From: Pseudomonadota bacterium
Lineage (GTDB): Bacteria; Pseudomonadota; Gammaproteobacteria; Burkholderiales; Casimicrobiaceae
DNA: 43,699 nucleotides
Direction: 5' to 3'
Assembly (NCBI GenBank): GCA_018241765.1
Contig: JAFEDD010000023.1
Location: 1-43,699, forward strand
Part shown: piece after piece, positions 1-43,699 of the stretch
Position numbering within the stretch: the first letter of the stretch is position 1
Layout of the letters: each line of letters starts with the position of its first letter
The notes under the pieces: model-generated
The model's database searches: none
What the model saw: the letters and a program-made list of their open reading frames with translations, nothing else
Told to the model about the DNA's origin: nothing
Translations under genes and position numbers: made by a program

Positions 1-78
1 CGGCAGTAGAGCGAGACGGCCAGCATCTATGAGAAGCAGATTTGCGCGAGCCGAGAAACGTGGCTGCGCTATCGCTTC

Positions 79-378
79 GTGGAAGCCTCGAACCCTTGCG
101 CATTGACGCAGCCGCAGGTACTCAACGAAAAGAGCCTCGAGTATCTCGCTTCTTTTGACATGGGGTCGGTGCTCCAATGCAAGGGTGATGACGCAGCCTG
201 CGTGCTCACGGCGGTGCAGGCGAGGCTCAAAACGTACCACGAGCGGCAAAGCCGATGTAGCGACAAGCGCCGCGAATGCGCACTTGGGGTGCTCGGCACC
301 GAAGCACTGCTCATGGGCGCGCTGATGCCCCCCACGCAAGCCTGCGTGGACGGAAAGTACGTGGAGGCGGTGAAGTAG
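79..378 (+). CDS. Unrecognised cysteine-rich protein, possibly a decayed fragment
   Basis: I do not recognise this 99-residue product. It has several cysteines (NPCAL, LQCKG, AACVL, SRCSD, RECAL, QACVDG), suggesting an exported or disulfide-containing protein. The frame is open back to an in-frame TAG at 7-9, and the translation between 10 and 78 (including an ICASRETW stretch) looks equally coding-like but has no ATG, GTG or TTG start. The only start is GTG at 79, with no clear Shine-Dalgarno sequence. It could therefore be the 3' remnant of a longer gene broken by the stop at 7-9, or a gene whose start lies outside the window in another frame. There is no operon context: the gene downstream is convergent. 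Confidence 0.35.
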   Translation: MEASNPCALTQPQVLNEKSLEYLASFDMGSVLQCKGDDAACVLTAVQARLKTYHERQSRCSDKRRECALGVLGTEALLMGALMPPTQACVDGKYVEAVK

Positions 379-452
379 GCGCGACCTGTCACGCGAAAAC
401 ATCCAAAAGACTCGCAACACTCACGCTGCAGATTTCGCCGTCACGGCGCCCG

Positions 453-466
453 TTTTCCGCGGAAAA
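453..466. other. 14-bp perfect palindrome TTTTCCGCGGAAAA
   Basis: A perfect 14-bp palindrome lies just outside the left end of palindromic element copy A, in the gap between the edge ORF and the dadA-like gene. It could extend the element's secondary structure or be a chance site. No function is assigned. Confidence 0.4.
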
Positions 467-473
467 TTCCAAG

Positions 474-589
474 CAACTTTTCACTGAAATGACGTCCATG
501 ACAGGCTTGGAGCGTTGTTTTGCTCGAAGTCGACTTTTGGCGAAATGGCACGCCAAGCCCGTCATGGACGCCATTTTCCGAAAAAGTTG
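474..589. repeat. ~117-bp imperfect palindromic element, copy A
   Basis: Two 58-nt arms meet exactly at GTCGAC (529-534). Both outer ends read CAACTTTT going inward, and both arms contain CGTCCATGAC then GGCTTGG at equivalent positions. By hand alignment about 42 of 58 arm positions pair. Related copies lie at 19591-19707 and 27511-27627. This copy starts 58 bp beyond the stop codon of the minus-strand dadA-like gene, matching the spacing of the other two. As RNA it would fold into a very long hairpin, so it may act as a 3' structure or be a non-autonomous mobile palindrome. The rest of the 379-647 gap shows no gene. Confidence 0.8.
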
Positions 590-647
590 TTGCTGAAATG
601 GACGAGAAAATGGGCGCCGGACGCGGCTTCGCGCGGCGTATGCGCCA

Positions 648-1910
648 TCACAGCCGTTGCATGTCCGCGAGCGGGAAGGAGGGCGTGCGCCCGCCGATGA
701 GGTCGGCGACGATGCGCCCCGAGCCGCAGCACATCGTCCAGCCGATGTGGCCCTGGCCGCAGTTCCAGTAGAGCCTCTCGTGCTGCGGATCGCGCTGCAG
801 GATCGGCAGCGACGACGGCGTCATCGGCCGCTGGCAGGCCCAGCGCTCGACGCCCGCGTGCGGCCAGTCGAGTGCGCCGGGGAACAGCCGTTCGAAATGC
901 TCGCGATGGTGCGCGAAGTCGGCGTCGCCGAACGCGTTCTGCTGCCCGCGAAACACGGCGCCGGTGGTGAGCCGCATGACCGCGTTGGCGCCTTCTCCGA
1001 GCGGGCACCAGGCGACGAGCGAATCTTCGCAAATGCCGCCGCGCGTCGGCGCGCGCGCGGCGTCGCGCAACGGCACCGTCAACGAATGGCCCTGAACCGG
1101 ATAGATCGGCACCCGTCGGCCGATGCCGTGCGCAAAGGCCGGCGTGGCTGGTCCGAGCGCCACGACGAAGGCATCGGCCGATAGCGGCGCTCCGTTGGCG
1201 CGAATCGCGAGCCGACCGCGCTCGATGGACGCCTCGACGCGCTCGCCGAAGCGCAGCCGAAGCGCCCGCTCGTCGCGCGCGGCCAGCCATCGCGCCAGCG
1301 CCCGCGTGAAGGCGCGCGAATCGCCCTGCGCGTCGGTTGCGGCATAGCTCGCACCGATGATCGGCGAGGCGGCGAGCGCGCCTTCCAGCGCGATCGCCTC
1401 GTCGCGCGACAGCAACCGCAGCTCGCAGCCGTGCGCCGCCACGGTCGCTGCCCGCGCACGCGCCGCCTCGGCCGTGGCCGCGCTCTGAAACGGATAGAGC
1501 AGCCCGTCGCGGCGATAGTCGCAGGTGACGCCGGTGGCAGCGAGCGTCGCTTCCAGTTCATGCTGGCAAAACCGCGCAAAGCCGAGCTTGGCCGCCGAAA
1601 GCCGTGCGAACTCCGCCGCGTTGCAGTAGCGCAGAAATTCACGCCCCCAGCGCCACAGCGGCGGGTCGAACCAACGCTCGACGCGAAGCGCGCCGCCGCG
1701 ACCGCGCGCGGCCTGCATCAGCGTGCCGCGCACGGCCGGATTGGGCCACGGCAGCGCGCGCGAGGCGGCGATCAGCCCGGCATTGGCGTAGCTCGTCACG
1801 CCCGCTGCCTCGGGCAGCGCGTCGATCAGCTCCACCTCGTGCCCGTCGCGCCACAGGTAATACGCCGAGGCGACGCCGATCAGACCGGCGCCGAGGATGC
1901 TGATCTTCAT
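648..1910 (-). CDS. dadA: FAD-dependent D-amino acid dehydrogenase (DadA-like)
   Basis: This 420-residue protein belongs to the DAO family of FAD-dependent oxidoreductases and most resembles the small subunit of D-amino acid dehydrogenase, which deaminates D-amino acids to 2-oxo acids and passes electrons to the respiratory chain. The N-terminus has a Rossmann dinucleotide fold (GAGLIGVASAYYL, residues 7-19), followed by the acidic ribose-binding segment VELID. Near the C-terminus, RPMTPSSLPIL and NCGQGHIGWTMCCGSG match the conserved DadA substrate and FAD end. The length fits the family (about 410-435). ATG at 1910 sits 30 bp beyond the xthA stop, so it is probably last in the operon. Assignment to dadA rather than another DAO paralogue is by similarity only. 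Confidence 0.82.
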   Translation of the reverse strand: MKISILGAGLIGVASAYYLWRDGHEVELIDALPEAAGVTSYANAGLIAASRALPWPNPAVRGTLMQAARGRGGALRVERWFDPPLWRWGREFLRYCNAAEFARLSAAKLGFARFCQHELEATLAATGVTCDYRRDGLLYPFQSAATAEAARARAATVAAHGCELRLLSRDEAIALEGALAASPIIGASYAATDAQGDSRAFTRALARWLAARDERALRLRFGERVEASIERGRLAIRANGAPLSADAFVVALGPATPAFAHGIGRRVPIYPVQGHSLTVPLRDAARAPTRGGICEDSLVAWCPLGEGANAVMRLTTGAVFRGQQNAFGDADFAHHREHFERLFPGALDWPHAGVERWACQRPMTPSSLPILQRDPQHERLYWNCGQGHIGWTMCCGSGRIVADLIGGRTPSFPLADMQRL

Positions 1911-1940
1911 GGCGTATGCAGGATGCGGCTGCCGCCGCGC

Positions 1941-2726
1941 TCAGCGCGCGAAGCGCGCCGTCACCGGCGCATGGTCCGAGGGCCGATTCTCGGCGTTGCC
2001 CTTGCGCTCGTTGCGGTCGATGACGCACGACAGGCAGGTCTCGGCCAATGCCGGCGTGGCGAGGATGTGATCGATGCGCAGGCCGTGGTTCTTCGGGAAG
2101 GCCAGCATGCGGTAATCCCACCAGCTGAAGGTGTTCGGCGGCTGCGGAAAACGGCGGAAGCAGTCGACGAGCCCGAGCGCGAGCCAATGCTGGAACACGG
2201 CGCGCTCGGCGTCCGTGCACAGCACCTGCCCCGCCCACGCCGCCGCGTCGTGCACGTCGGCGTCCGTCGGCGCGATGTTGAAGTCGCCGACCACGACCAG
2301 CCGTTCATGGCGCGCGATTTCATCGGCCAGCCACGCGCTGACGGCATCGAGCCAGCGCAGCTTGTAGGCGAACTTGTCGCTGCCCACGGCCTGACCGTTG
2401 ACCACGTAGAGGTTGATGATGCGCGTGTCGCCCAGCGTGGCGGCGATCGCGCGGCTTTGCTCGTCGGCAAAGCCGGGCACACCGAGCACGACATCGCTGA
2501 ACTCGGGCCGTGTCTGCCGCGCGAGGATGGCGACGCCGTTGTAGGTTTTCTGTCCGAACGCGATGGCGCGGTAGCCGAGCGCCGCGAAGCGCTCATGCGG
2601 AAATTTCGCCGTCTCGAGTTTCAGCTCCTGAAGGCACAGCACATCGCTTTGCTGTGCCGAGAGCCACGCCTCGGTGCGATCGAGCCGCGCCGTCAGCGAA
2701 TTGACGTTCCAGGTGGTGATCTGCAC
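1941..2726 (-). CDS. xthA: Exodeoxyribonuclease III (AP endonuclease)
   Basis: The 261-residue protein is a Mg-dependent exonuclease and AP endonuclease of the EEP superfamily, acting in base-excision repair. Catalytic motifs appear in order: WNVNSL (residues 6-11), CLQELKLE with the metal-binding Glu, the substrate Tyr region NLYVVNGQAVGSDKF, GDFNIAPTDADVHD, RIDHILAT and the C-terminal SDHAPV catalytic His. Length matches the E. coli family. The start is GTG at 2726 (protein reads M/V-QITTWN), 15 bp beyond the DUF4124-protein stop, consistent with co-transcription. Confidence 0.93.
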   Translation of the reverse strand: MQITTWNVNSLTARLDRTEAWLSAQQSDVLCLQELKLETAKFPHERFAALGYRAIAFGQKTYNGVAILARQTRPEFSDVVLGVPGFADEQSRAIAATLGDTRIINLYVVNGQAVGSDKFAYKLRWLDAVSAWLADEIARHERLVVVGDFNIAPTDADVHDAAAWAGQVLCTDAERAVFQHWLALGLVDCFRRFPQPPNTFSWWDYRMLAFPKNHGLRIDHILATPALAETCLSCVIDRNERKGNAENRPSDHAPVTARFAR

Positions 2727-2741
2727 GAACCGGGCGGCAGC

Positions 2742-3344
2742 TCAGCTCGCCTTCTTCGCGGGCGGCGGCGTGCCGCCGGGTTCGACCGGCGCGGCCGGAG
2801 GCGTGCCCTCCTTCTTCGGCTGATCCTGTCCGACGACCACCGGTTTCGGCTTGGCGAAGGCCGGTGTCCTCGGGTAGCCCGCCGCATCGAGCGCCGCGGC
2901 CCAGCTCGCCTCGCTCCAGCCCGACAGGCGCTTCTCGCCCACGCGCAGCACCGGCACCACCTCGCCGCCCGTTTCATCCTTGAACTTCTTGTTCAGGTCG
3001 AGGTTGCGGGTCGGGTCGACCTGCGTGTGCGGAATGCCGCGCTTGTTCAGATAGTCACGCGCGCCGTCGCAGGCAGGGCCACACTCGCTGACGTACAGCG
3101 TGACGGGGTTCTTGCGCTGCGCGTCCGCGGTGAGCAGCGGCAGCTCGTTGTTCTGAATGGAACTGCCGGCCATGCTGCGCTGCTGCACATCCTTCGCATT
3201 GGCTGGCGGCGGCTGGTCGGAATACTGCACCCGGCCGTTGGCATCGACCCAGCGATAAACCGACTGGGCGGAGGCAAGGCCGGCGCACAAAAGCGCCGCG
3301 CAGGACGCGACGAGGAGGGGGCGGGTTGCATTCGGGCGGATCAT
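2742..3344 (-). CDS. DUF4124/glutaredoxin-like exported protein
   Basis: A 200-residue secreted protein. The start is ATG at 3344, preceded by GGAG at good spacing. A signal peptide (RPLLVASCAALLCAGLASAQ) leads into a DUF4124 domain (VYRWVDANGRVQYSDQPPP), then a glutaredoxin/thioredoxin-like region with VTLYVSECGPACDGARDYL as a CxxxC-type centre and VVPVLRVGEKRLSGWSE, which carries the cis-Pro loop typical of glutaredoxins. The tail is low-complexity Pro/Lys/Ala. DUF4124-glutaredoxin fusions are common in betaproteobacterial periplasms, but their substrate is unknown. The CGPAC spacing (three residues between cysteines) is unusual for a redox CxxC and may alter activity. Confidence 0.8.
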   Translation of the reverse strand: MIRPNATRPLLVASCAALLCAGLASAQSVYRWVDANGRVQYSDQPPPANAKDVQQRSMAGSSIQNNELPLLTADAQRKNPVTLYVSECGPACDGARDYLNKRGIPHTQVDPTRNLDLNKKFKDETGGEVVPVLRVGEKRLSGWSEASWAAALDAAGYPRTPAFAKPKPVVVGQDQPKKEGTPPAAPVEPGGTPPPAKKAS

Positions 3345-3440
3345 GACGGTGTCTCCAGAGTGATTCCGGTCTATCGGGCGCGGCCGGGCCGCGTTCCGAC
3401 AACGACCGCCCATCCCCTTTTGTTTACCGACTTATTCTGA

Positions 3441-5486
3441 CTATCGTGCGGGTGGGCTGACCATGCCATTGTGCCGCAAAAGCGCATCCACGGTGGGTTC
3501 GCGGCCGCGAAAGGCGACGAAATTGCTCATCGCATCGCGGCTGCCGCCACGGCCGAGCACCTCGCGCCGGAAGGCAGCGCCGACCACCGGCGAGAGCACG
3601 CCTTCTTCCTCGAAACGCGCGTAGGCATCGGCGGAGAGCACCTCGGCCCACTTGTAGCTGTAGTAGCCCGCCGCGTACCCGCCGCCGAACACATGGGCGA
3701 ACGACCACGGCATGCGGTTGTAGGCGGGCGGGTCGAGCAGCGACACCTCGGCGCGCACCTCGGCGAGCAGCGCCAGCAGCCCGGCGCGCTCCGCCGTGTG
3801 GGCTTCGGCGTGCAGGCGCATGTCGAAGAGCGCGAACTCCATCTGCCGCAGCGTGCCGAGGCCCGCCTGAAAGTTCTTCGCCGCAAGCATGCGATCGAAG
3901 AGTGCGCGCGGCAGCGCCTCACCGCTGTCGACGTGCTGCGTCATGTGCGACAGCACCTCCCACTCCCAACAGTAGTTCTCCATGAACTGACTGGGCAATT
4001 CGACGGCGTCCCATTCGACATGCCCGAAGCCCGAGATGCCGAGCGTGCCGACCTCCGTCAGCAGCAGATGCAGGCCGTGCCCGAACTCGTGAAACAGCGT
4101 GATCACGTCGTCGTGCGAGAAGAGCGCCGGCTTGCCGCCCACCGGCGCCGGGAAATTGCAGGTCAGATACGCCACCGGCGTCTGCGCGCGGCCATGGCGC
4201 ACACGGCGATCGCGCGCCGAGTCGGCCCACGCGCCACCGCGCTTGTTCTCGCGCGCATAAAGGTCCATGTAGAACTCGCCGATGCGCTGCCCCGCGCCAT
4301 CGAGCACCACGAAGAAACGCACATCGGCGTGCCACGTGGATGCCTTCTCCTCGACGATGCGCACCGAGTAGAGCTGCTCGACGACGCGAAAGAGCCCCGC
4401 CAGCACGCGCGGCTCGGGGAAGTACTGCCGCACCTCCTCGTCGCTGAAGGCATAGCGCCGTTCGCGCAGTTTTTCCGAGGCATAGGCGACATCGGGCGAG
4501 CGCAGCGTGTCGATGCCGAGCTCCGTCGCCGCGAAGGCACGCAGCTCGGCCAGATCGCGCTCGGCGAACGGCCGCGCGCGGCGCGCGATGTCGCGGATGA
4601 AGTCGAGCACCTGCGCCGTCGACTTCGCCATCTTGCGCACCAGCGACACCTCGGCATAGTTGGCGTACCCGAGCAACGCCGCCTCCTCGGCGCGCAACGC
4701 CATGATGCGCGCGATGCGTCCGCCGTTGTCGAAGCGCGCGTCGCCCTCGTCGCTCGCCCGCGTCGTGTAGCCGCGATACATCGTCTCGCGCAGCGCGGCG
4801 CTCTGCGCGTACTGCATCACCGGCACGTAACACGGCGCTTGCAGCGTGAGCCGCGCCATGCCCTCGGGCAGCCCTGCCGCCGCCGCTTTCGCCTTCGCGG
4901 TGGCGATGACGTCGGCGGGCACGCCGGCCAGTTCGCCGAGCGCCACGTCGTGCGTCCACGCGTTGGTGGCATCGAGCACGTTGTCCTCGAACTTCGTCTG
5001 CTCCTCGGCCAGCTCTTCCTGCAACGCCGCGAAGCGTTCGCGCGCGGCGCCTTCGAGCTCGACGCCGCTCAGCCGGAAGTCGGTCAACTCGTGCGAGAGC
5101 AGCGCGCGCTGCTCGGCGTCGAGTGCCGCGCCGTCTTCGGCGAGACTGCGGTAGCGCTCGAACAGCGCCCGATCGAGGCCAAGCTCGGTGAATAACTGCG
5201 TGACCTTGGGCAACGCGGCGTTGTGCGCGTCGCGCAGTTCGGGGTGGCTGATGACGGCGTTCAAGTGCCCGACGATGCCCCACGCGCGGCTCAGCCGCTC
5301 GGTCGCATCCTGCAGCGGCGCCACCACGGCGTCCCAGCTCACGGCTTCGCGCTGATGGATGGCGGCCACCACGGCGCGCGCCTCGGCGATCAAGCGATCG
5401 ATGGCCGGCGCCACGTGTTCGGCGCGCACTTCCGCAAAGCGGGGCAGGCCGGAGAAATCGAGAAGGGGATTGTTGCTGTCGTTCAT
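3441..5486 (-). CDS. prlC: Oligopeptidase A (M3 family zinc metallopeptidase)
   Basis: This 681-residue cytosolic metallopeptidase degrades short peptides and cleaved signal peptides. The zinc motif HEFGHGLH is at residues 466-473 (HExxH), followed by ELPSQFMENYCWEWE, which supplies the third-ligand Glu. The all-helical M3 N-terminal region and the C-terminal segment AYNRMPWSFAHVFGGGYAAGYYSY, typical of oligopeptidase A/Dcp, are both present. Length equals E. coli OpdA (680). It starts at ATG 5486, 42 bp from the murU stop, and is probably transcribed with amgK-murU. A 96-bp gap separates it from the next gene. Confidence 0.93.
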   Translation of the reverse strand: MNDSNNPLLDFSGLPRFAEVRAEHVAPAIDRLIAEARAVVAAIHQREAVSWDAVVAPLQDATERLSRAWGIVGHLNAVISHPELRDAHNAALPKVTQLFTELGLDRALFERYRSLAEDGAALDAEQRALLSHELTDFRLSGVELEGAARERFAALQEELAEEQTKFEDNVLDATNAWTHDVALGELAGVPADVIATAKAKAAAAGLPEGMARLTLQAPCYVPVMQYAQSAALRETMYRGYTTRASDEGDARFDNGGRIARIMALRAEEAALLGYANYAEVSLVRKMAKSTAQVLDFIRDIARRARPFAERDLAELRAFAATELGIDTLRSPDVAYASEKLRERRYAFSDEEVRQYFPEPRVLAGLFRVVEQLYSVRIVEEKASTWHADVRFFVVLDGAGQRIGEFYMDLYARENKRGGAWADSARDRRVRHGRAQTPVAYLTCNFPAPVGGKPALFSHDDVITLFHEFGHGLHLLLTEVGTLGISGFGHVEWDAVELPSQFMENYCWEWEVLSHMTQHVDSGEALPRALFDRMLAAKNFQAGLGTLRQMEFALFDMRLHAEAHTAERAGLLALLAEVRAEVSLLDPPAYNRMPWSFAHVFGGGYAAGYYSYKWAEVLSADAYARFEEEGVLSPVVGAAFRREVLGRGGSRDAMSNFVAFRGREPTVDALLRHNGMVSPPAR

Positions 5487-5528
5487 GAAGGTTTCGTTCG
5501 TGGAAGGAGGGCCGGCGCGCTCGGCGCG

Positions 5529-6245
5529 TCAGTCGATACGGGTGCCGGGCCCGCGCTCGCCGTTCAGCGCAAGGACATCGGCGATCGTCGTGACGTTGCG
5601 CCAAAGGCCGTGATGCACCGCGCCGCTGACGACGCCTGCCGCCACCCATTCACGGTAATGCGGCAGCAGCCGAAAGCGCGTGCCGCGTGGCCACGCCCGA
5701 CATGTCGCGCTCGAAAGCACCGCGATGTTGGCAAGCGTCCGCCGCGGCTCGCCCTCGTGCACGCGACCGCTGCCCGGCGCAAATCCGGGTGGCACGGCAT
5801 CCTCGGTCAGTGCGAATTCGCCGCCCGGCTCACCGGGCGTCGGCGGCACCAACACGAAATGGGCGCGCGCGGCACCGTTTTCAATGGCCTGCGCCGCCGG
5901 CAGCAGATGCGCATAGTCAAAATCGGAATGAATGTCGGCGCTGACCAGAATCACCGAAGACGTGCGAAAGTGCGCGCTCGCCGTGGCCACGCCGCCGCCG
6001 GATTCGAGCGGCTCGGCTTCCACCGAATAGACGATCTCGCAGCCGAAGCGCGTGCCGTCGCCCAGCGCCTCGCGCAGCGCTTGCGCCCGATAGCTCAGGT
6101 TGATGACGATGCGGCGCACCCCGATCGCCGCCAGCGCCTCGATGTGGTGCACGATCAGCGGCGCGCCGCGCACGACGACGAGCGGCTTCGGCAGCGCATC
6201 GGTCAGCGGTCGCATGCGCTCGCCGCGTCCGGCGGCGAGGATCAT
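5529..6245 (-). CDS. murU: N-acetylmuramate alpha-1-phosphate uridylyltransferase
   Basis: A 238-residue nucleotidyltransferase of the sugar-phosphate family. The N-terminus MILAAGRGERMRPLTDALPK is the NTP-binding loop. The metal-site Asp lies in SADIHSDFDYAHL. MurU converts MurNAc-1-phosphate plus UTP to UDP-MurNAc in the peptidoglycan salvage pathway that bypasses fosfomycin-sensitive MurA, known from Pseudomonas putida. The adjacent kinase amgK (17-bp gap) provides its substrate, and this pairing supports MurU over a generic sugar nucleotidyltransferase. An upstream extension to 6539 is open but overlaps amgK, so ATG 6245 is chosen because it begins the conserved motif. Confidence 0.88.
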   Translation of the reverse strand: MILAAGRGERMRPLTDALPKPLVVVRGAPLIVHHIEALAAIGVRRIVINLSYRAQALREALGDGTRFGCEIVYSVEAEPLESGGGVATASAHFRTSSVILVSADIHSDFDYAHLLPAAQAIENGAARAHFVLVPPTPGEPGGEFALTEDAVPPGFAPGSGRVHEGEPRRTLANIAVLSSATCRAWPRGTRFRLLPHYREWVAAGVVSGAVHHGLWRNVTTIADVLALNGERGPGTRID

Positions 6246-6262
6246 GGCATCGGGCGCTGTCC

Positions 6263-7309
6263 TCAAAACGTGTAACCCGTCTGCGCCGTCACGCCCTCGA
6301 TGCGGTCGCACAGCGCGCCGAGCGGCGCCAGCGCCTGATAGCGGCGCGCGGCGTGGCGCACGTAGCCGATGAAGCGGGGCGTATCGGCGAGGTAATGCGG
6401 CTTGCCGTCGCGATAGTTGATGCGCGCGAAGATGCCGAGCACCTTCAGGTGCCGCTGCGCCGCCATCCATTCCAGTTCGCGGTAGAACTCCGCGAAGTCC
6501 TCGCGCACCGGCAGGCCCGCCTTGCGCGCCGCAGCCCAATAGCGGGCGACGTAGTCGAGGATTTCCGGCTCCTCCAGCGTGAAGAAGGCGTCGCGCATCA
6601 ACGAGGCGAGGTCATAGGTGATCGGGCCGACCACCGCGTCCTGATGATCGAGCACGCCGGGGTTGCCGTTGCTCGTGCGCATCAGGTTGCGCGGCATGTA
6701 GTCGCGGTGCACGAGCACGCTGGGTTGCGCCAGCGCGCTCGCGATCAGCAGGCCATAGATGCGCTCCAGCGCGTTTTTCTCGTCGTCGCCGAGTTCGAGC
6801 GCGCAGTGGCGGCCGAGGTACCACTCGGGGAAGAGGTCGATCTCGCGCCGCAGCAGCGCGGCATCGTAGCGGCCGAGGGCGGTGTGCGCCGCCGCCGGGT
6901 CGATCTGCTGCAACGTGACGAGTGCCGCGATGGCATCGTGAAAGAGCGAGGCGCGGGTCACGGCATCGGCGGCGGTCAGCGCGTTGAGGTAGGTCGTCTC
7001 GCCGAGATCGGTCAGCAGCAGCAGGCCGCGCGCCTCGTCGGCCGCGAGCACGGCAGGCACCTGAATGTTGCCGCTCGCGAGCAGGCGACCGACGTTCAGG
7101 AACGGACGCACATCCTCCTTGGGCGGCGGCGCGTCCATGACGATGGCGGTCGCGCCGTTGCCGTCGCGCACGCGGAAATAGCGCCGAAAGCTCGCATCGG
7201 CCGAAGCCGGTTCGATCGAAGTCCAGCGCCCGTCGAGCGTGGCGAGCCAGCGCTCCGCCTCCGGCAGGCGGGTGTCGTCGGGCGTCGGGGCGAGATGGAT
7301 TCGTTGCAT
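6263..7309 (-). CDS. amgK: N-acetylmuramate/N-acetylglucosamine kinase AmgK
   Basis: A 348-residue aminoglycoside-phosphotransferase-fold kinase. It phosphorylates the anomeric carbon of MurNAc (and GlcNAc) for cell-wall recycling. The catalytic loop VLVHRDYMPRNLM is near residue 200, followed by the metal-binding GVLDHQDAVVGPITYD. The N-terminal SADASFRRYFRV and AIVMDAPPPKEDVRPF are characteristic of this APH subgroup. It is divergent from lptD, an arrangement known from pseudomonads. It starts at ATG 7309 and shares a 145-bp divergent promoter region with lptD. Confidence 0.88.
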   Translation of the reverse strand: MQRIHLAPTPDDTRLPEAERWLATLDGRWTSIEPASADASFRRYFRVRDGNGATAIVMDAPPPKEDVRPFLNVGRLLASGNIQVPAVLAADEARGLLLLTDLGETTYLNALTAADAVTRASLFHDAIAALVTLQQIDPAAAHTALGRYDAALLRREIDLFPEWYLGRHCALELGDDEKNALERIYGLLIASALAQPSVLVHRDYMPRNLMRTSNGNPGVLDHQDAVVGPITYDLASLMRDAFFTLEEPEILDYVARYWAAARKAGLPVREDFAEFYRELEWMAAQRHLKVLGIFARINYRDGKPHYLADTPRFIGYVRHAARRYQALAPLGALCDRIEGVTAQTGYTF

Positions 7310-7390
7310 CGATGGGCCGAGGGGTGTGTCGCAGTGCGTGCGGCAACCTGAGCATTACCGACTGCCGCCGCGTAATTCCTTGATTCGTCG

Positions 7391-7410
7391 GCTAAACTTG
7401 AAAGTTTAGC
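7391..7410. promoter_or_regulatory. 9-bp inverted repeat in the amgK/lptD divergent promoter region
   Basis: GCTAAACTT and AAGTTTAGC form a perfect 9-bp dyad with a two-base spacer (GA), about 45 bp upstream of the lptD start and 80 bp from amgK. It is an AT-rich patch in GC-rich surroundings, as expected of an operator or promoter core. I cannot name a regulator. The lptD gene is stress-regulated in some bacteria, but no confident sigma-E hexamers were found. Confidence 0.45.
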
Positions 7411-7454
7411 AATCCGCCTCCGGCCGTCGCGTAGCGCGCGGCAGGGTTCCCTCC

Positions 7455-9911
7455 TTGAACCGACCGCGTCCATCGCCCGTCTCCGCCTGCTGCTTCGTCG
7501 CCGTGCTCTGCGCGGCGGCACCGGCCGCCGGGCAATCGGCGTTCGCCTGCTCGTCGGCGGCGGTCGCAGGCGCGGCGAGTGCAGGCGGGGGCGCCGCAGC
7601 CGCGACACCGCGTGGCGCCGCGCCCTTCGTGCCGACCTATTGCCCCTCGGCCATCTCCTCGAACAGCAGCTACCCGCTGCAACTGAAGCCGCCACCCGAG
7701 AACGGCCGCGAGGTCACCACCATCACCGCGCACGACACCTCGGGTGTCGACAACCGCTATGTCGAAGCGACCGGCGAGGTCGATCTGCGCACGCCCTCCA
7801 AGCAGGTGCTGGCCGACTGGCTGCGCTACGACCTCGACATCGATACCATCCACGCGCGCGGCAACGTCGTGCTCCGTTCGTGGCAGGATCTGGTGAGCGG
7901 GCCCGAAATCGAATACCGGCGCGACACCGCCACCGGCTTCATGCGCGACCCGGCCTTCGTGCTCGGGCTGTACAAGGGGCGCGGCACGGCCGACCGGCTC
8001 GATTTCACCGGCCCCGAGCGCTATCACATCACGCGCGGCAGCTACACCACCTGTGTCGGCCCATCTCCGGCGTGGCGCATCGAAGTCGGCGAACTCGACA
8101 TCGACCAGAACGCCTCCGTCGGCCGCGCGAAGGATGCTCGCGTCTATCTGGGCGACATCCCCGTCGCGTGGCTCCCGCAGTTCAGCTTTCCGCTCGGCAA
8201 CGAGCGCAAGAGCGGGTTTCTCGCCGCCACCTACGGCACCAGCGGCAACCGCGGGCTCGACATCCAGGTGCCGTACTACTTCAACCTCGCGCCCAACTAC
8301 GACGCCACGCTGACGCCACGGCTGATGACGAAGCGCGGCCTGCTCCTGAACGGACAGGCGCGCTACCTCTTCGACACGCCGCTCGGGCGCGCGGTGGGCG
8401 AATGGAACGGCGAAGTCCTGCCGCGCGACCGCGTGGCCAACCTCACGCGCGAGGCGGCCAACCTGCGTCACACGCAGTTCTTCGCGCCCAACCTCACGCT
8501 GGCGATCAACTACAACTACGTCTCCGACCCGCGCTACTTTGTCGACCTCTCCGACTTCGTCGCCATCACCTCGATCACCACGCTGCCGCGCGACGCCACG
8601 CTGACCTGGCGCAATCACGACTGGCTCTACACCGCCCGCGCGCAGCGCTTCCAGACGTTGCAGGACCCCGCCGCGCTGGTGCTGCCGCCGTACGACCGCG
8701 TGCCGCAACTCAACGCCGAATCACCCATCTACCGGCCGCTCGCGGACAAGCGCTTCGAGTTCAAGCTGACCGCCGACGCCACCCGCTTTCAGTATCCCAA
8801 CGCGTCGTTGCCCTCGGGCTACCGCGCCTATGTCGACGGCAGCGTCGCCTGGCGCTACGACACGCCCGGCGTCTTCCTGACACCCAAGCTGCGGCTGCAC
8901 GCCACGCACTACCAACTCAATGGCAGCTTCGACGACTACGCCGATTCCACCCGCATCGTGCCGATCGCCAGCATCGACGGCGGACTGCGCTTCGAGCGCA
9001 ACGCCTCGATCTTCGGCCGCGCCTTCGTGCAGACGCTCGAACCGCGCGCCATGCTCACCGTCATCCCGTACCGCGACCAGAGCGAGACGCCGGTGTTCGA
9101 CACCGCGCTCGCCGACTTCAACGCGCTGCAACTCTTCAGCGAAAACCGCTATGTCGGCAACGACCGCATCGGCGACACCAAGCAGATCGCCATCGGCATC
9201 ACCTCGCGCCTGCTCGACGCGGACTCGATGAAGGAGCGCATGCGCTTCACCTTCGGCGAGCGGTTCTATTTCAGCGACCAGCGCGTCACGCTCTACAACG
9301 AACCCCAGCGCGACAGCAACAGCTCCGACCTGCTGTTCTCGGCGCAGGGGCGAGTGACCGACGCGCTCTACCTCGAAGGCGACGTGCAGTTCGACGCCAA
9401 CCTCGGCCGCGTGCAGCGCCACTCGCTCGGGCTGCGCTACACGCCCGAGCGGGCGCGGGCTCTCAGCATCAACTACCGCGCCATTCGCGAGCTCATCACC
9501 AGCACCGGCCCGGTGCCGGTCAAGCAGGTCGACATCGCCGGGCAATGGCCGATCTACCGCAACCTCTACGCCGTCGGCCGCGTCAACTATTCGCTGGCCG
9601 ACCGTCGGCTGACCGAGAGCGTGCTCGGGCTCGAGTACGACGGCTGCTGCTATGTCGTGCGCGCCGTCGCCCAGCGGCTCGCCACCGGCACCACGACGGT
9701 CACCAACGCCGTCTTCCTGCAACTCGAATTGAACGGCCTCGGCCGCGTCGGCTCCAGCCCGCTCGACGTCCTTCGGCGGAACATTCCGGGCTATTCCCTG
9801 CTCTACGAGAACCCGACGCGGCGTCGCCTCGACGAACCCACCACCAGCGGCCCGCTGTTCACGCCATGGAACGGCGGGGCGTCGCCGTACACTGCGGACC
9901 CCACGCGCTGA
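7455..9911 (+). CDS. lptD: LPS-assembly outer-membrane protein LptD
   Basis: An 818-residue outer-membrane translocon that, with lipoprotein LptE, inserts lipopolysaccharide in the outer leaflet. After a signal peptide (SACCFVAVLCAAAPAAGQ) comes an OstA/LptA-like beta-jellyroll around residues 80-190 (VDNRYVEATGEVDLRTPSKQ). A long beta-barrel follows to the C-terminus, rich in alternating aromatic strands. The CCYVVR segment near the end is the conserved cysteine pair involved in LptD disulfides. The only plausible start is TTG at 7455, with no ATG nearby upstream, so a slightly later start is possible. It is followed after 73 bp by surA, whose product folds LptD. Confidence 0.92.
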   Translation: MNRPRPSPVSACCFVAVLCAAAPAAGQSAFACSSAAVAGAASAGGGAAAATPRGAAPFVPTYCPSAISSNSSYPLQLKPPPENGREVTTITAHDTSGVDNRYVEATGEVDLRTPSKQVLADWLRYDLDIDTIHARGNVVLRSWQDLVSGPEIEYRRDTATGFMRDPAFVLGLYKGRGTADRLDFTGPERYHITRGSYTTCVGPSPAWRIEVGELDIDQNASVGRAKDARVYLGDIPVAWLPQFSFPLGNERKSGFLAATYGTSGNRGLDIQVPYYFNLAPNYDATLTPRLMTKRGLLLNGQARYLFDTPLGRAVGEWNGEVLPRDRVANLTREAANLRHTQFFAPNLTLAINYNYVSDPRYFVDLSDFVAITSITTLPRDATLTWRNHDWLYTARAQRFQTLQDPAALVLPPYDRVPQLNAESPIYRPLADKRFEFKLTADATRFQYPNASLPSGYRAYVDGSVAWRYDTPGVFLTPKLRLHATHYQLNGSFDDYADSTRIVPIASIDGGLRFERNASIFGRAFVQTLEPRAMLTVIPYRDQSETPVFDTALADFNALQLFSENRYVGNDRIGDTKQIAIGITSRLLDADSMKERMRFTFGERFYFSDQRVTLYNEPQRDSNSSDLLFSAQGRVTDALYLEGDVQFDANLGRVQRHSLGLRYTPERARALSINYRAIRELITSTGPVPVKQVDIAGQWPIYRNLYAVGRVNYSLADRRLTESVLGLEYDGCCYVVRAVAQRLATGTTTVTNAVFLQLELNGLGRVGSSPLDVLRRNIPGYSLLYENPTRRRLDEPTTSGPLFTPWNGGASPYTADPTR

Positions 9912-9984
9912 TGCGGCCGCCGTCCTCCCCATCCGCGCATCGCGCCTCAATTTTCCTGATCGCCTTTCGAGCGCCACCGTTGCC

Positions 9985-11298
9985 ATGAAAACCTCGTCGC
10001 CCCTCCTGCTCCTCGTCGCCGCCTTCGTCACGGTCGGACTGCACGCCCCGCTCGCCGCGCAAGCGCCGCGCATCCAGCTCGTCGATCGCATCGTCGCCGT
10101 CGTCAACGACGAAGTCATCACCCGCAACGACCTGAACGAACAAAAGCGCGCCGTGCTCGCGCAGCTCAAGCGGCAGGGCGTCGCGCCGCCTCCCGACGCC
10201 GAGCTCGACGCGCAGGTGCTCGAACGCTTCATCAACGAAAAGGTGCAGTTGCAATACGCCCGCGAAAACGGCATCCGCGCCGACGACGAAACGGTCAACG
10301 CCGCCCTGCAACGCATCGCCGCCGACAACAAGATGTCGATGCAGCAGTTTGCCGCGGCGCTGCGCAAGGACGGCGTCACCGTCGAGAGCTTCCGCAGCGA
10401 ACTGAAGAACGAAATCACCATCAACCGCGTTCGTGAGCGCGAGGTCGACTCCCGCGTCAACGTCACCGATGCCGAGATCGACGGCTACCTCGCGCAGGCC
10501 AAGGCCAACGGCGCCAACCAGGCCGAATACGAACTCGCGCACATCCTGATCCTCGTGCCCGAGCAGGCCACGCCCGATCAGGTCGAAACACGGCGCAAGC
10601 GCGCCGAAGAAGCGCTGCGGCAACTGAAGGCCGGCACCGCCTTCGCGCAGGTCGCCGCCGTGTTCTCCGACGCCAACGACGCCGCGCAGGGCGGCGCCCT
10701 CGGCTGGCGGCAGGGCGACCGCCTGCCCACGCTGTACGCCGACGCCGCCAGCAAGCTGCAACCGGGCGCCATCAGCGACGTGCTGCGCAGCGCCAACGGC
10801 TTTCACATCCTGCGCCTGATCGACAAGCGCAAGGGCGGCGAGCAAAAGGCCGTCGTCGAGCAGAACAAGACGCGCCACATCCTCGTGCGCGTCAATGACC
10901 TCGTCAGCGAATCCGACGCCAAAGCCAAGATCGAGCGGCTGCGCGACCGCATCGCCGCCGGCGCCAAGTTCGAGGACGTCGCCAAGCAAGGCAGTGAAGA
11001 CGGCAGCGCGCAAAAGGGCGGCGAACTCGGGTGGGTCTCGCCCGGCGACACCGTCCCGGAATTCGAAGCCGCGATGACCAAGGCGCCGCTCAACACCGTC
11101 GTCGGCCCCGTGCGCACGCAGTTCGGCTACCACCTGCTCGAAGTCACCGAGCGACGCAGCCAGGACGTCACGCAAGAGCGCAGCCGCGCCGCCGCCCGCG
11201 CCGCGCTGCGCGAACGCAAGGCCGACGAGGCCTACCAGACGTGGCTGCGCGAACAGCGCGACCGCGCCACCGTCGAAGTGAAGCTGGCCGACAACTGA
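9985..11298 (+). CDS. surA: Periplasmic chaperone/peptidyl-prolyl isomerase SurA
   Basis: A 437-residue periplasmic chaperone that escorts outer-membrane proteins, including LptD, to the BAM complex. A signal peptide (LLLLVAAFVTVGLHAPLAAQ) is followed by the SurA N-terminal domain (VDRIVAVVNDEVITRNDL). Two parvulin rotamase domains follow: AHILILVP at about residue 185 with GGALGWRQGDRLP, and RHILVRVND at about residue 296 with GGELGWVSPGDTVPEF. The C-terminal helix completes the chaperone module. Length matches E. coli SurA (428). It likely shares a transcript with lptD. About 286 bp separate it from the pilin island, and no clear terminator was seen there. Confidence 0.95.
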   Translation: MKTSSPLLLLVAAFVTVGLHAPLAAQAPRIQLVDRIVAVVNDEVITRNDLNEQKRAVLAQLKRQGVAPPPDAELDAQVLERFINEKVQLQYARENGIRADDETVNAALQRIAADNKMSMQQFAAALRKDGVTVESFRSELKNEITINRVREREVDSRVNVTDAEIDGYLAQAKANGANQAEYELAHILILVPEQATPDQVETRRKRAEEALRQLKAGTAFAQVAAVFSDANDAAQGGALGWRQGDRLPTLYADAASKLQPGAISDVLRSANGFHILRLIDKRKGGEQKAVVEQNKTRHILVRVNDLVSESDAKAKIERLRDRIAAGAKFEDVAKQGSEDGSAQKGGELGWVSPGDTVPEFEAAMTKAPLNTVVGPVRTQFGYHLLEVTERRSQDVTQERSRAAARAALRERKADEAYQTWLREQRDRATVEVKLADN

Positions 11299-11505
11299 GT
11301 ACGCGCAAGCGGTCGCGTCCCTCGCCGACCGCCGCCGTCCGTCCCGCGACACACCAAAGTGACGTTTTGCGGCAGCACCGGCGCGCCGGCGCGGTCGCGG
11401 CGGCGCCGCGCACCCGCAGTCCACCCCAAGGCGTGCTTTCGGAACATTCGCGAAACCGCGAAAAAACAATCACTTGCGCATGCAATCGTCGCGCACGGCA
11501 CGCGC

Positions 11506-11521
11506 TGGCACGCCAACTGCA
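11506..11521 (+). promoter_or_regulatory. Sigma-54 (-24/-12) promoter of the first pilin gene
   Basis: TGGCACGCCAACTGCA matches the RpoN consensus TGGCACG-N4-TTGCA with one mismatch. The invariant GG (11507-11508) and GC (11519-11520) have exactly ten bases between them. Transcription would start near 11532, leaving a leader of about 53 nt before the pilin ATG. Major pilin genes of type IVa systems are commonly transcribed by sigma-54 with the PilSR two-component system; those regulators are not in this window. Confidence 0.7.
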
Positions 11522-11584
11522 TCACGCAAGACAAGCAGCGCTCGACGCTGTCAATCCAAGCCACTCTCCTTGAAAGGAACTGAC

Positions 11585-12055
11585 ATGAAACGTCGTATGC
11601 AACAGGGCTTCACCCTGATCGAGTTGATGATCGTGGTCGCGATCATTGGTATTTTGGCGGCCATTGCGATTCCGCAGTATCAGGATTACACCGTTCGTTC
11701 GCGTGTATCTGAGGCGGTCACGTTCAACCGCAATGCCATCAATGCTGCCGTTGAATTCGCCAACTCCAACGGCGTGTGGCCCGACGCGACTCAATTCACG
11801 CCGGCTCCGCCGACCAGCACGCAAAACATCAGCGCCATCGCCGTTACACAGGGTGCGGGTGCGGCGCTGACGACCAACTTCCGTGTTCAATCCACGCTTG
11901 GTGCGGGTACGGGACCGGCGTCCGGCACGTTTGTTACGCATCAGGCGGCTTTTGGTGCGGCGTCCGGCTCCAACGCCGGCACCGTCACGGTCACCTGCAA
12001 TGCTGCTGCGGGCACCACCACGCCGGTTCGCTTCCTGCCGTCGCAGTGCAAGTAA
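11585..12055 (+). CDS. pilA: Type IVa major pilin (first of a tandem pair)
   Basis: A 156-residue prepilin. The leader MKRRMQQG is cut by PilD before [20 protein letters not shown], with Glu5 of the mature protein in place. The hydrophobic N-terminal helix continues into [16 protein letters not shown], typical of PilA. The globular domain ends with a cysteine pair, TCNAAAG and LPSQCK, forming the C-terminal D-region disulfide loop. The start is ATG at 11585 with an AAAGGAA ribosome-binding site; upstream in-frame ATGs lack this. The gene lies 53 nt below a sigma-54 promoter and is followed by tandem terminators, so it is probably transcribed strongly on its own. Confidence 0.95.
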
Positions 12056-12070
12056 CATCCGCGTGACTGG

Positions 12071-12109
12071 ACGTGTGCCGAACAAATCTGTTTGATCGGC
12101 GCACGTTTT
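12071..12109 (+). terminator. Long hairpin with short U-run after the first pilin
   Basis: ACGTGTGCCGAACAAA pairs with TTTGATCGGCGCACGT around a TCTG loop: 14 Watson-Crick pairs, one G-T wobble and one mismatch, then TTTT. It lies 16 bp after the pilin stop and directly before a second terminator. It may attenuate transcription into the second pilin or stabilise the pilin mRNA 3' end. Confidence 0.65.
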
Positions 12110-12115
12110 GCCAAG

Positions 12116-12142
12116 AAGGAGGGGTTCTACCCCTCCTTTTTT
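12116..12142 (+). terminator. Rho-independent terminator between the two pilins
   Basis: AAGGAGGGG pairs perfectly with CCCCTCCTT (9 bp) around loop TTCTA, followed by a T-rich run. This is a textbook intrinsic terminator, so the second pilin likely needs its own promoter. A TTGACA hexamer occurs at 12149-12154, but I found no convincing -10 box at the right spacing. Confidence 0.88.
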
Positions 12143-12219
12143 GTTCGCTTGACACGGTGTCCGCGCAAGCGACGGGTGAGGCAGTAAGTCCAACCATCGG
12201 TAACCGGGCGGGAGGTTGT

Positions 12220-12690
12220 ATGAATCGGGTGTTGCCGCGTGGCTTTACGTTAATTGAACTGATGGTGGTCGTCGCCATCGTGGGAATTCTGGCTGCGATC
12301 GCGATTCCACAGTACCAAGACTATACGGTGCGCGCGAGAGTGTCCGAGGCCGTTGCGTTCGGGCGAAATGCGATTAGCGCTGCGGTCGAGCACGCAAACT
12401 CCTCGTATGTGTGGCCGACCCTAGCCCAATTCACGCCGCATGCGCCGTCCAGCAGTCAGAATATTTCCGCGTTGACCGTCTCGTCCGGTGCGGGCGCACC
12501 GCTGACTGACCCATACACCATCACGGCAACACTCGGCGCGGGTACGGGCCCCGCCAGTGGGTCGTTGTTGGCGCTTCAGGCTCAGTTCGGCGCGACGTCT
12601 GGCGCGAATGCAGGAACCGTCACGATCACGTGCAATGCTGCGGCTGGCACGACGACGGACGTTCGCTTCTTGCCGTCGCAATGCAAGTAA
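12220..12690 (+). CDS. Type IVa pilin paralogue (second of a tandem pair)
   Basis: A 156-residue prepilin, exactly the length of its upstream neighbour and clearly its paralogue. The leader MNRVLPRG is followed by [20 protein letters not shown] and [17 protein letters not shown]. The C-terminal disulfide loop TCNAAAG...LPSQCK is nearly identical, while the central part ([20 protein letters not shown]) has diverged. ATG 12220 has a GGAGG ribosome-binding site; the longer frame from 12073 overlaps the terminator and is rejected. It may be a minor or alternative pilin, or a phase or antigenic partner for recombination with the first. Confidence 0.93.
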
Positions 12691-12720
12691 CTGTTCAGCA
12701 TTGGTGAGCAACGATTGGAT

Positions 12721-13455
12721 ATGACGCGTCACCGTGCCGCAGCGCTACACCTCGGTGCGTCGGCGGTGTTGGGCGCCATGTTGGGCGCGCTCACGTGGTT
12801 TGTGTGGTACCCGACACCGCTATTCCGTGCCGTGGGCGGCGCTGACGTTTTCGCGACGTTGCTCGCAGTGGATGTGATGATCGGGCCGCTGTTGACGTGG
12901 ATTGTCTTCAGGCCCGGAAAAGCATCGTTGCGCATGGATCTCACTACGATCATCATGTTGCAGGCAATCGCGTTTTCGTACGGCGTTTACACGCTGTTCG
13001 ATGGACGGCCGGTGTACATCGCGGCGCTGGGGCATCGGTTTGACCTTGTGCGTGCGAACGAAGTCGATCCGAGCGATCTGAAGGCGGCTGGCAAACACCT
13101 GCCTTGGTTCGGTCCGCAATGGGTCGGGACGCGCGAAGCGACCGATGCCAAGGAGCGTGAGCGGGTGCTCTTCGCCGCGGATGCAGGCGCGGATTACGGC
13201 AACTTTCCCCAGTACCATCAACCACTTGCGGCCATGCGGGCAGAGATACTCGCGAAAGCGTCGCCCGCCGCGGCATTGCGCGCGCTCAATCCGGGTGCGA
13301 GCGAAGCCATCGACCGTTGGTTGGCTGACCACGGCCACGACGTCGATAACACCGTCTTTCAAGGCATCAAGTCCCGCAACGAAGATATGACGGTGATGAT
13401 CGATCGCCATTCGGGTGACATCATTGGCATCGCCCCGTTTCGCCCGTGGAAGTGA
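12721..13455 (+). CDS. TfpX/TfpZ family type IV pilin accessory protein
   Basis: A 244-residue inner-membrane protein with three N-terminal membrane segments (LGASAVLGAMLGALTWFVWY, FATLLAVDVMIGPLLTWIVF, IIMLQAIAFSYGVYTLF) and a periplasmic C-terminal half ending DRHSGDIIGIAPFRPWK. This matches the TfpX/TfpY/TfpZ accessory proteins encoded directly downstream of certain pilin alleles in Pseudomonas, Acinetobacter and betaproteobacteria, where they are needed for efficient assembly or function of their cognate pilin. The position 30 bp after a pilin supports the call. ATG 12721 is preferred over TTG 12715. Confidence 0.85.
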   Translation: MTRHRAAALHLGASAVLGAMLGALTWFVWYPTPLFRAVGGADVFATLLAVDVMIGPLLTWIVFRPGKASLRMDLTTIIMLQAIAFSYGVYTLFDGRPVYIAALGHRFDLVRANEVDPSDLKAAGKHLPWFGPQWVGTREATDAKERERVLFAADAGADYGNFPQYHQPLAAMRAEILAKASPAAALRALNPGASEAIDRWLADHGHDVDNTVFQGIKSRNEDMTVMIDRHSGDIIGIAPFRPWK

Positions 13456-13514
13456 GCGTGCATGATTGTGCTTTTCTCTCTTCGGAGATGAACCCGATTT
13501 TCCCCTGAAGTGAT

Positions 13515-15359
13515 ATGCACCGCGGTTTGGTCTTGTGGTCGGTCGAATTGATCGCGTTCACTGTTGCGTTTTGGTCGTGGCGATTGAGCGTTGGCCAGGT
13601 TGTTACCCATGTCGTGTTGATGCTTCTGTTCTGGACGGCGATCGTGTCGCTTCTTCACTTGTTGTCCGTGTGGACAAAGGGTGCGGGATACGTGTCGCGC
13701 TTGGGTGCGGCGATCGGTGCGGGGACGGCGTTCTTTTCCGTTTGCGTCGCGCATCTCACCGTACTCGGCGCGCTGAGCAGTTGGGGGCAATTGCCGACCA
13801 TCGAGATGGTCGCGGCTTATCTGCACGAGTTGAAATTCGTCGAATCAGCCTTGGGTGTGGGCCGCGACTCGTTTGCCTTCGTTCTTTGCGGTATCTGGTG
13901 CGCGTGCGTCGCCCTCCACTTCGCGTTGTTGGCACCACTTTGGCGGCGACCAGTTACTGAAAGCGCGGCACGTTCATCAAGCCAGCGGCAAGCCGGGCTC
14001 GCCGTGTTGTTGCTTGTAGTCGCGTTGCCATCGTTTGCTGCATGGTATGTCAGCAATCCCTGGTTCGAGTCATTTGCAGAACCGTTTTGGGTGGCGATCA
14101 ATGGCAGTCCTTGGCGTGCGTCGCAGACTACGCTGACCAGCGAACTGCGTATCCAACAACTCCAGAAGCTTGACGATGCCGCACGCACAAGTTATGTCCC
14201 ATCGCTCGCACCAGTGCGAAAAAACGTTGTGCTGATCACGGTTGATGCGCTTCGGCCGGATCACATGTCGGCGTATGGATATGCGCGCAAGACGACACCT
14301 TTCCTCGACCGACTCGTTCGGGAAGGGCGTGCTCATGCGGCGAAGGAAGCGCGTGGCCCATGCGCTGAATCGTTCTGCGGACTGCTTAGTCTGTTGACAG
14401 GCAAGAGTGGCCACAAATTGGCACAACGCGACTTTGGTTTGGTGGAACTGCTGGGACGGTATGGGTACTACCGCCGAGCCATCCTTGGCGGCGACCATTC
14501 CCGTTTCTACGGATTGCGGGAGCGCTACGGGCCGTTCGATTCGTACACAGATGGCGGACTCATGGCAGGCGCGCAAAGCGTGAACGACGACGAGGCCGTC
14601 GTTGCGCAAGTTGAAGCGTTACCGTCCTTTCAGGGGAAGCCTGAATTTTTGTTTGTCCACTTGATGTCCGTGCATGGCCTGGGGCGAAAATTTCCTGAAT
14701 TTCAGAAGTGGACGCCGGCAAAATCCGTGTACAACCTCCGGGTGAAGAACCCTGATACGGTTTTATTGCAGGAAGTGGCCAACGCCTACGACAATGGCGT
14801 TCTACAAGCCGACGCGATGATTGGCAGAATGATGGCCGCACTGTCGGCGAAGGGGTACCTTGACAATGCGATCGTTTTTGTGACAGGTGATCACGGCGAT
14901 TTTTTGGGTGAACACAACCAATTTTCGCATTCGAAGACTCTGTTGGAACCGGTCATCCGTGTGCCGTGGATCTGGATTGGCGATGCCGCGCGCGCGCTCC
15001 CGCTTGATCGGCCGGTAGTACATGCCGATTTTGCGCCGACGCTGTTGAATATGCTCAATATCGCTGCCCCGAACCATTGGGATGGACGTGCCCTTCAGGG
15101 CGGCGCGGTGCTCAATCGATCGTTCCACCAGCAGGGAGAGTGGGTGGGCGTCATAGATTATTCTCGCGCACACACACTCAAGTACCTCATCGATCAAAAA
15201 AAACACGTGTCTGCGGTTTACGACTTGACCGCAGATCCTGCCGAGCGGGAGGACATCGCTTCGTCGATCGACCAGGGGCGCTTGGATGCGTGGCGGCGCG
15301 CATTGGAGGCGGAGCAGTTGCTTTCACCCTATGCTTGCCGGGACTCGTTGAACTGTTGA
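13515..15359 (+). CDS. Membrane alkaline-phosphatase-superfamily (sulfatase/phosphoglycol transferase-like) enzyme
   Basis: A 614-residue protein with five N-terminal membrane helices (about residues 5-190) and a large periplasmic catalytic domain, the architecture of LtaS, EptA and PptA phosphotransferases rather than soluble sulfatases. The metal-site motifs NVVLITVDALRPDHMSAYGY and TGDHGDFLGEHNQFSHSK are intact. The nucleophile region reads GPCAESFCGLLSLLTG (residues 281-296). It lacks the CxPxR formylglycine signature, so Cys283 or Ser286 would have to act as nucleophile. Being next to pilins and a pilin accessory gene suggests modification of pilin or a surface glycan by phosphoethanolamine or phosphoglycerol, as PptA does in Neisseria, but the substrate is inference. 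Composition is lower in GC than the flanks. Confidence 0.78.
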   Translation: MHRGLVLWSVELIAFTVAFWSWRLSVGQVVTHVVLMLLFWTAIVSLLHLLSVWTKGAGYVSRLGAAIGAGTAFFSVCVAHLTVLGALSSWGQLPTIEMVAAYLHELKFVESALGVGRDSFAFVLCGIWCACVALHFALLAPLWRRPVTESAARSSSQRQAGLAVLLLVVALPSFAAWYVSNPWFESFAEPFWVAINGSPWRASQTTLTSELRIQQLQKLDDAARTSYVPSLAPVRKNVVLITVDALRPDHMSAYGYARKTTPFLDRLVREGRAHAAKEARGPCAESFCGLLSLLTGKSGHKLAQRDFGLVELLGRYGYYRRAILGGDHSRFYGLRERYGPFDSYTDGGLMAGAQSVNDDEAVVAQVEALPSFQGKPEFLFVHLMSVHGLGRKFPEFQKWTPAKSVYNLRVKNPDTVLLQEVANAYDNGVLQADAMIGRMMAALSAKGYLDNAIVFVTGDHGDFLGEHNQFSHSKTLLEPVIRVPWIWIGDAARALPLDRPVVHADFAPTLLNMLNIAAPNHWDGRALQGGAVLNRSFHQQGEWVGVIDYSRAHTLKYLIDQKKHVSAVYDLTADPAEREDIASSIDQGRLDAWRRALEAEQLLSPYACRDSLNC

Positions 15360-15370
15360 TGTCGCATTTT

Positions 15371-16045
15371 TCAGCGCGATCTAAGCAGCACCAACTTCGA
15401 AAGCCCGAACAGATTCGCGCGCTTCACCGCTTCGATCGAAGATTGGTGCGCCGCAAAAACGTCATCAAAGGAAAAGGTTGACCTGAATCCGATCTTGGCA
15501 GCGAGTGGGCTTGCCAAGCGCTCCAATGCGTGCCAGAGGGGCGCGCCGCTGAAGTGGTTCACGATCACTACCATGCCACCGGTTCGGCACAGCCGCAACG
15601 CCTCTTTGAGTAGCGCTTGTGGATCGGGCGTTACAGAGAGAACGTAGGGCAGAACGACGCAATCGAATGTGCCATCGGCGTAGTCGAGATGTTCGCAATC
15701 ACACTGCTGCAAACTGACCGAGGCAAGTCCGTGCCGCTGGATGCGGGCGCGTGCGTGCGCGAGCATTTCGTCTGAAATGTCGACCCCTACAACGCGTGCT
15801 TCCTTCGGGTAGTGAGGTAACAACAGGCCTGTGCCCACGCCCATCTCAAGTATCGAGCGCGGCGAAAGGCGATTGATCGCGGCCAAGAGTTGATCACGTC
15901 CGTCTTGCAGAACCCAGCCAAAGAGTATGTCGTATACGCTCGCATAACGTCGGTAGGTTTGCTTCACGTCGACCAATGAAATCCTGTCGGACTCGCGATG
16001 TGATTGCGATTCATGCTTCATGCGCGTCGTTTTTTCGAGATGCAA
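15371..16045 (-). CDS. Class I SAM-dependent methyltransferase (PmtA/UbiE-like)
   Basis: A Rossmann-fold methyltransferase of about 217-224 residues. Motif I is SILEMGVGTGLLLPHYP, the acidic motif is VVGVDISDEML, and motif II/III FDCVVLPYVLSVTPDP is followed by GGMVVIVNHFSG. The overall pattern (YRRYASVYDILFGWVLQDGR at the N-terminus) resembles phosphatidylethanolamine N-methyltransferases (PmtA) and UbiE relatives, so phospholipid or small-molecule methylation is plausible. ATG 16021 (MKHESQS) is an alternative start to 16045. It is convergent with the sulfatase-like gene (11-bp gap) and shares its moderate GC, so it may belong to the same acquired island. Confidence 0.75.
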   Translation of the reverse strand: MHLEKTTRMKHESQSHRESDRISLVDVKQTYRRYASVYDILFGWVLQDGRDQLLAAINRLSPRSILEMGVGTGLLLPHYPKEARVVGVDISDEMLAHARARIQRHGLASVSLQQCDCEHLDYADGTFDCVVLPYVLSVTPDPQALLKEALRLCRTGGMVVIVNHFSGAPLWHALERLASPLAAKIGFRSTFSFDDVFAAHQSSIEAVKRANLFGLSKLVLLRSR

Positions 16046-16388
16046 TGGATATCGGTCGCTCTACGGCTTGCCCAAGGCGCCGATGGTTGATGGTGTTTCA
16101 ATGGTTTGCGTTGGCGTGCGTGAACGAAGGCATGGCAGTCGCGATCGCCCGGCGACAGCATGTCATTATCGCCGCTGGTGGGGCATCGGTCCAAAATCTC
16201 AGAACGCCCGCGTTGCGAGGTTGTTTCGCGGCCTCGGAGGAATACCGAATTTCCGGCGTCGAGTTCGCCATCCTGAACTGAAGTCGCATAGCCTTGGCCT
16301 TGACAAAGGAGGCGCTCGAATACGTCCCTTTTCCCTGGGTGAGAGGGTGCCGCGGGCGAGTGAGGGTGATGGCGCGGATTGGCCGAGA
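16046..16388. other. Gene-free stretch between the methyltransferase and REP cluster I
   Basis: No convincing gene is visible here. The open frames on both strands (about 100-150 codons) have no family features and unbiased codon use. The region begins just upstream of the methyltransferase start and so should hold its promoter, but no confident -35/-10 pair was found. It may contain decayed DNA at the edge of the pilin island. Confidence 0.5.
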
Positions 16389-16639
16389 GCTGTCGCCTAC
16401 CGCCCGATGTAGGCGACGGCTTGACGTCGCTTTCGTGGCATCGATCATCGCATCGTGACCGGTGACTCAAGGCGACCAAGCGCGGTCGAGCCCGCGCCTA
16501 CAACCTGATGTAGGCGACGGCTTGACGTCGCTTTTGTGCCGCCGGCCATCGCATCGTGGCCGTGACTCAAGGCGACCAAGCGCGGTCGAGCCCGCGCCTA
16601 CAACCCTAAGCGACCAAGCGCGGTCGAGCCCGCGCCTAC
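16389..16639. repeat. REP cluster I (five full copies and one partial)
   Basis: Type Z REPs (GTAG, stem GCGACG, loop GCTTGA, stem CGTCGC) on the plus strand begin at 16409 and 16510. Type Y REPs (GTAG, stem GCGCGG, loop GCTCGA, stem CCGCGC) on the minus strand cover 16479-16501, 16579-16601 and 16617-16639. A truncated Z-like end sits at 16389-16400. The spacer between inverted partners differs from that of clusters II and III (it contains CATCGCATCGTG and GTGACTCAAGGCGACC), so this is a separate lineage. The last Y copy supplies the vapC stop codon. Confidence 0.88.
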
Positions 16640-17064
16640 AGCACCTCCAGATGCGCCGCCGTTGCGTCGACGACCGCGCGCAGCGACACATTGCGGTCGA
16701 AGGTCACGAAACGGGCGTGGTTGGCCACGGCGAGGGCGAGCAGGTAGATGTCGGTGGTGATGGCAGCGGTGAGCAGGCGCTCGCTGCGCACGCGTCGCTC
16801 GTCGGTCAGGGAGATGCTGTCGCTCAGAAAGCGGTGCGACGGGTCGGCGGTGGCCGCGCGCAGGCGTACTGTCATGTCCTCGGTGCTGGTGGCGCGGGGG
16901 TACGCCGGGTGCGACATGATGCGTATCACGCCGTTTTGCGTGATGGGGCAGGTCGCCCAGCCGGCATCGACATTCGCGCGCAACCACTGCTGCGCCCGCT
17001 GGTGAGCCGTATGTTCGACGTCGAACAGCGCGATGAGCACGTTGACGTCGAGGAGCGCGAGCAT
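16636..17064 (-). CDS. vapC: VapC-type PIN-domain ribonuclease toxin
   Basis: A 142-residue PIN-domain protein of the VapC toxin family, Mg-dependent RNases that cut tRNA or rRNA. The N-terminal LLDVNVLIALFD carries the first catalytic Asp, followed by WATCPITQNGVIRI, typical of this VapC subgroup, and the C-terminal acidic pair TTDIYLLALA and ARFVTFDRNV. The ATG directly abuts the antitoxin stop (TAGATG), a classic coupled toxin-antitoxin layout. The last codon and stop (CTG TAG) use the GTAG of a type Y REP (16617-16639), so the C-terminus may have been set by repeat insertion. Confidence 0.9.
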   Translation of the reverse strand: MLALLDVNVLIALFDVEHTAHQRAQQWLRANVDAGWATCPITQNGVIRIMSHPAYPRATSTEDMTVRLRAATADPSHRFLSDSISLTDERRVRSERLLTAAITTDIYLLALAVANHARFVTFDRNVSLRAVVDATAAHLEVL

Positions 17065-17322
17065 CTAAATGCCCTCGTCGGTGCGAATGCGGTTGATCAA
17101 CTCGTTGGTGACGATGACGCCACGGCGCGGCAGCGGCCGAATGCCGCACAGTGGTTCAGGCTCTGCCGCACCGAGGGCGACGGGCGGCACACTTTGATAC
17201 GGCTGCGTGAGGGCTTTTCTTGCCAAGTCGGAAAGGATCTGCCCTGCGGTTTTTCCGGTCGCCTTGCCCAACTCTTTGCTGGCGCTGAGGATGTCGTCGT
17301 CGATGTCGAGCGTGGTGCGCAT
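17065..17322 (-). CDS. vapB: Ribbon-helix-helix antitoxin of the VapBC pair
   Basis: An 85-residue protein beginning MRTTLDIDDDILSASKEL, a ribbon-helix-helix or Arc-like DNA-binding fold, followed by GKTAGQILSDLARKAL. The C-terminal part (RRGVIVTNELINRIRTDEG) would wrap the toxin. VapB antitoxins neutralise VapC and repress their own promoter. ATG 17322 is chosen because the motif begins there; the much longer open frame to 17820 runs antisense through coaBC and is rejected. A strong inverted repeat about 50 bp upstream (17373-17412) could be its operator. Confidence 0.87.
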   Translation of the reverse strand: MRTTLDIDDDILSASKELGKATGKTAGQILSDLARKALTQPYQSVPPVALGAAEPEPLCGIRPLPRRGVIVTNELINRIRTDEGI

Positions 17323-17372
17323 GGGTTGTCTCCCGAAACGACGCGCCTGCATCCATGAGTCGGTCGAAAAGC

Positions 17373-17412
17373 GGCGCATCTGATGTGTTGATTCTAATAC
17401 ATCAGATGCGCC
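17373..17412. promoter_or_regulatory. 14-bp perfect inverted repeat at the coaBC 3' end, upstream of vapB
   Basis: GGCGCATCTGATGT and ACATCAGATGCGCC are perfect inverted arms around a 12-nt AT-rich loop. The right arm overlaps the coaBC stop codon (17402-17404). Read on the minus strand, the hairpin is followed by GCTTTTCG, so it could terminate coaBC, act as the vapBC operator, or do both. Confidence 0.6.
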
Positions 17413-18646
17413 CCGCAATCTCCGCCACCAACGCCCGCGCCAGCGCGAGTTTGCCCATTTTCGGCAGTCGGGTGGCACCTGCGGCGCCGCGTTCGTCGAT
17501 GAGCGTGACCTGGTTGTCGTCGGCGCCGAAGGTGCTTTGGGCGTGGTTCGCGATGAGGAGCGGGATGCCTTTGCGGGCGCGTTTTTCGGCGCCGTACTGC
17601 TCGACGTTTTCGCTTTCGGCGGCGAAGCCGACGCACAGCGGCGGGCCGGACTTGCCGGCGCCGCGCCGCTGGTGCCGGGCGATGCGGGCGAGGATGTCCA
17701 CCGTCGGTTCGAGGTGGATGTCGAGTCCGGCGTCGGCCTTTTTGATTTTCTGCTCGGCGCACGTGACAGGGCGGTAGTCGGCCACGGCGGCGACCGCGAT
17801 GAAGATGTCGCTCTCGTCAACCTCGGCTTCGACGGCGGCGAGCATCTGCGCGGCGCTCAAGACGTCGACACGGCGCAGGCTGCCGGGTTCGCCATGGGCG
17901 GCGGCCGCGAACGGCGTCGGCAGGTGCGTCGGCCCGCTGACCAGCACCACATCGGCCCCCGCCTCGGCGCAGGCCTGCGCCAGCGCGTAGCCCATCTTGC
18001 CGCTCGAATGGTTGGTGATGACGCGCACCGGGTCGATGGCTTCCTGCGTGGGGCCGGCGGTGATGAGTACGCGCTTGCCGCGCAGCGTCTTGGGTTGCGC
18101 CCAGGCGTCGAGTGCGGCGAGGATTTCGTGCGCTTCGAGCATGCGGCCGTCGCCCGTCTCGCCACAGGCTTGCTCGCCGCAGCCGGGGCCGATCACGTGC
18201 ACGCCGTCCGCGCGCAGCGTGGCGACGTTCCTCTGCGTGGCCGGGTTTTGCCACATTTGCAGGTTCATCGCGGGCGCGACGAGGAGCGGAATCGTGCGCG
18301 CGAGCACGGTGGTGGTGAGCAGATCATCGCTGCGTCCGTGCACGAGGCGGGCGAGGAAATCGGCCGACGCCGGGGCGATCAGCATCGCGTCGTGGTGGCG
18401 CGTGAGCTCGATGTGGGCCATGCCGTTGTCGGGCCGGGTGTCCCACAGGTCGCTGTAGACGGGATGGCCGGAGAGCGCCTGAAAGGTGGCGGGGCCGACG
18501 AATTCGCGCGCGGCGGCGGTCATCACGACGGTGACTTCGCGGCCGGATTTGACCAGGAGCCGCACCAGTTCGGCGGCCTTGTAGGCGGCAATGCCGCCGG
18601 TGACGCCGAGCAGGACGCGCTGCGTCGGGAGGGGGGTCGGGTTCAT
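17402..18646 (-). CDS. coaBC: Bifunctional phosphopantothenoylcysteine decarboxylase/phosphopantothenate-cysteine ligase
   Basis: A 414-residue bifunctional coenzyme A enzyme. The N-terminal CoaC flavoprotein domain starts VLLGVTGGIAAYKAAELVR and includes LIAPASADFLARLVHG and the PAMNLQMWQNPATQRN motif typical of the decarboxylase, with GPGCGEQACGETGDGRM as the substrate-recognition cysteine clamp. The CoaB ligase domain follows: VLITAGPTQEAIDPVR, ITNHSSGKMGYALA, AVAAVADYRP with KIKK, and FAAESE. ATG 18646 begins the conserved domain, and the 18766 frame extension is rejected. It catalyses CTP-dependent ligation of cysteine to 4'-phosphopantothenate, then decarboxylation. Its upstream region runs into REPIN array II. 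Confidence 0.95.
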   Translation of the reverse strand: MNPTPLPTQRVLLGVTGGIAAYKAAELVRLLVKSGREVTVVMTAAAREFVGPATFQALSGHPVYSDLWDTRPDNGMAHIELTRHHDAMLIAPASADFLARLVHGRSDDLLTTTVLARTIPLLVAPAMNLQMWQNPATQRNVATLRADGVHVIGPGCGEQACGETGDGRMLEAHEILAALDAWAQPKTLRGKRVLITAGPTQEAIDPVRVITNHSSGKMGYALAQACAEAGADVVLVSGPTHLPTPFAAAAHGEPGSLRRVDVLSAAQMLAAVEAEVDESDIFIAVAAVADYRPVTCAEQKIKKADAGLDIHLEPTVDILARIARHQRRGAGKSGPPLCVGFAAESENVEQYGAEKRARKGIPLLIANHAQSTFGADDNQVTLIDERGAAGATRLPKMGKLALARALVAEIAGRI

Positions 18647-18736
18647 CGCGCGCAGTGTAGCGGCCGACAGGCATCGGCACCGTTGCGGAGTTCGCACGTT
18701 CGCCGCGCGCTCACACGAAAATTCGGTGCGACCCCC

Positions 18737-19579
18737 GTAGGCGCGGGCTCGACCGCGCTTCGTCACCTTCGATTCCGTGTAGCGCCGATCAACCGCCCGC
18801 GAGCGACGTCAAGCCGTCGCCTACATTCTGCGCACCTTGTAGGCGCGGGCTTGACCGCGCTTGGTTGCCTTCGCTTCCGCGTCGCGATGATCAACCGCCT
18901 GCGAGCGACGTCAAGCCGTCGCCTACATTCTGCGCACCTTGTAGGCGCGGGCTCGACCGCGCTTGGTTGCCTTCGCTTCCGCGTCGCGATGATCAACCGC
19001 CCGCGAGCGACGTCAAGCCGTCGCCTACGTTCGACGTCCCCTTGTAGGCGCGGGCTCGACCGCGCTTCGTTGCCTTCGCTGCCTTCGTCGCCTTCGATGC
19101 CGTGTAGCGCCGATCAACCGCCCGCCAGCGACGTCAAGCCGTCGCCTACGTTCGGGCAGGCTCGCCCGCGCCTCGTCACTGTCGGCGCATCCCTTGTAGG
19201 CGCGGGCTCGACCGCGCTTCGTCACCTTCGCTGCCTTCGTCACCTTCGCCGCCGGCCTGCGACGATCGACCACCCGCGAGCGACGTCAAGCCGTCGCCTA
19301 CGTTCGACGTCCCCTTGTAGGCGCGGGCTCGAACGCGCTTCGTTGCCTCCGGAGTCCGGCCTGCGACGATCAACCGCCCGCGAGCGACGTCAAGCCGTCG
19401 CCTACGTTCGACGTCCCCCTGTAGGCGCGGGCTCGACCGCGCTTCGTTGCCTTCGCTGCCTTCGTCACGTTCGATGCCGGCCTGCGACGATCAACCGCCC
19501 GCCAGCGACGTCAAGCCGTCGCCTACATCGGGAGGTTTGGTCGCGTTGCGCACAAGAGCGACGCCAAGCCGTCGCCTAC
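18737..19579. repeat. REPIN array II (Y+/Z- orientation)
   Basis: Type Y REPs on the plus strand start at 18737, 18839, 18941, 19044, 19196, 19317 and 19421. Type Z REPs on the minus strand start at 18802, 18904, 19006, 19127, 19279, 19383, 19504 and 19557. The first four Y copies are 102-103 bp apart. Y and Z strictly alternate until the end, where two Z copies are consecutive. Spacers share TTGCCTTCGCTTCCGCGTCG and GATCAACCGCC. A degenerate Y-like piece lies at 19151-19175. The copy at 19317 has one unpaired stem base (GAACGCGC). The array fills the gap between the coaBC start and the pyk end, together with palindrome B. No protein is encoded here despite long open frames. Confidence 0.93.
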
Positions 19580-19590
19580 CGTCGCGCCAT

Positions 19591-19707
19591 CAACTTTTTA
19601 CTGAAATGCGCATCCACAACGGGCTTGGCGCGCGATTTTCCATGAAGTCGACAAACGGCGAAATCGGCCTCCAAGCCCTTTATGAACGCCATCCTGACGA
19701 AAAGCTG
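19591..19707. repeat. ~117-bp imperfect palindromic element, copy B
   Basis: The palindrome is centred on GTCGAC at 19647-19652. Its left arm shares GCATCCACAACGGGCTTGG with copy C, and both arms carry GGGCTTGG at mirrored positions. It lies 11 bp after the last REP of array II and 59 bp beyond the stop codon of minus-strand pyk, matching the 55-59 bp placement of the other two copies. It has no coding potential of its own, and no target-site duplication was clear by eye. Confidence 0.8.
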
Positions 19708-19766
19708 AACCCAAAAAATGAACGAAATTTCGCTCGGCGCGGTGGCGCGGGCACGGCCGGCGGGCG

Positions 19767-21209
19767 TCAGCCCCGATGTGCGCCGACGCGCACGACCTTC
19801 AGCGCGTTGGTACCGCCGCTCTTGCCCATCGGTTCGCCACAGGTGAGCACGATGAGGTCGCCGTCGGCTGCGGCGGCGCGTTCCTTCAGCGCGTCTTCGG
19901 CTGCCTGCAACGCGCGGTCGCGGTCGGCATCGAAGGGCACCAGGAGCGGCCGCACGCCGCGATAGAGCGCGGCGCGGCGGGCGGCCGCGACTTCGGGCGT
20001 CAGTGCGTAGATCGGCACGCCGCTGTCGTGGCGACTCATCCACAGCGCCGTCGACCCCGATTGCGACAGCGCCGCGATGGCGCGCGCATTGAGGTGAAAC
20101 GCGGTGAACAGCGCGGCCATGGCGATGGCCTGGTCGGCGCGCACGAACTGCTGGTTGATGAAATCGCGGTCGAGTTCGTAGGACTGCGATCGCTCGGCTT
20201 CGAGCGCGATGGCGGCCATCGTGGTCACCGTCTCGACGGGGTACTTGCCGACGGCGGATTCGGCCGACAGCATCACCGCGTCGGTGCCGTCGAGCACGGC
20301 GTTGGCCACGTCGCTGACCTCGGCGCGCGTGGGCACCGGGGCGGTGATCATGCTCTCCATCATCTGCGTGGCGGTGATGACGAGCTTGTTCTTGTCACGG
20401 GCGCGGGTGATCATGCGCTTTTGCAGCGCCGGGACGGCGGCGTTGCCCACCTCGACCGCGAGGTCGCCGCGCGCCACCATGATGCCGTCGCTCGCCTCGA
20501 TGATGGCGTCGAGCGTCTGCGGCACGATGGCCTCGGCCCGCTCGATCTTCGCGATGAGCCGCGCGCTGCCGCCCGCCGCCGCCAGCACGGTGCGCGCCGT
20601 CTGCATGTCGGAGGCGCTCTTGGGGAATGACACCGCGAGATAGTCGACGTCGATGTCCACCGCCGTCCGGATGTCGGCCAGATCCTTCGCCGTCAGCGCC
20701 GGCGCCGTGAGGCCGCCGCCGAGCTTGTTGATGCCCTTGTTGTTGGAGAGTTCGCCGCCGTGGATGACCGTGGTGTGCACTTCGTCGCCCGCCACGCGGT
20801 TGACGGTGAGCTGGATCAGGCCATCGGCCAGCAGCAGCGTGTCGCCTGCGCGCACGTCCTGCGGCAGTTGCTTGTAGTCGAGGCTTGCGCGCTCGGCGTT
20901 GGAGATCGGGGAACGCGCATCGAGCGCGGCATCGAGGATGAACGCCTGCCCGACATCGAGGTGCACATGGCCATGCTCGAACTTGCCGATGCGGATCTTC
21001 GGGCCCTGAAGGTCGCCCATGATCGCCACCTCGCGGCCGCAGCGTCGGGCGCCTTCGCGTACGCGTTGGGCGCGGGCAGCGTGATCCTCCGGCGTGCCGT
21101 GCGAGAAATTCAGGCGGAACACATCCGCTCCGGCCTCGATCATCGCCGCAATGGTGTCGACGTTGTCGCTGGCGGGACCGAGGGTGGCAACGATTTTGGT
21201 GGCTTTCAT
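19767..21209 (-). CDS. pyk: Pyruvate kinase
   Basis: A 480-residue glycolytic enzyme converting phosphoenolpyruvate and ADP to pyruvate and ATP. It begins MKATKIVATLGPASDN, followed by FRLNFSHGTPEDH, GDLQGPKIRIG, LAVSFPKSASDM, the catalytic-Lys and metal segment RLIAKIERAEAI, GIMVARGDLAVEVG, and TATQMMESMITAPVPTRAE. The allosteric C-terminal domain ends with GTNALKVVRVG. ATG 21209 is the start. An open frame continues upstream to 21668 through the REPIN array, but that extension is repeat-derived. The gene is bracketed by REPIN arrays II and III in opposite orientation. Confidence 0.96.
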   Translation of the reverse strand: MKATKIVATLGPASDNVDTIAAMIEAGADVFRLNFSHGTPEDHAARAQRVREGARRCGREVAIMGDLQGPKIRIGKFEHGHVHLDVGQAFILDAALDARSPISNAERASLDYKQLPQDVRAGDTLLLADGLIQLTVNRVAGDEVHTTVIHGGELSNNKGINKLGGGLTAPALTAKDLADIRTAVDIDVDYLAVSFPKSASDMQTARTVLAAAGGSARLIAKIERAEAIVPQTLDAIIEASDGIMVARGDLAVEVGNAAVPALQKRMITRARDKNKLVITATQMMESMITAPVPTRAEVSDVANAVLDGTDAVMLSAESAVGKYPVETVTTMAAIALEAERSQSYELDRDFINQQFVRADQAIAMAALFTAFHLNARAIAALSQSGSTALWMSRHDSGVPIYALTPEVAAARRAALYRGVRPLLVPFDADRDRALQAAEDALKERAAAADGDLIVLTCGEPMGKSGGTNALKVVRVGAHRG

Positions 21210-21263
21210 GCCGCGCAGTGTATCCGTGCCGCGCCCGCTTCGTTCGCAAGTCGCGGGCGACCA

Positions 21264-22140
21264 AGCGCGGTCAAGCCTGCCCGAACGTAGGCGACGGCTC
21301 GACGTCGCTCGCGGGCGGTTGATCGTCGCGACGCGGAAGCGAAGACAACGAAGCGCGGTCAAGCCCGCGCCTACAAGGGGCGCAGAATGTAGGCGACGGC
21401 TTGACGTCGCTCGCAGGCGGTTGATCATCGCAACGCGGAAGCGAAGGCAACCAAGCGCGGTCAAGCCCGCGCCTACAGGGGGCGCAGAATGTAGGCGACG
21501 GCTTGACGTCGCTCGCAGGCGGTTGATCATCGCAACGCGGTATCGGAGGCAACCAAGCGCGGTCAAGCCCGCGCCTACAAGGGGCGCAGAATGTAGGCGA
21601 CGGCTTGACGTCGCTCGCGGGCGGTTGATCATCGCAACGCGGAAGCGAAGACAACCAAGCGCGGTCAAGCCCGCGCCTACAGGCGGATGCGCGACGGCTT
21701 GACGTCGCTCGCAGGCGGTTGATCATCGCAACGCGGTATCGGAGGCGACCAAGCGCGATCAAGCCCGCGCCTACAAGGGGCGCAGAATGTAGGCGACGGC
21801 TTGACGTCGCTCGCGGGCGGTTGATCATCGCAACGCGGAAGCGAAGGCAACCAAGCGCGGTCAAGCCCGCGCCTACAGGGGGGCGCCGAATGTAGGCGAC
21901 GGCTTGACGTCGCTCGCGGGCGGTTGATCATCGCGACGCGGCATCGGAGGCAACCAAGCGCGGTCAAGCCCGCGCCTACAGGCGGATGCGCGACGGCTTG
22001 ACGTCGCTCGCGGGCGGTTGATTGTCGCGACGCGGTATCGGAGGCAACCAAGCGCGGTCAAGCCCGCGCCTACAGGGGTCGGCGAACATGACGAGGCGCG
22101 GTCGAGCCTGCCCGAAGGTAGGCGACGGCTTGACGTCGCT
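21264..22140. repeat. REPIN array III (Z+/Y- orientation)
   Basis: Type Z REPs on the plus strand start at 21287, 21389, 21491, 21593, 21687, 21789, 21892, 21986 and 22118. Type Y REPs on the minus strand start at 21264 (degenerate), 21352, 21454, 21556, 21658, 21752, 21854, 21957, 22051 and about 22094 (degenerate). The period is mostly 102-103 bp, with two 94-bp steps ending at Z copies where GTAG is replaced by ATGC (21687, 21986). Spacers contain GGCGGTTGATCATCGCAACG and GAAGCGAAGGCAACC, the reverse complement of array II spacers. The copy at 21752 has a G-T wobble in its stem. The array occupies the whole pyk upstream region, so any pyk promoter lies within or before it, and its last base is the first base of the DUF3617 stop codon. 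Confidence 0.93.
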
Positions 22141-22580
22141 CAGGAAGCGCAGTCGCCGGCGCGGACGGCGCGAATGGTTTCCTTGCGATGCTGCTTTTCG
22201 CCGAACTTGGTGCCGATGGTGTCGACCTCGGCGGTGTATTCGCTGGGGCTGACGATGGTGATGACGGTGGTGTTTTCGCCGCGGATGCCGGGCAGGCGGC
22301 AGGTGGCGTGCACGCGGTAGCGGTTGTCGCCGACCTTGCTGTCCTCGGTCTTGCACAGCAGGTTGGTGACGGCGAGCACGCGCGAGATTTCCTTGCGCGG
22401 GCTGGCGCAGTATTCGGTGTTGCGGGTTTCGTATTCGACCGGGTCGAGGTCGAGCTTTTCGATCTTGCGCTCGACTTTCCAGAGGCCGGGCTGCAACTGG
22501 TCGAGCGGAATGGAGTCGATGGCGCCGGCGGGCAGGGCAATGGCGGCGAGGGCGAGGGGGGTGAGAAGGCGCGCGTTCAT
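22140..22580 (-). CDS. DUF3617 family periplasmic protein
   Basis: A 146-residue exported protein. A signal peptide (MNARLLTPLALAAIALPAGA) precedes a DUF3617 domain opening with QLQPGLWKVERKIE and continuing with four cysteines (TEYCASP, NLLCKTE, ATCRLPG, GDCAS) that probably form two disulfides. The family is widespread in proteobacteria with unknown function. ATG 22580 is the start; it lies 65 bp after the CBM-like gene and may be the last gene of the ilvD transcript. Its TGA stop joins directly onto a type Z REP hairpin (22118-22140), which could protect or end the transcript. Confidence 0.82.
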   Translation of the reverse strand: MNARLLTPLALAAIALPAGAIDSIPLDQLQPGLWKVERKIEKLDLDPVEYETRNTEYCASPRKEISRVLAVTNLLCKTEDSKVGDNRYRVHATCRLPGIRGENTTVITIVSPSEYTAEVDTIGTKFGEKQHRKETIRAVRAGDCAS

Positions 22581-22645
22581 GGTGAGCCTTAACGCACGAG
22601 TGCGGCCGTTGTTGACTGAGTCGTTGGCGCTCGACGCGCGGCCGC

Positions 22646-23291
22646 TCAATCGAACGAGCGCAGCGCGACGTCGTCGATCCAGCCGGTGCCGCGGTCGAGC
22701 AGCATCACGCCGAGCTTCACGTCGGTGGCTTCGGCCGGCAGCTTGAAGCGCAGCGTCTCGCGCCGCCAGCCGGTGGTGCCGGTGACGGGCGTGCCGCGAA
22801 GCTGTTCCAGAATGCCGTGGCGGCCGTCGATGTTGACGACCAAGAGCCAGCCTTCCGGCCCGACGTCCTCGGTCCTGAGTTGCGCCGAGAGTTCGAGCGT
22901 CTTTCCGGCCAGCGCTGTGACGTCGACCTGCTGATGGATCATGCCGTACGCCTGCGGCGAGAGCCGCCGGATGCGATAGCTGGCCTTGCCTTCGGCGGCG
23001 ACGGTGGTGTCGACGGCCCATTCGTAATCGCGCTTGGGCCCCCAATGCTGACCGGTGAGCCAACCCGGCGCGCGGGCGCCGGTCGCGGGCTCTTCGAAGC
23101 CGGGGTTGATGATGGCAATCGCTTGGCCAATCGTCCGGCCATTCGCCTGACTTTTGGCGGGCGCGGCAGTCGCGCTCGGAGCGGCGCTCGGCGTCGCGCT
23201 CTGTGCGAACACGCCGGTCGCGGCCGCAGCGAGCAGGCACAGGCTCGCGCCGGCGAGCGAACGCAGGGCGTGTTGCCTTGTGCGGCGCCGC

Positions 23292-23299
<8 letters not shown>
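22646..23299 (-). CDS. Secreted carbohydrate-binding-module-like protein
   Basis: A 217-residue exported protein. A signal sequence ([22 protein letters not shown]) and an Ala/Ser/Pro linker precede a jelly-roll domain starting [19 protein letters not shown] and ending [13 protein letters not shown]. This is the layout of galactose-binding or CBM_4_9-like modules (NPGFE near the start, W-I/F-DDV near the end). No catalytic domain is present, so it may bind a glycan or be a subunit of a larger system. ATG 23299 overlaps the ilvD stop by 8 bp, suggesting translational coupling, which is odd for a biosynthetic gene and an exported protein. The longer frame to 23452 lies inside ilvD. Confidence 0.7.
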
Positions 23300-24968
<1,669 letters not shown>

Positions 24969-25110
24969 GGTGACGGTACGCTTTGAGAAACAAACTCGAT
25001 ACGAAGCGCTGCGCGTGGCGCGGCGCGATACGGGGCTATTGTCTCACTCGTTCAACATACACTGCGGCCGGTGGCGCCCGTGGCGCCGTTGACGGCGCGT
25101 TCGAAAAACC

Positions 25111-25893
25111 ATGCTGACCTATCCCGACATCGACCCCATCGCCGTTCGCATCGGCCCGCTGGCCGTGCGCTGGTACGGGCTGATGTACCTCGCCGCCTTC
25201 GTGATGTTTCTGGTGCTCGGGCGGCATCGGGCGCGCCAGCAGATTCTGAAGGGCTGGAAGCCTGCCGATCTCGACGATCTGCTGCTCTACGGCATGCTTG
25301 GCGTGGTGCTTGGCGGGCGTCTGGGGTATTGCCTGTTCTACAAGCCTGGGTATTACTTCGCCAATCCGCTGGAAATTCTTGCGGTGTGGCAGGGCGGCAT
25401 GAGTTTCCATGGCGGGCTGCTCGGCGTCGTGGCGGCGATGTGGCTGTACGGCAGGCGCACCGAGCGGCCGTTCTGGCGGGTGATGGATTTCGTCGCGCCG
25501 CTGGTGCCGCCGGGGCTGGGTTTCGGTCGCCTCGGCAACTTCATCAACGGCGAGCTGCCCGGGCGCGTGGCCGATCCGGCGCTGCCGTGGGCGATGGTCT
25601 ATCCGCACGTCGACCGGCTGCCGCGTCACCCATCGGCGCTGTATCAAGCCTTCGCCGAGGGCGTGGTGCTGTTCGTCGTGGTGTGGCTCTTTTCGCGCAA
25701 GCCGCGAGCCGATGGCCGCGTCGCCGGAATGTTTGCGCTCGGCTACGGCGTGCTGCGCTTCACGACGGAGTTTTTCCGCGAGCCCGACGATTTTCTCGGA
25801 CTGCTGTCACTCGGCATGTCGATGGGGCAATGGCTGTGCCTGCCGCTGATTGCGCTGGGCGCGTGGCTGTTGTGGCGGCCGCAGCGCAATTAG
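25111..25893 (+). CDS. lgt: Prolipoprotein diacylglyceryl transferase
   Basis: A 260-residue integral membrane enzyme that transfers diacylglycerol from phosphatidylglycerol to the lipobox cysteine of prolipoproteins. The signature [10 protein letters not shown] follows the conserved [14 protein letters not shown] (catalytic His) and the early [12 protein letters not shown]. About seven membrane helices are visible, including [19 protein letters not shown] with the conserved YQ and the FFREPD loop. The length fits the family. Its TAG stop (25891-25893) overlaps the convergent fxsA-like stop. Confidence 0.96.
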
Positions 25894-26273
25894 TCGACGC
25901 GGCGGAATTCGCCGTCCATCGTCTGCGGCGTGCCGGTGGCCGCGACCGGCACGGCTTGGACGCCGCGCGTGGGAATCAGCAGCAGCAGCAACGCCAGCGC
26001 GTCGCTGAGCACGCCGGGCAGCATCAGCAGTACGCCGGCCAGAAGGCGACGACCGCTGTCGAAGATGACCGGGCGCAGCGACAGCCGCTGCATCGCGGTG
26101 GCGAAGCGCTCGCGCATCGTGCGCGCCTCGTGCCGCAGCACGCCGATGCCGAACACGAAACCGGGCACGAACAGCGCCCAGCCCGGAACATTCAGCGCCT
26201 CGGCAAATCGAATGGTTGCGTAAATATCGAGCAGCGGCAGCGCGACTAAAATCCCGATCCACAAGAGCGGCAT
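25890..26273 (-). CDS. fxsA: FxsA family membrane protein
   Basis: A 127-residue membrane protein. It begins [20 protein letters not shown] and has [24 protein letters not shown] and [20 protein letters not shown], the PG-rich helices of FxsA (suppressor of F exclusion of phage T7). The C-terminus [10 protein letters not shown] is the usual polar tail. Function is unknown beyond this genetic link. ATG 26273 is chosen over 26354 because the first helix begins there. It converges on lgt with overlapping stop codons. Confidence 0.85.
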
Positions 26274-26361
26274 GAACTTCTCCCAACCCTTTCCTCTATT
26301 CCGCGCGGCCCACGGCGCCATCGATGTGCCCGATGCGCGCAGCGCGGCGACCACGCGGCGG

Positions 26362-26928
26362 ATGCATAGTATGACAGCAACGGTGACAAAAAGTGCTCGC
26401 CCTGGCGCGCGCCCGACCCGGCGCCTCGTCGGATCGACGTTGGCGTCGGTACTGGTGCTGGGCGCGGCAAGCGCTGCGCTCGCCGCCGCGCCAGCGCCGC
26501 CGCCCGAGCCGCTGCCCGTCGATCAGGCATTTCCGATCACGGCGGCGATCGAACGCGGCAAGATGGTTCTGCGCTTCGACGTGCAGCCCGGGCATTACCT
26601 GTACCGCGACCGCTTCGAGCTGGCGATGGGCGGGCACAGTCTGGCGTCGCTGCCGCTGCCGCGCGGGCGCATGAAGCAGGACCCGAACTTCGGTCGCGTC
26701 GAGGTCTACGAGCAGCCGATGCAGTTGAGCGTTCCGGCAACGCAGGGGGCCGCGGGAGCGGCGCCCGAGGTCAAACTCGTCTATCAGGGGTGCTCGGAGC
26801 TCGCCGGCGTGTGCTACCCGCCGGTCACGCGCACCTTCCGTCCGCAGGCCGACGGCAAGGCGGTGGCGCCCGTCGAAACCGGCGCCACCAGTTTCAAGGC
26901 GATGTTCCGCAAGCAGGTGAGTCAATGA
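26362..26928 (+). CDS. Stand-alone DsbD N-terminal (nDsbD) domain protein
   Basis: A 188-residue exported protein. The N-terminus (RRLVGSTLASVLVLGAASAALA) is a signal peptide. The rest matches the immunoglobulin-like N-terminal domain of DsbD: DQAFPITAAIERGKMVLRF, PGHYLYRDRFEL, and the active cysteine pair in VYQGCSELAGVCYPPVT. In full DsbD this domain receives electrons from a membrane core and reduces periplasmic partners; here the gene ends after it. The stop overlaps the tlpA start (ATGA), so the two redox proteins are probably coupled and may be partners. The start could be ATG 26362 or 26371; neither has a strong ribosome-binding site. Confidence 0.8.
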   Translation: MHSMTATVTKSARPGARPTRRLVGSTLASVLVLGAASAALAAAPAPPPEPLPVDQAFPITAAIERGKMVLRFDVQPGHYLYRDRFELAMGGHSLASLPLPRGRMKQDPNFGRVEVYEQPMQLSVPATQGAAGAAPEVKLVYQGCSELAGVCYPPVTRTFRPQADGKAVAPVETGATSFKAMFRKQVSQ

Positions 26929-27455
26929 GCGAGCTGTCCAACCGGTCACGGCGCGTGCTGATCGGCGCCTCGGCGGTCGCCGCGGCGGCGGCCGGCGTGC
27001 TCGGCGGACATTGGTGGCTCACGCGGGGCACCGTCGCCGGCGATGAGGCGAAACTGCTCGCGGCCAGTTTTCCGGCCATGGACGGTGGGCAGGCGACGCC
27101 GATGTCCACCTGGCAGGGCAAGACGCTGATCATCAATTTCTGGGCGACGTGGTGCGGCCCGTGCCGCGAGGAGATGCCCGACTTCGTGAAGGCGCAGCAG
27201 GCATTTGGCGACAAAGGGCTGCAATTCGTCGGCATCGCCGTCGATCGTCGCGACGCGGTCGAGCGCTTTGCAAAGGAACTCGGCATCAACTATCCGATTC
27301 TGCTGGCCGACGTCGCGTGGCTGAACGAACTGCGCACGATGGGCAACCCGCAGAGCGTGCTGCCGTTCACGCTGGTGGTTTCGCCGCAAGGCAAAGTAAC
27401 GCTTCGTCGCGTAGGCCGCCTCAAGTTCGACGAAATTGCCGCTATGTTCGCCTGA
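26925..27455 (+). CDS. TlpA/ResA-like membrane-anchored thioredoxin
   Basis: A 176-residue thiol-disulfide oxidoreductase anchored by an N-terminal helix (VLIGASAVAAAAAGVLGG) with the thioredoxin domain outside. The active site is NFWATWCGPCREEMPDF, followed by the TlpA-family insertion GIAVDRRDAVERFAKELGIN and the cis-Pro loop SVLPFTLVVSPQGK. Such proteins usually reduce apocytochrome c or other periplasmic disulfides. It overlaps the nDsbD-domain gene by 4 bp, so the two likely form one redox unit. Palindrome C lies 55 bp after the stop. Confidence 0.92.
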   Translation: MSELSNRSRRVLIGASAVAAAAAGVLGGHWWLTRGTVAGDEAKLLAASFPAMDGGQATPMSTWQGKTLIINFWATWCGPCREEMPDFVKAQQAFGDKGLQFVGIAVDRRDAVERFAKELGINYPILLADVAWLNELRTMGNPQSVLPFTLVVSPQGKVTLRRVGRLKFDEIAAMFA

Positions 27456-27510
27456 CTGCGTCGATCGTCGTCCGTCCGGATGAACCGTTCCACATCCGTT
27501 TTCGCCTGGG

Positions 27511-27627
27511 CAACTTTTGGCGCAAAGCCGCATCCACAACGGGCTTGGCGCGCATTTTTGCTTGAAGTCGACTATCGGTCATATCGCGCGCCAGGCCTGT
27601 TGCAAACGTCGTTTGCGAGAAAAGTTG
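27511..27627. repeat. ~117-bp imperfect palindromic element, copy C
   Basis: The palindrome is centred on GTCGAC at 27567-27572, with CAACTTTT at both outer ends in inverted orientation. The left arm shares GCATCCACAACGGGCTTGG with copy B. It sits 55 bp after the tlpA stop, the same relation as copies A and B. It lies in the 369-bp gap between tlpA and aroQ. From 27628 to 27824 I see only an AT-richer stretch that probably holds the aroQ promoter, with no confident hexamers. Confidence 0.8.
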
Positions 27628-27824
27628 ATCGGTTTCACGGCGAGGTTTTTTGGGACGGACGAGCGCTTCGGGCGCGGTTCGAGCGCTGCCGCGAGAGGCT
27701 CCGCGGCCGGTCGCGGACGCGGAATATTCTGTCGCCATCTGGCAACAAATCGCGATTTCAGGCAAACTATCGCCTATCTCAACTCAACTCGCAGCGATTT
27801 TTTGATCGATGCGGGTCGCCACCG

Positions 27825-28322
27825 ATGGCCAATCGCGCCGCCGAACGTGCGCCCAAGCCTGATCGCAGCCGTGCCGTCGGGCGCCGGCTGCTGCTGCTGA
27901 ACGGTCCGAACCTGAACCTGCTCGGCAGCCGCGAGCCCGAGCGCTACGGCCACACGACGCTCGCCGAGATTGAACGACGTCTCGCCGCCCGGGCCTCCGA
28001 AGCGGGCTTCACGCTCGATTGCGTGCAGAGCAACCACGAGGGCGTGCTCATCGACCGCCTGCACGCCACGCGCGGCGACGGCACCGTGGCCGCGATCGTC
28101 AACGCGGGCGGATTGACGCACACCAGCGTCGCGCTGCGCGACGCCTTCGCGGCCGTGGCGCTGCCGTTCGTCGAGGTCCATGTCAGCAACGTCCACGCGC
28201 GGGAGGCATTCCGCCACCACTCGTACCTGAGCGCCATCGCGCTCGGCGTCATCGTCGGCCTCGGCGCCCGGGGCTATGACCTCGCGCTCGACTTTCTTCT
28301 GGGCGAATTTGGCGCGGCCTGA
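27825..28322 (+). CDS. aroQ: Type II 3-dehydroquinate dehydratase
   Basis: A 165-residue shikimate-pathway enzyme (3-dehydroquinate to 3-dehydroshikimate). The motif [21 protein letters not shown] carries the flexible catalytic-Tyr loop, and the substrate-binding segments [33 protein letters not shown] and [21 protein letters not shown] are complete. The family is about 145-150 residues, and about 18 extra N-terminal residues ([11 protein letters not shown]) make the start less certain. Linkage to accB-accC is typical of proteobacteria. Confidence 0.94.
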
Positions 28323-28427
28323 ACACGCCGACGTTTCAAACGCCAAGCTGTCAATCACCACCGTTTCTGATCCGCAGCCACGTCGATCGCCCCGCGCGGT
28401 CGCCACCGAGCAAAGGAGCCCCACCGC

Positions 28428-28895
28428 ATGGATCTGCGCAAACTCAAAACCCTCATCGAACTCGTGCAGGACTCGGGCATCGCCGAACTCGAAGTGACCG
28501 AAGGCGAGGAGCGCGTGCGCATCACCCGCACCGTCGCCCAGGCCAACCCGCCGCTGATGCAATACGCGGCACCCGTCATGGCGCCGCCGGTCGCGGCGCC
28601 GGCGCCGGTGCCGCCCACCGCGGCCGCGACCAGCGCAGCGGGGACGCCGCCCGAGCCGGCCGGCTTCGCCGTCAAGTCGCCGATGGTCGGCACCTTCTAC
28701 CGCGCACCCTCGCCGGGCGCCGCACCGTTCGTCGAGGTAGGCAGCACGGTCGCCGTCGGCGACACGCTGTGCATCATCGAAGCGATGAAGCTGATGAACG
28801 AAATCGAAGCCGAAAAGGCGGGTGTCGTAAAAGCGATCCTCGTCGAATCGGGGCAGGCCATCGAGTACGGCCAGACACTCTTCATCATCGAATAG
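28428..28895 (+). CDS. accB: Biotin carboxyl carrier protein of acetyl-CoA carboxylase
   Basis: A 155-residue BCCP subunit that carries carboxybiotin between AccC and AccAD in fatty-acid synthesis. The N-terminal [20 protein letters not shown] is the dimerisation region, followed by an Ala/Pro-rich linker (about residues 48-75). The biotinyl domain contains [15 protein letters not shown], with biotinylated Lys121, and the thumb segment [11 protein letters not shown]. It is followed six bases later by the accC open frame. Confidence 0.96.
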
Positions 28896-28949
28896 CGAAC
28901 GATGGCGCTCTCTCTCAGTTCGTCCAAGAAGCCACCCGCCGGACCGCAG

Positions 28950-30308
28950 ATGTTCGACAAGGTGCTGATCGCCAATCGTGGCGAGATCGCGCTGCGCATC
29001 CAGCGTGCCTGCCGCGAAATGGGCATCAAGACCGTCGTCGTGCACTCCGAGGCCGACGCCGAGGCGAAGTACGTGAAGCTCGCCGATCAGTCGGTGTGCA
29101 TCGGCCCCGCGCCATCGGCGCAGAGTTACCTGAACGTGCCCGCCATCATCGCGGCGGCCGAAGTGACGGACGCGCAGGCGATCCACCCCGGCTACGGTTT
29201 TCTCTCCGAGAACGCCGACTTCTGCGAGAAGGTCGAGAAGTCGGGCTTCGTCTTCATCGGGCCGCGCGCCGAAACCATCCGCCTGATGGGCGACAAGGTC
29301 TCGGCGAAGGCGGCGATGAAGAAGGCCGGCGTGCCGGTGGTGCCGGGCATCGAGGGCGCGCTGCCGGAGGACCCGCGCGAGATCATTCGCCTCGCGCGCC
29401 AGATCGGCTATCCGGTCATCATCAAGGCCTCCGGCGGCGGCGGCGGGCGCGGCATGCGCGTCGTGCAGACGGAGGCCGCGCTGATCAACGCGGTGACGCT
29501 GACGCAGGGCGAGGCGCTCGCCGCATTCGGCAACGGCACCGTCTACATGGAGAAGTTCCTCGAGCAACCGCGTCACATCGAGATTCAGGTGCTGGCCGAC
29601 CAGCACAAGAACGCGGTCTATCTCGGCGAGCGCGACTGCTCGATGCAGCGGCGGCACCAGAAGATCATCGAAGAGGCTCCGGCGCCGGGCATTCCGGAAA
29701 AGCTGATCGCGAAGATCGGCGAGCGCTGCGTCGAGGCGTGCAAGAAGATCGGCTATCGCGGGGCGGGTACCTTCGAATTCCTCTACGAGAAGGGCGAGTT
29801 CTTCTTCATCGAGATGAATACCCGCGTGCAGGTCGAGCATCCGGTCACCGAGCTCATCACCGGCGTCGACATCGTGCAGGAGCAGATCCGCATCGCCGCC
29901 GACCACAAGATGACGCTGCGTCAGAAGGACATCATCAAGCGCGGCCACGCCATCGAATGCCGCATCAACGCGGAGGACCCGTTCAGCTTCGTGCCTTCGC
30001 CCGGCCGCATCACCAGCTGGCACGCGCCCGGCGGGCCCGGCATTCGCGTCGACTCACACGCCTACAACGGCTACTTCGTGCCGCCGAACTACGACTCGAT
30101 GGTCGGCAAGCTGCTCGCCTACGGCGCGACGCGGGAGCAGGCCATCGCCCGCATGCGCGTCGCCCTCTCCGAGATGATCGTCGAGGGCATCAAAACCAAC
30201 GTTCCGCTACACCGCGAATTGATGGAGGACGCCGAGTTCCAGAAGGGCGGGTTTTCCATCCACTATCTCGAAAGCCGCATGGCCGCACTCGCCGAGCGGC
30301 GGCGCTGA
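28950..30308 (+). CDS. accC: Biotin carboxylase subunit of acetyl-CoA carboxylase
   Basis: A 452-residue ATP-grasp enzyme that carboxylates the biotin of AccB using bicarbonate and ATP. It begins [20 protein letters not shown]. The [13 protein letters not shown] segment, the glycine-rich ATP loop [16 protein letters not shown], the [20 protein letters not shown] motif and the catalytic [14 protein letters not shown] are all present. The frame is open from an ATG at 28902 that would add 16 residues ([16 protein letters not shown]). I favour 28950 because it is the family start, but neither has a strong ribosome-binding site. Confidence 0.95.
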
Positions 30309-30326
30309 CAGGCTGAGCGGCGAACC

Positions 30327-31289
30327 ATGACCGGTGACACGACCACGAGCGGCGGCGAAGCCGGGGCATCGGCCGAGCCGCGCAGCTGGATCGAAATATC
30401 GGGGCCGGTGCGCGGTGCGCTGGCGGACGCTGTCGCCGATGCGCTCTTGGCGGCGGGCGCGCTGGCCGTCGACGTCGCCGATCTGCATGCCGAAAGCGAT
30501 GCCGAACAGCCGATCTTCGGTGAGCCGGGCATGGCGCTCTCGGCGCGCTGGGCCGACAGTCGCATCGCCGCGTTGTTCGACGGTGCCGTGACGACCGACG
30601 AGCTCGATGCGCTGTGGCAGAGCTTGCGCGAGAGCATCGAAGGGGATGCCGGAGCGCTTGGCCCGCACGAATTGCGCGTGGTGCCGGAGACCGATTGGGT
30701 GCGCGCCACGCAGGCGCAGTTCGAGCCGCTGCGCATCAGTGAGCGGCTGTGGGTGGTGCCGAGCTGGTGCGTGCCGCCGGCGCCGAACGCGATCAACCTG
30801 CGCGTCGATCCCGGCCTCGCGTTTGGCACCGGCACGCACCCGACCACCCGACTGTGTCTCGAATGGCTCGATGGCTTGCCGCTCGCCGGCGTCAGCGTGC
30901 TCGACTACGGCTGCGGCTCGGGCATCCTGGCGATGGCGGCGGCCGCGCTGGGTGCCGGGCGCGCCGTCGGTGTCGACATCGATCCGCAGGCGGTGCTCAC
31001 GGCCGCGCGCAACGCCGAGGCCAACGGCCTCGCCGTCGCGTTCGCCACGTCCGACGCCGAGCTCGACGAGCGCTTCGACGTCGTCGTCGCCAACATTCTC
31101 TCGGGGCCGCTGGCCGTTCTCGCACCGGCCATCGCGGCGCACGTCAAACCCGGTGGCCAACTTGCGCTCGCCGGCATCCTGCCGGCTCAGGTGCAACGCA
31201 TTCGCGCAGCCTACGCGCCGTGGGTCGCGCTCGCGGTCAGCGCCGAACGCGACGGATGGGTGCGCATGACGGGCCAGCGCGCGCACTGA
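30327..31289 (+). CDS. prmA: Ribosomal protein L11 methyltransferase
   Basis: A 320-residue SAM-dependent methyltransferase that trimethylates ribosomal protein L11. The N-terminal ferredoxin-like substrate-recognition domain is followed by FGTGTHPTTRLCLEWLD, SAM motif I VLDYGCGSGILAMAAAALGA, VGVDIDPQAVLTAARNAEAN, and the NI.SGPL motif (VVANILSGPLAVLAPAI). Length is slightly above E. coli PrmA (293) because of an N-terminal extension. The accC-prmA order is typical of betaproteobacteria. Confidence 0.94.
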   Translation: MTGDTTTSGGEAGASAEPRSWIEISGPVRGALADAVADALLAAGALAVDVADLHAESDAEQPIFGEPGMALSARWADSRIAALFDGAVTTDELDALWQSLRESIEGDAGALGPHELRVVPETDWVRATQAQFEPLRISERLWVVPSWCVPPAPNAINLRVDPGLAFGTGTHPTTRLCLEWLDGLPLAGVSVLDYGCGSGILAMAAAALGAGRAVGVDIDPQAVLTAARNAEANGLAVAFATSDAELDERFDVVVANILSGPLAVLAPAIAAHVKPGGQLALAGILPAQVQRIRAAYAPWVALAVSAERDGWVRMTGQRAH

Positions 31290-31331
31290 GCGCGCGCCGA
31301 CGCGTGGCCATCGCTACGCTACGATTGCACC

Positions 31332-32267
31332 ATGTCCATGAGCAGCACGACCGCCTCGACCTCCGCGGTGACGAGGTGCCCGCATTGCAACGCCAAGTTT
31401 CGTGTGCGCGCCGAGCAGGTCAAGCCGCACGCGGGTCTCGTGCGCTGCGGCGCCTGCCGTGGCATCTTCGACGCCGTCGAGCATCTGGTCGAGGGCACGC
31501 TGCCGCCGGTGCCGCCGCCCGAGGATGACTTCGAGCAGGAGCCGCCGCGCACCATCGTGCAGGGCATGCCGGCGGTCGACCAGCCGCACGCCGAGGATGC
31601 GGCGCACGCCGCTGAAGCGGCGGCGCCTACGACGCGCGGCGCGCGCTCGGGCGCCGACACGGTTGCACGCGCGGCGTCCGATGTGCAGGTCAAGAATCTC
31701 GATGCTCCCAGCGAAACCGCCGCGCCGGTGACGCCCGATGCGGGCGACGCGCACTACCGCTGGAAGCGCACACCGAAGCCGATGAGCCGTGGCGCGCGTG
31801 CCATGTGGGCGTTGCTGTCGCTGCTCGCGCTCACCGCGCTCGTGGCGCAGGGCGCGTATTTCTACCGCGATGAGCTCGCCAGCCGCGTGCCCGCGCTGGC
31901 GCCGGCGCTGGCGATCGCATGCGAGCGCGTCGGTTGCCACCTGGAGCCGCCGCGACGTGCCGACGTTCTCGGCTTCGTGGGTGCCGAGCTCGCCGCGGAC
32001 CCCGCCCACAAGGGGCTCTTCGTGTTCACCGCAACGCTGCGCAACAGCGGCAATCAGGCGGTCGCCTATCCGCACCTGGTGCTGAGTCTCGACGGCCTCG
32101 GCGGGGAACTGGTGGCGCGGCGCGTCTTTTCGCCGACCGAATTCGCGCCGGCGACAGCCAATCTCGCGCGTGGCCTCGACGCCGGCGCCGAGGTCGAAGT
32201 CAAGCTCTATCTCGATGCCAGTCAGTCGAATGTCGTGGGCTTCAAGGTTGATCACGCCTATCTCTGA
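31332..32267 (+). CDS. Zinc-ribbon and DUF3426 domain membrane protein
   Basis: A 311-residue protein with an N-terminal MJ0042-type zinc ribbon (RCPHCNAKFRV ... LVRCGACRGIFDA), a long acidic/Ala linker, a single membrane helix (GARAMWALLSLLALTALVAQ) and a DUF3426 domain at the C-terminus (LFVFTATLRNSGNQAVAYPH ... VVGFKVDHAYL). The family is conserved after prmA in betaproteobacteria, and its role is unknown. The cytoplasmic zinc finger may sense or bind a partner while DUF3426 faces the periplasm. Confidence 0.85.
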   Translation: MSMSSTTASTSAVTRCPHCNAKFRVRAEQVKPHAGLVRCGACRGIFDAVEHLVEGTLPPVPPPEDDFEQEPPRTIVQGMPAVDQPHAEDAAHAAEAAAPTTRGARSGADTVARAASDVQVKNLDAPSETAAPVTPDAGDAHYRWKRTPKPMSRGARAMWALLSLLALTALVAQGAYFYRDELASRVPALAPALAIACERVGCHLEPPRRADVLGFVGAELAADPAHKGLFVFTATLRNSGNQAVAYPHLVLSLDGLGGELVARRVFSPTEFAPATANLARGLDAGAEVEVKLYLDASQSNVVGFKVDHAYL

Positions 32268-32315
32268 GTCGCGCCTCGACGAGCGCGGCGACGGTGGCAG
32301 GTCAGGGGTGCGCTG

Positions 32316-33416
32316 ATGCTCCGACGCGCCGACCGCAGCACACTCGCGCAGTGGGTCACGGTGATCAACGTCGGCGTCATCGTCTATGCCAGTCTCCAGC
32401 CATTCAGTGGCTGGACGCCGCTGCCACCGCAGGCGCGCTTCTTTTTGTGGCAGTGGCCGCAACGCGTGATCGTGAACGATGTGCTGATCAACGTGATTGG
32501 CTATCTTCCGTTCGGAGCGGCACTGGCGTTGGCCTGGCCAACACGATGGGGACGGCGGCGCCGATGGATGCTGAGCGTCGCCGCAGGTGCAGCTCTGTCG
32601 CTGGCGATGGAGAGCGCCCAGATGTGGCTGCCGACACGCTACGCGAGCACGGTCGACGTCATCACCAACACGCTCGGCACGGGGCTCGGTGCGGCGCTGG
32701 GCCTGTTGCTCACGGTGCCGGCGGGACTCGGTCGCGCGGCGCAGGCGATGCGCGAGCGCTGGGTGGTGCCGGGCGCCACGGGCGAGCTGATGCTGGCATT
32801 GCTCGCGCTGTGGCTGCTCGCCCAGATCAATCCGGCCATTCCGTTGTTCGCTGCGACCTATCATCCCGGCCAGCAGGCGGCGCTGGAGCCCGCCGTGCTG
32901 GTGGTCGAACTCGCGCAGACCGCCTCTGCCCTGATCGGCATCGGACTCTTTACCGATCTCACGATGCGGCGCCGCTCGTACGGCGGTTTCGCGCTGGTCG
33001 CCGTCATCGCGTTGGCCGTGCTGATGAAGCTCCTCGCGGCGCTCGCGCTCTTGAAACCGTTGGCGTGGGACGAGTGGCTGCGTCCGGGGCATGCGCTCGG
33101 ACTCGCTGGCGGCGCCTTCGCCCTGATGCTGCTGTTCTGGCTGCCACGACGCGTGAAGTCCGTGCTCGCCGGCATCGCCTTGCTGACCGGAGTGCTGAGC
33201 ACGCTGCTGTTGCCCGATTTCGTGACGGCGAAGGCGCCGCTGTCGATCTTCAACTGGAACTTCGGCCACCTGCTTCATCTGAACGGGCTCACGCGGACGA
33301 TCATCCTCGTCTGGCCGTTCATCGCGACGGCTGTCCTGTTGTGGCGCTTTGGTGCGATGGCCGAATCGGCGCCCAAGGATCGGCACCGCGCCGCGACCCC
33401 TAAAATGCCCTCATGA
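32316..33416 (+). CDS. VanZ family membrane protein
   Basis: A 366-residue polytopic protein. The first third has the VanZ pattern: VINVGVIVYASLQPFSGW, NDVLINVIGYLPFGAALALA, LAMESAQMWLPTRYASTVDV and NTLGTGLGAALG. Further membrane helices extend to the C-terminus. VanZ relatives include a teicoplanin-resistance factor, but most chromosomal members, like this one, have no known role. It overlaps the following hydrolase by 4 bp (ATGA), so the two are probably co-translated. Confidence 0.85.
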   Translation: MLRRADRSTLAQWVTVINVGVIVYASLQPFSGWTPLPPQARFFLWQWPQRVIVNDVLINVIGYLPFGAALALAWPTRWGRRRRWMLSVAAGAALSLAMESAQMWLPTRYASTVDVITNTLGTGLGAALGLLLTVPAGLGRAAQAMRERWVVPGATGELMLALLALWLLAQINPAIPLFAATYHPGQQAALEPAVLVVELAQTASALIGIGLFTDLTMRRRSYGGFALVAVIALAVLMKLLAALALLKPLAWDEWLRPGHALGLAGGAFALMLLFWLPRRVKSVLAGIALLTGVLSTLLLPDFVTAKAPLSIFNWNFGHLLHLNGLTRTIILVWPFIATAVLLWRFGAMAESAPKDRHRAATPKMPS

Positions 33417-34024
33417 CGAACGCTGCAACGTCCCTGATCGATGGCCCTGCGGGGGCGCTCGAAGTGGCTCTTCAGTTGCCCGGCGGCGCCCCGCCCAAGG
33501 CGCTGGCGCTGGTCTGTCATCCGCATCCGGTGCACGGCGGCACGATGGACAACAAGGTGGCGCAGATGCTCGCCCGCGCGTTTCTCGAACTCGGATTCGC
33601 GGCGCTGCGGTTCAACTTCCGCGGCGTCGGGCGCAGCGAAGGGAGCTTCGACGAAGGCATTGGCGAGACGGAGGATGCGGCCGCTGCGCTGGCCTTTGGC
33701 CGCGCGCAGACGGGTGAATCGCTGCCTCTGGTTGCCGCCGGCTTTTCGTTCGGCTGCTTCGTGCAGGCGCGGCTTCAGGCGCGCGCGGCGCCGAGCCAGA
33801 TGGTGTTGGTCGGCCCTGCCGTCGGGCGCTTTCCGGTGGCGACGGTGCCGCCGGGCACCTTGGTCATTCACGGCGAGCAGGACGACGTGGTGCCGCTCGC
33901 GGACGTGCTCGACTGGGCGCGTCCGCAGGGGTTGCCGGTCACGGTGTTTCCTGGCGCCGGACACTTCTTTCATGGCCGCATGACCGAACTGAAGGCCGTC
34001 GTGAAGCGGCACTGTCGCCTGTGA
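33413..34024 (+). CDS. Alpha/beta hydrolase (dienelactone-hydrolase-like)
   Basis: A 203-residue serine hydrolase of the short alpha/beta type. It has VCHPHPVHGGTMDNKV near residue 35, the RFNFRGVGRSEG turn, the nucleophile elbow AAGFSFGCF, the acid region LVIHGEQDDVVPLADV and the catalytic His in FPGAGHFFHG. Substrate is unknown; relatives are annotated as hydrolases of unknown specificity (COG2945-type). Its start overlaps the VanZ stop. Confidence 0.88.
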   Translation: MTNAATSLIDGPAGALEVALQLPGGAPPKALALVCHPHPVHGGTMDNKVAQMLARAFLELGFAALRFNFRGVGRSEGSFDEGIGETEDAAAALAFGRAQTGESLPLVAAGFSFGCFVQARLQARAAPSQMVLVGPAVGRFPVATVPPGTLVIHGEQDDVVPLADVLDWARPQGLPVTVFPGAGHFFHGRMTELKAVVKRHCRL

Positions 34025-34151
34025 TGGTGACCGTGGCGCTCAGCATGAAGTGCGGTTTGTTTTTTCGCGAGAGCCGGGCAGGGTTCGCGGCGCGGTGCCG
34101 GGTGCTGGCGCCTGCTGTGCCGGCGGCGCGCTCGTAGCGCTGCGTTCACCG

Positions 34152-34574
34152 ATGCTCTGGGTCAAATCGTTTCACATCGTGTTCGTCATCACCTGGATGG
34201 CGGCGATCTTCTATCTGCCACGGCTCTATGTCTACCACGTGCAGGCGCTGCGCGAGGGTGACACGCGGGGCAGCGAACGCTTCAAGGTCATGGAGCGCAA
34301 ACTCTACGTCGGCATCATGACGCCAAGCGCGGTGCTCGCCGTGGCGCTCGGGTTATGGCTCTGGCTTGGCTTCGGCATCGGCGGGCACTGGATGCATGTG
34401 AAGTTCGCGCTGGTGCTGCTGCTGCTGGCTTATCACGGGCTCTGCTGGTGGCATCTTCGCGCGTTCCGCTGCGATGGCAACCGCCATTCCGAGCGCTATT
34501 TCCGCATCATCAACGAGCTGCCCGTCGTGCTGTTGTTCGGCATCGTGCTGCTGGTCGTGCTGAAGCCATTCTGA
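34152..34574 (+). CDS. hemJ: Protoporphyrinogen oxidase HemJ-like protein
   Basis: A 140-residue four-helix membrane protein of the HemJ/UPF0093 (CopD-like) family that oxidises protoporphyrinogen IX in haem synthesis. The N-terminal MLWVKSFHIVFVITWMAAIF carries the conserved His, followed by YLPRLYVYH, and later MHVKFALVLLLLAYHGLC. ATG 34152 begins the motif. A GTG-led extension to 34050 is Ala/Gly-rich and unlikely. The stop overlaps the start of the next gene (TGATG). Confidence 0.85.
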   Translation: MLWVKSFHIVFVITWMAAIFYLPRLYVYHVQALREGDTRGSERFKVMERKLYVGIMTPSAVLAVALGLWLWLGFGIGGHWMHVKFALVLLLLAYHGLCWWHLRAFRCDGNRHSERYFRIINELPVVLLFGIVLLVVLKPF

Positions 34575-35815
34575 TGCACCCGAGGAAGCCATCGCCACCG
34601 GTGCCGCGCGCAACGCTCTCGATTCGCGCCAAACCGATCGATGATCGCGCGCAGAAGTTCTTCGCGCCGTGCCCGCGCGGACTCGAGGCCGTGCTGGCGG
34701 CGGAACTGGCCGCGCTGTCGGCCCATGCCGTGGTCGCCACCGATGGCGGCGTGGCGTTTCAGGGGCCGTTCGCGCTCGGTATGCGGGTGTGTCTGTGGAG
34801 CCGCATCGCGAGCCGTGTGCTGTGGCAGTTGGCGGAGGCCGAGTATCGGCACGAGGAGGAGATCTATCGCCTTGCCCGTGGCGTCGATTGGCCGCATCTG
34901 TTCTCGGCGCGAGAGACGATTCGCGTGCAGGTCGATGCCATCCGTTCGCCGCTGCGCAGCCTCGAATTCGTCACCCTGCGCGTGAAGGACGCCGTCGTCG
35001 ACCGCTTTCGTGCGGCGATGGCGTCGCGGCCGTCGGTCGACACCAGCCGTGCCGACATGCGCATCCACGTGTTTCTGACGGCGTACAAGGCGACCGTGTA
35101 CCTCGACCTCGCCGGTGAAGCGCTGTTCAAGCGGGGCTATCGTCGCGATGGGCTGGCCGCGCCGCTGCGCGAGAACCTGGCCGCCGGCATGCTGGCGCTG
35201 ATGGGCTGGAGCGGGCAGACGCCGCTGCTCGACCCGATGTGCGGCAGCGGCACGCTGCTGACCGAAGCGGCGATGATCGCCATGAACATGGCGCCCGGTG
35301 CGCAGCGCGGCTTCGCCTTCGAGAAGCTGCGCCAGTTCGATGCCGACGCGTTCCGTCGCATGCGGGAGGACGCGGCGGCCGGCCTCCGACCGTTGGCGCC
35401 CGGTCTGTTGACCGGCAACGATCGCAGCGCCGAGGCGGTCGCCAGCACGCGTCGGCACCTGCAGAACCTCGGCGGCGACGCGCTGCTGGCGGCGGTGACG
35501 CTGACTCAGGAGCCGCTCGAATCGCTCGCGGCGCCTGCCGCTGCGGGCGTTCTCTTGAGCAATCCGCCCTATGGCGAGCGGCTCGAAGAGCAGCAGACCT
35601 TGAAGGCCTGGTACCCGGCGCTCGGGGCGTGGTTGAAGCGCTCGCTGGCGGGCTGGCGCGTCGCGTTCATCACGGCCGATCGCGCGTTTCCGGGCGGTAT
35701 CGGCCTGAAGCCGACGCGACGCACGCCGCTGTTCAACGGGGCGCTCGACTGTCGGCTCTATGAGTTCGAGCTCTACGCCGGGTCGCGGCGAACGGATCGC
35801 GCGCCGTCGTCTTAA
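34574..35815 (+). CDS. THUMP-domain 23S rRNA methyltransferase (RlmL-like)
   Basis: A 413-residue class I RNA methyltransferase resembling the N-terminal half of E. coli RlmKL (YcbY), which makes m2G2445 of 23S rRNA. It has KFFAPCPRGLEAVLAAELAA, a THUMP region with RVQVDAIRSPLRSLEF, GYRRDGLAAPLRENLAA, the SAM-binding LLDPMCGSGTLLTEAAMIA and the catalytic NPPYGERLEE. The C-terminal RlmK half is absent, as is usual in betaproteobacteria. The start ATG 34574 overlaps the hemJ stop. Confidence 0.88.
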   Translation: MHPRKPSPPVPRATLSIRAKPIDDRAQKFFAPCPRGLEAVLAAELAALSAHAVVATDGGVAFQGPFALGMRVCLWSRIASRVLWQLAEAEYRHEEEIYRLARGVDWPHLFSARETIRVQVDAIRSPLRSLEFVTLRVKDAVVDRFRAAMASRPSVDTSRADMRIHVFLTAYKATVYLDLAGEALFKRGYRRDGLAAPLRENLAAGMLALMGWSGQTPLLDPMCGSGTLLTEAAMIAMNMAPGAQRGFAFEKLRQFDADAFRRMREDAAAGLRPLAPGLLTGNDRSAEAVASTRRHLQNLGGDALLAAVTLTQEPLESLAAPAAAGVLLSNPPYGERLEEQQTLKAWYPALGAWLKRSLAGWRVAFITADRAFPGGIGLKPTRRTPLFNGALDCRLYEFELYAGSRRTDRAPSS

Positions 35816-35867
35816 AATCGCAATATCGTTCGACCTACCCTCCGCGCCGCTGCGCGGTGCAATCGCC

Positions 35868-36056
35868 ATGGCCGGTTACGTCTCCGAAATCACTCAGTTC
35901 ATCTCCGCGTTGAAGGCGAACAAGCCGCAATTGGAAGCCGAGCAGCGGCAAGGCCGCGCCATCTGGTGGGACAAAAGGCCGCTGGACGTCGACGAGCGCA
36001 GCGAGCAAAACAAGGCGCGGGTGCCGCAAAAGCCCTATCCGTACTATTCGGATTGA
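35868..36056 (+). CDS. DUF3460 family small protein
   Basis: A 62-residue hydrophilic protein, MAGYVSEITQFISALKANKP onward, with RAIWWDKRPLD and a PQKPYPYYSD tail, matching the DUF3460 family found mostly in betaproteobacteria. Function is unknown. ATG 35868 begins the motif. It lies 52 bp after the RlmL-like gene; the 123 bp after it contain no gene. Confidence 0.85.
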   Translation: MAGYVSEITQFISALKANKPQLEAEQRQGRAIWWDKRPLDVDERSEQNKARVPQKPYPYYSD

Positions 36057-36179
36057 TCGCTTCGAGCATCGCTGGCGGCGCTAACTCGTTGCGCCTCTCA
36101 CGCAGGCAGGACGTGACGGCGAGCCGCCGTCAGCACCGATGCACGGCAAGGCGGCGACGAAGTCACCTTGGATTGGGCA

Positions 36180-36920
36180 ATGGAATCACTTGACGAGCGT
36201 CGCTTCGGTGGCATCGCACGGCTCTATGGCGAATCGGGTTTTGCGCGCATTCGCGCGGCGCATGTCGTCGTCGTCGGCGTCGGTGGCGTCGGCTCATGGG
36301 CGGCGGAGGCGCTCGCCCGCTCCGGCGTCGCCCGGCTGTCCCTGATCGATCTCGACGTCGTGGCGCCGTCGAACCTGAATCGGCAGGCGCAGGCGACCCT
36401 CGCGAGCGTCGGCGGCAACAAGGTCGACGCCATGGCGGCACGCATTCACGCGTTCGCGCCCGATTGCTCGGTATCGCCGATCGACGACTTCATCACGCCG
36501 GCCAACGTCGCCTCGTTGCTGCCGACGGAGGCGACCTTCGTGATCGATGCCATTGACCAGGTTCTGGCCAAGGCTGCGCTCATCAATCATTGCCACGCCC
36601 GCGCCCTGCCACTGGTCGTCTGTGGCGGGGCGGGCGGCAAGACCGATGGCAGCCGTCTGACGATCAACGATCTGGCGCAAACGACGCACGATGCGCTGCT
36701 GGCGAAGGTTCGCACGCTGTTGCGGCGCGACTACGCGTTTCCGCGCGACGGCAAGCGCTTTGGTGTCGTGGCCGTGCATAGCACCGAGGCGACGGCTGCG
36801 GTCGCACGCGACGGCGGCGCCGGCCTTGCCTGCGCGGGCTACGGTTCGGCCATGCACATCACGGCCGGCATGGGGCTGCTCGCCGCGGGTCACGTCTTGC
36901 ACCAGTTGGCGGCGCGCTGA
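36180..36920 (+). CDS. tcdA: tRNA threonylcarbamoyladenosine dehydratase
   Basis: A 246-residue E1/ThiF-family ATP-dependent enzyme that cyclises t6A to ct6A at position 37 of ANN-decoding tRNAs. The nucleotide-binding VVVVGVGGVGSWAAEALARS is followed by LSLIDLDVVAPSNLNRQ, DAIDQVLAKAALI and VVCGGAGGKTDGSRL. The N-terminus RRFGGIARLYGESGF is typical. TTG 36168 is possible, but ATG 36180 is preferred. Confidence 0.92.
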   Translation: MESLDERRFGGIARLYGESGFARIRAAHVVVVGVGGVGSWAAEALARSGVARLSLIDLDVVAPSNLNRQAQATLASVGGNKVDAMAARIHAFAPDCSVSPIDDFITPANVASLLPTEATFVIDAIDQVLAKAALINHCHARALPLVVCGGAGGKTDGSRLTINDLAQTTHDALLAKVRTLLRRDYAFPRDGKRFGVVAVHSTEATAAVARDGGAGLACAGYGSAMHITAGMGLLAAGHVLHQLAAR

Positions 36921-37000
36921 CGCGCCGTCTGCGCCGCGTCGAGCGGGCGGCGTGACGCCATGGCCACGCTCGGACTACACTCGCCGCAGGAGGGGTCATC

Positions 37001-37723
37001 GTGCGCATTTTGCTGGTGGAGGACGATGCCGAGCTCGGCAGCGGAGTCAGCGCAAGCTTGAAGCGAGATCATTACGCGGTCGACTGGGTGACCGACGGCG
37101 CCGCCGCCGCCACCGCGCTCAGCACGGCGCACTATGATCTGGTCATTCTCGATCTTGGGTTGCCCAGGCTCGGGGGGCTCGCCGTGCTGCGGCAGTTGCG
37201 CTCGCGGCACGAGGCGCAGAAGGCCGTTCCCGTGCTGATCACGACGGCGATGGATGCGGTGGGCGACCGCGTCGAAGGGCTGGATGCCGGCGCCGACGAT
37301 TATCTGGTCAAGCCGTTCGCGCTCGATGAGTTGCACGCGCGGGTTCGCGCGCTGATCCGTCGGCGCAACGCGGCGACCAGCAACGTGCTGACGCACGGAC
37401 GTCTGACCTTCGATATCGCATCGCGACAGGCGTCCGCCGATGGCGTGCCGCTCGAACTCTCCGTGCGTGAGGCGGGGATTCTCGAAGTGCTGCTGTTGCG
37501 CGCCGGGCGGGCCGTGACCAAGGAGCAGTTGCTCGAAGGTCTGTGCGCGTGGGATAGCGATATTTCACTCAATGCGATCGAGGTGTATGTGCACCGTTTG
37601 CGCAAAAAGCTGGAGCCTGCGGGCATTCAGGTGCGTACCTTTCGCGGTCTCGGCTACTGCATCGACAAACCGGTCGCAGTGGGCACGACTGACGCGCCTC
37701 ACGGAAGCGGCCGCGACGCATGA
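37001..37723 (+). CDS. OmpR/TctD-family response regulator
   Basis: A 240-residue two-component regulator with GTG start. The receiver domain (MRILLVEDDAELG, phospho-acceptor Asp in LVILDLGLPRLGG, conserved Lys in YLVKPFAL) is followed by an OmpR-type winged-helix DNA-binding domain (LSVREAGILEVLLLRAGRAV, AIEVYVHRLRKKL, FRGLGYCI). It overlaps the kinase gene by 4 bp. Proximity to an MHS transporter suggests TctD-like control of carboxylate uptake, which is inference. Confidence 0.92.
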   Translation: MRILLVEDDAELGSGVSASLKRDHYAVDWVTDGAAAATALSTAHYDLVILDLGLPRLGGLAVLRQLRSRHEAQKAVPVLITTAMDAVGDRVEGLDAGADDYLVKPFALDELHARVRALIRRRNAATSNVLTHGRLTFDIASRQASADGVPLELSVREAGILEVLLLRAGRAVTKEQLLEGLCAWDSDISLNAIEVYVHRLRKKLEPAGIQVRTFRGLGYCIDKPVAVGTTDAPHGSGRDA

Positions 37724-39126
37724 GCCTTGCCGCGCGGCTGCTGGAATGGTTGCTTGCGCCGCTCTTGTCGATCTGGCTGGTCAGCCTGGGCATTTCGTTC
37801 ATGAGTGCCCGCAGCACGGTCGACACGGCGCTCGACGACGGATTGAGCGCGGTTTCCGCGATGTTGATGTCGGAATGGCAGCAACGGCGCACGACGCACC
37901 CCGATCTGGCCATTCCCTCCGATGCGACGCGCCAGTGGATGAATCTGGTGCCCGAGTTTCCGGTGCTCTATCTGATCGTCGATGCCGCGGGCGCCACCGT
38001 CGCGGGCGACGATTCGCTGCAACCCTTGTTGCGCGCGACGGCCGATGCCGAAGGCACCGCTCCGGGCTTGGTCGAGCCGGGAGCATTCCGTCACGTGCAG
38101 GGTTTCAACACGGCGATGGACGACGCCGTCATGCGGGTCGTGCGCCTTCGTTTCGATGCCGGCGGCAGGGAGTACACGCTGGCTGTCGCGCAATCGCGCG
38201 AACGTCAGACGGCGCTGCTGCGGACGGGCATGATGCACGAGGCGATGGCACAGAGCGCGGTGCTGCTGGTCGCGTGCTACCTGCTTTGGTATGGCTTGAC
38301 CTACGTCGCGCGGCCAATGAAGGAACTGCAGGAGCATCTCGATGCGCGCAGCGCCGACGACTGGACGCCATTGCCCGAACAGTTGGCGCCGCACGAAATC
38401 GCGCCGCTGATTGCATCGACCAACGCCTTGATTCAGCGCTTGCAGACTTCGCTGGGCGCGCAGAAGCGATTCATCGCCAACGCGGCGCATCAGTTGCGCA
38501 CCCCGCTCGCCGCCCTGCGCGCGCAGAGCGAACTGATCCAGCGCCTCCCCGAGGGCGAGGAGCGCAACGCTGCCGTGCAGCGCCTGGTGGCAACGGGCGA
38601 GCGCGCGAGTCGCCTCGCCAATCAGTTGCTTGCGCTCGCACGCGCGGAGAGCGCGGGCACGACCGGTGCCCGGCAGCCCATCGTGCTCGACGCGCTGTGC
38701 GAGGAAATCGCGCACGACATGCTGCCCATCGCGATCGAGCGCGAGATCGACTTCGCGTTCGAGCCACCCACCGGTCCGGTCACGGTGCACGGGGATGCAA
38801 CGCTGATCGGTGAAATGGTGCGCAACCTGGTCGACAACGCGTTCAAGTACACGCGCCGGGGCGGCTCCGTCGTGCTCGCCGTGCAGGATTCACCGGCACA
38901 CGTCGTCGTCGACGATTCCGGCGCCGGCATCGCGCCAGCCGAGCGCGAGCGCGTGTTCGCGCCGTTCGCCCGCATTGCGCAGATCGATACCGAGACGGGG
39001 GCCCCGGTTCCGGGTGTCGGCCTTGGACTGGCGATCGTGCGTGAAGTGGCGCATGCCCACGGCGCCACCGTCGGCATCGACACCTCACCGATGGGTGGTG
39101 CGCGCTTCGTTGTCAGGTTCGCGTAA
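37720..39126 (+). CDS. TctE-family sensor histidine kinase
   Basis: A 468-residue inner-membrane sensor kinase. The first helix (LLEWLLAPLLSIWLVSLGIS) and a second near residue 180 bracket a periplasmic 2CSK_N-type sensor domain, as in TctE. HAMP-like and dimerisation segments lead to the phospho-acceptor His in RFIANAAHQLRTPLAAL, then the ATPase N box LVDNAFKYTRRGG, G1 box DDSGAGI and G2 box GVGLGLAIV. It partners the overlapping response regulator. TctDE-type systems sense tricarboxylates, so a carboxylate transported by the next gene is a candidate signal. Confidence 0.92.
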   Translation: MSLAARLLEWLLAPLLSIWLVSLGISFMSARSTVDTALDDGLSAVSAMLMSEWQQRRTTHPDLAIPSDATRQWMNLVPEFPVLYLIVDAAGATVAGDDSLQPLLRATADAEGTAPGLVEPGAFRHVQGFNTAMDDAVMRVVRLRFDAGGREYTLAVAQSRERQTALLRTGMMHEAMAQSAVLLVACYLLWYGLTYVARPMKELQEHLDARSADDWTPLPEQLAPHEIAPLIASTNALIQRLQTSLGAQKRFIANAAHQLRTPLAALRAQSELIQRLPEGEERNAAVQRLVATGERASRLANQLLALARAESAGTTGARQPIVLDALCEEIAHDMLPIAIEREIDFAFEPPTGPVTVHGDATLIGEMVRNLVDNAFKYTRRGGSVVLAVQDSPAHVVVDDSGAGIAPAERERVFAPFARIAQIDTETGAPVPGVGLGLAIVREVAHAHGATVGIDTSPMGGARFVVRFA

Positions 39127-39220
39127 GAGCCGCGTCAGAGCGCCGTAAGCCGCGGTCTCTAACTTTCGCCGCTATCGCCGCCACCTTCGAGCGCGCGGTA
39201 CTCAGCAAAAGGGGATACTC

Positions 39221-40900
39221 ATGGCAACTGCAACCGCGGGCGCTGCCCGCCCGATGACCGGGGAGGAGAAAAAGGTCATCTTCGGGTCGTCACTCGGCAC
39301 CGTGTTCGAGTGGTACGACTTCTATCTCTACGGCTCACTGGCCGGCATCATCGCGAAGCAGTTCTTCGCTGGCCTCGATCCGACGTCGGCCTACATCTTC
39401 GCGCTGCTCGCGTTTGCGGCGGGCTTCCTTGTGCGCCCATTCGGCGCACTCTTCTTCGGCCGCCTCGGCGACATGATCGGCCGCAAGTACACCTTCCTCG
39501 TCACCATCCTCATCATGGGTGCGTCGACGTTCATCGTCGGCATCCTGCCGAACTACGCGTCGATCGGCATGGCGGCTCCGGTCATTCTGATCGTCCTGCG
39601 CCTGTTGCAGGGGCTCGCGCTCGGTGGCGAGTACGGTGGCGCCGCGACCTACGTCGCCGAGCACGCACCGAACGGACGTCGTGGTTTCTACACGAGCTGG
39701 ATTCAAACGACGGCGACGCTCGGCCTGTTCCTGTCGCTCATCGTCATCCTGCTCGCGCGTCAGTTCACTGGCAAGGACTTCGACGTCTGGGGATGGCGCA
39801 TCCCGTTCCTCGTGTCGATCCTGCTGCTCGCGGTCTCGGTCTGGATCCGGCTGTCGATGAACGAATCGCCGGCTTTCCAGCGCATGAAGAACGAAGGCAA
39901 GGTGTCGAAGGCTCCGCTGTCGGAATCGTTCGGGCAATGGCGCAACCTGAAGATCGTCATCATCGCGCTGCTCGGCCTCACCGCCGGGCAGGCCGTCGTC
40001 TGGTACACGGGGCAGTTCTATGCGCTGTTCTTCCTGACCAACATCGCGAAAGTCGATGCGACATCGGCCAACCTGATGATCGCGTACTCGTTGATCCTCG
40101 GCACACCGTTCTTCATCTTCTTCGGGTGGCTGTCGGACAAGATCGGTCGCAAGATCATCATCATGGCGGGCTGCCTGATCGCCGCGGTGTCTTACTTCAC
40201 CGTGTTTCCCGCCATTCTGAAGGCGGCCAACCCGGCACTGGTCGCAGCGCAGGAAAAGGCCCACGTGACCGTCGTGTCGGACGCTGGCAACTGCTCGTTC
40301 CAGGGCAGCCCGATCGCCCGTGAAATCGATTTCCGCACCTCGTGCGACATCGCCAAGCGGACGCTCGCACAGGCTTACGTGCCGTACCTGAACCAGAGCG
40401 GCGCGGCCGGCTCTCCGGCGAAAATCATCATCGGTGACAAGGAGTACACCGCACCGACGGCAAACGTCGCAGCTGGCGGGCATACCTTCGACAAGGAAAG
40501 TGCCGCCGCGGTCGCCGCGTTCAAGAAAGACGTTGGCGCTGCCGTCGCCGCTGCCGGGCTAGCGGCGAAGGCTGACGAGAACACGATGGACAAGACATCG
40601 ATCTTGATGTGGCTGGTGTTCCTCGTCATCCTGGTGACGATGGTGTATGGCCCGATCGCGGCGATCCTGGTCGAAATGTTCCCGACCCGCATCCGCTACA
40701 CCTCGATGAGCTTGCCCTATCACATCGGCAACGGCTGGTTCGGTGGCTTGCTGCCCACCACGGCGTTCGCGATGATCGCGGCAACGGGCGACATCTACTA
40801 CGGCCTGTGGTATCCGATCATCGTGGCTGCGATGACGTTCGTGATCGGCATGCTGTTCGTGCGCGAGACGAAGGACGTGGACATCTACGCCAAGGATTGA
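39221..40900 (+). CDS. MHS-family MFS transporter with extracytoplasmic insertion
   Basis: A 559-residue major-facilitator transporter of the metabolite:H+ symporter family (citrate, shikimate, alpha-ketoglutarate, proline/betaine type). SSLGTVFEWYDFYLYGSL and GRLGDMIGRKYTF are the N-terminal motifs, with LQGLALGGEYGGAATYVAEH and later GWLSDKIGRKIIIMAG. About 120 residues (roughly 335-456) are inserted between late helices, forming an outside domain with Cys358 and Cys375, larger than in typical 430-residue MHS members. It probably imports an organic acid under control of the upstream two-component genes. A short leader (94 bp) precedes it. Confidence 0.9.
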   Translation: MATATAGAARPMTGEEKKVIFGSSLGTVFEWYDFYLYGSLAGIIAKQFFAGLDPTSAYIFALLAFAAGFLVRPFGALFFGRLGDMIGRKYTFLVTILIMGASTFIVGILPNYASIGMAAPVILIVLRLLQGLALGGEYGGAATYVAEHAPNGRRGFYTSWIQTTATLGLFLSLIVILLARQFTGKDFDVWGWRIPFLVSILLLAVSVWIRLSMNESPAFQRMKNEGKVSKAPLSESFGQWRNLKIVIIALLGLTAGQAVVWYTGQFYALFFLTNIAKVDATSANLMIAYSLILGTPFFIFFGWLSDKIGRKIIIMAGCLIAAVSYFTVFPAILKAANPALVAAQEKAHVTVVSDAGNCSFQGSPIAREIDFRTSCDIAKRTLAQAYVPYLNQSGAAGSPAKIIIGDKEYTAPTANVAAGGHTFDKESAAAVAAFKKDVGAAVAAAGLAAKADENTMDKTSILMWLVFLVILVTMVYGPIAAILVEMFPTRIRYTSMSLPYHIGNGWFGGLLPTTAFAMIAATGDIYYGLWYPIIVAAMTFVIGMLFVRETKDVDIYAKD

Positions 40901-40915
40901 CGCAGGGACACATCT

Positions 40916-41065
40916 ATGTGGAAATACATCGTCGCATTCGCACTCTTCGCCGCTTTGGCGCTTTGGCTGCTCGGCAAGGGCGGTGGCGCGCTCGATCTGG
41001 GCGGCGAGAAACACGAGATGCCGGCAACGCCGGCAGCCTCCGACACGGCGGCGCCTCCGAAGTGA
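40916..41065 (+). CDS. Small single-span membrane peptide downstream of the MHS transporter
   Basis: A 49-residue product, MWKYIVAFALFAALALWLLG followed by KGGGALDLGGEKHEMPATPA and a short polar end. One N-terminal hydrophobic helix is clear. An AGGGA ribosome-binding site lies at good spacing before the ATG, and the gene starts 15 bp after the transporter stop and ends 20 bp before an intrinsic terminator, so it sits within the same transcript. It could be an accessory subunit of the transporter or an independent small membrane protein. I do not recognise a named family. Confidence 0.75.
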   Translation: MWKYIVAFALFAALALWLLGKGGGALDLGGEKHEMPATPAASDTAAPPK

Positions 41066-41083
41066 CGATGCTCCGCAACGATG

Positions 41084-41112
41084 AAAAGGCCGGGGAAACC
41101 CGGCCTTTTTTT
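41084..41112. terminator. Bidirectional intrinsic terminator
   Basis: AAGGCCGGG pairs perfectly with CCCGGCCTT around a GAAA tetraloop, flanked by AAAA on the left and a run of seven T (41106-41112) on the right. It therefore works for both the plus-strand transporter operon and the minus-strand phosphatase/FHA operon that converge here. Confidence 0.92.
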
Positions 41113-41134
41113 ATCAGTGGGTGAGGCGATGCCG

Positions 41135-42112
41135 TCAGCCCGCCAGCGAAACCTCGAAACGCAGCGTCACGCCGATGAGTTCGATGACGTCGCCCGCAGC
41201 AAGTTCGCGGGCGGCCACCAGCGTGTCGCCATTGATGTACGCCGGCGTCACGCCTTCGCGCTGTTGAATCTGCCACCGCGATGGCGAAACGCGCTGGAAC
41301 TCGATGACCTGCTTGCCTTCCTTGCCGAGCGTGACCGTCGCTTGATCGAGCGGATAACGTTGCCCCGTGGCCGGTCCCGTCAGCACGGTCACGCTGGCCG
41401 TGAGCGAACGAGCGGGCTGTGGCGCAGGCGGTCGTTTCGCGGGCGCGGGCGTCGCTGCAGGTGCTGCGCTCGTTGCGCCGGATCGCGGCTGCGTGGCTCG
41501 CGCCCCCGAAGCGGCGACGGCCGGTGCGCGCGCCGCGCCGCCCGTGAGTGTCGTGCCTCGCGGAAGCGAGGCGAGCAGCGCGGGGTCGAGATCGGGCATG
41601 CCCACGGCCGCCGAATGCCGCGCCGCTGCGGGGGCGGCAACGTCGGCGGACGCTGGCGCCAGCGTGGCGCCGCGTGGCGGCAGAGGCAGGTCGAGCAGGG
41701 CGTCGGCGGCCGGTGGCGGCGGAGCGCTGGCAGCAGGCGCGCTGGTGTCGACCGTCTCACCGCCGGGCGCCGGTTGCGCGAACGGTTCGATCGCTTCGGG
41801 CTGCAACGCCTTCGCGGCGTCGTCGAGCTCGGCGAAGTACATCAAGCGTTCGCGGCCGACACCGATCTGATCGCCGTGGCGCAGCGTGTGGCTTTCGATA
41901 CGCCGACCGTTGACGCGCGTGCCATTGGTGCTGCCCATGTCCTCGACCGTCGCGACGCCAGGCAGAACGCGGATCAGCGCGTGCTCGGCGCTGACACCCG
42001 GATGCTTGATGCGCACGTCGCAGCGCGAGCTGCGGCCAATCAGGTTCTGTTCCGCTTTCAGCGGGAATTCGATGATCGTATCGTCCGGCTGCAACCAGAA
42101 CAGCTTGGCCAT
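41135..42112 (-). CDS. FHA-domain phosphopeptide-binding protein
   Basis: A 325-residue cytoplasmic protein. The N-terminal forkhead-associated domain is clear (NLIGRSSRCDVRIKHPGVSA, then EDMGSTNGTRVNGRRI), and a second, weaker FHA-like fold occupies the C-terminus (VTVLTGPATGQRYPLD ... GDVIELIGVTLRF) after a long Ala/Pro linker. FHA domains bind phosphothreonine. It follows a PP2C phosphatase by 9 bp, so both probably act in Ser/Thr phosphosignalling. No Ser/Thr kinase is encoded in the window. Confidence 0.88.
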   Translation of the reverse strand: MAKLFWLQPDDTIIEFPLKAEQNLIGRSSRCDVRIKHPGVSAEHALIRVLPGVATVEDMGSTNGTRVNGRRIESHTLRHGDQIGVGRERLMYFAELDDAAKALQPEAIEPFAQPAPGGETVDTSAPAASAPPPPAADALLDLPLPPRGATLAPASADVAAPAAARHSAAVGMPDLDPALLASLPRGTTLTGGAARAPAVAASGARATQPRSGATSAAPAATPAPAKRPPAPQPARSLTASVTVLTGPATGQRYPLDQATVTLGKEGKQVIEFQRVSPSRWQIQQREGVTPAYINGDTLVAARELAAGDVIELIGVTLRFEVSLAG

Positions 42113-42121
42113 GATCGGGGG

Positions 42122-43018
42122 CTACTTTGCGTCGGTGGGTTTTTTCAGGAATTTTTGCCACCATTGATCGGCCATGGCCGGGTCGCCGACGGCGATGACG
42201 ATGACCGAGATGTTGTCGCGGCCGCCCTTGGCGTTCGCGGCGTCGATCAATCGCTTGGTGGTTTCGGTGAGCGCCCGCTCGGCGCCGAGTTGCAACTGCA
42301 GTTCCTCGGTTGAAACGAGGTCGGACAGGCCATCGGAGCACAGCAGGTAGATGTCGCCCGGCCGCGTACGGAATTCATGCACATCAGCCTCGGCGATGGC
42401 ATCGATGCCCAGCGCCCGCGTGATGAGGTTCTTTTGCGGCGATTTCTTGGCGTCCTCCTGCGTGATCAAGCCCTTTTCGACTTGATCCTGAACGTAGGAG
42501 TGGTCGCGCGTCAGTTGCTCCAGCGCATGATCGCGCAGCCGATAACAGCGCGAATCGCCGACATGGGCGATGCCGACGCGCCCGTCGTAGAAACGGGCCG
42601 CGACGATGGTCGTGCCCATGCCGTTCAATTCTTCCTTGCCGCGCGCGACGGCGCAGATGCGATTGTTGGCGCGCTCGATGGCGCGGCGCAGTTGGCGCAT
42701 GGCGACCGACATGCCGGTGTCCGGATCGACGCGGCCGAGATCACGGTCCGACAGCGTCAGATCGGCGGACTCCTCGCGCACGATGTCGACGGCGAGTTGG
42801 CTTGCGACCTCACCGGCCTGATAGCCGCCCATGCCGTCGGCGAGCACGACCAGCTTGCGCTCCGGGTCGACCAAAATCGCATCCTCGTTGTGCGCGCGCT
42901 CGCGACCGACATCGGTGCCGCCGGCGAAGCTCCATGGTCGTACCTTGGGGCCCTTGCCCTTCGGCGCGTTTTTCGGGGCGTTGCCAGCGGGTGTCGGTCT
43001 GGGCGATGACATGCGCAT
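42122..43018 (-). CDS. PP2C-family protein serine/threonine phosphatase
   Basis: A 298-residue PP2C/Stp1-type Mn/Mg-dependent phosphatase. Motifs: GGTDVGRERAHNEDAILVD, VVLADGMGGYQAGEVAS (metal Asp), GMGTTIVAARF, GIAHVGDSRCYRL, LLCSDGLSDLVS and GGRDNISVIVI. A short N-terminal Pro/Lys tail precedes the domain, and the start may be ATG 43018 or 43012. With the FHA protein it forms a phosphosignalling pair; a partner kinase lies elsewhere, if present. Confidence 0.93.
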   Translation of the reverse strand: MRMSSPRPTPAGNAPKNAPKGKGPKVRPWSFAGGTDVGRERAHNEDAILVDPERKLVVLADGMGGYQAGEVASQLAVDIVREESADLTLSDRDLGRVDPDTGMSVAMRQLRRAIERANNRICAVARGKEELNGMGTTIVAARFYDGRVGIAHVGDSRCYRLRDHALEQLTRDHSYVQDQVEKGLITQEDAKKSPQKNLITRALGIDAIAEADVHEFRTRPGDIYLLCSDGLSDLVSTEELQLQLGAERALTETTKRLIDAANAKGGRDNISVIVIAVGDPAMADQWWQKFLKKPTDAK

Positions 43019-43057
43019 AATGTACTAGAGGCGATCGGGTCTGGCGAGTCGGCAAGG

Positions 43058-43543
43058 CTACGCCGCGGCGTCAACGAGGGTCGGTTGCAGCACGCGCATC
43101 AGGTCATGCACGTTGATGCCAACCAGAAATCCGCGCTTGCCGCCGTTGATGTAGATCCGCGGCAGCGTCGCGATACTCTGTTCGAGATAGATCGGTATCG
43201 GCTTTCGGGTACCGAAGGGCGAGGTGCCGCCCACGAGGTAGCCCGTATGCCGATGAGCCGTATCCGCGTTGCAGGCCGCGACGTGTTTGCGGCCGGTCTG
43301 GCGGGCGAGATTCCTGGTCGAGACTTCGCGGTCTCCGTGCTGCAGGCAGATCAGCGGCTGCCGTCGATCATCTTCGAGGACGATCGTCTTGATGACGAGG
43401 TGCTCATCGACGCCGAGGCTCTTCGCGGAATGCGCCGTGCCCCCGTGCTCGATGTAGTCATAGAGGTGAGGGGTGAAATCGACACCAGCGTCGCGCAGCG
43501 CGCGGATCGCGGGGGTCACGGGGTAGTCGCCATCCTTCGCCAT
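43058..43543 (-). CDS. ybaK: Cys-tRNA(Pro)/Cys-tRNA(Cys) deacylase YbaK
   Basis: A 161-residue trans-editing enzyme of the YbaK/EbsC family that clears Cys from mischarged tRNA(Pro). MAKDGDYPVTPAIRALRDAG begins the domain, followed by EHGGTAHSAKSLGVDEHLVI with VIKTIVLED (catalytic Lys region), GYLVGGTSPFGTRK (typical GG.SP.G motif) and YINGGKRGFLVGI. ATG 43543 is preferred over the open frame to 43681. The region from 43544 to the window end has no recognisable gene. Confidence 0.92.
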   Translation of the reverse strand: MAKDGDYPVTPAIRALRDAGVDFTPHLYDYIEHGGTAHSAKSLGVDEHLVIKTIVLEDDRRQPLICLQHGDREVSTRNLARQTGRKHVAACNADTAHRHTGYLVGGTSPFGTRKPIPIYLEQSIATLPRIYINGGKRGFLVGINVHDLMRVLQPTLVDAAA

Positions 43544-43699
43544 CGTGTTGAGTCGGAGTTGTTGCTCTTGAGTGGGTGCCACGCCGCCTTCTCGCGAGAC
43601 CAGTGCGGTCGCACGGCTGATTTCGCTGCGCGCTACGTGATGGACGTGCTCTAGTGCAGCGTTTCGCTCTTCTTGATACAAAAATGCGCGTCTTTTGGC

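What the first reader, a model, noticed from the sequence alone, without database searches (positions are those of the whole stretch)
474..27627. A ~117-bp palindromic element always 55-59 bp after a stop codon
Three copies (474-589, 19591-19707, 27511-27627) centre on GTCGAC, share CAACTTTT ends and GGGCTTGG-type core positions, and start 58, 59 and 55 bp beyond the stops of dadA-like, pyk and tlpA. Unrelated genes with the same spacing suggest targeted insertion or a selected 3' RNA structure. It differs in sequence from the REPs. I do not recognise a named element.
Basis: seen in the sequence. Interest (0 to 1): 0.75.

Follow-up and report, generated by a model that had tools for sequence, protein, structure and literature searches.

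The report
Ancient palindromic DNA stations between genes
A little-known genus of uncultured bacteria keeps a 117-letter mirror-image DNA element at many places between genes, often at the same places in different species, while its inner letters differ from species to species, so it looks more like a protected docking site for a protein than like genetic junk.

Summary
The three copies are real members of a dispersed palindrome family, 116-118 bp long, about 170 per genome by density (42 in 800 kb outside the window). The striking claim, a fixed 55-59 bp from a stop codon, is chance: 126 distances to gene 3' ends run from -3 to 1712 bp (median 41), and 17 of 111 copies lie between divergent genes. 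The family was recognised only in one genus of Burkholderiales. Copies often occupy orthologous junctions in different species. No target duplications and one recent duplicate pair were found. Fourteen copies not used to define the columns depart at 4.7% of conserved but 56% of variable cells, pointing to selection on individual copies. Arm sequence differs by species. Halves do not pair beyond the consensus, arguing for recognition as duplex DNA. A/T-rich positions recur about every 10 bp from the axis in the two species groups not chosen by pattern, resembling the gyrase motif. Best reading: a cis-acting site wrapped by a symmetric protein complex; gyrase is the leading, unproven candidate.

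The parts
474..589 (+). copy 1 of the palindromic element (116 bp), 58 bp from the D-amino acid dehydrogenase-like gene (648-1910, -); no gene called to its left
   Evidence: (106 bits)
19591..19707 (+). copy 2 (117 bp), between coaBC (17402-18646, -) and pyk (19767-21209, -); the orthologous junction in relative G012 also holds a copy (L039)
   Evidence: (96 bits)
27511..27627 (+). copy 3 (117 bp), 55 bp after the tlpA-like gene (26955-27455, +), 197 bp before the next called gene
   Evidence: (91 bits)
529..534 (.). symmetry centre GTCGAC of copy 1
   Evidence: the centre is strongly conserved among own-genome copies
19647..19652 (.). symmetry centre GTCGAC of copy 2
27567..27572 (.). symmetry centre GTCGAC of copy 3

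Best explanation
It is a long-lived, essentially immobile, multi-copy cis-acting DNA site of one genus. As duplex DNA it is read by a symmetric protein complex that contacts about 117 bp roughly once per helical turn: the ends (RCTTTT), the arms, the ATTT block and the GTCGAC centre. Most likely the DNA is wrapped on the protein, as on DNA gyrase or a comparable topology or nucleoid complex. The sites sit between genes, more often after 3' ends, where transcription builds up supercoils. The arms differ together by species because the recognising factor has changed. Shown here: the family, its intergenic location, frequent orthologous positions, absence of the mobility marks tested, position-specific constraint, species-specific arms, and no overall half-to-half pairing beyond the consensus. 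Inferred: selection on individual copies, a protein reader, wrapping.
For: Of 117 columns, 29 are at >=95% and 31 at <60% over 116 copies. As an independent check, 14 copies from the contigs that were not among the 116 depart at 19 of 406 conserved cells and 243 of 434 variable cells. Only one recent duplicate pair. Forty cross-species pairs have both flanks orthologous; of genes beside a relative's copy, 56 of 63 have their G000 orthologue within 300 bp of a copy, against 16 of 80 control genes. Of 78 shared junctions 54 lack it in both, 23 have it in both, 1 differs. No TSD. Halves do not covary overall. A/T periodicity near 9.7 bp in G000 and G005, copies not chosen by pattern (position-shuffle p < 1/2000 each). 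The E. coli gyrase motif is 130 bp, symmetric, with 10.75-bp GC phasing (PMC6379681, passages). The annotated Mu gyrase cut site is a local best axis for the element's A/T profile.
Against: No protein was identified and no binding tested. The Mu site ranks only 476-1797 of 36594 axes, as the best of ten. The periodicity of the other three groups is partly built in, because most of those copies were found by a pattern fixing centre and ends; in G012 the 7.9-bp peak even exceeds the 9.8-bp one; and G000 has A/T maxima off the 10-bp phase (31, 37, 60). Gyrase motifs are degenerate, so gyrase alone would not explain near-invariant arms. Sharing is incomplete: 27 of 119 relatives' copies had a both-flank match in the G000 set; in the contigs 7 of 12 both-flank cases hold a full copy, 7 of 8 when both anchors reach 150 bits, and 2 of 11 one-sided cases have a copy within 700 bp. 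Some copies are truncated or decayed. One mirror pair does covary (columns 31 and 95: 14 of 45 copies changed on both sides; z 2.85). Column-shuffled copies fold less stably than real ones (z -7.5, -8.3); swapping whole halves removes this, but structure inside a half is not excluded.
Confidence: 0.38

Rival explanations
1. An old MITE/ERIC-like mobile element that spread in the genus ancestor and is now dying; shared positions are inherited insertions and conservation is leftover similarity.
For: Intergenic, ~117 bp, palindromic, about 170 copies; five fragments, four damaged copies and a ten-copy composite half class beside or among the 45 copies above 50 bits in 844 kb; more in convergent than divergent junctions, as expected if promoters are avoided.
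Against: Random decay would hit all positions alike; copies not used to define the columns depart at 4.7% of conserved and 56% of variable cells. No TSD. At orthologous sites copies are hardly more alike (0.587) than non-orthologous ones (0.575). Arms differ by species at the same locus (L011 in G000 against L070 in G008).
Confidence: 0.26
2. A REPIN-like system: two inverted REP-like arms spread and homogenised by a tyrosine (Y1, RAYT) transposase that co-evolves with the arms.
For: Two inverted arms, self-palindromic in several species (for example AACGCC..GGCGTT in G011); species-specific arms; Y1_Tnp matches in 15 of 17 genus genomes; REPIN architecture in PMC3116915 (passages).
Against: The stronger of two Y1_Tnp matches in G000 is embedded in a different repeat, GTAGGCGACGGCTTGACGTCGC. 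No Y1_Tnp match in G009, which has copies, and three in G010, where model R2 found none. One recent duplicate pair only. The centre, a less conserved spacer in REPINs, is strongly conserved in G000 and G005.
Confidence: 0.11
3. A 3' RNA element (bidirectional terminator or stabiliser) folding as one long hairpin or as two hairpins.
For: Close to 3' ends in most cases (106 of 126 distances <= 72 bp); convergent excess; stable predicted fold (mean -49.6 kcal/mol); one covarying mirror pair; self-palindromic arms in several species.
Against: RNAalifold finds 8 consensus pairs only; halves do not covary overall; no significant strand preference; 17 of 111 copies lie between divergent genes; the consensus 3' end AAAAGTTG carries no U-run.
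Confidence: 0.14
4. A multi-site operator for a global regulator of the Lrp type that wraps DNA and controls neighbouring genes.
For: Several symmetric blocks at near-helical spacing; species-specific arms as expected for a co-evolving DNA-binding protein.
Against: Sites favour 3' ends and convergent junctions rather than promoters. The regulator family is recalled, not searched for.
Confidence: 0.1

Closest known systems
DNA gyrase binding motif and strong gyrase sites, including BIME-2 (Sutormin 2018, PMC6379681, passages read)
   Same: Long symmetric duplex site (130 bp there, ~117 here) with A/T-G/C phasing near one helical turn about a centre; gyrase sites in intergenic BIME-2 and downstream of transcribed operons.
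   Different: The gyrase motif is degenerate; here many bases are near invariant and the arms differ by species. Gyrase binding not tested; weak match to the Mu site.
ERIC/IRU and other bacterial MITEs (PMC2229807, passages read)
   Same: ~100-200 bp, inverted-repeat, intergenic, many copies.
   Different: No target duplication, one recent duplicate pair, orthologous positions with species-specific arms. No comparison with the ERIC sequence itself was made.
REPIN (PMC3116915 and PMC8049555, passages read)
   Same: Two inverted arms, each palindromic in some species; a persistent population of sequences in one genome.
   Different: Conserved centre in G000 and G005, longer, no link to Y1 transposase by neighbourhood of the gene inspected or by presence, no near-identical master sequence.
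CIR, Caulobacter/Brucella intergenic repeat (in PMC2229807, passages read)
   Same: Intergenic repeat with two stem arms joined by a linker, shared by related genera.
   Different: CIR carries a GANTC methylation motif; only 18 of 116 copies here contain GANTC. No sequence relation tested.

Membership tests
REPIN | two inverted REPs whose spacer is less conserved | tested here: not met
   arms inverted, but the centre AAGTCGACTT is strongly conserved in G000 and in G005, whose copies were found by model, not by a centre pattern; a TTCGAA-like centre appears in other genomes
REPIN | association with a RAYT (Y1) transposase gene | tested here: not met
   the stronger G000 Y1_Tnp gene lies in another REP array; presence does not track the element; the second weaker G000 match was not inspected
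REPIN | near-identical master sequence in many copies | tested here: not met
   one recent pair in 116 copies
ERIC/MITE | target-site duplication | tested here: not met
   offsets -3 to 3, lengths 2-10, |z| <= 2
ERIC/MITE | terminal inverted repeats, ~100-200 bp, intergenic | tested here: met
   CAACTTTT/AAAAGTTG ends; 42 of 45 contig copies 116-118 bp; 111 of 116 copies between two called genes, 2 overlap a gene 3' end, 3 lack a called neighbour on one side
ERIC/MITE | mobilising transposase with matching ends | not tested
   only Y1_Tnp was searched
Gyrase strong site | symmetric ~130 bp with ~10.7-bp G/C phasing | tested here: inconclusive
   phasing near 9.7 bp in G000 and G005; the other three groups are biased by the pattern that found them, and G012's strongest peak is 7.9 bp; Mu site in the top 1.3-5%
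Gyrase strong site | binding and cleavage by gyrase | not testable with these tools
   needs Topo-seq or EMSA
Intrinsic terminator | G+C-rich hairpin followed by U-run, after genes | tested here: not met
   consensus 3' end AAAAGTTG; 17 of 111 copies between divergent genes
Rfam families | covariance-model match at the gathering score | tested here: not met
   0 matches in the window, three copies included
CIR | GANTC methyltransferase motif in the repeat | tested here: not met
   present in 18 of 116 copies, not a family feature

The most novel reading that the evidence does not exclude
A genus-wide chromosomal addressing system: some 170 intergenic stations per genome, each a 117-bp symmetric wrap site, kept by selection copy by copy over the age of the genus and read by a protein whose specificity drifts, so that each species writes its stations in its own dialect. 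It would act in supercoil or nucleoid organisation.
Probability: 0.28. Interest if true: 0.85.

Novelty: new variant of a known kind. Interest (0 to 1): 0.62.

Why it matters
Dispersed bacterial palindromes are usually read as mobile debris, and whether they serve the host is an old question. This family shows marks of function on individual copies: orthologous positions across species, near-random variable sites beside near-invariant ones, hardly any recent spread, while the recognised sequence differs by species. That makes the question testable, since the dialects of the arms should lead to the protein that reads them.

Tried and rejected
Fixed-distance model: rejected. Target-site duplication: none. 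RNA structure: fixed-register covariation z 1.13 (Watson-Crick pairs only); mutual information dominated by neighbouring columns, i.e. two arm subtypes; column shuffles gave z -7.5 and -8.3, which looked like structure until whole halves were swapped (z -1.3). REPIN/Y1: disfavoured as above. My early note that no decayed copies exist was wrong: it came from loci fetched around good hits; the contigs show fragments, damaged copies and a composite half class. Plasmid collection: copy 1 has no match.

Biases: copies of other species come from capped model searches, which favour G000-like copies, or from a pattern that fixes CTTTT, AAGTCGACTT and AAAAG. So conservation of centre and ends, and part of the A/T phasing, is built in for JAPUER/G012, JAEUPL, JANX*, JAKPSO, JAGNQL and CALDYQ; their arms are free of this. 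Dropped before counting: four chance-like loci (Aminicenantes, Bacteroidia, Clostridium, Spirochaetales) and 2 of 235 copies without a recognisable centre. The 116 own copies were gathered by score; therefore repeats the conservation test on 14 others. Weaker matches in G007, G021, G011 and G002 look like further dialects, by eye only; an axis scan gave modest symmetry (23-37 of 60 bases), so absence means not recognised by model R2.
Full report
What is there. The three copies exist at the stated places and belong to a family. Search of the own genome (3.24 Mb draft, 76 contigs, 90% complete) with copy 1 gave 65 matches, itself and both strands counted. In 106 own-genome loci (616 kb, fetched around hits) I found 116 full copies scoring 75.7-108.2 bits. 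In 844 kb of contigs (800 kb not chosen for copies, plus the window) there are 45 copies above 50 bits, 42 of them outside the window, i.e. about 170 per genome; 41 of 45 score at least 70 and 42 of 45 are 116-118 bp long. Below 50 bits lie ten copies of a composite repeat that carries only the left half and the centre, and five other fragments; four copies at 50-70 bits are damaged.

Spacing. A home-made hexamer gene finder (checked only by the four window genes named) placed 111 of 116 copies between two called genes: 62 tandem, 32 convergent, 17 divergent. Two overlap the 3' end of a gene and three lack a called neighbour on one side. Distances to 3' ends: 126 values, median 41, 106 of them at most 72 bp, 4 within 55-59; to 5' ends: 96 values, median 103.5. 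Element-free junctions of 30 bp or more in the same loci were 172 tandem, 15 convergent, 55 divergent; the loci were picked for their copies, so this ratio is only indicative. The 55-59 bp rule is chance, while a preference for the 3' side is real but mild (32 against 17, p 0.044).

Who has it. In 300 genomes drawn from the order (134 genera, two other genera of the same family among them) four genomes matched at E <= 1e-4, all of this genus (stricter filters). An identical contig number and length suggest that G012 is JAPUER01. The genus name is not known to me from any call.

Positions are inherited. Among 235 copies (116 own, 119 of relatives) 40 cross-species pairs have both flanks orthologous, and 27 of the 119 have such a match in G000. 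Of genes within 300 bp of a relative's copy, 56 of 63 have the G000 orthologue within 300 bp of a G000 copy; for genes further away, 16 of 80. Of 78 gene junctions shared between held loci, 54 lack the element in both, 23 have it in both and 1 differs; since loci were chosen around copies, this shows co-location rather than a rate of loss. In the contigs 12 relative copies had both flanks placed: 7 with a full copy, 7 of 8 when both anchors reach 150 bits. Of the other 5, four rest on an anchor under 100 bits (two of these have their proper match elsewhere; a third junction holds a truncated copy), and one, L148, has good anchors and no copy. Of 11 copies placed by one flank only, 2 have a copy within 700 bp. 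So sites are long-lived but not fixed.

Constraint without mobility. Of 117 columns, 29 are at least 95% uniform and 31 under 60%; 81 of 116 copies have no departure at the 29. That count is partly circular, so I tested 14 contig copies that were not among the 116: 19 departures in 406 conserved cells (4.7%), 243 in 434 variable cells (56%). Nearest-neighbour identity at 46 variable columns is 0.617 against 0.590 for shuffled columns (sd 0.003): a small but clear excess, which I put down to linked arm subtypes. One pair stands out at 0.913, two copies 1.2 kb apart in L036; the next pair, 0.739, equals the highest of the shuffles. Orthologous copies are hardly more alike (0.587) than non-orthologous ones (0.575). 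Fresh copies would be alike at all positions, and neutral old copies would have decayed at all positions. Selection on individual copies is the simplest account; it is an inference.

Dialects. The arms differ between species: GCATCCATGACGGGCTTG in G000, forms with GGGCT in G005, GCCCAT..ATGGGC in G012, ACGACC..GGTCGT in JAEUPL and G008. The same orthologous junction carries a G000-type arm in L011 and a G008-type arm in L070. The ends RCTTTT and the centre AAGTCGACTT are strongly conserved in G000 and G005; in most other species they were part of the search pattern, so their conservation there is not evidence. Weak matches in G007, G011 and G021 suggest that the centre changes too. In several species the arm is a palindrome of its own; in G000 it is not.

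RNA or DNA. RNAalifold gives 8 pairs, one of which (columns 31 and 95) changes on both sides in 14 of 45 copies; mirror pairs as a whole do not covary within copies (z 1.13). Real copies fold more stably than column-shuffled ones, but not more than copies with whole right halves exchanged (z -1.3), so the effect comes from linkage inside each half. Neither orientation (31:18, p 0.085) nor strand stability significantly favours the transcript. I therefore favour recognition of duplex DNA.

Mechanism. In G000 and G005 A/T-rich positions lie near 4, 13.5, 24, 33, 44 and 53.5 bp from the axis, with further maxima off that phase (31, 37 and 60 in G000); the strongest spectral peak is 9.7 bp in both (no shuffle of 2000 reached it). 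Three other groups show 9.6-9.8-bp peaks (p 0 to 0.006), but most of their copies were chosen by a pattern, and in G012 a 7.9-bp peak is stronger. Symmetry, length and phasing resemble the E. coli gyrase motif (PMC6379681, passages). Scanning phage Mu with the element's A/T profile put the annotated gyrase cut site at rank 476 to 1797 of 36594, as the best of ten axes; the best axis fell at 17881-17884 in 11 of 12 tests, against 17881 expected if the annotated cut is one side of a 4-base stagger. These tests are not independent and the support is weak. Base-specific arms suggest a specific protein, alone or with gyrase.

Compared with the known. Rfam: no match in the window. REPIN: passages of PMC3116915 and PMC8049555; the stronger Y1 gene of G000 belongs to another repeat, and presence of Y1 genes does not track the element. 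ERIC, other MITEs and CIR: passages of PMC2229807; target duplication not met. Passages of a second gyrase paper and of a REP survey (PMC12393610, PMC12306157) added nothing that changes this. Paper searches listed no description of this family that I recognised by title and abstract start; the library lacks most subscription journals.

Noticed in passing
own-genome contigs C2, C22, C10, C6, e.g. C2:3025-3112 and C2:5439-5526 (L278): Ten copies in 844 kb of a composite repeat of some 240 bp or more that begins with the left half and centre of the element and continues with other conserved sequence, often among arrays of a GTAGCCTCGATGCAACGAAGTGGAATCGAGG repeat.
   Followed up: partly
L246 (own genome C24 around 7282-7605); window about 19510-19585: A Y1 (RAYT-type) transposase gene sits inside a dense array of GTAGGCGACGGCTTGACGTCGC REPs; similar units lie just before window copy 2.
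   Followed up: partly
L036:2946-3062 and L036:4153-4269: The only pair of recently duplicated copies among 116, 1.2 kb apart.
   Followed up: no
L289-L319 (G007, G011, G021, G002): Weak matches that look like further dialects: strongly self-palindromic arms (AACGCCTTATTTCGTAAGGCGTT in G011) and, in some, a TTCGAA-like centre in place of GTCGAC.
   Followed up: partly
window 13455-16636: A stretch of about 3 kb with no gene called by the second version of the gene finder.
   Followed up: no
L041 (G005), arm of the element: One arm contains TTATCCACA, the DnaA-box consensus as I recall it; probably chance.
   Followed up: no
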